Shown here: positions 1 through 38,902 of the stretch, piece by piece
Position numbering within the stretch: position 1 is the stretch's first letter
Layout of the letters: every line of letters begins with the position of its first letter
Virus record (IMG/VR): IMGVR_UViG_3300030116_005260
Location: 1-38,902 of that record
Direction: 5' to 3' (one strand)
Source of the DNA: a virus
DNA length: 38,902 bases
Program-made: the position numbers and the translations under genes
The notes under the pieces: generated by a model
The model's database searches: none
Seen by the model: the letters and a program-made list of their open reading frames with translations, nothing else
What the model was told of the DNA's origin: nothing

Positions 1-2682
1 GTCTCTTGCTGTAGCCTCTGTTTTTTGATAATCTTTCAGCGAATCTTTATTGAGTTGTGCGCCAAAGAAATAGGCTCCCTTATTTGCGTCAAGGTCTGCA
101 TTGCCGTCATTATTTGCCCCTGCCCTCAACCTAAAGACAGCGGAATTGTCATCGGAAGTTGCAGTAAATTTAAAGCTCGCTCGATACCATCCTTCTCCAA
201 AATCAGTGTAGGTGATTTCGCTTGTGTTGCTGTGGTTTTCGTGAGTGCTTAGACTCCCATCGGAAGAACTAATGTTGGCTCTAATGTAACCCTGCGGTGC
301 ATAGCTTGGCCCACCTTGAAGGACATACATCTCAAAACGAGAACTGTTATATCGTTTTACCCAAACAGAAGCAACATAAGTTTGCCCTGCAACTATTGAG
401 ATAACCTTTTCAATTCTAGCTCCAGTAGTGGTTGTAGTTATTAGTGAAGCAGTTGATTCGCCTAAGTGATTTACATGATTTTCTACTATGGTTTGACTGC
501 CTCCTACTTCATTCCAATTATCAAAGTCTTGTGATCTAGGCAAATGGTTCTCACCGCCAACGAAGCTGTCCAGGTCAGATTCTACAAATTGAAGTCCATC
601 ATTGGACACTACAGGGGTGCTGATGTATTCGCTTGTTGACGGGATTAATTTTTGAATAATTAAATTATCTATTGTACAGGTTCCAACTGCAAAGGCATCT
701 CGCTCAAAAATAATTTTATCCGAAGCTGATGTAGCAGTAAAATCAAGTGAGATACTTTGGTCTGAACCATTTAAAGTTACCCTTCCTTCTGTTTGTGTTC
801 CTGTAGCGTTGGCTTGTAGCCCTCCTCCAGTATTAAAAGTATCACGGAAACGAACTGTTTTACCCGAAGTCCCTTTTATAGTTGCCGTTACTCTGTACCT
901 GCTTCCCTCATCGTAAGTAAGACTTTTGGACATACTGGCGTAATTGGGGTTTGTATTAGCTACTGTAAGTAGAGCTTTGCCATTTGAAGGGATTGTGACT
1001 GTACTACTACCGCTTTGGCTTGTGTTCCATGAAGTGTCGGTTGTGAAATCATCTTGATAAAGAGGGTCGTATTCTTTAATTAATAAATCATCGACAGTGA
1101 ATTCATAAGTGCCAGACGAATGACGTTCTATGATTATTTCATCGGATTGAGCAGTAGGTATCCAAGTGAACGAGACTTGTTGAGGGCTTCCAGTCATCGT
1201 AACTATGCCAGAAACTTTGCCTCCTGCTCCAGTAGGAGGGTCAAATCCATCAGTTAAGCCTCCTAAGTCTCCAGAATCGTCTCGGAATCGCATGGCCTTT
1301 CCTGCTGTGCCATTAACTGTAGCTGTCAAAATGTAGTATTTATTTTCATCGTAAGTTATAGCTTTAGTGGCTCTAACGTACCCATTGTCTATTACGTTAA
1401 ATTTGAGAGAATTATCTTCGATAGCAACAGTGCTGTTAATACCTGATCCCACATTTACAGTCCACCCTGAGTTGCTTGAAAAGGTATCGTTTATAATTTG
1501 AGTACCTTCATTGAAGTAATTGGTTGCTTCCTCAAGCTGCGCACCAAACGCAAGAACTGTATTTCCGTTTCCAGTTCGATCAGGCTCTATGGTCAGCGTT
1601 TGAACATCGTTAGTATCAACAGCGGTGAAGGCGATTGAAGCTCTGTACCAACCATCAGTGCCAATCTCTTCAAAAGAAGTGGCGATAAGATCCGCTGTAC
1701 TTGTTTCCCCTGTGTTTATAGTTCCTTCACCATCAGAAGCCCAATCAATAGTCAAACGAAGGTTGGTTGCAGGAGACGTGCTATCGTAATAACTTATTTT
1801 TGACTTTGTACTCGTTCCTTTTTTAAGATATATTGAGTAGACGTAATTTTTCCCAGTTGTTAACAGACCTGTAATCGTGTCGTAAATTCCTCCATAAGTC
1901 TCCGAGCCTCCAGAAACCTCATAAGAATTAGTACCACCAAATGGATCAGTTATAGTTGAGAGAGTAGCTGTGCCTCCTTGATTGTTTGACCACGCTGAAT
2001 TGTTTAACTGCTCACTGAAGGAGAGTAAATTCTGTGAAGTATTTCTCACAACCGAAGACTCACTCACTCTATCACTAGCATCAAACATCACTTGTGCCTC
2101 GGTGTTGTCCGAGCTTCTTCTAATTCTACAAGCGTACGGAGAAACGTTGCCGAGCTTACGAAGAGAAAAGGCTGCTAGTGGGGCTTGCTTGATGATCTCT
2201 TTGACGGATACGTTGTCGAAATTTACATTTCCAGAAGCATCGGCAGTAGATAAGCGGAGTTGAATAGATGAGTTATTGATGGTTGTTACATCAAAAGTAT
2301 GCGTCCCAACTGCTAGTCCAGTATGATTGCCATAAGCGTCCTTATCGCTTGAGGTTCCTATATAAATTCTTCCCGTGCTTGTCGTAGTAGACACAACATC
2401 AAAAGTAATTCTATAGGCTGTGTTTTGAGATACATCTACAAACTGCTGCGCTCCAATATAATTTGTTGTTTGGACATTTATAGTTCCATTTGAATATGCA
2501 ATAGTTGCTCCTGTCATTTGAGTCCAATTACTTATATCGTCATCAAAAGTTCCATTAGCAATCAACTCACTCCCCAAAGTCAGCTTAAACTTCTCAAGAA
2601 AAAGTTGCTGAAGTTCATCGCCTGTCAACTTTCTCGTAAGAGATCGGGTGAGTGATTTGGTTAGCTTTCTTGTAGAAGCCAT
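1..2682 (-). CDS. Large modular tail fibre/receptor-binding protein, N-terminal part (runs off window)
   Basis: An open frame of 894 codons starts at ATG 2682 and reaches base 1 without a stop, so the 3' end is missing here. The first ~35 residues are basic with repeated TRKL/TRSL motifs and may be the particle-attachment end. Then come about five beta-rich modules resembling carbohydrate-binding jelly rolls: residues ~41-163 (NGTFDDDISNW start, VKEI end), ~215-390, ~397-537, ~541-676 and ~709-887. Modules 3 and 4 are clearly tandem copies (both have YDE..Y..TA...GT.GK..RFRD and an ER....T.DDL/DNL ending). Modules 2 and 5 resemble each other (EG/DGWYRAS.AFTA and GAQL). Residues ~169-208 (SLRKLG, IRRSSDN) resemble the start of a concanavalin-like domain of phage fibres. 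Adhesion to host polysaccharide is inferred. No catalytic motif was seen. Confidence 0.75.
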   Translation of the reverse strand, partial: MASTRKLTKSLTRSLTRKLTGDELQQLFLEKFKLTLGSELIANGTFDDDISNWTQMTGATIAYSNGTINVQTTNYIGAQQFVDVSQNTAYRITFDVVSTTTSTGRIYIGTSSDKDAYGNHTGLAVGTHTFDVTTINNSSIQLRLSTADASGNVNFDNVSVKEIIKQAPLAAFSLRKLGNVSPYACRIRRSSDNTEAQVMFDASDRVSESSVVRNTSQNLLSFSEQLNNSAWSNNQGGTATLSTITDPFGGTNSYEVSGGSETYGGIYDTITGLLTTGKNYVYSIYLKKGTSTKSKISYYDSTSPATNLRLTIDWASDGEGTINTGETSTADLIATSFEEIGTDGWYRASIAFTAVDTNDVQTLTIEPDRTGNGNTVLAFGAQLEEATNYFNEGTQIINDTFSSNSGWTVNVGSGINSTVAIEDNSLKFNVIDNGYVRATKAITYDENKYYILTATVNGTAGKAMRFRDDSGDLGGLTDGFDPPTGAGGKVSGIVTMTGSPQQVSFTWIPTAQSDEIIIERHSSGTYEFTVDDLLIKEYDPLYQDDFTTDTSWNTSQSGSSTVTIPSNGKALLTVANTNPNYASMSKSLTYDEGSRYRVTATIKGTSGKTVRFRDTFNTGGGLQANATGTQTEGRVTLNGSDQSISLDFTATSASDKIIFERDAFAVGTCTIDNLIIQKLIPSTSEYISTPVVSNDGLQFVESDLDSFVGGENHLPRSQDFDNWNEVGGSQTIVENHVNHLGESTASLITTTTTGARIEKVISIVAGQTYVASVWVKRYNSSRFEMYVLQGGPSYAPQGYIRANISSSDGSLSTHENHSNTSEITYTDFGEGWYRASFKFTATSDDNSAVFRLRAGANNDGNADLDANKGAYFFGAQLNKDSLKDYQKTEATARD

Positions 2683-2702
2683 ATAAAATTAAAATTATTT
2701 AA

Positions 2703-3044
2703 TTAATCAACAGGTGAGATTGCTACGTAAAGATTGTCCGAACTATCTCCAGACCCTCCAGAAACAACAAGCTGTATCTCACTTTGTGAAGATGTAAATA
2801 CACATCCTCCTGGTGCGGTGAGAACTGTGTCAGGCCCAATGGTTACAAAGGCATCTCCTACTTTGTGCTGCAAAGTAAGTGTACGTCCAGAACCAAAAGT
2901 ACCGCTTGCGAGGAAACAGTAATCACCTCCATTAAGGTTACTTAAAGCAGGTGTACTCGATGCATTAAGAGTACCATTACCATCACTATCTAGTGTGGCT
3001 CCTGTTACTCCAGTAATATTTAAATTAATATTTGTTACGTCCAT
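2703..3044 (-). CDS. Small beta-rich putative virion/fibre-associated protein
   Basis: 113 residues rich in Gly, Ser, Thr and Val with no cysteine pattern or membrane segment. The alternating hydrophobic pattern and SGGSGDSSDNLYVAISPVD tail suggest a small beta-sandwich, as in phage decoration or fibre-accessory proteins. It ends 20 bases before the start of the large fibre gene, which supports a structural role. I do not recognise the family. Confidence 0.6.
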   Translation of the reverse strand: MDVTNINLNITGVTGATLDSDGNGTLNASSTPALSNLNGGDYCFLASGTFGSGRTLTLQHKVGDAFVTIGPDTVLTAPGGCVFTSSQSEIQLVVSGGSGDSSDNLYVAISPVD

Positions 3045-3073
3045 GATTTTTTATTTTCTCTTTTTTAAATAAA

Positions 3074-3289
3074 TTATATATAGGTTCCTGCACCCGACTG
3101 TGGGGTTGATACAGAAGTTGTTGCTCTTCTAATTTTAAGGCTATCAGTACCTCTTCTTTTTCTCATTCTCCTTTTCTTATCTGCTTTGTTGATAACTTCA
3201 TCTGCTGTCTCTGTTGGAGGAGGAGGAGGAAGTGGAGGAGCTTGCATTACTGCGGATGCACTAGGCATTTTTGGTCTTGATAGGCACAT
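3074..3289 (-). CDS. Small protein with polyproline segment and basic C-terminus
   Basis: 71 residues: an N-terminus with Cys2, a run of prolines at ~18-25 (APPLPPPPP), then a highly basic stretch (KKRRMRKRRGTDSLKIRR) and a Ser/Gly tail ending GAGTYI. Small proteins with this layout (MC start, polyproline, RRRG-SL-I motif, short Gly-rich end) recur next to tail genes in T7-like cyanophages and pelagiphages; their role is not established. It lies in a run of small genes between replication and fibre genes. The family resemblance is from memory; the composition is seen directly. Confidence 0.65.
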   Translation of the reverse strand: MCLSRPKMPSASAVMQAPPLPPPPPTETADEVINKADKKRRMRKRRGTDSLKIRRATTSVSTPQSGAGTYI

Positions 3290-3296
3290 ATTCTAT

Positions 3297-3488
3297 TTAC
3301 TCGTTTGTTAAAATGTTCTCGTTTTGTTCTGCGTTTTTTGCTCGCAGAAAGTTTACAATATTACGTTGTCCGAAGTAATAGTCCATATCTCGTAGATTAT
3401 CCTTCGGGCTAAATTCTTTTGGGGGAAATATCTCGTCAAGTTCTTTGACAAGTTCGTTGGATACAAAAGGAAAAGATTTGTTATCCAT
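3297..3488 (-). CDS. Hypothetical protein, 63 aa
   Basis: Acidic-basic mixed protein starting MDNKSFPFVSNELVKELDEIFP, with a helical N-terminus and NIVNFLRAKNAEQ near the C-terminus. It starts 7 bases after the stop of the 58-codon gene and ends 7 bases before the polyproline gene, so it is part of a tight operon. Similar short genes occur at this place in marine T7-like phages, but I know of no function. Confidence 0.6.
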   Translation of the reverse strand: MDNKSFPFVSNELVKELDEIFPPKEFSPKDNLRDMDYYFGQRNIVNFLRAKNAEQNENILTNE

Positions 3489-3495
3489 GTGTTGG

Positions 3496-3672
3496 TTAAT
3501 ACCCCTTCTTTATTTTAAGCTTACTACGACTACTTTTCTTCTTAGCAGTCTTAGCAGCATCTTTAAAATTCTTGGCTGTTGGTGCTCCCTTGCTTCCTAC
3601 TTTTCTCATTTTTTCTCCGCTTCCTTGTTTAATTCTTTTACGTTTGGCGTGGATATTTCTATATAAGCTCAT
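3496..3672 (-). CDS. Very basic 58-aa protein (MSLYRN type)
   Basis: ATG at 3672, TAA at 3496, 58 residues. The N-terminus MSLYRNIHAKRKRIKQGSGEKM and a body made mostly of Lys, Arg, Ser, Ala and Gly resemble the short basic MSLYRNI proteins of marine T7-like phages. It follows another very basic gene and precedes the 63-residue gene by 7 bases. It could bind nucleic acid or be packaged with DNA; that is inference from charge only. The start is the only ATG that gives the family-like N-terminus. Confidence 0.65.
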   Translation of the reverse strand: MSLYRNIHAKRKRIKQGSGEKMRKVGSKGAPTAKNFKDAAKTAKKKSSRSKLKIKKGY

Positions 3673-3681
3673 TTGTTTTAT

Positions 3682-3954
3682 TTAACAGTCCCACTTTCTA
3701 AGTGCTTTATTTATTCTTGAGTTAGGATCTCTGGCTGTTTTTGCAGAGGTCAATCTTCTTTTCATCCCTTTCATTCTGGCACAAAAAGACTTTCTTCTAT
3801 TTGCTGCCTTTTTACTTTTTTTAGCTTGCTTGGCAGATACAGGAGGTTTAAGATTACTTCCCTGTCGTTTGGCTGCTCTTCTTCCTGCTGCACTCAACCC
3901 ACCAGAGGGGGATTTATGTTTGGAAGTTAGCCTTATTCTTTTCCTTTGAGCCAT
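3682..3954 (-). CDS. Arg/Lys-rich small protein, 90 aa
   Basis: Nearly 40 percent of residues are Lys or Arg, with KHKSPSGGLSAAGRRAAKRQGSNLKPPV near the start, FCARMKGMKRR in the middle and NKALRKWDC at the end. The GGLSAAGR and FCARM...KRRL motifs match a small-protein family common in T7-like marine phages and other podoviruses whose function is unknown. It is the first gene after the 25-bp repeat at 3974-3998, a candidate phage promoter, and so may head the late transcription unit. A DNA-binding role is only suggested by charge. Confidence 0.7.
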   Translation of the reverse strand: MAQRKRIRLTSKHKSPSGGLSAAGRRAAKRQGSNLKPPVSAKQAKKSKKAANRRKSFCARMKGMKRRLTSAKTARDPNSRINKALRKWDC

Positions 3955-3973
3955 GTAAAGTTGATGAGGGGGT

Positions 3974-3998
3974 TTTATTATATATGTAACAGAATTAA
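3974..3998 (-). promoter_or_regulatory. Candidate phage RNA polymerase promoter, copy 1 (25-bp repeat)
   Basis: On the minus strand this is TTAATTCTGTTACATATAT followed by AATAAA. It matches the site at 18916-18940 at 24 of 25 positions. It begins at the stop codon of the upstream gene and lies 20 bases before the ATG of the 90-residue gene, the start of the late genes. Length, AT-rich 3' half and position fit a T7-type single-subunit polymerase promoter. Unlike the other copy, it is followed by A/C-rich sequence rather than G. Confidence 0.5.
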
Positions 3999-4357
3999 AT
4001 ATCCCTTAATTTGTCAGGTAGCTTACCCTCCTTAACCCACTCATCCGTTTGATATAAACACATAGCATTCCAGATCACGGCACTGAGGTGATCTTCATCT
4101 TCAAATCCTTCCATATAAGCCCAAAGGTGTCGATAAATAGCATCAATGTATCTACTGAAAAACTGACCCTTCTCCCAGTTGCGTGAACCATACTTGTAAG
4201 CTCCATCTTCAAACCTTTTACTGGCTGCCTTCAAAGCAGCGATGGGCAGTTGGTTAGGAAAACCTTTACCTTTCATAGAATCTCTCACCGATCCTGTTTC
4301 AAATTCAGTACGTTCTCCGCTATCAGGAAGTTCGTTTATTTTTTCGTTGGTGTCCAT
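3995..4357 (-). CDS. dATP/dGTP diphosphohydrolase-type (DUF5664-like) protein
   Basis: 120 residues. The core at ~23-105 contains GSVRDSMKGKG, LP..AL..A..RFEDGAYKYGSRNW, YIDAIYRHLWAYMEGFEDEDHLSAVIWNAMCL, which is the pattern of a phage family annotated as dATP/dGTP diphosphohydrolase N-terminal domain (formerly DUF5664). The KYG..NW and EDHL...WN motifs are all present. A role in trimming the dNTP pool during replication is suggested by the name and by its place after the 5' exonuclease gene, which it overlaps by 22 bases. Activity of this stand-alone domain is not shown by sequence. No adenylosuccinate synthetase-like PurZ gene that would point to aminoadenine DNA is present. Confidence 0.7.
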   Translation of the reverse strand: MDTNEKINELPDSGERTEFETGSVRDSMKGKGFPNQLPIAALKAASKRFEDGAYKYGSRNWEKGQFFSRYIDAIYRHLWAYMEGFEDEDHLSAVIWNAMCLYQTDEWVKEGKLPDKLRDI

Positions 4358-5076
4358 AGTCTTATTTCTCCTTCTTTTTCGTTATATTCTTTTGGACTTC
4401 TTAGGATGTAAGACAACCTTGCATTCATCAAAGCATCTTCTTCTGTCTGCCCTTTGGATTCATAAGCATCAACTACTGTCTGCCAAGTAGCTCCATGCTT
4501 ATCTAATAGTTTGTTTGCTGTCACACTTCCAATACCCTTGGCTCCCGAAAAACCATCGACTGTATCTCCAGAAAGGGTTTGTGCAAGGTGATTGTAATCT
4601 GCTTCTTCAGTTGTTGTGTAACTTGTCTCTGCGGTAAGAAAGTTAAACCACTCACAATCAAGAGTGCCGAAGTCCTTGTCTCCACTGACAGCAACATAGT
4701 TGTCGTTGGAGCAACAAAGCATGCCTATCACATCGTCTGCTTCCAGGTTATGTTTGCGTACTCCGTTGTGGTTTTCAAAAGCCCACTGAGTTATTGAAGC
4801 AATACCAAGAGGTTTTCTTTTGTTCTTTCTGTTTGCCTTGTAATCAGGAAAGACGTTGTAACGAAAGTTACGAGCATCCGAAAATACCATGACATAATCG
4901 TCTGACTTTGTTTGGTCAACTGAGTAATCGATCATATCTTGTACAATCACTTTCATGTCTGCCTCAGAACTGTGAAGTGTCCATATATCATCTTCCCATT
5001 TTATCTCCTGCTCCGAAGCAAACCCTGCTCGGTAGACAATCATATCTCCATCTATTGCTGCTATTCTTTTGTTCAT
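4336..5076 (-). CDS. T7 gp6-like 5'-3' exonuclease (FEN family)
   Basis: 246 residues. Metal-binding acidic motifs of the 5' nuclease family are visible: IDGDM near residues 8-12, LEADD at 111-115 and SGDKDF at 131-136, followed by a helix-hairpin-helix-like segment (VDGFSGAKGIGSVTANKLL, ~176-194). In T7 this enzyme removes RNA primers, degrades host DNA with endonuclease I and acts in concatemer processing. It starts 5 bases after the polymerase stop, the same relative place as T7 gene 6. Start at ATG 5076 gives the expected N-terminal aspartates. Confidence 0.88.
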   Translation of the reverse strand: MNKRIAAIDGDMIVYRAGFASEQEIKWEDDIWTLHSSEADMKVIVQDMIDYSVDQTKSDDYVMVFSDARNFRYNVFPDYKANRKNKRKPLGIASITQWAFENHNGVRKHNLEADDVIGMLCCSNDNYVAVSGDKDFGTLDCEWFNFLTAETSYTTTEEADYNHLAQTLSGDTVDGFSGAKGIGSVTANKLLDKHGATWQTVVDAYESKGQTEEDALMNARLSYILRSPKEYNEKEGEIRLWTPTKK

Positions 5077-5081
5077 AATTA

Positions 5082-6929
5082 TTAGTGTGTATCTGCCCAG
5101 TTGTTTCCAATTTTAAAATCACCATCCAAGGGACATTTAATATCTAAAACTTTCCCTGCTTGAATTATTGCAGCTACATAAGTTTGTCCTAAGTCCTGTG
5201 CGTGTTCTTCGAGACAAGAGAACTGAACTTCGTCATGTACATTTGCATGCATTTCATAGGGGTGCTTTGCAAGTTTAGCAAACTCGACCAGTGATTGTTT
5301 CATTATTATGGCTCCACAACTTTGGAGGAGGAAGTTAAGGAGAGAGTGCTTTGATCTCATCTCTATAATCCTTCCATCAATTCCTTTTATGTGTCCGTTA
5401 GTCTCTGCCGACCTTTCAATAGCAGTGAGTAATTTTTTAAAGGCAGGAATCTTTGACATGAATGTGTCTCGAAGTCTCTTTCCTTCCTTCATTCCTTTGC
5501 CAACAGCTTCGCCAAGTCTTTGATTTGAAGCTCCGTATATAAGGCTATATATGAAGGTCTTGGCATCACTTCTATCTATACCAAGTATGTCTGCATTCAC
5601 CTGATGGATGTCACCTTCAAGTATTTCTCTTGCAAACTTACCACTATCAAATTGATAAAGGTACGAAGCAAGACATCTTAATTCGAGAGAAGACGCATCG
5701 GCTCCGCATAGAACTTTTCCCTTTGGTGCTTTGAACATTTCTCTGCACTCCTTGCCATACTCAGCACGAACCGAAGGAATTTGTTGAAGGTTAGGACGAG
5801 ATGCCGAACACCTGCCAGAGATTGTTCCAACAGTACTAACAGTTCCATGTATCCTTCCTTTCTTTGTAACGCATCCAAGCCAAGAGTTTTTTCCTTCAGC
5901 CAACATGCCAAGTCTCTTTTGCACTAACAGATATTCAAGTATCTTCAGTGACTCCTTTGTATTTATCTGTTTTAAAACTGTCTCGTTTATCTCAGGTCTT
6001 TTGCCTTCGTATGCTTTTGGAACCCAACCTTGTTCCATAAGTCTTTCTGCTATCTGATCTCTAGATCCAGGATTGAAGGGAGTAGTCCTGACTTTGTTTC
6101 CCATCTTCTCTGCAAGATCAGATATGTTCTGTTTCAAACCTGCCTTCTTTAGTTGCATCCTTAGTGCGATCTTAGTCTCTCCTGTGTATTCAATCCCCTC
6201 TACTTCTACCTTCCATCCAGTGACACTTCTCATCTTCTCAACCTTTGGAGGAAAGATTTCTTGCATCTCTTTCTCAATCTGCACCCTGCGTACAGAAAGT
6301 TTTTTTGCAAGCTGCTCTGCCTTCTCTACGTCAAAAGGAAAACCATTTAGCTCTTGTGTTCTTATCAGTCTTGCAAAACTGTGTTCTAGTTCCAATGCGT
6401 TTCGTGACACACTGTTTTTGATGAGGTGTTTGTATAAATCAAAAGTAAGTTTTACGTCTTGGGAGCAGTACTGTTGCATCTCAGGATTAAAAGTATCCCA
6501 AGCTCCTTCTTGCTTTGCATACTCACCTTTAAAGTTTCCAAGTCTCCAACCCCAAGCTTCCAGTTTATGTTTACCTACAAGAGCCGAAGGAAAGTTTTCA
6601 CGTTTCTTATCAGTAATAGCGATGTCACGACAAAAAAACTTACTCATGAGCATGGTATCAACGATTACATTCAACTTAACTCCGTAAACCTTTTCAATGC
6701 AGGGAGCATCAAACCCTATAAAGTTGTGTCCACAAACGTATCTGGACTGCTCTAGCATTTTAATACCTTCTTCAATGTTTCCTCTATCTGTATTGAACTC
6801 GTGCATTTCAAGTGTGTCAGTATCAAGTATGGAGATACAATGGAACTTTATGGGACAATCAAGAGTTGTGAAGTTTTCAATGGCGTTTGTTTCTATGTCA
6901 GCTATGACGAATCTATATTTGTATTGCAT
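5082..6929 (-). CDS. Family A DNA polymerase, T7 gp5-like
   Basis: 615 residues with an N-terminal 3'-5' proofreading domain: Exo I DIE at 11-13, Exo II with Asp74 (GHNFIGFDAP), Exo III YCSQD at 154-158. The polymerase domain has motif A with Asp411 (GADASSLELR), the O-helix with Lys457 and Tyr465 (KTFIYSLIYGAS) and motif C HDE at 565-567. All catalytic residues are present, so it should be active on both counts. It is shorter than T7 gp5 (about 700 residues). Start is ATG 6929, 1 base after the methyltransferase stop. Confidence 0.95.
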   Translation of the reverse strand: MQYKYRFVIADIETNAIENFTTLDCPIKFHCISILDTDTLEMHEFNTDRGNIEEGIKMLEQSRYVCGHNFIGFDAPCIEKVYGVKLNVIVDTMLMSKFFCRDIAITDKKRENFPSALVGKHKLEAWGWRLGNFKGEYAKQEGAWDTFNPEMQQYCSQDVKLTFDLYKHLIKNSVSRNALELEHSFARLIRTQELNGFPFDVEKAEQLAKKLSVRRVQIEKEMQEIFPPKVEKMRSVTGWKVEVEGIEYTGETKIALRMQLKKAGLKQNISDLAEKMGNKVRTTPFNPGSRDQIAERLMEQGWVPKAYEGKRPEINETVLKQINTKESLKILEYLLVQKRLGMLAEGKNSWLGCVTKKGRIHGTVSTVGTISGRCSASRPNLQQIPSVRAEYGKECREMFKAPKGKVLCGADASSLELRCLASYLYQFDSGKFAREILEGDIHQVNADILGIDRSDAKTFIYSLIYGASNQRLGEAVGKGMKEGKRLRDTFMSKIPAFKKLLTAIERSAETNGHIKGIDGRIIEMRSKHSLLNFLLQSCGAIIMKQSLVEFAKLAKHPYEMHANVHDEVQFSCLEEHAQDLGQTYVAAIIQAGKVLDIKCPLDGDFKIGNNWADTH

Positions 6930-6930
6930 A

Positions 6931-7788
6931 TTATTTTATTCTTTCTATTAATTTTTTTGAGAGGATTCTAAAGGCTAGTTCTGCTGTTTGTGGGAATACT
7001 CCGTTCCCCAAGAGACGAGTTCTGTCCACCCTGTCGGCAACTCCATAAGCTGCTCCGTCCACGCAGGATTTAATTGATGCAGTTCGTGGTCTTTCCCAAA
7101 GGTATTGAGGTTCGTTGATTGGGGCAGGTACTTTGCGTGGTGTATTTGTCTCCCCAGAAGTGAATTGACTGGTGAGTTCTTGCAAGCTTTTGCCGTCCCA
7201 TCCTTCCAGTCCCTCGCTGTTGGAGTAGCCCATAATAAATACTCTCTTTCTCTGGTGTCCTCCGCCAACTTCGCTCGCTGAGAATATTCCTGCCTCGCAG
7301 ATGTAACCCAACGACTCCAAGCCTCTGAGGACATATCTGAGAACAGGTTCTCCTTCACTTGTTTTTGTTGTGATGATGCCTTCGACATTTTCCAGGAAAA
7401 CAATGGAAGGTCTGCATTCTCTAATTCCATGTTCGATGAAGGGATAGATGTGTCGCTCGTCTCGGTCTGACTTGCGAAGTCCAGTATTGCTAAAGGGCTG
7501 ACAGGGGAAACCTCCACTGAGGATGTGTACCAGTCCTCGAAACTTTCGGTATGGGAAGGTACGAATATCCGACCAAATAGCTGCTTGATCCAGTCTACCT
7601 TTTTCCATCTCTTTAACCAAACACGAAATGGCGTAGGCTTCCCTCTCCACCATAGCGATCTCTCTAATATTTTTGAAGATTCTTCTAAGTCCGAGTCCGA
7701 TACCTTCGTATCCAGAGCAGAGCGAAAGATGGTTAATAGTTTCTTTGGTAGTATCCACATCGTTAAAAGGGGTTTTCATGATCTGCAT
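6931..7788 (-). CDS. C5 cytosine-specific DNA methyltransferase
   Basis: 285 residues with the conserved C5 methyltransferase motifs: I (LSLCSGYEGIGLGLRR, ~21-36), IV with catalytic Cys96 (GGFPCQPFS), VI (ENVEG, 133-137), VIII (QRKRVF, 179-184) and X (GNGVFPQTAELAF, 261-273). The target-recognition part between VIII and X is short (~75 residues) and no specificity can be read from it. No restriction endonuclease is adjacent, so self-protection against host restriction is the likely purpose. It sits between primase-helicase and polymerase, where T7 has no such gene, and its DNA looks richer in G and C than its neighbours, suggesting a later insertion. An in-frame ATG three codons downstream may be the true start. 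A second long frame overlaps it (see findings). Confidence 0.92.
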   Translation of the reverse strand: MQIMKTPFNDVDTTKETINHLSLCSGYEGIGLGLRRIFKNIREIAMVEREAYAISCLVKEMEKGRLDQAAIWSDIRTFPYRKFRGLVHILSGGFPCQPFSNTGLRKSDRDERHIYPFIEHGIRECRPSIVFLENVEGIITTKTSEGEPVLRYVLRGLESLGYICEAGIFSASEVGGGHQRKRVFIMGYSNSEGLEGWDGKSLQELTSQFTSGETNTPRKVPAPINEPQYLWERPRTASIKSCVDGAAYGVADRVDRTRLLGNGVFPQTAELAFRILSKKLIERIK

Positions 7789-9382
7789 CTGACAGTATTC
7801 CTGTTTCCTTGTCGTAGTAAATATGTCCTGCTACTCCTGTCTCTCCGCTAAATCGGTTCTTTAAAACTCTAAGTGTCGTTAAATGTGCCTTGTCTGGGTC
7901 TGGATGTTGCTGACTTCTTTCAAGCCCGCAAACAATATCCGAAAGCTGTGCAATGGAGGCCGATGACCTAAGATGTGCAAGACTTACTGTCGCTCCCTCT
8001 TCGTGTCCCTTGCCCTCTGGTCTTTTTAAATGACTAACAAGTATAAGAGCTATTCCAGTTTCCTCAACTAGCGAACGCAGTCTAGTCATAATAACATCTA
8101 ATGCTCTACGTTCCGATCCTAATTCACTGTCTGTTAGACCACTTACAACTAAGCTTACGTGATCTAACACGACGTACTCTATATCCATTGCTTGAGCCAT
8201 GAAACGTACATCAGAAATAATCTTGTCAGGATCTAGGCTTCCCCAATGGTCATAGAAAAATAATCTCTTAGTTCCCAAGGTTCTTTCAAAACCTTTTCTG
8301 TACTCTTCATCCACTTCAAAATTATCGAGATGCAAAAGCTTCTTTAGTTCTATTCCAAGTATACCTTGTGCTGTCCTTTCTACTGACTCTTCAAGAGCGA
8401 TATATCCAACCTTGCTTTCAGTAGTCGTAAGTATATGGTGAGCTATCTGCCTACAAACTTGACTTTTTCCTATACCACTTCCTGCTGCTAAAGTTACTAT
8501 CTCAGATTTACGAAGACCCCTTGTTAAATTATTAAGACACGAAAAAGGATAGCGTATTGAGTCATTTACTTTGGCTTGTGATATTTTATCAAACAAAGAA
8601 CTGCTATCAATAATACTTACAGGACTCCACTTCTCTGCATCCCAAAAAGATTTAACTGCGTCCTCTCCTCTGCCTTTCATTAGTAACTCATTAGGATCTT
8701 TTCCGTTAAGTCTAGCAACATAAGCTTTACCAGGAGGGAGTATGCTAACTACATCTTCAACTGCTTTTCGTCCTGCTTCGTCTTCGTCAAACATTAAGAC
8801 AACTCTTTCAAAACTATCAAGCCACTTTAGCTGCTTCTTGAATAATGATTTTGCTGATGATGCTCCACCTATACCAACCACAGGGTACTTGTTTTGTTGT
8901 AATTGTGACATTGTAAGTACATCAATTTCGCCCTCACAAACCAGTAGCTTGTTGTTTGCTCCAGTCTTCCAAAGGTGCTGACCAAAAAAAGTATCATGCA
9001 CTTTTCCCTTAACATGAAAATCTTTATCAGCATCTCTAAGCTTTTGTCCTATAAGTCCTCCGTCATTGTTGTAGTAGTTAGCAATGTGAACTGTATTTCC
9101 ATACTCATCTTTTCCAACATGGTATGAGTACTTCTTACAAGTATCTAAATGTATTCCCCTTGGTGCAATAGGTAGAGCTTCTCCTCTTAGGAAACCATTT
9201 GGGTTTAATTTTTCGGTAGTTTTTTTTGTCATGTCTTTATCATAAATTCTTTCGCTGTTTCCAATAGGGTCAAACGTGCCACAGCTAAAACACTTTGAGC
9301 TTCCATCTTCATTGACTGCAAGAGCATCGCTGCTCCCACACTGAGGGCAAGGTAAACCAGTTTCTACAAAGGTTGTGTCCAT
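7763..9382 (-). CDS. T7 gp4-like bifunctional primase-helicase
   Basis: 539 residues from ATG 9382; the frame also continues to a GTG at 9409, but the ATG puts the zinc ribbon at the usual distance. Domains in order: zinc-binding primase domain with Cys12, Cys15, Cys31, Cys34 (CPQCG...CFSCG); TOPRIM primase domain with CEGEID (Glu150) and FDEDEAG (~199-204); DnaB/RecA-type helicase with Walker A AAGSGIGKS at ~299-307 and a Walker B-like VVLDHVSLV. It unwinds DNA at the fork and makes RNA primers for the polymerase encoded downstream. It overlaps the end of endonuclease I by 19 bases and the methyltransferase start by 26 bases. Confidence 0.94.
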   Translation of the reverse strand: MDTTFVETGLPCPQCGSSDALAVNEDGSSKCFSCGTFDPIGNSERIYDKDMTKKTTEKLNPNGFLRGEALPIAPRGIHLDTCKKYSYHVGKDEYGNTVHIANYYNNDGGLIGQKLRDADKDFHVKGKVHDTFFGQHLWKTGANNKLLVCEGEIDVLTMSQLQQNKYPVVGIGGASSAKSLFKKQLKWLDSFERVVLMFDEDEAGRKAVEDVVSILPPGKAYVARLNGKDPNELLMKGRGEDAVKSFWDAEKWSPVSIIDSSSLFDKISQAKVNDSIRYPFSCLNNLTRGLRKSEIVTLAAGSGIGKSQVCRQIAHHILTTTESKVGYIALEESVERTAQGILGIELKKLLHLDNFEVDEEYRKGFERTLGTKRLFFYDHWGSLDPDKIISDVRFMAQAMDIEYVVLDHVSLVVSGLTDSELGSERRALDVIMTRLRSLVEETGIALILVSHLKRPEGKGHEEGATVSLAHLRSSASIAQLSDIVCGLERSQQHPDPDKAHLTTLRVLKNRFSGETGVAGHIYYDKETGILSDADHENPF

Positions 9383-9753
9383 TCCGTTGGTATCTTTCTG
9401 TGACACCACAAAAAACCATAACGATCACACCAATCTGCATAGGTAGTTTTACTGTTTTTTGATAGCGTGTTATATGCATTCTGGAACAAGAATCTAATCG
9501 AATGTTCCGTTTGAGATTTGATGAGCAAATGCTTAGTCCTATCTTCTGGCTTAAAGTATCCCTTGGCTTCAATTATTACTCCGTTAGGAAAAATGAAGTC
9601 AGGAGTATAGACGCAAAGGCGTTTAAATTTAATCTTCATAGTTTCGTATTCAAAGTCTACCCCCTCCCTTCGCAGGGAGAGGGCTGTGTCTCTTTCAAAC
9701 TTAGAACGGAACCTCTGCCGACTGTGCTTGATTATCTTCTGTGCTTTCTTCAT
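9364..9753 (-). CDS. T7 gp3-like endonuclease I (Holliday junction resolvase)
   Basis: 129 residues from ATG 9753. This start is preferred because it aligns with T7 endonuclease I and is preceded by a purine-rich AGAAGAAGAG; the frame is open further upstream. Catalytic residues match T7 in kind and spacing: Glu20 (FERD), Asp52 (YTPDF), Glu62 and Lys64 (EAKG), against Glu20, Asp55, Glu65, Lys67. The following DRTKHLLIKSQ and C-terminal IPTEW are also conserved. It resolves branched replication intermediates and helps break down host DNA. It overlaps the SSB gene end by 53 bases. Confidence 0.9.
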   Translation of the reverse strand: MKKAQKIIKHSRQRFRSKFERDTALSLRREGVDFEYETMKIKFKRLCVYTPDFIFPNGVIIEAKGYFKPEDRTKHLLIKSQTEHSIRFLFQNAYNTLSKNSKTTYADWCDRYGFLWCHRKIPTEWTQPL

Positions 9754-10300
9754 TATACTCTTCTTCTGCAATATAACCCCCATCAACCGAACTAAACCCT
9801 TCATCTTTTTTACCTCCACTGTATTCAACAAGTTCTATGATTTGTCCTGCCTTGAGTCTGAGCGTGTACCCAAATCCAAGGGATGAAACAAACCATGTTG
9901 AAAGTTCAACATTACAACGCACGAGAGAACCACTTCCTACATTTGTGTCAGGCGAAAGTTTCTGTCCCTTGCTGTCATAAAGAGCCACTGAGAACTCTAT
10001 GTCACCCTTAGATGTTTCTACCTTTGCAGGTTGCTTTGTTCTGATTTCGTAATCACCTTCCTCCGTTATCTTCAAAGGAATCTGGACTGCTCTACGAACC
10101 TTTTTACCTTGCTTGTCACACTCAGCTTCATAAGCCTTTTCTACATGCTCATCCACCTGCTTTGAAAATGCTTCAAAGTCCTCCTTGGATACATGTAGCT
10201 TGCAACTATATTCACCATGCTTTTTTGCAAAGTAATAGTCTGGTTGAAATTTGGGATAGATGGCCTTCCCTATTGGCGTTGTTAGTTTTATACTTTTCAT
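9701..10300 (-). CDS. T7 gp2.5-like single-stranded DNA-binding protein
   Basis: 199 residues from ATG 10300. The frame extends 17 codons upstream to a TTG, but those codons are a low-complexity lysine/asparagine-rich leader, so the internal ATG with N-terminus MKSIKLTTPIGKAIYPKFQPD is chosen. The core is a beta-rich OB-fold-like region, and the last ~25 residues are acidic and end with Phe (AEEEYNEESTEDNQAQSAEVPF), the hallmark tail through which gp2.5 contacts polymerase and helicase. It lies between RNA polymerase and endonuclease I, as in T7. The ~50-base leader is A-rich without strong secondary structure. Confidence 0.88.
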   Translation of the reverse strand: MKSIKLTTPIGKAIYPKFQPDYYFAKKHGEYSCKLHVSKEDFEAFSKQVDEHVEKAYEAECDKQGKKVRRAVQIPLKITEEGDYEIRTKQPAKVETSKGDIEFSVALYDSKGQKLSPDTNVGSGSLVRCNVELSTWFVSSLGFGYTLRLKAGQIIELVEYSGGKKDEGFSSVDGGYIAEEEYNEESTEDNQAQSAEVPF

Positions 10301-10354
10301 TTTATGTTTTTTATACCTTTGGTTATTTGTTTTTTTTTGTTTCCTTTTCAATGA

Positions 10355-12772
10355 TTAGGAAAAGAAATAGTCACTGTCCTTAATGAGCGAAATGTCAGCT
10401 TCACCATAGTTTGGAGGATCAGGAAAATCTAAATCAGGATTCTGCTTTTTTATTTGATTGAGCCAGTCAAGTAGTAAGTCAGGAGAAAACATTTTTACTG
10501 CTTGCTCACGAATTACTTTAGCTAACTTATCGCTGTGCTTACAGTGCGTTCCAAAGCTGTCGTGTATCATTGCGAAATCATAGATACCTTCTTTGTTCGC
10601 AGCTACAGTGACATCGTGTAGAAGACTAGCATCCATTGAGTGGACTACATTAGCTGCTACACCAAGCATCATTGCCTTTGGTGAAATCTTATCTGAATCC
10701 TCAGTGAAACGAACATGCACTGCTTCACCTGTAATCCAAGTCTTTACATTGTTCTCTTTTAATTTTTTATAATCTTGTTTTACTACGAAGCCAGAAGGAG
10801 TCCTCCATTCAAGGTGTCTTTCGGCTGCTGTAACAATGTTGCATACTTCTTGGAACCAATGCATACACTGCTTTGGTAAATCTAAAATCTCCTCGATTGC
10901 TTCCCAGACTTTAACAGCGAGGTAGTGAACAGCTTTGTAGTATTCAGATAAATCAAAAGGTGAGGGACAACTGTCTGCATGGATTTTATCCTCAAACCAG
11001 TCTAATATATACTGTCGGTTTGAATACATAGTAAGTGAGTAGGAGTAGCACATCACACTCTTTTTTGTTGTCTTCCTGGATATTCCGTAGTCAAGCCAAG
11101 TTTGTGCAAAAGGATGATTGCTTGCTGCGTCCTCACGTAAATAACTCTCAACTCGCAGTCTAACAACATCATAAATATCGGCAGGTTTGTTTGTTGGGAT
11201 AACATTAGTTGCAACACATCCATAATCACATCGAGTTAGTATTGATAAAATTTGTAAACCATTGTTAGTTGCATCCATCGGGCAGGGAAGTTTGGTCTTT
11301 AGTTTTCCTTCACGTAAAAACTCTGCCCACTCAAAACAAAAAGCAAGAAACTGAAAACAACCATTTCCATCGGCATCCATCCATTCAGTATTTATTGTTG
11401 GATCGTTTGAGATGCGTATAATCATCTCAGCATTATCATAAGCCCATTGCTCACGTTCATCTAAAGTGACTTTGTCATATCCCCAACAGTTTGCTCCATG
11501 AATTGCAAGCCATCTTGCTTCCTTCTTGTTCCTAACTCGCTCGCTTCTTTCAAACTGCATCAGACCTCTTGTAAGATCAGTACCTTGCACGTTCAGAAAG
11601 GAAGGGATTGCATAAATCCTTCCACGAAAGCAAGTATTAACAGGAGTCCAAAATCTTTCTCCCTTAAACTTTCTAGCTAGATGTATAATGGTTCCGCAAA
11701 GTATTCTCTTAGATCTAGTTGATCTGTTTCTTTTGTGAACCCCTGCTGCCATTTGGTTCCACTGCTTTTTTATCTCCTTGTTCTCATGTGCATCCTCTGG
11801 AAAAGGAGGTCTTTCTTCATCCTCTTGACTAACAATAGTTGAACCGATCGGCACATTATTTCGCCAAGCCCACTCTACAACATCCAAAACCCTTTGATTT
11901 ATTTCCCAGGGTGTTCTTTGAATTAAATTAGCTGCCTCCATTGGAACCTTAAACTCCCTGCTGTCTATCTCTCTTAAAAACTTTTTGTCAGGTGTCTTTA
12001 TAAATGGAAGCTTTGGAAGAGATGTACCCTCAGTACGATAACCACCTTCCCAAATATTTTTCCAATCATCAGGAGGTTCAGTCATGGGCATCCAAAATGG
12101 TTCTAACAATGCTCTGTAATTATTAAAGTTTTCAATCCAGTCCAATGTAATCTTTGTAGCTGTCACATATCTTGTTGCTCGTTTTCTTTGCTTCTCTCGA
12201 ATGTAAACATACTCGATAAGATCTGTAGAAACTCGCAGGAGTTCAATTAAAACTGTTCCACACGAAATCCTATCTCTCTTTGCCCAAGGCTCAAAGTTTT
12301 CTATACCTCTTTTTTCTTCCTCATGCTTCATCGAAAGCCTTATATGTCGAAGTGTGGAAGTTTCTCCGCTTCTCGTCTTTGCTCCCTTTATGATTCCTTC
12401 CCCCCTTTTATTTGTGCGAACAAGGAATGTACATCTTATTTCATTCTCAATAGCTTTACCTACAGCGTAGCTCATGGAAGCCATTGTCTTCTTGTATGGA
12501 ATGCCGTTGAGAACTGTTTTTAATGTTAGAAATGCAATCTTCTTTGAATCATACTCTTTAAGATCAACTAGCCATCTTGTTGGTCTTCCCTTCTTTGGTT
12601 TTAAAAGTTCCATCACCCTTCTGTTAAATTCTGGAAGGAGCTTTCGCATTAATCGTTGACCTGCAGAACTTCGAGAATTTTGATCGTACTTTCTTGCACT
12701 TTCATTTTGTGCAGAAAAGCGACCAATACCTATCTCGGTCATCTCGTTGTTCAAATCAGATTGTTCTAACAT
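10355..12772 (-). CDS. T7-type single-subunit DNA-dependent RNA polymerase
   Basis: 805 residues, close to the family length (883 in T7). Catalytic motifs are visible: motif A with Asp500 (CPMDATNNGLQ), motif B around residues 565-585 (GISRKTTKKSVMCYSYS) and motif C MIHDSFGTH with Asp738. Motif A differs from T7 (DGSCSGIQH) by having DATNNGLQI, as in divergent marine phage enzymes. The protein should transcribe the DNA-metabolism and late genes from its own promoters. Its start overlaps the integrase stop by 7 bases, so the two are cotranscribed and probably translationally coupled. Confidence 0.95.
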   Translation of the reverse strand: MLEQSDLNNEMTEIGIGRFSAQNESARKYDQNSRSSAGQRLMRKLLPEFNRRVMELLKPKKGRPTRWLVDLKEYDSKKIAFLTLKTVLNGIPYKKTMASMSYAVGKAIENEIRCTFLVRTNKRGEGIIKGAKTRSGETSTLRHIRLSMKHEEEKRGIENFEPWAKRDRISCGTVLIELLRVSTDLIEYVYIREKQRKRATRYVTATKITLDWIENFNNYRALLEPFWMPMTEPPDDWKNIWEGGYRTEGTSLPKLPFIKTPDKKFLREIDSREFKVPMEAANLIQRTPWEINQRVLDVVEWAWRNNVPIGSTIVSQEDEERPPFPEDAHENKEIKKQWNQMAAGVHKRNRSTRSKRILCGTIIHLARKFKGERFWTPVNTCFRGRIYAIPSFLNVQGTDLTRGLMQFERSERVRNKKEARWLAIHGANCWGYDKVTLDEREQWAYDNAEMIIRISNDPTINTEWMDADGNGCFQFLAFCFEWAEFLREGKLKTKLPCPMDATNNGLQILSILTRCDYGCVATNVIPTNKPADIYDVVRLRVESYLREDAASNHPFAQTWLDYGISRKTTKKSVMCYSYSLTMYSNRQYILDWFEDKIHADSCPSPFDLSEYYKAVHYLAVKVWEAIEEILDLPKQCMHWFQEVCNIVTAAERHLEWRTPSGFVVKQDYKKLKENNVKTWITGEAVHVRFTEDSDKISPKAMMLGVAANVVHSMDASLLHDVTVAANKEGIYDFAMIHDSFGTHCKHSDKLAKVIREQAVKMFSPDLLLDWLNQIKKQNPDLDFPDPPNYGEADISLIKDSDYFFS

Positions 12773-13776
12773 AATTCTAGTACCTTTAACCCACTCAATA
12801 AACTGTGATCGTTAAGATGTGCATACCTAAGAGTCTGTTCAATTCTTTTATGTCCAAGCCACTTCTTTGTTAATGCAATGTTACCTGTTCTTTGAACAAG
12901 TCTTGAACCACATGTGTGTCTGCAAAGATAAAAAATAAAATTCCTGTCTTTTTCTTTTCCTAGTGCCTTCTTCACCTTGTCCCAAACTGTTCTGATTCGA
13001 TCCTTTGTCCAATGCTCCCACATCTTTCCCTTTTTATAGTGATTTCGATAAGCAATGTAAGCTCGTCTTGTAAGAGGAATCTTACGAGGTTCTGTGTTTT
13101 TTGTTTCACCTGCTTTTAGTTCCACAACGTAACCCAGGTAATCATCATGTCTTACTTGGTCAGCACTTATTCTTCTGGCTTCACTTGGTCGCATGCCTGT
13201 GTCGATCTGCCACATAAAAAAGTCTGCAAAATAATGCTCGCCTATCTCCTCAAGGTACTCTAATATATCTGCCTCTTCCTCATCGCTGAAATAAACACTC
13301 CTCTCGTTGTTAACCTTCTCAAGCTTTGGCATAAGAACTTTTTTTGGAATCCAATTTCTCGAAAAAGCAAAACCAAATGCTCTTGAAATCGTCGCAAACT
13401 TTAATCGTATTGTAGCAGGGGAGTTACCTAGCTCTTTGCAATGAAGATAGAAGTTATCCAGGTCATTGATGTCTATCGTATGAGCTAATCGGTTTGGCCC
13501 AAAAAACCTTTTAATCATAGAAATGTGTTGGAGTGCTGTTGGCTCGTTTGCCTTACCTTGCCAAACATTTAAAACTACCTTGCCAAACATTTGCGAAATC
13601 GTCATAGGCTCTAATGTTTTATCATCCCTATCAATTCGTTCTCCTCTGTGGAGCTTTGCTCTTACCTTTGTTTCATATTCTTTTGCCTCAATTTCAGAAT
13701 TAAATTGTTTCCGATAGCGTGTATTGTTGACCATAAAATCCGCTAAAAATTTATTGCCGTTTTTTCTGGTAGTCAT
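12766..13776 (-). CDS. int: Tyrosine-family phage integrase
   Basis: 336 residues. An N-terminal arm-binding-like domain (~1-60), a SAM-like core-binding domain (~60-150) and the C-terminal catalytic domain are apparent. Catalytic residues: Arg196 (TGMRPSEA), Arg286 and His287 (YLCRHTCGSRL), His309 (LGHK) and nucleophile Tyr318 (TLRYAHL). The usual first His of the H-x-x-R box is Tyr283. It indicates the phage can, or its ancestor could, integrate. Integrase directly ahead of RNA polymerase is known from marine T7-like phages. A GAAAGGA sequence lies 11-17 bases before the ATG. No excisionase or repressor was recognised and no attP could be fixed. Confidence 0.93.
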   Translation of the reverse strand: MTTRKNGNKFLADFMVNNTRYRKQFNSEIEAKEYETKVRAKLHRGERIDRDDKTLEPMTISQMFGKVVLNVWQGKANEPTALQHISMIKRFFGPNRLAHTIDINDLDNFYLHCKELGNSPATIRLKFATISRAFGFAFSRNWIPKKVLMPKLEKVNNERSVYFSDEEEADILEYLEEIGEHYFADFFMWQIDTGMRPSEARRISADQVRHDDYLGYVVELKAGETKNTEPRKIPLTRRAYIAYRNHYKKGKMWEHWTKDRIRTVWDKVKKALGKEKDRNFIFYLCRHTCGSRLVQRTGNIALTKKWLGHKRIEQTLRYAHLNDHSLLSGLKVLELC

Positions 13777-13832
13777 TGTTTTGGTAGTCCTTTCTAATTT
13801 ATTGGTAGTAAGTTTTTAATAAAAATATATTT

Positions 13833-13863
13833 ATAATAAATATTACAATAGTAACCTTGTCAA
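13833..13863 (-). promoter_or_regulatory. Candidate sigma70 promoter for integrase-RNA polymerase
   Basis: Minus strand: perfect -35 TTGACA (13863-13858) and TATTAT (13838-13833), spacer 19, in an AT-rich stretch ending about 57 bases before the integrase ATG. With a 17-base spacer the -10 would read TTTATT. It lies just after the terminator hairpin, so it would restart transcription for integrase and RNA polymerase. Confidence 0.5.
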
Positions 13864-13871
13864 ATTGACAA
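13857..13871. promoter_or_regulatory. Palindromic operator-like site over the integrase -35
   Basis: TTGTCAAATTGACAA is a 7-bp perfect inverted repeat around one central base. Its half includes the TTGACA of the candidate promoter, so a bound protein would block it. The regulator is unknown. Confidence 0.45.
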
Positions 13872-13946
13872 AAAAAGAAGGATCAAAAAGGGAAGAGCAG
13901 GAAAACTACCAAATAAACCTGCTGCTGAAAATCCCAATTTGATCCT
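13870..13946 (-). terminator. Intrinsic terminator at the end of the early block
   Basis: Arms at 13880-13893 and 13932-13945 pair over 14 bp with two internal mismatches (GGATCAAA and GGGA parts pair perfectly), plus one flanking A-T pair. Inside, AGCAGG (13896-13901) and CCTGCT (13918-13923) form a second stem. On the minus strand the structure is followed by TTCTTTTTTT, the classical form of a Rho-independent terminator. The large loop is unusual, and the structure could also be regulatory or part of an attachment site. Confidence 0.6.
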
Positions 13947-14015
13947 CTCTATTGCTTAATGTGAATTAGTTTTTATTTTAGTCAACTAATATAATAATAT
14001 TATAATCCAGGGTAA

Positions 14016-14351
14016 TTAAAGATCTAAATCCTCAATCACCTTATTTACTACTGGTCTATAATAGTGACTAGTTTCCTCCCCCTCCAGAAGCTCTTCAAAT
14101 TGCCTAGTGCCATTATAACAAGTTTGGCTCGATTGATTAAAAGCTTCGCCAATACTTCGTAAAGGCCAATCGAAATGAGTAGATAAAACATACATCGCTA
14201 ACCTTCGCCATTGCACTGTATGATGATCACCTTCGCTTCTTATCCTTTCTGGGGAGAATCCAGAATGTCTAGATATTGAATTTAGTACATTCTCGACTAC
14301 CTCATTGTAGTTATTTAATTTTGGTTTTTTTCTTTTTAGTTTAGTTTTCAT
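14016..14351 (-). CDS. Stand-alone DnaA domain IV-like DNA-binding protein
   Basis: 111 residues. After a basic N-terminus (MKTKLKRKKPKLN) the region ~17-100 follows the layout of the C-terminal DNA-binding domain of the DnaA initiator: a first helix (VVENVLNSISRHSGFSPERI), then WRRLAMYVLSTHFDWPLRSIGEAFNQS with the helix-turn-helix, and a final helix containing FEELLE. In DnaA the signature after the turn is GGRDHTTV, which reads double-stranded DnaA boxes; here it is NQSSQTCYN, so specificity is probably changed. No ATPase domain is present. It could be a replication or transcription regulator, or mimic or compete with host DnaA (inference). It is the last gene before the terminator that precedes integrase. 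Confidence 0.65.
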   Translation of the reverse strand: MKTKLKRKKPKLNNYNEVVENVLNSISRHSGFSPERIRSEGDHHTVQWRRLAMYVLSTHFDWPLRSIGEAFNQSSQTCYNGTRQFEELLEGEETSHYYRPVVNKVIEDLDL

Positions 14352-14352
14352 A

Positions 14353-14583
14353 TTAATGATAATTTTTTAAGTAGTTTTCTATAGGCTCAAGAAACATAGT
14401 TCCACTAGTGCATTCTCCTTTTGGAAGATTACCAATCTCGTTATAAATCCCTATAACGTGATATCCCATATTTTCCGCCAATAATGTTAAATCAAATTTA
14501 ATTTCAGAAGGATCATCTACTGCCCAATCCGCATCAAAGTAACTTGTTTCTGTTGGTTTTATGTTTTTAATAACTAACGACAT
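14353..14583 (-). CDS. Hypothetical early protein, 76 aa
   Basis: Acidic protein (MSLVIKNIKPTETSYFDADW) with a single Cys in GECTSGTMFLEPI. No motif recognised. Its start overlaps the end of the upstream gene by 17 bases and its stop is 1 base before the DnaA-like gene, so it belongs to the same early operon. Confidence 0.6.
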   Translation of the reverse strand: MSLVIKNIKPTETSYFDADWAVDDPSEIKFDLTLLAENMGYHVIGIYNEIGNLPKGECTSGTMFLEPIENYLKNYH

Positions 14584-14791
14584 TCTTCCAATCCTCCTTT
14601 ACTTCAAAGCTAAATCCGTTTTTCTGATCCCAAGTGTATGATTTAATAACTCCCCTTTCGCATAGATCTTTAATAAGGCTAGCCATTACAGCATCGCTAA
14701 CATCATAATCCAGGGAATGTTCAATGTCTCTTAGCCAATCCTCAAAATGATCGGTTAAATCCTGCATTTCAATATAATCTAGATTACTCAT
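14567..14791 (-). CDS. Hypothetical early protein, 74 aa
   Basis: Acidic, mainly helical sequence (DLTDHFEDWLRDIEHSLDYDVSDAV) followed by a short beta-like C-terminus (GFSFEVKEDWKNVVSY). It overlaps both neighbours by 8 and 17 bases. Function unknown; small acidic early proteins in T7-like phages are sometimes inhibitors of host enzymes, but nothing here proves that. Confidence 0.6.
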   Translation of the reverse strand: MSNLDYIEMQDLTDHFEDWLRDIEHSLDYDVSDAVMASLIKDLCERGVIKSYTWDQKNGFSFEVKEDWKNVVSY

Positions 14792-14990
14792 TACTCTCCT
14801 CCTTCTCCTCTCTCTTTGCCTTTTCTACTTCACTCTCTAATCCTAAGATTTCTCTAAGATAGTGCATTGCTGTTTTAGCGTCATCAATCTCATCCTGATG
14901 CTTTTTGATTGCTGCTCTTTGGTTTTCAATCCTAAATTCAAATTCATGAATAACCTTCCAGATATTATCTAATTCGTTTTCTATGTTCAT
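14784..14990 (-). CDS. Coiled-coil early protein, 68 aa
   Basis: Almost entirely helical with heptad-like spacing from ~residue 5 to 65 (ELDNIWKVIHEFEFRIENQ, then AMHYLREILGLESEVEKAK) and an acidic tail EEKEESNE. It probably oligomerises. It starts 2 bases after the stop of the preceding 58-residue gene. No family recognised. Confidence 0.6.
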   Translation of the reverse strand: MNIENELDNIWKVIHEFEFRIENQRAAIKKHQDEIDDAKTAMHYLREILGLESEVEKAKREEKEESNE

Positions 14991-14992
14991 GG

Positions 14993-15169
14993 TTATTTCT
15001 TTGGTAAATTATGGTAAGTAATCCGTCCATTTTCGTTTAGTTCTAAAACCTTGCGAAACTTAACCTCGTAATCATCGCTAGGATAAGATCCAAAAAAAGA
15101 AACCTCTGGAGGCCCATCACCTTTTATTTTTTTATAATAAGGAATTTCTTTGATTGTTTTTGTAATCAT
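14993..15169 (-). CDS. Hypothetical early protein, 58 aa
   Basis: ATG at 15169 overlaps the stop of the upstream gene (TGATG arrangement) and the stop at 14993 is 2 bases before the next ATG, so the operon would have a gap without it. The product begins MITKTIKEIPYYKKIKGDG and ends GRITYHNLPKK, with a basic, beta-like composition. Function unknown. The spacing is the main evidence that it is real. Confidence 0.6.
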   Translation of the reverse strand: MITKTIKEIPYYKKIKGDGPPEVSFFGSYPSDDYEVKFRKVLELNENGRITYHNLPKK

Positions 15170-15384
15170 CACTTTAATAAGTTTTTAAGGTCTTGAGGTT
15201 TTCCGAATCCATAAAAATTTAGTTCCCAGTTACAGCTTTCATCTTTTGCTGTTGAATTATCAATAGAATCTAATCGCTTTTTAAGATCAGTTTTAAATAT
15301 TGATTTATAAGCAAGTAATAAGGAATCCAGGGAATCCCCATACTGCCATTCGTTTAGTAGTTTTTTAGCTTCTTGTTTTTTCAT
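15169..15384 (-). CDS. Hypothetical early protein, 71 aa
   Basis: Lysine- and leucine-rich, mostly helical (MKKQEAKKLLNEWQYGDSLDSLLLAYKS), one Cys in ESCNWELNFYGFG. The ATG follows an ACTACTAATAAACT leader, part of the repeated early-gene leader motif. Function unknown. Confidence 0.6.
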   Translation of the reverse strand: MKKQEAKKLLNEWQYGDSLDSLLLAYKSIFKTDLKKRLDSIDNSTAKDESCNWELNFYGFGKPQDLKNLLK

Positions 15385-15413
15385 AGTTTATTAGTAGTTT
15401 TAGTTAATACTTT

Positions 15414-15599
15414 TTAGTTTACTTCTTTTACATACTCCCATGTAGTTTTTCCTCCAAACCAAATATATTTTTGGTATGGCATACATTTCGGACAATTCCC
15501 TACTCTATCATATGAATAGGTTCTGCCTTTATGATTAGTCTTTTGAATTTGTTCATATCCACACCTTTGGCATTTATAAATTCGAGCTTTTAATTTCAT
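15414..15599 (-). CDS. Zinc-ribbon early protein, 61 aa
   Basis: Two CxxC knuckles, Cys10/Cys13 (CQRCG) and Cys36/Cys39 (CPKC), 22 residues apart, form a rubredoxin-like zinc ribbon. The rest is basic and aromatic (YQKYIWFGGKTTWEYVKEV). Such small proteins bind zinc and often contact nucleic acids or proteins; the partner is unknown. The start follows an ACTATTAAAACAAA leader with no Shine-Dalgarno sequence. Confidence 0.65.
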   Translation of the reverse strand: MKLKARIYKCQRCGYEQIQKTNHKGRTYSYDRVGNCPKCMPYQKYIWFGGKTTWEYVKEVN

Positions 15600-15605
15600 T
15601 TTGTT

Positions 15606-15719
15606 TTAATAGTTTTTAGTTAAGTTAAGCTTTTTAAAGGCTTCTAGAATGCGATAGCCAAGGTAATCACCAAGAAAAACTTTGAATATCACACTCTCGA
15701 AGGCTTTAAAGGTCTTCAA
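15606..15719 (-). CDS. Possible 37-aa early ORF (TTG start)
   Basis: Fills the otherwise empty gap between the 70- and 61-residue genes. The product KTFKAFESVIFKVFLGDYLG then YRILEAFKKLNLTKNY is protein-like (alternating helix pattern), overlaps the end of the upstream gene by 14 bases, and stops 6 bases before the next ATG. There is no ATG, only TTG just after an in-frame stop, so it may not be translated. Confidence 0.3.
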   Translation of the reverse strand: MKTFKAFESVIFKVFLGDYLGYRILEAFKKLNLTKNY

Positions 15720-15918
15720 TATGGACTACTTCGCACCCATCAAACATTTCTGGAAATTTACAAATTTTTTTCCAAGCTCCGTTTAAAGAATAAGTATAAG
15801 CATCATCCACCCAACTTCTCTTTTCTTTTGTCCAGTCTCTCTCATCACCATAACAGGTTCCTCTATAATAAAGACCAAACGGATTCACTATATAATAATT
15901 AAATGCTTCTTTTTTCAT
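15706..15918 (-). CDS. Hypothetical early protein, 70 aa
   Basis: Aromatic-rich protein (NYYIVNPFGLYYRGTCYGDERDW) with three Cys, ending FDGCEVVHIEDL. No known motif. Preceded by the leader ACTACTAAAACAAAATG with no Shine-Dalgarno. Its start overlaps the end of the upstream gene by 20 bases. Confidence 0.58.
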   Translation of the reverse strand: MKKEAFNYYIVNPFGLYYRGTCYGDERDWTKEKRSWVDDAYTYSLNGAWKKICKFPEMFDGCEVVHIEDL

Positions 15919-16246
15919 TTTGTTTTAGTAGTTTTGGGTTTAATAGCTCAAGTTCCTCAAGATTTTCAAAAGGCTCTAAATCATGAACTGATCTTGTGCC
16001 TTTTCCATCAGTAACGACTAGCGAAAAATCCCTAGGAAACTTTGATTTTGATAGTTTATGAGCATTAAAGGTCTTTTTGTCTTCAGTACCTTTGATTGCT
16101 ACAAAAGATTTACAAGCTCCATGATCAAAAGCAGTTGGACATATTTCTTGAATCAGTAAAGATTTTACTAGCTCAGATTTTAGCTTTTCTTGAGTAGCTT
16201 GTAAATCATCAAGTTTATTGAGTAGGTTTTTAGTTTTTGTTAACAT
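15899..16246 (-). CDS. Hypothetical early protein, 115 aa
   Basis: N-terminal ~30 residues form a coiled coil (MLTKTKNLLNKLDDLQATQEK region); the middle has two Cys (ICPTAFDHGACKSF) and a mixed alpha/beta composition; the C-terminus is Leu/Glu-rich. No family recognised. It follows the 93-residue gene after 12 bases. Confidence 0.58.
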   Translation of the reverse strand: MLTKTKNLLNKLDDLQATQEKLKSELVKSLLIQEICPTAFDHGACKSFVAIKGTEDKKTFNAHKLSKSKFPRDFSLVVTDGKGTRSVHDLEPFENLEELELLNPKLLKQNEKRSI

Positions 16247-16258
16247 AGTAGTTATTGA

Positions 16259-16540
16259 TTAGCTTATTTTAATCCAGGAATTAACATCTACTGGTTCATT
16301 GTTTCGCATTGCCTGACCTTTTACAGTGTGAAAACCTGCATTTACTATTCCGTTAGTTCGTTCCTTTGTAGTTGGAGTATTCCAACCTGCTAAAGTTGCG
16401 TAAATGTTACCATCCTCCTCTCTTTTAATAATTGCGTTACCATGAAGCCATACAGTGGTCCCATCTGTTGCAGTGTTACCGATTGTTTTAGATTCGCCTG
16501 ATTCAAAGGCTTCTTTAATAAGTAATGTTATTTTTCTCAT
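16259..16540 (-). CDS. Conserved small phage protein with LHGNAI and AGW-TTKERTNG motifs
   Basis: 93 residues. TVWLHGNAIIKREEDGNIYAT, LAGWNTPTTKERTNGI and the C-terminal WIKI match a small-protein family seen in many unrelated phages, in which these motifs are the conserved core; its function is unknown to me. It is the first gene after the bidirectional hairpin terminator and a candidate promoter at 16685-16712. The leader has two AACTAACCAAA copies and no Shine-Dalgarno. Confidence 0.68.
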   Translation of the reverse strand: MRKITLLIKEAFESGESKTIGNTATDGTTVWLHGNAIIKREEDGNIYATLAGWNTPTTKERTNGIVNAGFHTVKGQAMRNNEPVDVNSWIKIS

Positions 16541-16684
16541 TATTTGTTTTTTTGGTTAGTTTTTATTAGTTTGGTTAGTTTTCTTTTAATAAGAATAATT
16601 TAATAAAGCATTAAAAAAATTTTAATCAATAAAAAAGATTAATTAATATTCCAGGAATTCTTGGGAATGCTACAAAACCCTATA

Positions 16685-16712
16685 ATAATAGAAAGCTCGG
16701 TAATATAATCAA
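16685..16712 (-). promoter_or_regulatory. Candidate sigma70 promoter within the early block
   Basis: TTGATT (16712-16707), 16-base spacer, TATTAT (16690-16685) on the minus strand, between the terminator at 16759-16800 and the gene starting at 16540, leaving an AT-rich leader of ~140 bases. Both hexamers are one or two bases off consensus. In DNA this AT-rich, chance matches are possible. Confidence 0.35.
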
Positions 16713-16758
16713 AAACCAGGGAAATGTTAAAAAGTTACGTTTTTAGGGATTTTTAAAG

Positions 16759-16800
16759 AAAAAAAAACCCTTAGAAATTAATTCCTAAGAGTTTTTTTTT
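16759..16800. terminator. Bidirectional hairpin terminator
   Basis: CTTAGAAATT/AATTCCTAAG forms a near-perfect palindrome flanked by an A-run (16759-16767) on one side and a T-run (16792-16800) on the other, so either strand ends in stem plus U-tract. It lies 15 bases past the stop of the 137-residue gene at 16816 and would end or attenuate the first early transcript. Confidence 0.7.
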
Positions 16801-16815
16801 AGCTTGTTTGTTTGT

Positions 16816-17229
16816 CTATTTCACTAAGTCATAATCATTAATATATTGTTTTAAACCTTCATAATTTACTTCTATAGATATTCCCTCAAATCGAGTATAA
16901 ACAAGATCCCCATTGATAACGTGGTTATCTGGTTCGCTTAATTCCTCAAGAGGGTTTTCAAGTTGAGTCTCAATCTCTCCAGTTACTATATTAATGTCTG
17001 ATTCAGAGCTTCCAAAAATGTTTAACTCCCAACAGTCATTTATATTGTCTTGAATAATAAAATTTCTATCTTTTTCAAGAAGAGGCATTAAAACAGTTTG
17101 AAGCTCTTCGCTGCAATTAGATTTTAGAAACTCATCAGATAGCGATAATTCGCAACCAATTGCTTCTTTGAGAGATTTAAGCTCCCATTTTCTAATCATA
17201 TCGGCTGTAATGTAATTGCTTGGAATCAT
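16816..17229 (-). CDS. Hypothetical acidic early protein, 137 aa
   Basis: Strongly acidic (EETQLENPLEELSEPDNH-like segment around 85-102) with two Cys at ~26 and ~39, plus Cys66 in NDCWELNIFGSSE. The WELNIFG phrase resembles CNWELNFYGFG in the 71-residue gene at 15169-15384, hinting at a shared small domain. The start codon overlaps the stop of the upstream gene by one base. Not recognised; acidic early proteins can be DNA mimics, but that is speculation. Confidence 0.6.
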   Translation of the reverse strand: MIPSNYITADMIRKWELKSLKEAIGCELSLSDEFLKSNCSEELQTVLMPLLEKDRNFIIQDNINDCWELNIFGSSESDINIVTGEIETQLENPLEELSEPDNHVINGDLVYTRFEGISIEVNYEGLKQYINDYDLVK

Positions 17230-17555
17230 TAAACTAACTCCCCTCTAATAATGGTTATCGTTTTAGTTTCAGAATCAAAATAGCAAGTATACTTTTCAGC
17301 ATCGCCAAAAAAGTCACTAACCCATTTTCCCCCCATATCAATTATAGGTCTATCAATGGTGCCTGCTATCTTGTTAGATTTGATGTTTTCAGGGAATGAA
17401 GTAGCAAACGATAATAGAAGCTCATCATCATCTATCCTTTCTTTTTTAAATCGCATACCATTAATTAATTTATGCGAGTTTAATATATTCCCCTCAATCC
17501 ATATTCTTGCGTTGCCTCTATTAAAGGCTTTTTTGTATATTTTGGTAGTTTTCAT
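17229..17555 (-). CDS. Small early protein with ARIWIEG N-terminal motif, 108 aa
   Basis: N-terminus KIYKKAFNRGNARIWIEG, a central RPIIDMGGKWVSDFFGDAE and C-terminal beta strand TKTITIIRGELV. I recall the RGN.R.WIEG ... RPIID pattern from small phage and plasmid proteins with an AbrB/SymE-like beta fold, but I cannot name the family. A DNA- or RNA-binding function would be inference. Confidence 0.58.
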   Translation of the reverse strand: MKTTKIYKKAFNRGNARIWIEGNILNSHKLINGMRFKKERIDDDELLLSFATSFPENIKSNKIAGTIDRPIIDMGGKWVSDFFGDAEKYTCYFDSETKTITIIRGELV

Positions 17556-17618
17556 TATATGTTATTTATTTATTTGTTATTATTATTTTAAGCTCAGTTA
17601 TTAATAAACTGAAAAGAA

Positions 17619-17645
17619 CTAACCAAGTAAAAATTACTTGATTAG
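17619..17645 (-). terminator. Hairpin between the first two early genes
   Basis: 12-base arms CTAACCAAGTAA and TTACTTGATTAG pair with one G-U type mismatch around a 3-base loop, followed on the minus strand by AGTTCTTTTC. The stem is strong but the U-run is interrupted, so it may attenuate or be an RNA-processing site rather than a full terminator. Confidence 0.4.
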
Positions 17646-17669
17646 CTCAATTTCAATCAATTAATATAA

Positions 17670-18083
17670 TTAATCCTCTCCTCTCTTGATAGCTTCCCTA
17701 GTTGCATTAATCATAATATGACTAGGAACTTCTTCCACCGATAAACCAAGAGCATCAAGAGCATCTTGCTCATCATAAGTGATACAATATTCATGATTAA
17801 GTAATTCATAGACTAAAGCATCCATTAAAAATTTATCATTTTTAAAGGCATTCTCTCTCTCTTCTTTTTGTCTATCTGTTAATTCCTTTAAATCGTAAAC
17901 CCTATCTTTAAAGATAAAAGCTCCTCCACCATAAGGTATCATTGTCTCGTGAGCAGTCTTTTCGCTTATCTTTAGTTTTTTAATACCTTCAAGATACTGG
18001 TCATTATTAAAGGCAAAGAACATTCCTTCAAAATCGTGTAATTCTTTAGAATGTCTGTTACTTAGTTTTTTATATGTCTCCAT
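17670..18083 (-). CDS. Conserved phage protein of unknown function, first large early gene
   Basis: 137 residues. FEGMFFAFNNDQYLEGIKKLK, GGGAFIFKDRVYDL and DALVYELLNHEYCITYDEQDALDALGLS match a protein family I have seen in several phage groups (conserved EGIFFAF, LNNHEYCITYD and DALEALGL motifs); its function is not known to me. Two TATAAT-like -10 elements lie 28-51 bases upstream, and the ATG follows ACTAACCAAAAAAA without Shine-Dalgarno. Confidence 0.65.
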   Translation of the reverse strand: METYKKLSNRHSKELHDFEGMFFAFNNDQYLEGIKKLKISEKTAHETMIPYGGGAFIFKDRVYDLKELTDRQKEERENAFKNDKFLMDALVYELLNHEYCITYDEQDALDALGLSVEEVPSHIMINATREAIKRGED

Positions 18084-18110
18084 TTTTTTTGGTTAGTTTT
18101 TTATTTATTC

Positions 18111-18140
18111 ATTATAATCAGGTTTTTCATTATAACCTGA
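18111..18140 (-). promoter_or_regulatory. Tandem TATAAT elements in a hairpin ahead of the early genes
   Basis: Minus strand has TATAAT at 18134-18129 and again at 18116-18111, parts of an imperfect ~16-bp direct repeat (GATTATAATGAA-like). TCAGGTT and AACCTGA (18118-18124, 18134-18140) also pair as a 7-bp stem. No good -35 was found at 16-18 bases, so these are candidate host-type promoters only. Confidence 0.35.
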
Positions 18141-18182
18141 CTAATTATCTCCACCATTATGTGATGAAGATAACCAGTCAAT

Positions 18183-18314
18183 TTATATTGAATGAATAAC
18201 TTTAATTAATAAGCTTATTAAGTAAGTTAGAAAACATAGGGAATAGATGATTAAACTATTCAGTACTATGTATATTATTTTATCGGTTTTGGTAGTAGTA
18301 GTTTTTTTATTCAT
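18183..18314 (-). CDS. Possible small membrane protein, 43 aa
   Basis: ATG 18314 to TAA 18183. The product has a polar basic N-terminus (MNKKTTTTKTDK) and then a continuous hydrophobic stretch of about 28 residues (IIYIVLNSLIIYSLCFLTYL and on), the layout of a single-span membrane peptide. It would be the first gene of the early region. There is no convincing Shine-Dalgarno, although most early genes here lack one. AT-rich DNA can produce hydrophobic frames by chance. Confidence 0.35.
   Translation of the reverse strand: MNKKTTTTKTDKIIYIVLNSLIIYSLCFLTYLISLLIKVIHSI
18206..18221. repeat. 16-bp perfect palindrome
   Basis: TTAATAAGCTTATTAA reads the same on both strands. It lies inside the possible 43-codon frame, ahead of the TATAAT elements. 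It may be a protein-binding site. Confidence 0.4.
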
Positions 18315-18432
18315 ATATATATGTAATGGATTACCTTGTTAATTTAAATAAACTTGATAAAAAAGCAAAAATTATTTGATTAAATTTTATTCATTTTAAA
18401 AAAACGTCCATTAATAAACAAACATAGATACA

Positions 18433-18465
18433 TGTTCACTTGAACACCTGGTGTTCGTTTGAACA
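18433..18465. promoter_or_regulatory. 33-bp operator-like inverted repeat
   Basis: Left arm TGTTCACTTGAACACC and right arm GGTGTTCGTTTGAACA are reverse complements at 13 of 16 positions around one central base. Each arm is itself a partial palindrome (GTTC...GAAC), so there are four GTTC/GAAC half-sites. This is the form of a dimer-of-dimers repressor or replication-protein site. Confidence 0.55.
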
Positions 18466-18482
18466 GTACCTTATAAACGTCA

Positions 18483-18503
18483 CACAAGATCCAACATCTT
18501 GTG
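18483..18503. repeat. 8-bp-arm inverted repeat
   Basis: CACAAGAT and ATCTTGTG pair perfectly around the 5-base loop CCAAC. There is no U-run after it on either strand, so a protein site or structured-DNA element is more likely than a terminator. Confidence 0.4.
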
Positions 18504-18704
18504 ATTTATTAAAGAAATGCCTTTTATAATTGCATTAATCCCCCCATCAGTGACAAAAAGAAGACAATTAGCATGCAAAATTTGAAAAGGGGAGGCCGAT
18601 CTGGGGGAATTTTTTGATTTCGTATATACGTATACCCTTTCACATTTTTTTACCAAAAATAAAAGGTATTAGTTTGGAGAAGGTAGTCTGGAGATAGCTA
18701 ACTT

Positions 18705-18890
18705 AAAACTTACTTAAACCCCCACATTTAACATGTTGTTAAGTAACTTTTCTACCTAATACTAAGTATACTTAAAGTTATACTCTATAACTATTTTAAA
18801 ATAACTTACTTCTAACTTCTTTATTACTTATATTAAATTAGGTTTACTTATCTTACAATCATAATTACTGATTTCTATATAAGTAATGGT
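18705..18890. repeat. Cluster of TTACTTA heptamers in both orientations
   Basis: TTACTTA at 18710, 18824 and 18844, its complement TAAGTAA at 18740 and 18880, the 12-bp palindrome TAAGTATACTTA at 18763-18774 and a near match at about 18804. T7 has arrays of short repeats beside its terminal repeats; this cluster sits at the equivalent place. It could also be an initiation site. Confidence 0.4.
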
Positions 18891-18915
18891 TTTTTGACCC
18901 CCCTATAATCCCCCC

Positions 18916-18940
18916 TTTATCATATATGTAACAGAATTAA
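18916..18940 (-). promoter_or_regulatory. Candidate phage RNA polymerase promoter, copy 2 (25-bp repeat)
   Basis: Minus strand TTAATTCTGTTACATATAT then GATAAA, followed directly by GGGGGG, fitting initiation at G. It differs from the site at 3974-3998 at one position and also overlaps the stop codon of the gene before it. Its place after the last late gene is that of the phi-OR promoter of T7. Confidence 0.5.
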
Positions 18941-19254
18941 TTTCCCTTTGTTTTTTGTATTTTCTTGAGTTCCTTTTTGATGACTGGAAGAAGGATACTA
19001 TCAAAGGCTCTTACGAGGGCTTCTTCTTTGTTTTCGTCATCTAGGAGGTAACTAAGACCTGAGAGTGCTAGAGAGGCATGATAGGCTTCGTGGAGGATTG
19101 TATCGAGCCTTTCCTGTGTACTTAGGTTCTCCCTTACTGTAATGGTCTTTTTGTCTACGTCGAGGGTTCCGAAGTCTTCTAGGTTTTTTTGGTAGGTGAT
19201 CTTGTACTTTTGACCACCTATGGTGATTTGTCTTGGTTTATAGGATATGCTCAT
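18937..19254 (-). CDS. Small HExxH metallopeptidase-like protein
   Basis: 105 residues with HEAYH at 55-59 and Glu77/Glu78 about 20 residues later, a gluzincin-like arrangement (His55, His59, Glu). The N-terminus is beta-rich (ITIGGQKYKITY, KKTITV) and the C-terminus helical and basic. Such mini zinc proteases, related in form to ImmA/IrrE or SprT domains, occur in many phages, with unclear substrates. Here it is the last late gene, overlapping the amidase gene by 17 bases. Cleaving a host or phage regulator or helping lysis are both possible. Confidence 0.65.
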   Translation of the reverse strand: MSISYKPRQITIGGQKYKITYQKNLEDFGTLDVDKKTITVRENLSTQERLDTILHEAYHASLALSGLSYLLDDENKEEALVRAFDSILLPVIKKELKKIQKTKGN

Positions 19255-19948
19255 CTGCCCATTGTTTAATTCCCAAGGCGTAAGCTTGGCTTAGAGTTGA
19301 CTCCTGATCTGCGAACATTATCCAGTCCTGCCAGTTACTTCCAAAAAAGGGTTCAGTGATAATTGCAGGGCAGTGTGTAGTTCTAAGAAAGGTTGCACCT
19401 CTTGATCCCTTTGCTAATCCCTTTACGCCTCTGTTACGTGCCATAGGAAAATATCTTCTACAACCTTGTAGGACATACTCTGCAAGACTTAGTCCTATCC
19501 TGGATGTATGCCAGTGTAACATTTCCATTCCGTTTGCTTTGTCGCTTGCAGCAGCGTTGAAGTGAAGTTCTATGGCTATTGAAGCCTTTTGTTGTTTTAG
19601 ATGTTTTGCAAGCCAATTCATCGAAGACACATAAGATCCGTAGGTTCCTCCGTAGTCATCTACAACAAAAGAAGCAATTCCGTACTCCTGTAGATCTGAC
19701 TTGAGGTATTCAGCAACTTTTTTGTTATATGTCCACTCGTTGATACCTCCGCAACTTACTGCCCCTGTGTCTCCCTTTCTACTATGTCCAACACAAATAC
19801 CAACATTAAGGTCTTCTCTGGGGATATTGTTTGTTGGGAAGGGAATTGTTTTTGGTTTTTCCTTTAGCTTCTCAAGTTCGTTAATATGTTCTATTGCACT
19901 GCTAATGTGTTCCTGTGCTTTGAACAGGTTTTCTTTAATGTCCTTCAT
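19238..19948 (-). CDS. N-acetylmuramoyl-L-alanine amidase (Amidase_3 type endolysin)
   Basis: 236 residues. A helical N-terminal extension (~1-35) precedes the catalytic domain. Zinc ligands and catalytic residues of the Amidase_3 family are visible: His55 in VGHSRKGDTGA, Glu71 in NEW, His129 in IELHFNA, and Glu199 in ITEPFFG. It would cut the bond between MurNAc and the stem peptide. There is no signal peptide, so a holin (53-residue protein upstream) is needed for release. It differs from the T7 lysozyme fold and lies after the terminase instead of in the early-middle region. Confidence 0.88.
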   Translation of the reverse strand: MKDIKENLFKAQEHISSAIEHINELEKLKEKPKTIPFPTNNIPREDLNVGICVGHSRKGDTGAVSCGGINEWTYNKKVAEYLKSDLQEYGIASFVVDDYGGTYGSYVSSMNWLAKHLKQQKASIAIELHFNAAASDKANGMEMLHWHTSRIGLSLAEYVLQGCRRYFPMARNRGVKGLAKGSRGATFLRTTHCPAIITEPFFGSNWQDWIMFADQESTLSQAYALGIKQWADEHIL

Positions 19949-20025
19949 ATTTCCTCTAAAAATCGTCGTTAGTTAAAAATGGTATCATGTGAGCAAGAAG
20001 TAATTCTAAGCCCACCTCGTTAATC

Positions 20026-21708
20026 CTAGAGCCAGTTAGGGCTATTTCTGTGATTCTTCTTATTACCAAAGTAGCTGTCAGCCATCTTTTGTAGTTCTTG
20101 GTTAAGTAAATCTTCTTGTCTGTCTGCTATCTTTCTTTCTGCATCTTGAGACATTTGTTCTGCCCAATAAGCAACAGCGATAGCAAGAGCATCAAGTCTG
20201 TCATCGTGGGTGATTGCTCCCCTGTCTCTAGTGATTCTGGAAAGCTGATACATGAGTTGGTATTTGAGTTGTGATTCAAGTGGGTAGTTTTGAGCCGAGC
20301 TAAAGTCATTTCTAATTACATCAGGAGAAACTACAAGTTTGTGCTGACTCATAACTGGTTCAAGTGTGTCGATGATCCTCTTTTCTTTTTGGATACTGTG
20401 GCGAACTTCCTCGATTGTGCATGGATGAACTTTACCAAGAAAAGGTTTAAACAGTTCGCTAAACATGCCATCTCCAAAGTTACTTTCGACTATGATGTAG
20501 TTGACCTTGTGTTTCTTTGCTTTCATCGCAAGGATTTTCAGAACATCTTCACCATAACCACCTTGCATACCACCTGCGTCGGGAACGTATAGATAACCAT
20601 TGAGCATTTTTACAATGGCCCAAGAAGTTTCATCTCGTCCTCTTCCTGATGGGTCTATAGACATTACCGATCCTGTGTATTCGATCATGTCTCCGACTTG
20701 CTTCATAGGTCTGTAGAACCTGTCACCAGTGAAGCCAACATTAGGAACATCGCCTCCCCAGATGAGGTCTGGACTTTGAGCCCATACTACTTTCTCTGGT
20801 GCTAACTCATCATCGATGTCCATTACAAGTAAGTCGTTTATCTTTAGCGGATAGCGATCAACATCAGACAGCCTACTGTCCAACATAAACTGCATTGCAA
20901 AACCTGCTTTGCCGTAGCTTACTTCTCGCTCCATTAAGTCCAGTTCACTAAACCTAAGTGGCTCAGTAGACTTACCTTCTTTTTCTTTCGACACGCAGAG
21001 TGGACTCACCCTTCCGAAGTATGTCTTTTCATTCTTTTCGGGAGTAATATATTTGCAAGTCCAGATACTCGCAGTGTAGTCTCTCTCAAGTAGTTTATTG
21101 TAGAGGGAGTCTTCGCACTGTGGAGTTCCTAGAAAGACGATTTTGGAGTCCTTGTCAGGTTTGAGTATCGATTCAAACTCCTTTACCTGCTCACCCAATT
21201 TGTCTCTCATGCCCTGTGTTGCCGAGTTGTTGGGAACTTCTACGTCATCCGCAACAATGATGTCAGCCCTGCTGCCTGTAAGTTGGGAGGATATGCCTAG
21301 TGACTTAACACTCGGAGCATGACTTGCAGGAGCAAGACCAACATCAAAACTTATCTTTGAAAATCTTTGTGTAGCTGAAGGGATAAGGGGTTTAAGTATT
21401 GGCATTTCGTGGATGAGTCTCAGAGTAAATGTACTGAAGTCATCCGCTCTTGTTTTACTTGCAGAGCAGACAAGAATGTTTTTTGAGGGGTCTAGAAGTA
21501 GTTGATGGACAACGTAAGCTGAACATATCCAGGACTTACCGACACCTCGAAAGCCTTGGATGACTGCTCGTCTTGATCCATTTTGCATCCAGTCTGCAAT
21601 TTCATATTGGATGTCTGTGGGGTCTGGTAGATTAAGATGCTTCCAAGCGAGGTATAAGAAATTCCTAAAGTCTTTTAGTTCTTCGGGAATAGGTTCTTGT
21701 GAAGACAT
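20026..21708 (-). CDS. terL: Terminase large subunit (T7 gp19-like)
   Basis: 560 residues, near the T7 length. The ATPase domain has Walker A GFRGVGKS at 52-59 and Walker B IIVADDVE at ~150-157, then an SAT-type coupling motif. The nuclease domain has Asp at ~352 (SIDPSGRGRDE) and HDDRLDAL at ~500. It packages DNA into proheads through the portal and cuts concatemers. It follows the small terminase gene by 7 bases. The spacing supports ATG 21708. Confidence 0.94.
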   Translation of the reverse strand: MSSQEPIPEELKDFRNFLYLAWKHLNLPDPTDIQYEIADWMQNGSRRAVIQGFRGVGKSWICSAYVVHQLLLDPSKNILVCSASKTRADDFSTFTLRLIHEMPILKPLIPSATQRFSKISFDVGLAPASHAPSVKSLGISSQLTGSRADIIVADDVEVPNNSATQGMRDKLGEQVKEFESILKPDKDSKIVFLGTPQCEDSLYNKLLERDYTASIWTCKYITPEKNEKTYFGRVSPLCVSKEKEGKSTEPLRFSELDLMEREVSYGKAGFAMQFMLDSRLSDVDRYPLKINDLLVMDIDDELAPEKVVWAQSPDLIWGGDVPNVGFTGDRFYRPMKQVGDMIEYTGSVMSIDPSGRGRDETSWAIVKMLNGYLYVPDAGGMQGGYGEDVLKILAMKAKKHKVNYIIVESNFGDGMFSELFKPFLGKVHPCTIEEVRHSIQKEKRIIDTLEPVMSQHKLVVSPDVIRNDFSSAQNYPLESQLKYQLMYQLSRITRDRGAITHDDRLDALAIAVAYWAEQMSQDAERKIADRQEDLLNQELQKMADSYFGNKKNHRNSPNWL

Positions 21709-21715
21709 GTATGTG

Positions 21716-21964
21716 TTAGCCGTTAGCTACTTCTCCTTCATTTTCTTCTTCTTCGTCTTTAAAAGGAAGAATGCTAACAAGGTCTTGCATTTGGTTGTCG
21801 TGTTTGATTGAGGAATGAACGCCATTGTCTTTTAGATATTGTCTGATGCAGTTTACAAGGGAAGGCGTAGCTTCTCCTGATTGCACTTGATTTATCATCC
21901 AATCAACTGTGATGTTCTTGAGGAAGTCATCTTTTTCCTCAGTAGTCATGTTACTGATATCCAT
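21716..21964 (-). CDS. terS: Small terminase subunit (T7 gp18-like)
   Basis: 82 residues, helical (TEEKDDFLKNITVDWMINQ, then TPSLVNCIRQYLKDNG) with an acidic C-terminus (KDEEEENEGEVANG). Identification rests on size, helical nature and place between holin and large terminase as in T7; gp18 sequences are poorly conserved. It would recognise phage DNA for packaging. Confidence 0.7.
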   Translation of the reverse strand: MDISNMTTEEKDDFLKNITVDWMINQVQSGEATPSLVNCIRQYLKDNGVHSSIKHDNQMQDLVSILPFKDEEEENEGEVANG

Positions 21965-21968
21965 ATAG

Positions 21969-22130
21969 TTACTTATTCTTTTTACGTATTTCTGATACTA
22001 TCTTTAAGATCATGTAAATCAGAGTAGCAGTACCAACTAATACAGCTAATATCTCATTGACATCATTAAGAGTTATGTTGGCGAGAAGCCCTAAAACGCC
22101 TACTATGGGGGTCGTGAATTGATTGTTCAT
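21969..22130 (-). CDS. Holin, T7 gp17.5-like class II
   Basis: 53 residues from ATG 22130, one base past the tail-fibre adaptor stop; the frame extends 13 codons upstream but only as overlap. Two hydrophobic segments are visible: ~8-20 (PIVGVLGLLANI) and ~25-46 (ILAVLVGTATLIYMILKIV), and the end is basic (SEIRKKNK), typical of small holins. It would form membrane lesions that release the amidase endolysin. Position matches T7 gene 17.5. Confidence 0.7.
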   Translation of the reverse strand: MNNQFTTPIVGVLGLLANITLNDVNEILAVLVGTATLIYMILKIVSEIRKKNK

Positions 22131-22131
22131 G

Positions 22132-22686
22132 TTATGAGTTTGCCAAAGTGGTAATACTTCCAAGAGCACCTTTGTATTTTAAAGCTCCATTTTCTACATA
22201 AAGAACGCCCCCACCTGAAGGAGTAGAAGGAGCACTTCCGTTACTAATTTTTAACTGAGACGTTGTTGTTAAGCCTCCAAGGGTAATGTCAGTGACGTTG
22301 TTTAGTGTGGTTCCAATTCCTGATGCATCCTCTGCAATTTCTTGTGCTGTAAACAGTCCTTGTCTGTAGGCTGTATCAAGGTCACTTTCTGTTAGCCTTG
22401 CACCATCGACAAAGTCTACTAGAGCATCTGAACTTGTTTGCCTATATATCCTGACTTTGCTTACTGAAGGGCTAAGAGAAGAGGGAAGTTCTGACAGCGT
22501 TACTCTTTTTGTGTTTGCGTTTCTTGAGCTAATAGTAAATTCGTGTTTGTTTCCATCAGATTTTACTGCAAAAGCTTTTATATCATTTACATTTAATACT
22601 TCAATTCCACTGTAACTAAATACAGCTTGTTGTAGTTGATTAATACTTGAACCTCCTGTTGTGTATTCGATGTATGTATTAGCCAT
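22132..22686 (-). CDS. Short tail-fibre adaptor (T7 gp17 N-terminal domain)
   Basis: 184 residues. Residues ~1-120 (EYTTGG..NQLQQAVFSYSGI, FTISS, VRIYRQTSSDALVDFVDGARLTESDLDTAYRQGLFTAQE) match the N-terminal domain of T7 gp17, which anchors fibres to the tail tube. The rest is short and ends GGGVLYVENGALKYKGALGSITTLA, a motif I recall from marine phage fibre adaptors. The distal fibre is missing, so the long modular fibre encoded elsewhere probably provides receptor binding. Confidence 0.8.
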   Translation of the reverse strand: MANTYIEYTTGGSSINQLQQAVFSYSGIEVLNVNDIKAFAVKSDGNKHEFTISSRNANTKRVTLSELPSSLSPSVSKVRIYRQTSSDALVDFVDGARLTESDLDTAYRQGLFTAQEIAEDASGIGTTLNNVTDITLGGLTTTSQLKISNGSAPSTPSGGGVLYVENGALKYKGALGSITTLANS

Positions 22687-22713
22687 AAATTTTGAGTGTT
22701 TGTTTTTATAATT

Positions 22714-25700
22714 TTATTTAATTTTTAATTTTAAAGGTGTTACTTCTCTTATTGTTTCGTCTCCTAGTAATATTGATTCTTGTTGTGTCCTAAGTACTTC
22801 CAGTAAGCTTTCTTCGTTTTCGTTTATAAAAGAATCCAAGAAATCTTTGTTTTCGTTTACAAGTTCTTCCGTAACAACATCCCAATACATTCTTATTAAA
22901 GCTTCAAGTTCGTGTAGAGCTTCGTTTGTTTCCTTTCCTCTTTCTCCCATAACAGTGCTTCCACCTCTTTCTTCTCCTCCAAATTTACTTAACCAATTTC
23001 TAGAGTTTATCAGATCATTTACGTCTCTTTCTATGTTTGTTTCTTTTAGTCTTTGAGCAAACTCATAATATAATGTACGTCCTTCTTCATTTCTGAAGTC
23101 TTTCATTTTAATGTCATAAGTAAGAGTATCTTTGATTTCATTTGGAAGAATATTTAAAACATCTGCTGCTGCTACTGTATCAAAAGTAGTAATTATTGCA
23201 GGTGTATCGGGTGTAAATCTAAGAGTGCTTTGTAAGGGGTTCTGACTAGATATTAAATCTTTACCAAAAATATTTACTTTATTGTTTTGTGGAAATACAC
23301 CAAAAGCACTATATAAAAATCTATCATTAAAGGTTCCTCCTTTTAGATCAGCAATTTTTTGTTCTCCTGTAAATATTTTAGTAATCTTTTTAGCTTGTGC
23401 AGGAACCATCGAGTAGGAAGCGATAAGATCAGCAGACGCTCTTTTAAAGGAACCTTCAGTACTTTTATCAAGTTTTTGTGGTATTAAATCAGAAAGCTGT
23501 TTTATTCCTTGGTTGAAGGGCAGTTCATCTACAAAGGTTCTTATAGAAGATAACATAACAGAAGGAAAATCTTGTTCGCTGTTTAGTAAGTTTTTTTCTT
23601 TAAGTTTAAACCAATAACTAATGTCAGCAGCAAATGCAGCAGGTAAGCTGAATGGAATCATTGCTTGATAAGGTACACCTGCTGCCCTGTAGGAGTTTAT
23701 GCCTCTCTTTTTAAAGGTGTCTCTTTGTGAAGGAGTAAGATATCCCAAACCTCCAGTGAATAAAGGGTTTCCATCTTTATCTTCTAACAAAGCTCCACTG
23801 GCTCCCATTGCCATTAAGGAAGCTCCAATTACTGAGTCAGCTAATAGTTCTTCATTATATTCTGTTCTTCTAGTTCTAAGTCTTTCAATTCTTTCTAGTA
23901 TTTCTGCTTCTTCATCTGCAATCTCTTCCAAATATTTTTGTCTTGTTTTATTAGGATTGTCTTGTGGAATAAAATCTTTCTTTTGTTTTTCTAGATCTTT
24001 TAAATTACTCTTGAGTTTATTAATTCTTCTTGCATAAGGATTTAAGTACTTTCCTCTTACAAATGCAGGAAGTCCTGTACCAAGTGCAGTCATTCTTGCT
24101 CCTCTGTACACCCCTCTAACAACTACATCCATAAAAGGAAAAAGTGCTCTTACAACAAAGTTAGTTTCTGGGTTGTTGCCTAGACCTTTTCTAAAAGATT
24201 CCAAAGCACGATTTACTAAGGCGATATGTACATCATCAACATTGTCTTTAGAAGCTGCATAGAACATTTCTTCTCTTGCAAAGTTTATTTCAGTAAGCAT
24301 CTCCTCTGTTTCCTGTATGACGTTTATACCATCTCCGTTCTTCTTCCATACAGTATCAAGGATTTCTTTTTCTCTGTCTTTTATGGATACTTTAGGATCG
24401 CTACTATTTTCTAAAATAGCCTGAGTTCTAGCTTTTGAAGCAACTCTAACTTTTGTAAGTTGTCTTCTAAAGACTTCATCAACTCCTATGATGCCTCTTA
24501 GGCCCAAGCTCATAACATTCCAGATGCTTCCAAGAACAAAATGTTTATCTACAAACTTCAAAAGATTTTCCTGTGCCTTTGCTCTTCTTTCTGCGGATAC
24601 TCTTTGCTGTTTAATAGTTCTTGAAATGCCTTTCTCCATCGAGAACTTTGAGTCACTATCGATAAACTTTGAGTCTTTACCAGGGTCTGTTACTGATTGA
24701 AGCCTTTTGGCTGATAGATACCCTGCTTTAAGTGCCTCTGGCAGTCCAGAAAACATCTGAAAGGTAGAAGAAATATTTCCAAGATATAATTTACCTGTTA
24801 AGCCTATACCTCTTTTTTGCCATAAATTAGAAACAATGTTTGTATGTGCTTTTACAAATGTCTTTGTTAACCCATAAGCTCCAGAGGGGATTCCTGCTAC
24901 AACGGAACTTACCTGATCTATCAAAGAAGCTTGTCGCATTGTTGTGACTGTGTTAAGTCCTCTTCTAAACTTAAAACCAAAACTGTTTTCAATCGACTGA
25001 TAAAAATATTTTTCTAGGCTGTTATAAAATTCAGCATCGATATCTTTAGCCTTTCGGTCTTCCATCCCCTTATATATTTTTCTAAGGTTTCTTTTTGCTG
25101 TATTTATTTTTGCCTGTATCTTTTTTACTTTGGATTCAACCTGATTCTTTTTTAGTAAATCTTTATTTTTCTTTTCTTTTGCTGTTAGTTTAGCAAAGTC
25201 TTTTGGAGACATTTTAAGAAGATCGTCGAGTTCTTTTTCAAGTACATCAACTTGCCTCAGTTCTTTTTGAGCTTGTTTGTAAAAGTTTATTTTCTTTTTA
25301 AGGACAGCTTCTTTTTGGGCTTTATCCTTCTTTATTTTTCTTGTTTCCTTACTCAGGTCAACTTCACCTGCTCTAAGTTTTTCTAGTTGTTCTTCTAGTT
25401 TTATAATAGCCTTTTCTGAATCTTTTTGTGCTATTGGTCTTACAGTAGGTGTTCTTGCTAGTTTTCTTGTTTTACCTACAGAAGCGTTGACTTTCTTTAT
25501 CTGGTCTAAGTCCTGATCTAGCTTTTTAAGTACACCTCTTAAAGAAGTAACATCTTCATCTACACCTTTAAGCTTACTTATTTTGTTGTCTATTGACTTA
25601 GTTAAATCATCAAAAGCCTGATCTCTTAGTTCTTTAGATTGTGATTTGTTTCTAAACCTTCCTAGAAATAGTCCTCTTCGTGCTTGGTCTGCTAACATGT

Positions 25701-27117
25701 TTCTTCCTGCAACCATGTTAGGAGTATCGAGTACTTCCTGTTGTAAAGTTTTTTGGTTTTCAACAAATACTTTTAGACGTTTGTAGTTGTTTGTTACATC
25801 TACTCCTTGTTTTTCTTTACTAAGTATTCTTGCTATCTCGTTACTTATCTCTTCTTTTAACTCTTCGTTTAGATTGTTCGCTTTGCCTACTAATTCTGGT
25901 TGTGTAATTTGTATGTCAGTTTCTTGTCCTGTTTCTCTGTCTTTGACTTTTTTGATATCAATTTCGTCTGACTCTTTAATTAATTCCTTTACGTCATCGA
26001 GGATCATCGAAGTGTCATCTCCAACATCTTCTGGAACTTTATCTGCTATAGGAGTTTTTACTTCGTCATTAAAGCTCTGATTGGTTTTACCTGTTTCAAT
26101 TTTGGTTGTTACTTCGTCAACTTCTTTAAATTGTTTTGATGCACTATCTAAAAGTTTAAAAGCATCTTCTGTCTCTTTAATTTCTCTACTAAGGTTTTTA
26201 ACTTTTCTATTGTAAAAGAAACCAGAACCACCACTATCTTGTTGCTCCTTTAGCTGAGACTTTAAATCATCAAGTCTTTCCTTTACACTGTCTTTAGCTT
26301 TGTCAGTTATTCTTATTTGTTCGTTTCTTCCCCATTTGCCTGTTCTTCCCCAAACTGATAAGATGCTATTTAAACTTCCCCCAATACCTGCTGCAAAAAG
26401 ATATTCATAAGTATCTCTTTTATCTCTTTCATTCATTGCTATCTGTAGCTCCTGTCTTACAGCAGTTTCCGCAACAGCAAATGAAGCTCCTCCTATAAAA
26501 GTTTTAGCTCCGTTTAAAAGTACAGTTCCTCCTTTTTTATATACACCGAGTTCTGTCAGACTTTGTCCTGTTGCTTTTAATACTTGTTTCTCTGTTCCCT
26601 TTTTACCTATAGTTGATAGTAAGTTTACAGTTGAACTAGAAGGGCCAGTTAAAGCCCCAAACACTCCTGTAGTTAGAAGTTCTCCGTAAGAAACGCCCTC
26701 CTGTAACCCATAAGCTTCTCTTACTTTTTGTCCCATGAAATTACTAAAACCCCAGAGAGCAGCAGAACTTCCAATAAAAGTAAGTCCACCAGTAACAGTA
26801 GATACTGGTTCTAATGCCTGTGGCCCTGCAAACCCTCCAAGACTAAAGTATTTTGCTTTGCTTAAAAAGTTTAACAATTTACCGCTTTTATGAAGTTTAT
26901 TGAGATAGGCAGTAGAAGCTAAACCTCCTCCTAACTCAACGCCAAGCCCCCCGACAGTACCTAAGAAAGCACTACCTTCTTTTTCTTCTTGATCAATTTG
27001 TTCAAGTATCTCTAGTACTTCTGGGTCTACTGTTGGAAACTGTTGTTTCTTTTGTTGAAATGATAACTGTCGTTGCTCGTTAGCTTCAACTTCAATTTCT
27101 TCTATAGTCCTTGGCAT
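22714..27117 (-). CDS. Internal virion protein D-like (T7 gp16 position), 1467 aa
   Basis: Largest gene, at the T7 gp16 position. Hydrophobic glycine-rich segments at ~50-75 and ~95-130 precede long charged coiled coils (~250-680), and further hydrophobic helices lie around 740-760, 870-890 and 1110-1120. No transglycosylase motif is seen at the N-terminus, where T7 gp16 has one. Gp16-type proteins leave the capsid at infection and form a conduit across the cell envelope. It is 3 bases past the upstream gene. Assignment is by position, size and composition. Confidence 0.75.
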   Translation of the reverse strand: MPRTIEEIEVEANEQRQLSFQQKKQQFPTVDPEVLEILEQIDQEEKEGSAFLGTVGGLGVELGGGLASTAYLNKLHKSGKLLNFLSKAKYFSLGGFAGPQALEPVSTVTGGLTFIGSSAALWGFSNFMGQKVREAYGLQEGVSYGELLTTGVFGALTGPSSSTVNLLSTIGKKGTEKQVLKATGQSLTELGVYKKGGTVLLNGAKTFIGGASFAVAETAVRQELQIAMNERDKRDTYEYLFAAGIGGSLNSILSVWGRTGKWGRNEQIRITDKAKDSVKERLDDLKSQLKEQQDSGGSGFFYNRKVKNLSREIKETEDAFKLLDSASKQFKEVDEVTTKIETGKTNQSFNDEVKTPIADKVPEDVGDDTSMILDDVKELIKESDEIDIKKVKDRETGQETDIQITQPELVGKANNLNEELKEEISNEIARILSKEKQGVDVTNNYKRLKVFVENQKTLQQEVLDTPNMVAGRNMLADQARRGLFLGRFRNKSQSKELRDQAFDDLTKSIDNKISKLKGVDEDVTSLRGVLKKLDQDLDQIKKVNASVGKTRKLARTPTVRPIAQKDSEKAIIKLEEQLEKLRAGEVDLSKETRKIKKDKAQKEAVLKKKINFYKQAQKELRQVDVLEKELDDLLKMSPKDFAKLTAKEKKNKDLLKKNQVESKVKKIQAKINTAKRNLRKIYKGMEDRKAKDIDAEFYNSLEKYFYQSIENSFGFKFRRGLNTVTTMRQASLIDQVSSVVAGIPSGAYGLTKTFVKAHTNIVSNLWQKRGIGLTGKLYLGNISSTFQMFSGLPEALKAGYLSAKRLQSVTDPGKDSKFIDSDSKFSMEKGISRTIKQQRVSAERRAKAQENLLKFVDKHFVLGSIWNVMSLGLRGIIGVDEVFRRQLTKVRVASKARTQAILENSSDPKVSIKDREKEILDTVWKKNGDGINVIQETEEMLTEINFAREEMFYAASKDNVDDVHIALVNRALESFRKGLGNNPETNFVVRALFPFMDVVVRGVYRGARMTALGTGLPAFVRGKYLNPYARRINKLKSNLKDLEKQKKDFIPQDNPNKTRQKYLEEIADEEAEILERIERLRTRRTEYNEELLADSVIGASLMAMGASGALLEDKDGNPLFTGGLGYLTPSQRDTFKKRGINSYRAAGVPYQAMIPFSLPAAFAADISYWFKLKEKNLLNSEQDFPSVMLSSIRTFVDELPFNQGIKQLSDLIPQKLDKSTEGSFKRASADLIASYSMVPAQAKKITKIFTGEQKIADLKGGTFNDRFLYSAFGVFPQNNKVNIFGKDLISSQNPLQSTLRFTPDTPAIITTFDTVAAADVLNILPNEIKDTLTYDIKMKDFRNEEGRTLYYEFAQRLKETNIERDVNDLINSRNWLSKFGGEERGGSTVMGERGKETNEALHELEALIRMYWDVVTEELVNENKDFLDSFINENEESLLEVLRTQQESILLGDETIREVTPLKLKIK

Positions 27118-27120
27118 TAT

Positions 27121-29493
27121 TTATTCTTCTACTAAAAATTGTCTTTGTACTTTTAAAAATTGTTCAAGTGCAAAAGCAGGTTCTCCTTCAAGCGATTCTT
27201 CATAAAGACCGAGTCTGGTTACTGTTTCTAAAACTTTTGCCTCCGTTTCAGTTAGGTTCTCGTCCTTTGTTGCTTTTACAATAACTTTTGCAAAGTCTTC
27301 GTAACTTTTAAGAAGAGAACCAAAGTCATTAAATATTCTAACTTCGTCCCACCATACGTTTGCTATTTTAAAATCGTCGCTGATGGTTTCTATGTCCAAT
27401 CCATTAAGACCATAGAAAGTTAAGAGAGTTTTTAAAGCCTTTGAATCTCTTTTACTTCTAGCAAGTATAATGTCTGAATCTATTTCATCTCTTAGTTGAG
27501 TTGCGACTTTTTTATCATCACGAACCTTTTTAGCAATTTTAAGGTTTAAAGTTTTGTATGGAGCGAGTTCTTCATTTGCCTCAGTATTTATTGGGCCTTC
27601 CCCATCATCATAGAAGCTTGTTTCATTATTATTGTCAGTAAAGTTAAACTGCACATTTCTTTTATCTATGGGTAACTCTTGAAAAAGTTGAATGCTTACT
27701 TTTTTTCTAACTGACATCGCTTCAAGAAGTCTTTGGTAATCTTCCTTCTCTTCTTTGATGATTTCTTGGAACTTTTGATTTATCTGGGCTTTTGAACCTT
27801 GTTGTGGTATTACGCCTTTCGGAGCAATTTCACTTTTCCCATATTCAATAAGAAGTTGTTTTATGTTGTTAAGCTGTTCTTTAGATCTTGCTGTGATTCC
27901 AGTTGCTTTTACTAAGGCACTATCTCCCAAAGTTTTAGCGTATTTTGTAGAAAGATCAGAAAGTTCAATATACAAAGATCTTACAATATCTTCATCTGTA
28001 GGAAGAATAGAGTCAAACTTTCTTGCTTCTTTGAAAGCTTCCTCTACCTCAGTAAAAGGAGCAACTCCTGTGATCCCAACTTCCCTCATAAATAATTCTG
28101 GAGTTGCTTTGGGTCTTTCTTCGAAGTATCCTGGCAATTTTAAAAGTGCTTGATCTTTTTGAGATTTCGTGGCTCCTGTAAATTTAGAAGAAGGACTAAG
28201 GTTTATATTACTGTTTTCTCTAAGAACATCGTCAAAAGATCTTGTTATTACTTCTCTTGAAAAATTAGATGTAAACTCTCCTGCTGCAAGCTCAAGTAAA
28301 ATTTCAGATAGTCGTGTCTGGGGGTTGGCTGATCCAAGTATTTCTTCGACAATATTAGTAATTGCCACTTCACTAAGAGGTTCCTGATTTGCTCCAGTTA
28401 GTTTCAAAGGCTTTAAAGTTAGTATTAAAGCTTGTCTAGCTGCTTGACTATCAAGTGGGCTTTGGTTGTTATCTTGAGAAAGTTTTATTTGTTTTAAAGT
28501 TTCCACTGAGCCTCCTACAAATTGACTTGATGCTGCTGATATTGTCTGACTTTTTAGCGTTGAGCTTTCGGAATCTAGTTTATCCAAAGCAGTTTTAAAT
28601 CTACTTAAAAGGAGCTTTGCGTCCATTCCTCCAAAGGTAGGTCTTTTCCCGATAGTTAAATTTTCAGCATCGTTAATTAAAATAGCTGCTCTATCAGGGT
28701 TTGTTGCTAAAGCCAAGTCAAGGCCATCTTTTAAAAGGTTGTTGTAGAAATTAGTTATTTCTCTTGGAGCATAACCTTTTGATTTAAATTCTTTTTCTAT
28801 GCGTTTAAAAAATCCTTGTGTGCTTTCATCTGATTTTCCTAAAGCCACTGAAGCAAAGTCTGTTCTTACTTCTTCTTCAAACACACCATTTAGGTATGCC
28901 TTTTGTTTTTTCTCGTAACCTTTTAAAGCTCCTGCAATGACTCTTGAAGAAAGTTCTCCTCCTAATAAGTTACTTACCTGATTACCAAAAGGACTGTCTG
29001 CAAAGTACTCCTGTATTTCCATAGACAAAGCACCTACTTCTTCTTGCACCAACTCTTTTGCTTTATTTATATCATAACCATTTTTTATGTAGTCATCCAA
29101 CTTTGAGTCTATACTGTTCTCTAGGTCAGCATACTTTTTTACTCCGACTGTATCGTACCATCTTTTTGTTGCTACCTGTTGAAATGCTTTTTGAAATCCT
29201 AAAGCTCCTAATGGCCCTCCATCTGGGTCTGGTACTTTACCTGTAATTATGTCATCAAGATCTTCTGCACTTAACCCTTGAGCAAAGTCCTTGCCTCGCA
29301 TTTGGTTTATGTTACTAACTTGTCCAAGAAGGTTACTAAACTGAGCAAGAGATCTAGAAAGTTTTAAATAGTTATTATCTTTTGGGATACCTTGGACTAC
29401 AGCTTGGTTGGTTCCCCCTACAGGTTGTATAGAGGGTATTGCAGATAGTTGCCCTGGTTGGTAGTTTACTTGTGATCGTGGTTTCTGTGCCAT
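27121..29493 (-). CDS. Internal virion protein C-like (T7 gp15 position), 790 aa
   Basis: 790 residues, close to T7 gp15 (747). Mostly helical and charged, with no signal or membrane segment; a polar N-terminus (RSQVNYQPGQLSAIPSIQPVGG) and many Lys/Glu/Leu helices. By position between gp14-like and gp16-like genes it should be part of the ejected core that guides DNA into the cell. Sequence motifs alone would not identify it. Confidence 0.75.
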   Translation of the reverse strand: MAQKPRSQVNYQPGQLSAIPSIQPVGGTNQAVVQGIPKDNNYLKLSRSLAQFSNLLGQVSNINQMRGKDFAQGLSAEDLDDIITGKVPDPDGGPLGALGFQKAFQQVATKRWYDTVGVKKYADLENSIDSKLDDYIKNGYDINKAKELVQEEVGALSMEIQEYFADSPFGNQVSNLLGGELSSRVIAGALKGYEKKQKAYLNGVFEEEVRTDFASVALGKSDESTQGFFKRIEKEFKSKGYAPREITNFYNNLLKDGLDLALATNPDRAAILINDAENLTIGKRPTFGGMDAKLLLSRFKTALDKLDSESSTLKSQTISAASSQFVGGSVETLKQIKLSQDNNQSPLDSQAARQALILTLKPLKLTGANQEPLSEVAITNIVEEILGSANPQTRLSEILLELAAGEFTSNFSREVITRSFDDVLRENSNINLSPSSKFTGATKSQKDQALLKLPGYFEERPKATPELFMREVGITGVAPFTEVEEAFKEARKFDSILPTDEDIVRSLYIELSDLSTKYAKTLGDSALVKATGITARSKEQLNNIKQLLIEYGKSEIAPKGVIPQQGSKAQINQKFQEIIKEEKEDYQRLLEAMSVRKKVSIQLFQELPIDKRNVQFNFTDNNNETSFYDDGEGPINTEANEELAPYKTLNLKIAKKVRDDKKVATQLRDEIDSDIILARSKRDSKALKTLLTFYGLNGLDIETISDDFKIANVWWDEVRIFNDFGSLLKSYEDFAKVIVKATKDENLTETEAKVLETVTRLGLYEESLEGEPAFALEQFLKVQRQFLVEE

Positions 29494-29499
29494 AAAATT

Positions 29500-30051
29500 T
29501 TAGCCTGTTGATGAAGTTTTAGGTTTTACAAGTCCTGCGTTATACATTACTCCATAGTTACTCAACCCTATTTGTGTTCCTTGAACCAAAGATCCAAGAT
29601 AGTCAGGTTGTTCTATTGGTTGGTTGATACGAAGCATGTTTCTATTAAATCCAATTCCTGCTTCTTGTAATGCTAGTTGTCTATTTATGTCTGTTAAGGA
29701 TGCTTGCTGATCTACTGAAAACTCAAACTCTGCTTGTCTTCTAGCTATGTCACTAAGTAATGAGTTTACACTAAGACCGCTTACTCCTGCTTCTCCTGCT
29801 GAAACAACTGCAGTAGCTCTGGCCTCGATGGCCCTTCTTGTTGAACTTTCTTTTTGCTGTGTCCTTGCTATTGCTTCCTGCTGCTGCTGCGTTCTCATTG
29901 CAGATACTTCTGCTTGAAAGCGTTCTCGTTCTTGTGCCGAAGCTAATCTTTGTGCTTCTGCTTGAGCTTGAGCTTGTTGTCTCTGTCCTTGAATTGAAGA
30001 GATAGTACTAGCTGCTCCTATCATTGAGGATACTATTAATGGACTACACAT
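29500..30051 (-). CDS. Internal virion protein B-like (T7 gp14 position), 183 aa
   Basis: Length and style fit T7 gp14 (196 residues): a short hydrophobic N-terminus (MCSPLIVSSMIGAASTISSIQ), a long Gln/Ala-rich helix (~22-75), then a GVSGLSVNSLL motif and helical C-terminus. Gp14 is ejected into the outer membrane at infection. Its start overlaps the upstream gene by 8 bases. Confidence 0.8.
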   Translation of the reverse strand: MCSPLIVSSMIGAASTISSIQGQRQQAQAQAEAQRLASAQERERFQAEVSAMRTQQQQEAIARTQQKESSTRRAIEARATAVVSAGEAGVSGLSVNSLLSDIARRQAEFEFSVDQQASLTDINRQLALQEAGIGFNRNMLRINQPIEQPDYLGSLVQGTQIGLSNYGVMYNAGLVKPKTSSTG

Positions 30052-30577
30052 AAAATTCGTCTACTACTTCGTGGTTAATTAAAATAAATTGATAAAATGG
30101 TTCGCCTTTGATTGTTAGTTGTTGGGTAAAAGTTGCTCCTAACCATTCGAGCCAACGAACAGCAGGTCGATTGTAACAGTGAACAACATTACCTGCTGAC
30201 CCACCTGTGATTTTAAGAAGTTCTCTTATCCAGGTCTTTGAATGTTTTACTAGATCTCTTCTAGCTACCTTTGGAAACCTATCTGTACCAAGCATCCACA
30301 TGTAAGGCATCTCGTCATTTTCGCCTACACCAAACATAGCTAGGGGAATATTGTTTTTATCTACAACAGTTAGAGTTGCCATGTCGTACTCAAAGGCAGA
30401 CATAAGAGCTTCCTTTGGTTTCTTTCCAAAAGCCATGCACTCAATGACATCTATTTCTCTTAGCTTGTCTGCTAGGTAGTCAGCATGGTCTGGATGTGCA
30501 TCTATCACATCTATCTTATCATACCGAGCTATAACTCTATCAAACACGCCTACTTCTTGAGTGGATAAAGGATTCAA
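30044..30577 (-). CDS. Internal virion protein A/DUF2833-like (T7 gp13 position)
   Basis: 177 residues from a TTG at 30577; GTG 30547 (after residue 10) may be the true start because the first codons overlap the tail-tube gene. IDAHPDHADYLADKLREIDVIECMAFGKKP, LAMFGVGENDEMPYMWMLGT and WLEWLGATF give an acetyltransferase-like (GNAT) pattern, as in the DUF2833 family of T7 gp13-type proteins. Required for virion assembly in T7; enzymatic activity is not established. Confidence 0.75.
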   Translation of the reverse strand: MNPLSTQEVGVFDRVIARYDKIDVIDAHPDHADYLADKLREIDVIECMAFGKKPKEALMSAFEYDMATLTVVDKNNIPLAMFGVGENDEMPYMWMLGTDRFPKVARRDLVKHSKTWIRELLKITGGSAGNVVHCYNRPAVRWLEWLGATFTQQLTIKGEPFYQFILINHEVVDEFYV

Positions 30578-33122
30578 ATTCTGCTGATTGGAAGTTACTT
30601 GGAAGTCCTGTTTCGTTTATTAGTTTTATCTCTGTATCTTTTGCAGAAGACATTATAGGAAACGAAAATGAACCAGACTCAATGGGAAGTGTCCCAACTA
30701 CTGTACTTCCAACGATGTTACTAGTAAACACATTGGTATATGTTTGTCTAGCTTTTGGAGTTACCTCAACTTTAAATGAGCTAGTATCATCAAAGAACAA
30801 AGTACCACCTTTTAGGAAGTGTCTTTGGTATCCTGATGGACTGTTTTTTTGGTTAGCTCTTTGTCTAAATAGCTGCTCGCTAAAGGTATAACTCATAGTA
30901 TATTTTATGCCTACCCAAACAGGTGTAGTGTCATGGGATGAGTCAACAGTGACTACATTACTATTTACTGTACAAGGTAGTAATGCTCCTGCCTTGGTTC
31001 CTGTACTTGAATCTTCTCTCGTATAAACTTGTACTGTGTCTGTATTTTCTGGTGTGTACGGAAGGTTAGCAACACTGTCAACTACAACTACTCCAGAAGA
31101 GTTGACAACTCCCTCAACACGCATGTCGAGGTAAGTGTTAAAAGATGCACCAGTGTCTATAAGTTTTTCTTCCAAAGGTATTTTGAGTAACTGAGTAGTT
31201 CCATTCTTTGTTGCTACAATAAACAAGTCACTTTCAATAAACTCAAAGCCTAAGATAGTAAATGCAAAGGTGAACTTACTCCAACTAGCTAATACCTTTT
31301 GATTACCCTCCCAATAGTATTTGTAAATGTAAATTGAATTTGTATCCGTACTACTGAGAACACATATAGCATTTTCAGAAGTAGATCCTGCTACGTCGAT
31401 AATGTTTGCAGGAATGTATTGGGGAACATGGGAAGTGATCTCTACAGAGTCATAGGTGTCTACATTTGCGTTAACTGTAAACTCCCTCATACCTGAGAAA
31501 CTTCCTCTGGTAAATGGAAAGTAGATGTAGCTGCCTAGCTCAAGAGGTGTTGTACTAGTGTCAGTCTCGAAGTTGGTTATAGGAGTTATTGATACTGTCT
31601 TAGGTGTTAACAGTTCACCCCCACGAAGAACAAACTGTCCACGTTCTCCAAAGAGTATAAGGTTCTCTTGAAAGCCAACTGCTGACTTTAGTTTTGTTAC
31701 CTTTGTGCTTGCTACGTTTACGTCTATAGGATCGGAGTCCAGAAGTGATCTTACTGTAGTTCTAAAGAAGTTAAAATATTCTCCTGACTCCGAAAGGATA
31801 ACACTGCCTTCTGACAAAAAGCCTAGCCTGTTCTTGTAGAAGAAAATGTTTGATAAAGTTCTTGTGCCTTTTTTCTTTGGGTTATCTGTGTCTGATGTGT
31901 CTAGATCAAAGAAGGAAGGGAAGGGGTTTGTATCATCATCTCCAACTTGTTTTGTTGTCCAAGAACAAGATGCAAGTGTAAAAGTGTTTAGTGCTGTGTT
32001 TACAAGTTTAAAGGGAAGGGTTGCACTATCTAAAGAGGTAAATTCATCAAAACCTACGTCTTCAATGTACCCTCCGTTGCCGATAGAAGATCCATCATTA
32101 GTTTGAAACTTAACATAATAATCGTCTTCGTTGTCTTCAACAGATCCTCTTACCTTTACTCTGTGGTTGTTTGCTGACAGTTTGGGCAAGTCAGAAATAG
32201 AATCTACTTCCTTATAAACAACTCCAAGTGCTTTGTTAGCTTTACTGTCAGATATCTTAATTTTGAAGTCAGACCCATCATTAGATGTTATTGTAAAAAA
32301 GTTTTGGTAGTACCCTGTTCCATCTGTATCATCACCAGCATCTTCCTCTTCAGTTAGATTGTTATTGGCTGAAGTAGCATAAGCTTCACTAGGAACATTT
32401 GTTAATGTAAACAAAGAAGCTATAGTAGTATTACTTCCATCTGTAGACGTTGCATTTGCCAACGCTCCTTTTAATTTGAAAGCAATGTAACCTGCTCTTG
32501 CTTTTGCGTTTGATATTCCTGCTGTACTTTGTTTACCTGATAAGTAAGTTGCTCTAAAAATTTTCCCATTACTGTGAGTTAATTCAATAGTGTATTCAGT
32601 TCTAAAGTCTCCTTGTTTTACGAATACTATAGCTCTGTTATCTGCTGACAAAGCTGCACTCTTTGTATCCTCCCTGCCAACATTCTTAGTTGTGTTAAGA
32701 ATAAAGGTAGTGTCGTTTATAGTAAGTGCTTTAAGGACATCTCTTGGCTTCGTTCCATTAGGTACAAAAAGATAAGCAGTAGATCCAGATATAGGATTTG
32801 AAAATACAGGGTTATTATTAGAATTTAAAAGGTTATATATTTTTATGTTAGTTTTCTGAGGAGAAGTGTTAGTAGTGTTTTCAATAATAAGAACATACTT
32901 TTCATCTTTATCTCTATTAATGAAATGAACAAAAGCCCCATCAGCTAGTGCTGTTGTTACTAAGTTTTTTATAAACCTTGCGTTAGGTCTTTTCTTCAAC
33001 CCATCAGTAACAGATGACAAAGCGTTTATTTGTTCATCGCATTGTCCGTCAAAACGAAGCGTATCTGGCTGCTGACTAACTCCTTGGATAAGGTTAGGAA
33101 GCGAAGTATTTATAAGAGCCAT
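30540..33122 (-). CDS. Tail tubular protein B (T7 gp12-like nozzle)
   Basis: 860 residues, near T7 gp12 (794). Starts with the family-typical LINTSLPNLIQGVSQQPDTLRFDGQCDEQINALSSVTDGLKKRPNARF. The remainder is beta-rich. It forms the distal nozzle of the short tail. It follows tail tubular protein A by 5 bases. Confidence 0.9.
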   Translation of the reverse strand: MALINTSLPNLIQGVSQQPDTLRFDGQCDEQINALSSVTDGLKKRPNARFIKNLVTTALADGAFVHFINRDKDEKYVLIIENTTNTSPQKTNIKIYNLLNSNNNPVFSNPISGSTAYLFVPNGTKPRDVLKALTINDTTFILNTTKNVGREDTKSAALSADNRAIVFVKQGDFRTEYTIELTHSNGKIFRATYLSGKQSTAGISNAKARAGYIAFKLKGALANATSTDGSNTTIASLFTLTNVPSEAYATSANNNLTEEEDAGDDTDGTGYYQNFFTITSNDGSDFKIKISDSKANKALGVVYKEVDSISDLPKLSANNHRVKVRGSVEDNEDDYYVKFQTNDGSSIGNGGYIEDVGFDEFTSLDSATLPFKLVNTALNTFTLASCSWTTKQVGDDDTNPFPSFFDLDTSDTDNPKKKGTRTLSNIFFYKNRLGFLSEGSVILSESGEYFNFFRTTVRSLLDSDPIDVNVASTKVTKLKSAVGFQENLILFGERGQFVLRGGELLTPKTVSITPITNFETDTSTTPLELGSYIYFPFTRGSFSGMREFTVNANVDTYDSVEITSHVPQYIPANIIDVAGSTSENAICVLSSTDTNSIYIYKYYWEGNQKVLASWSKFTFAFTILGFEFIESDLFIVATKNGTTQLLKIPLEEKLIDTGASFNTYLDMRVEGVVNSSGVVVVDSVANLPYTPENTDTVQVYTREDSSTGTKAGALLPCTVNSNVVTVDSSHDTTPVWVGIKYTMSYTFSEQLFRQRANQKNSPSGYQRHFLKGGTLFFDDTSSFKVEVTPKARQTYTNVFTSNIVGSTVVGTLPIESGSFSFPIMSSAKDTEIKLINETGLPSNFQSAEFESFIHSRSRRV

Positions 33123-33127
33123 GTATA

Positions 33128-33724
33128 TTAAAATATAGATGTTATTCTATTTATACCTACTCTTGTGTAAGTATCATAGTTGTCAAAAATTGTTCTATCT
33201 GCGTTTCTATTATCAGATGTTTCTAGGTTTGCTTTTGCTGCAAACTCATCACGAAGTATAAGAGCTTCTAGCTCCCTAGATCCAACAAGACGAGATTGTA
33301 GCGATCTTGCAGCCCTAAGAGTAATGTATCTTCTGGCTTGCTCTGGCAGACTGTCCCAAGGAAGTTCTTTTACGACAGTTACTTTAATTGTTTCAGTAAA
33401 GACATCAGTGTTGTTCTTTCGGTCAAAAAGAGAAGTTCCCCTTTGTACCAAGTCGATGTCATCCGTACCTTCATGGTCTACTTGAAGTATATCAGCATCG
33501 AGAGTTATCTTTCCGTCTGCTGCACTACCTGTTAACGAAACTTCTTTCTCTGTGTTAAAGTGCCAACCGCTACTTTGTACTTCCTTAGAAGTTTCATCTA
33601 GGATGCTTACAGCGTTTGCTGCCGAAACAGGGAGTTCTGCTGTGTTACTTATACTATTTACAGGAGCTTCACCTATATATCCTAGCATAGTATTAACAGC
33701 TTGGAGTTGCGTTGATAGTGCCAT
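33128..33724 (-). CDS. Tail tubular protein A (T7 gp11-like adaptor)
   Basis: 198 residues, same as T7 gp11 (196). The N-terminal LQAVNTMLGYIGEAPVNSI is characteristic, as are LPEQARRYITLRAARSLQSRLVGS in the second half. It joins portal to nozzle and holds fibre adaptors. It is the first gene after the capsid terminator. Confidence 0.9.
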   Translation of the reverse strand: MALSTQLQAVNTMLGYIGEAPVNSISNTAELPVSAANAVSILDETSKEVQSSGWHFNTEKEVSLTGSAADGKITLDADILQVDHEGTDDIDLVQRGTSLFDRKNNTDVFTETIKVTVVKELPWDSLPEQARRYITLRAARSLQSRLVGSRELEALILRDEFAAKANLETSDNRNADRTIFDNYDTYTRVGINRITSIF

Positions 33725-33759
33725 AAATTTTTTTTTGTTGTTGTAATAAAAATTATAAG

Positions 33760-33806
33760 GAAAGAAGGGTAAGGGACTAAGTTAATAATCCCCTACCCAA
33801 ACTTTC
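33760..33806 (-). terminator. Terminator after the major capsid gene
   Basis: On the minus strand GAAAG...GGGTAGGG pairs with CCCTTACCC..CTTTC (one bulge), followed by CTTATAATTTTTATT. It lies directly after the capsid stop, where T7 has T-phi, so it would lower expression of tail genes relative to capsid. Confidence 0.6.
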
Positions 33807-33829
33807 TGTGAGTTATTTGCTTATGTTAA

Positions 33830-34852
33830 TTAAGAAACCCTAACACATGCACTCGGTCTAAGCACCCCATGACCCATAGCGTACTTTGCGACCATCAATG
33901 TACCCTGGTGCTGAATGCTGTAATCAGATTCAGTTGCAAGGTCTAGGAGCTTCACAGTTCCCACACCACTTGGATGTCCTGCAAGGAAGTCTACAGTGTT
34001 AAGTGCTGCATTGTATCCACCACTCAGTCCATCACTAGCGTCATTATCAAATGGGTGGTTATTTGCATTAGCGTCATCCGCATTTTGTGAACCACTTGCA
34101 ACAAGAACAGCTTTCAAGTTATTAGACTTGTATATGTTGATTCCTGCGACTTGTGGAATTTTACCACTAGCTACTGATCCAACACCGCCAAAGTCTCTGT
34201 TAATAGCGATGTTATCTTCTCCTACTAGCTTGTAGTATTCTTCTGGCTTCAGAATAGCAAAACGAGTTCCATCATCTGGAACATCATTTTCATCAAGTTT
34301 CTGGGCTACCTTAGTAAGTGCAGAAACAAGACCTGCACCAGTGTTAGTAGTTGCACCTGTAATTTGGATGCCGTTTGGCTGACCTGATTTACCACTTTGA
34401 GCCGAACCTGCTGCAAGAGTTTTAAGGACTGCCCTATCAAACCTTTGAGCAAGAGCAATTCCTAACTCTTTACTAAACTGTCCACGAACATCAAAGTGAT
34501 TTTTCAATTCGTCGATGTTAGGAATGAATGTTGAACTTACTAACATTTTATCAATGTTAATAACAACTTCATTCATGTTGAAGTTGGTGTTGTACTTACT
34601 TGTAGTTCCAGTAGAAGCTTTTGACATAATGTCTTCACCAGGAGTATGATATAGACTACTGGCAGTGCCTATTGTGGGGAAGGTCGCTGACTTACCAGAG
34701 CTAATAGTTCTGATACTGTGCAACGGCTTCATTATCTGAGTCTTCTCGAATGTAGCGAGAATCTCGTTGGAGAATACTTTGAGAAACAAAGCATCGGTAT
34801 CTCCAGTATTATTTGCTTGTCCCAATCTATTTGGGCTTAATACGTCTGACAT
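33830..34852 (-). CDS. Major capsid protein (T7 gp10-like, HK97 fold)
   Basis: 340 residues, as T7 gp10A (345). The N-terminal DVLSPNRLGQANNTGDTDALFLKVFSNEILATFE and the GHPSGVGTVKLLDL, KYAMGHGVLRPSACV ending are typical. It forms the icosahedral shell on the scaffold. It has a ~200-base leader with candidate phage promoter elements and a terminator after it, consistent with the highest expression of all genes. Confidence 0.92.
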   Translation of the reverse strand: MSDVLSPNRLGQANNTGDTDALFLKVFSNEILATFEKTQIMKPLHSIRTISSGKSATFPTIGTASSLYHTPGEDIMSKASTGTTSKYNTNFNMNEVVINIDKMLVSSTFIPNIDELKNHFDVRGQFSKELGIALAQRFDRAVLKTLAAGSAQSGKSGQPNGIQITGATTNTGAGLVSALTKVAQKLDENDVPDDGTRFAILKPEEYYKLVGEDNIAINRDFGGVGSVASGKIPQVAGINIYKSNNLKAVLVASGSQNADDANANNHPFDNDASDGLSGGYNAALNTVDFLAGHPSGVGTVKLLDLATESDYSIQHQGTLMVAKYAMGHGVLRPSACVRVS

Positions 34853-35050
34853 AATTTATATGTACCTTTCTTTTTATTTTTTAGTGTTTGTTGTTTTATT
34901 TGCTGTTATAAACAACGCACCCCAAGAAACTAAAAGACCTATATGTAGATTGTTCTTTGATGTTAGTTATCCCTCGCAAGGGGCTGCACTCGAAACAAAC
35001 CTTTATTTGGTTTATTTGTGTTCTTTGTTGTGTGTTGAAATCTTTTTTAT
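34853..35050 (-). promoter_or_regulatory. Capsid gene leader with TACATATA elements
   Basis: Minus strand contains CTACATATAGG (34948-34938) and GTACATATAAATTATG overlapping the start codon, both sharing TACATATA with the 25-bp repeats. AAACC/GGTTT and CCCT/AGGG small stems lie upstream. AAAGG is 13-17 bases from the ATG. T7 has its strongest promoter, phi10, at this place. Confidence 0.4.
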
Positions 35051-35248
35051 TTATCGTCGATGTTCAAGATCATTCACGTATCTCAGGATCTCTGCGATAG
35101 TCTCCTTTTGAGGTTTTGTGAACGAATGGACTTTGAGTTTCGAGATAAAATGGGGAATCTTGCTCTGAGGTGACTGTATCGTCTTGCAACCACTCGTCAA
35201 TAAGATCGACGTTGCGATTACGACTGCGACTATATGCCTCCTTTTCAT
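35051..35248 (-). CDS. Putative o-spanin lipoprotein (Rz1-like), embedded
   Basis: 65 residues from ATG 35248. MKRRHIVAVVIATSILLTSGC is a lipoprotein signal with a lipobox-like LTSGC; the mature part is short and ends in charged residues. It is out of frame within the 84-residue gene, the arrangement of Rz1 inside Rz. It would sit in the outer membrane and span the periplasm with its partner for the last step of lysis. This implies a Gram-negative host. Confidence 0.6.
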   Translation of the reverse strand: MKRRHIVAVVIATSILLTSGCKTIQSPQSKIPHFISKLKVHSFTKPQKETIAEILRYVNDLEHRR

Positions 35249-35324
35249 AAGCTTCAACAATCTTGAAGAAGTACTCGCAAATCCTTGGGAAAGACAAAAG
35301 AAGACTTACGAGTATCTTTATCAT
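35070..35324 (-). CDS. Putative i-spanin (Rz-like), 84 aa
   Basis: MIKILVSLLLSFPRICEYFF gives a short N-terminal membrane anchor, followed by a charged helix (KIVEAYEKEAYSRSRNRNVD) and polar tail. Shorter than most Rz proteins (~150), so the assignment depends on the lipoprotein gene nested in it. Its ATG overlaps the stop of the upstream gene by 4 bases. Confidence 0.5.
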   Translation of the reverse strand: MIKILVSLLLSFPRICEYFFKIVEAYEKEAYSRSRNRNVDLIDEWLQDDTVTSEQDSPFYLETQSPFVHKTSKGDYRRDPEIRE

Positions 35325-35503
35325 GCTTTTGGTTTTGCTTTGCCTACGTTAAGAGCAAGCCAGTTGATAAGTTTAAGGGCTATACCTGTGATCTTGTTGT
35401 CTGTCTTGTTTGGAGTCATCGCTGAAATCAAACTAGCAGCAGTAACGACCGCAGTAGCAATGCTAATTAGCTCTGCTTTGTTTTCAATAATGTATGTTAT
35501 CAT
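35321..35503 (-). CDS. Small membrane protein, possible holin
   Basis: 60 residues with one hydrophobic segment (LISIATAVVTAASLISAM, ~12-30) followed by PNKTDNKITGIALKLINWLALN and a basic end. Short proteins of this form lie next to spanin genes in marine podoviruses. With the class II holin at 21969-22130, this could be a second holin or antiholin. Confidence 0.55.
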   Translation of the reverse strand: MITYIIENKAELISIATAVVTAASLISAMTPNKTDNKITGIALKLINWLALNVGKAKPKA

Positions 35504-35511
35504 GTTCTCTT

Positions 35512-36327
35512 TTATATATTAGTTGATACTGAAATTCTTTTTTCTACCTCTGCACGATAGGCAGGGTCTATCTCATAACGCCTATCATTAATTGCTTCAA
35601 CAACCTGTGCATTACTGTTAAAGGGTTGAATAGCTGCTCCCGAAGTGCTTCCCTTTGCAATATTCATGGACGATCCCCCATTCTCACTCAAATATCGTGC
35701 GTACATGCCCTTAACTGCCATCTTTGCAGCTTCAGTAGTGCCTGTAGAAACAATATCATCATAACTATCTACTTCTGCTTCTGGTAAATTAGCCGAAGCC
35801 CATTGTACCATTGCATCGTAGTTTTCCTGTCCTCCAATAGAATTTGTAATCGAAGAAACTTCTGCTTCCATAGTTGCTTCTTGTCCTCTCACGTAAGCTT
35901 CAACAAACTCTCTAGGTATGCCACTTTGTTCAAGTGCTCTAAAGTTGTCTTCTGACAGTTCTCCGTTTTCGTAGAAGGCATCACTAGCGTTTTGGATAGC
36001 CGAAGAAACATTTGCTTCACTTACTTCTCCTTCTTCTCCTTGCTCATTACTTGGCTTCTCCTGTCTTGAGCTTTGTGCTTTTTCTAGTTCGGAGTAAGCC
36101 TTTATAAGATCTTCTTGTGATTTAAACTTACCAAGAATTAGCTCCTGCTCATCATTTTCTTGTTCCTGTTGAGGAGCTTCTTGTTCTTGTCCAGAAGGCT
36201 CTTGTTGTGTTGGAACTTCCTGTCCTAACTGTTCCGATTTCTCTGCTTCTTGTTGTGCCAGTTGATCCTCCAGAGACATCTGTTCTCCTTCTACTGGTTC
36301 GTTTATTTCTACTTTTTCTACTGCCAT
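35512..36327 (-). CDS. Capsid scaffold/assembly protein (T7 gp9-like)
   Basis: 271 residues, very rich in Gln and Glu in the first half (EDQLAQQEAEKSEQLGQEVP), helical, no globular motif, with a basic C-terminal patch (NDRRYEIDPAYRAEVEKRIS). Position between portal and capsid, length (T7 gp9 is 307) and acidity fit. A GGGAG Shine-Dalgarno is visible ahead of ATG 36327, unlike the early genes. Confidence 0.85.
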   Translation of the reverse strand: MAVEKVEINEPVEGEQMSLEDQLAQQEAEKSEQLGQEVPTQQEPSGQEQEAPQQEQENDEQELILGKFKSQEDLIKAYSELEKAQSSRQEKPSNEQGEEGEVSEANVSSAIQNASDAFYENGELSEDNFRALEQSGIPREFVEAYVRGQEATMEAEVSSITNSIGGQENYDAMVQWASANLPEAEVDSYDDIVSTGTTEAAKMAVKGMYARYLSENGGSSMNIAKGSTSGAAIQPFNSNAQVVEAINDRRYEIDPAYRAEVEKRISVSTNI

Positions 36328-36361
36328 GTTTTTTATCTCCCATTAATGTTGGTTAGTATTT

Positions 36362-37918
36362 TTATTCTGGTGTTTGTTCCTGTTGTTGTTCAGCAAGTGA
36401 TTGATCGGAAGCAGCTTTGATTCCTGATGGCCCAAGTTTTTCCGCCATCTGCATCATCTGAGCTTGTTGTTGCTCCTGCATTATTTCTTCTTGAGTTTTA
36501 ATTAATCCAGGAAGTTTAATGCCAAGACTTGTAGCTCTACGTTTAAAGTATTCATCAATGTTAACATAAGTAGATACCGCCTGTGGCCCTACTATCTGTG
36601 CTGCTCCTGCAAGAAACGCATCGAGCTTTTGTAAATCATGTCCTCTACCGAGAGCCTCGATGCCAGTAACTATAACAGGGTTAACAAGATCCTTTGGTAA
36701 CTTAGGCATGCTCTTTTGTTTTTGCATAACAGACATCAATCTGTTTACCAAAGGCAACTGAAGTTCATTACTAAGCAGCGAATACAAACCACCAAGGGCT
36801 GACTCAAGTTCCATAGATATCATGCGAACTTCTTCTGCTGTTACTCTTTCTGCATTACGAATAGAGCTACTAGTAAGAAGAAAACTTTGTCCAAGCCTAT
36901 CTTTGATCTGGTTAATTGTTTCCGCTGCAACTCTAAAGTCATTAAACTTGTTTAACTGAAGCGTAGAAACATCTGCTGCATTACCTTGTACTATTGCACC
37001 ATTTGGAGATTCACTAAGAGTCTTAGGTCTTGTTGTTCCATTTGGATTTATCAAGAACAACACCTTGGCTGCTGCTGCACTTCCTTCTACGATAGCTTTT
37101 GTAAGAGATTCAAGCGACTGAAGGTCACCAAGATATTCTTCTACATATCCTCTACCATAACTTTCTCCATCTATCCTAGAGAAGCGAAGAGGAATGTAAG
37201 GTGACTTGTCAAGAGGTAATATCCCACCAGTTTTAGGCAACAGTGTTCCATTTATATCCTGCTTGACAAGCCACTTATCCCCATGCTTACAAATAGCCGT
37301 ATAAAGATTTACTGTGTCGTTTACTCCCTTTGATGAATTTGCAGGTTGTTGGATAACTTCTTTGATTTCATCATCCAACGACGCATAACTAAGAGTTTCT
37401 TTTGTAGCTATGTATAAAACATTTCCCATTGGGTCACGTTCTATAACAAACCTGTCTATACGAAAGACTCTCATGCCTCCTTCTTCTGGCATGTATAGTA
37501 AAGCATTTCCAGTAACGATAAGCTGTTTAAGGGCTTCGTGGACTGCGATGCGTATTCTAGTCTTAGCTAGTTCATTCATCACATTGTCCTCAACACTTCG
37601 CAAAGCAGAATCTATCTCGCTAAGTACTTCATCGGGTGTTCCTTCGTTCTTTAGTTTTTGTGTGTCTACCTGTAAACGAAAGAAAGGTGAGTTAGGAGGA
37701 AGTAAAGCAAGGAGTAACTTGGAAGCAAGATTGTTAACGCCTCTGGCTCCTATTCCTTGGAATGGAGTGTTTAATCTACTTGCAGCACCAAAACCCTCTT
37801 CAGTTAAAATGTATGGCAAAGTAAGTTTGGCTGATTGTCTTCCTCGGTCTAAATAATTATGTCTGTTGCCTTCAAGCTTTGTATATAGCTGCTCGGCTGT
37901 TTGGTTTTCGTAATGCAT
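36362..37918 (-). CDS. Portal protein (T7 gp8-like head-tail connector)
   Basis: 518 residues, as T7 gp8 (536). N-terminal YTKLEGNRHNYLDRGRQSAKLTLPYILTEEG, TPFQGIGARGVNNLASKLLLALLPPNSPFF and FLLTSSSIRNAERVTAEEVR are family-typical. It forms the dodecameric ring for DNA passage. The end is Gln-rich (EEIMQEQQQAQMMQMAEKLG). Confidence 0.93.
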   Translation of the reverse strand: MHYENQTAEQLYTKLEGNRHNYLDRGRQSAKLTLPYILTEEGFGAASRLNTPFQGIGARGVNNLASKLLLALLPPNSPFFRLQVDTQKLKNEGTPDEVLSEIDSALRSVEDNVMNELAKTRIRIAVHEALKQLIVTGNALLYMPEEGGMRVFRIDRFVIERDPMGNVLYIATKETLSYASLDDEIKEVIQQPANSSKGVNDTVNLYTAICKHGDKWLVKQDINGTLLPKTGGILPLDKSPYIPLRFSRIDGESYGRGYVEEYLGDLQSLESLTKAIVEGSAAAAKVLFLINPNGTTRPKTLSESPNGAIVQGNAADVSTLQLNKFNDFRVAAETINQIKDRLGQSFLLTSSSIRNAERVTAEEVRMISMELESALGGLYSLLSNELQLPLVNRLMSVMQKQKSMPKLPKDLVNPVIVTGIEALGRGHDLQKLDAFLAGAAQIVGPQAVSTYVNIDEYFKRRATSLGIKLPGLIKTQEEIMQEQQQAQMMQMAEKLGPSGIKAASDQSLAEQQQEQTPE

Positions 37919-37923
37919 ATAAA

Positions 37924-38271
37924 TTAATCAGGTTGGACGATCTCTTCTAGTTCGGGAGGATGCACCCAGTCACTCGGAAGTTGCTCAACCATTTGTATAA
38001 GATCGTCACTCGTCAAAATATCGAGATCAACAGGAACAACTCGGCTGTTGACAACTTCGCCTGTCTCTTCATTGATTTCGTTTTCCGTTGTTGTTGGCAA
38101 TACAATAGCTGCTCTGGGGTTGTCTTCTTTACTCTCAACTTCAACAGCAAACCAGTACCTGCTTCCAGTTCCGTTGAGCGACCAACTAAGTCCTCTCATA
38201 GCGCCTCCCTGCTCGCTACGTAAAAGTGCTTGGTCTTCGTTGTCGTATACTATGTAAAATGGATCGGTCAT
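37924..38271 (-). CDS. Hypothetical protein between fibre and portal, 115 aa
   Basis: Acidic protein starting MTDPFYIVYDNEDQALLRSEQGGAMRG, with VEVESKEDNPRAAIVLPT and a C-terminal DWVHPPELEEIV. It starts 2 bases after the fibre stop and ends 5 bases before the portal ATG, so it is cotranscribed with both. A fibre chaperone or assembly factor is possible by position only. Confidence 0.6.
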   Translation of the reverse strand: MTDPFYIVYDNEDQALLRSEQGGAMRGLSWSLNGTGSRYWFAVEVESKEDNPRAAIVLPTTTENEINEETGEVVNSRVVPVDLDILTSDDLIQMVEQLPSDWVHPPELEEIVQPD

Positions 38272-38273
38272 TT

Positions 38274-38902
38274 TTATAATAATGTTATGTTATGAAAGTC
38301 TGCGATATCGCTTTGAATGGCATCAATGTTTGAGTCTTGATCGCTATCGAAAAGAATTATTTCTGAATATTTACCTCCGAACACGCTTGAGTCCGATCCA
38401 ATGAAAGGTGCTGAAGGGAACGCAACAGTGTTTGTTGACGCAGTCTGTTTTGACACTCCATCAATCCTCATGTTCCAATCATTTGTTTTAGATTTTATCG
38501 TCAAAAGATGTTTGTTTTCTAAATTAAGCGATGACAGATCTAAGCCTGATTTGCGAGTGTCCGAACCGAATGAGTGAGCTACAGTACTTGTACTTGCATG
38601 TGCGAAGGGATGATGTGAATTACCTCCTGTTCCTAGCTCCCAAAGTCTATTCGACCCCTGTGCTGCTGTTCCATCGGGAGGGTCGTTAGTCACACTAAGA
38701 ACCGCAAAGATATGACCTGTTGTTAATGCACTTAGATTTTGAAGATCAAGATGTTTCCTCTGCGTTTGCGTAAACAACATTGCAGGGCTAGTCCCGTCTC
38801 TAACGAGTAAGCCCCGATGGTACAATAGTGGTTGATCGGTTTGAGTAGCTTGATGAGCGTCTTCGCCCCCGACAGCATTGTAAAGGGTGACAATCGAGGC
38901 TC
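38274..38902 (-). CDS. C-terminal part of a tail fibre with a LamG/concanavalin-like domain (5' end outside window)
   Basis: The frame is open from the right edge (first whole codon at 38900) to the stop at 38274, giving 208 residues with no start. A TTG at 38825 could start it, but the upstream 25 codons look like real protein (VTLYNAVGGEDAHQATQ, QPLL), matching the second half of the concanavalin-like fibre domain whose opening motif SLRKL is seen in the fibre at the left edge. The end (YSEIILFDSDQD followed by a short helix) is typical of LamG-like folds. It is most simply the C-terminus of the left-edge fibre, with the molecule cut between them. Joining the edges directly puts the two parts out of frame, so some bases are missing, or there are two separate proteins. 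Confidence 0.65.
   Translation of the reverse strand, partial: ASIVTLYNAVGGEDAHQATQTDQPLLYHRGLLVRDGTSPAMLFTQTQRKHLDLQNLSALTTGHIFAVLSVTNDPPDGTAAQGSNRLWELGTGGNSHHPFAHASTSTVAHSFGSDTRKSGLDLSSLNLENKHLLTIKSKTNDWNMRIDGVSKQTASTNTVAFPSAPFIGSDSSVFGGKYSEIILFDSDQDSNIDAIQSDIADFHNITLL

Follow-up and report, generated by a model that had tools for sequence, protein, structure and literature searches.

A paired promoter-like element at the two boundaries of the late operon of a T7-like phage and its concerted change among relatives

Which sequences serve as promoters for the single-subunit RNA polymerase of an uncultured marine T7-like phage, and where do they stand in its genome? The window analysed here, a virus record taken at its full length of 38,902 bases, has a T7-like gene content encoded nearly entirely on the minus strand, with replication-side genes (integrase, single-subunit RNA polymerase, ssDNA-binding protein, endonuclease, primase-helicase, methyltransferase, DNA polymerase and exonuclease) and structural-side genes (connector, scaffold, capsid, tail and internal virion proteins, terminase and endolysin), and with a fibre-like gene that is interrupted by the contig ends. 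Because relatives in which this stretch is uninterrupted (G023, G026, G027, G022 and G010) have exonuclease, small genes and connector in this order on one strand, the window is read as a T7-like map whose opening falls within the late region. In this view, and taken as a circle, the late operon begins at about 3998, passes through base 1 to 38902 and finishes at 18937. Large late ORFs of 1467, 790 and at least 894 amino acids (22714-29493 and 1-2682) are without any PHROG match, and neither tRNA genes in the window nor relatives among cellular genomes were found.

At the two boundaries of this operon a near-identical element of about 20 bp is present, oriented with transcription (Table 1). 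The shared 25-mer, TTAATTCTGTTACATATAT(A/G)ATAAA, is identical at 24 of 25 bases between the two copies, here called LATE and END, with the A/G as the single difference, and the exact cores of 19 bp lie at 3980-3998 and 18922-18940 on the minus strand. A sequence-only reading of this DNA had pointed to such a 25-bp pair, and it is confirmed at both coordinates. These are the only matches to the element in the window at up to 3 mismatches (0.06 expected; 0 of 100 shuffles gave two), and the window contains no third copy of its 23-mer at up to 5 mismatches. Between the 600-bp regions around LATE and END, the best common 20-mer agrees at 19 of 20 bases, compared to a shuffle maximum of 17. As also described in that reading, both copies begin at the stop codon of the preceding gene, the TAA of the ORF being overlapped at an equal position inside the element. 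This overlap looks like compact packing rather than function because it is lost in G013, where a 0.5-kb insertion separates the preceding gene from LATE and the element remains with the late genes, and in G003, where END sits about 23 bases past the last aligned codon, and because in types E and G (types A to I denote the variants of the element, type A being that of the window) END is directly behind the endolysin gene. LATE is apart from the upstream gene in G024 and G025 as well. In L098, the last middle gene is parted from the late promoter by an extra stretch with a gene-like frame (1995-2530), apparently with the AAGGGATAT stretch duplicated.

Table 1. Positions of the predicted promoters, their parts and neighbouring genes in the window, and of the candidate promoters of cultured pelagiphages
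Feature	Position	Strand	Remark
LATE promoter (predicted)	3974..3998	-	opens the late operon; pairs exactly with END
LATE parts	TAAT 3997-3994; block CTGTTACA 3992-3985; TATA 3984-3981 (-4 to -1)	-	predicted start 3980 or 3979
Last gene before LATE, phrog_18716-like	3995..4357	-	TAA stop overlaps LATE element
First late gene	3682..3954	-	about 25 bases past predicted LATE start
END promoter (predicted)	18916..18940	-	after the last late gene; phi-OR-like by position
END parts	block CTGTTACA 18934-18927; TATA 18926-18923	-	predicted start 18922 or 18921
Last gene of the late region	18937..19254	-	TAA stop overlaps END element
Two G6 runs	18910-18915 and 18898-18903 (18898..18915)	-	fall in the first 25 bases predicted for the END transcript
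Single-subunit T7-class RNA polymerase	10355..12772	-	presumed reader of LATE and END; phrog_414 E 1.5e-217; T7 RNA polymerase E 1.1e-91
AGTAAAGTTNCACTNTTAGA in L250 (HTVC105P)	7552, 17699, 31721, 42248
AGTAAAGTTNCACTNTTAGA in L254 (HTVC121P)	31, 7737, 17784, 31953
AGTAAAGTTNCACTNTTAGA in L253 (HTVC019P)	334, 7341, 17068, 31030

The promoter reading implied that close relatives carry the element at the same places, and they do: among relatives with a polymerase 95-97% identical, the sequence is retained both at LATE (L003, L083, L084 and L085) and at END (L086 and L087/G014). Synteny also bears out that one copy precedes the late genes and that the other closes the late region. In more distant relatives, whose RNA polymerase is 57-78% identical, other sequences stand at these places, yet LATE and END still match each other within a genome. 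G003 (polymerase 78%) has AATTTACGACTGTATATAATAAA at both places instead of the window sequence, and a blind comparison of LATE and END regions, applied to further genomes, found that the two places also match each other in G020, G021, G022, G024, G025 and G027, there with still different sequences. Eight of the nine two-site genomes are concordant (the window, G003 and these six; permutation p = 2.5e-5), with best common 20-mers of 19-20/20 compared to a shuffle maximum of 17, while genes flanking the switched elements remain 80-95% identical. All eight concordant contigs have exactly two copies at up to 4 mismatches, G020 being partial and weaker promoters being able to escape this count. 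As the types are lineages, the independent switches are fewer than the concordant genomes, and we count at least five. Types F and I match across contigs, with the late copy in G026 and G004 and the end copy in G032 and G030, respectively. The ninth two-site genome, G023, has a type F late and a type H end element. It is 91-100% identical to G026 over 3.6-16.8 kb and mostly 79-98% identical to G024/G025 from 19 kb on, and this change of identity partner marks it as a recombinant or a chimeric assembly. G023 (L231-L233) is a mosaic contig with a G026-like replication half and a G024/G025-like structural half, switching between 16.8 and 19 kb, and each half has its own promoter type. In the compared regions of the more distant groups G007-G012, no paired elements were found above chance.

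Anchored on TATA, which keeps a fixed distance in all types, each element consists of an A/T-rich stretch, a variable block of 8 bp and the TATA itself, followed according to type by TRATAA, TGAAGAA, GGAGGAC, AGTAA or CGAAG. Judged by sequence, this is the layout of T7-class promoters, in which T7 RNA polymerase uses its specificity loop to read the block preceding TATA. Type G stands in the exact T7 register (TAAT, 9 bp, TATA, GGAGGAC), and the start base of type A is uncertain by one. The occurrence of TACGACT in type B, considered as a T7 block, is shifted two bases in the TATA-anchored register and was treated as coincidence. The polymerase of the window is intact by its catalytic residues (D537, K631, Y639 and D812 in T7 numbering are retained) and has a shorter specificity loop, which varies from type to type. 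Similarity of the block correlates with similarity of the loop (Mantel p = 0.002), but this covariation is not significant beyond the overall divergence, or phylogeny, of the polymerase (partial Mantel p = 0.18), and types C and G have a common block and different loops.

Next to their likeness, the two elements differ in what follows them. Types A, B, C, E, F and H, with the variants of H, show G-runs within about 30 bases after END, types G and I having no long G-runs there, and none follows any LATE copy. Because G-runs follow END and not LATE in most types, and with END positioned after the last late gene as is a phi-OR-type end promoter, the sequences suggest an added phi-OR-like origin role of END in replication. 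Beyond END, about 0.8 kb of the window (18090-18915) is without a clear gene. Parts of it are conserved as blocks among relatives, and it includes an inverted repeat of 8 bp at 18483-18503; this stretch is a candidate genome end, origin or attachment region. A bolder proposal, which we hold to be rather unlikely, is that in this clade polymerase specificity and both promoters switched together at least five times, insulating the transcription of close relatives, and that the G-run transcript of END stays hybridised to the DNA and primes replication. Such a transcript can be likened to the case of CSB II, a G-rich block that serves together with the T7-like polymerase of mitochondria.

A shorter core, TACATATA, has five matches in the window (1.4 expected), which besides LATE and END lie at 18318, 34857 and 34940 on the minus strand. 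The sequence-only reading had counted these copies, one phi-OL-like at about 18317-18325 and two in the capsid leader, in the promoter family of the phage polymerase. Their occurrence stands, and their promoter reading does not, as all three are without the CTGT half of the specific block and are not conserved as promoters. The copy at 18318 was rejected for having no counterpart in G014 or G003, and the capsid-leader pair because relatives using another element do not retain it in a promoter role. These leader copies are part of a conserved leader made up of a hairpin and a ribosome-binding region, and G003, which uses a different element, still has GTACATATAAATT ahead of its capsid gene. The leader (34853-34962) is conserved across relatives of all promoter types, its GUUGUU/AACAAC hairpin having a z of -2.07 and 16 consensus pairs with little covariation.

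For LATE and END themselves the proposed family is well supported. The comparisons establish how the two elements pair, their strand and copy number, their synteny and their concerted change, and synteny and concerted change, together with promoters mapped at both corresponding places in phage LUZ100, strongly support the promoter reading: LATE and END are very probably the promoters used by the T7-class single-subunit RNA polymerase that the phage itself encodes. The host polymerase would presumably transcribe the early region, the integrase and the phage polymerase gene; a scan of the early region for host-type promoters gave nothing above shuffles and is uninformative. The phage polymerase would bind the element by reading its A/T-rich part (about -17 to -13) and its variable block of 8 bp (-12 to -5), melt TATA at -4 to -1 and start at the next one or two bases. 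Transcription from LATE would cover the structural, packaging and lysis genes, about 24 kb in all, and that from END would yield a G-rich RNA heading for the genome end, where it may prime replication, since the position and first bases of END resemble those of T7 phi-OR. On circular or concatemeric DNA, END transcription may also enter the early and polymerase genes. Counting against the promoter reading are the differing elements of the mosaic G023, the covariation of loop and block that does not go beyond polymerase divergence, and the common block of types C and G despite different loops. With two promoters in all, moreover, the middle genes have none to themselves.

Alternatively, LATE and END could be host sigma-70 promoters driving late and terminal transcription from a TATAAT -10 box, a motif present in the LATE copy of type A and in types B and C. 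The END copy of type A reads TATGAT, types E, F and G are without a -10 match at these places, and no -35 box stands at the right distance (the best partner is GGGATA). A conserved host signal is moreover not expected to change in both copies between close relatives, and we consider this explanation very unlikely. Still less probable is that the pair mark the limits of the late region as a recombination site, or that a regulator of the phage binds there. A DNA-binding protein that co-evolves with its sites could likewise account for direct repeats that occur in pairs and change jointly, but most types are without dyad symmetry (type I has one), and the fixed TATA distance in all types, the T7 register of type G and the LUZ100 promoters at both places argue for promoters instead. 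Least probable of all, in our view, is a signal for transcript 3' ends, pausing or RNA processing, such as the T7 concatemer-junction pause site. In its favour, both elements overlap stop codons in the window and TTCTGTTA is one base off the class II pause core ATCTGTT. The overlap, however, is lost in the END of G003 and in the LATE of G013, G024 and G025, CTGTT is missing from types B to I at both places, and no RNA structure is seen at the elements, whose folding does not surpass that of shuffled sequences (z +1.96 and +0.66).

Read as promoters, LATE and END make predicted promoters available for a group of related marine T7-like phages that are uncultured. The approximately nine variants of the recognition block form a candidate set of orthogonal polymerase-promoter pairs and a natural series of switched pairs, making testable both the joint specificity change of a polymerase with two unlinked promoters and the use of an end promoter as origin in a two-promoter phage. 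The comparison of the two regions also indicates promoters in cultured pelagiphages, in which AGTAAAGTTNCACTNTTAGA occurs as four same-strand copies, ahead of the ssDNA-binding protein, the late genes and the tail fibre and at the genome end, as candidate promoters of their polymerases (Table 1). For HTVC022P, a phage of the HTVC019P type, RNA-seq from infection is available (PMC12753301). In Rhizobium phage Pasto (L251), TTACCCCGCACACTAGGA is found four times with 0-3 mismatches (11883, 21999, 25074 and 42181), late-leader and genome-end places included. A literature search, with most subscription journals outside its scope, returned no paper describing these elements.

Among the closest known systems is LUZ100, which is temperate and T7-like with an integrase beside the polymerase. 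Two of its phage promoters, phi6 and phi8, which were reported on the basis of ONT-cappable-seq, are situated at the equivalents of LATE and END, in the exonuclease-connector gap and between the large terminase and the right terminal repeat, and share the strand of the genes, an A/T-rich start and purine-rich first bases (phi8 starts GGAGGAAAGGGG), whereas the promoter sequence CAATTACCACACAGT is unrelated and LUZ100 has eight phage promoters compared to two in the window phage (PMC10134795). The KP34 strong promoter TAATGTTACAGGAGTA has TAAT and GTTACA in common with type A, with another spacing and no TATA block, and the likeness may be due to chance (PMC6834552). The T7 promoter shares the layout of TAAT, block, TATA and purines, but its consensus TAATACGACTCACTATA is not matched in the type A element, which equals the T7 17-mer at 10/17 bases and differs in the specific block, and T7 has many promoters. 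Its phi-OR, which starts GGGAGAGGAGGG, stands at the end of the late region as END does. The two-promoter plan has a precedent in the marine T7-like phage Syn5, which has only two promoters, of the unrelated sequence ATTGGGCACCCGTAA, and a polymerase processive beyond 30,000 nt (PMC3950665). Compared to these systems, LATE and END are a new specificity of a known promoter type.
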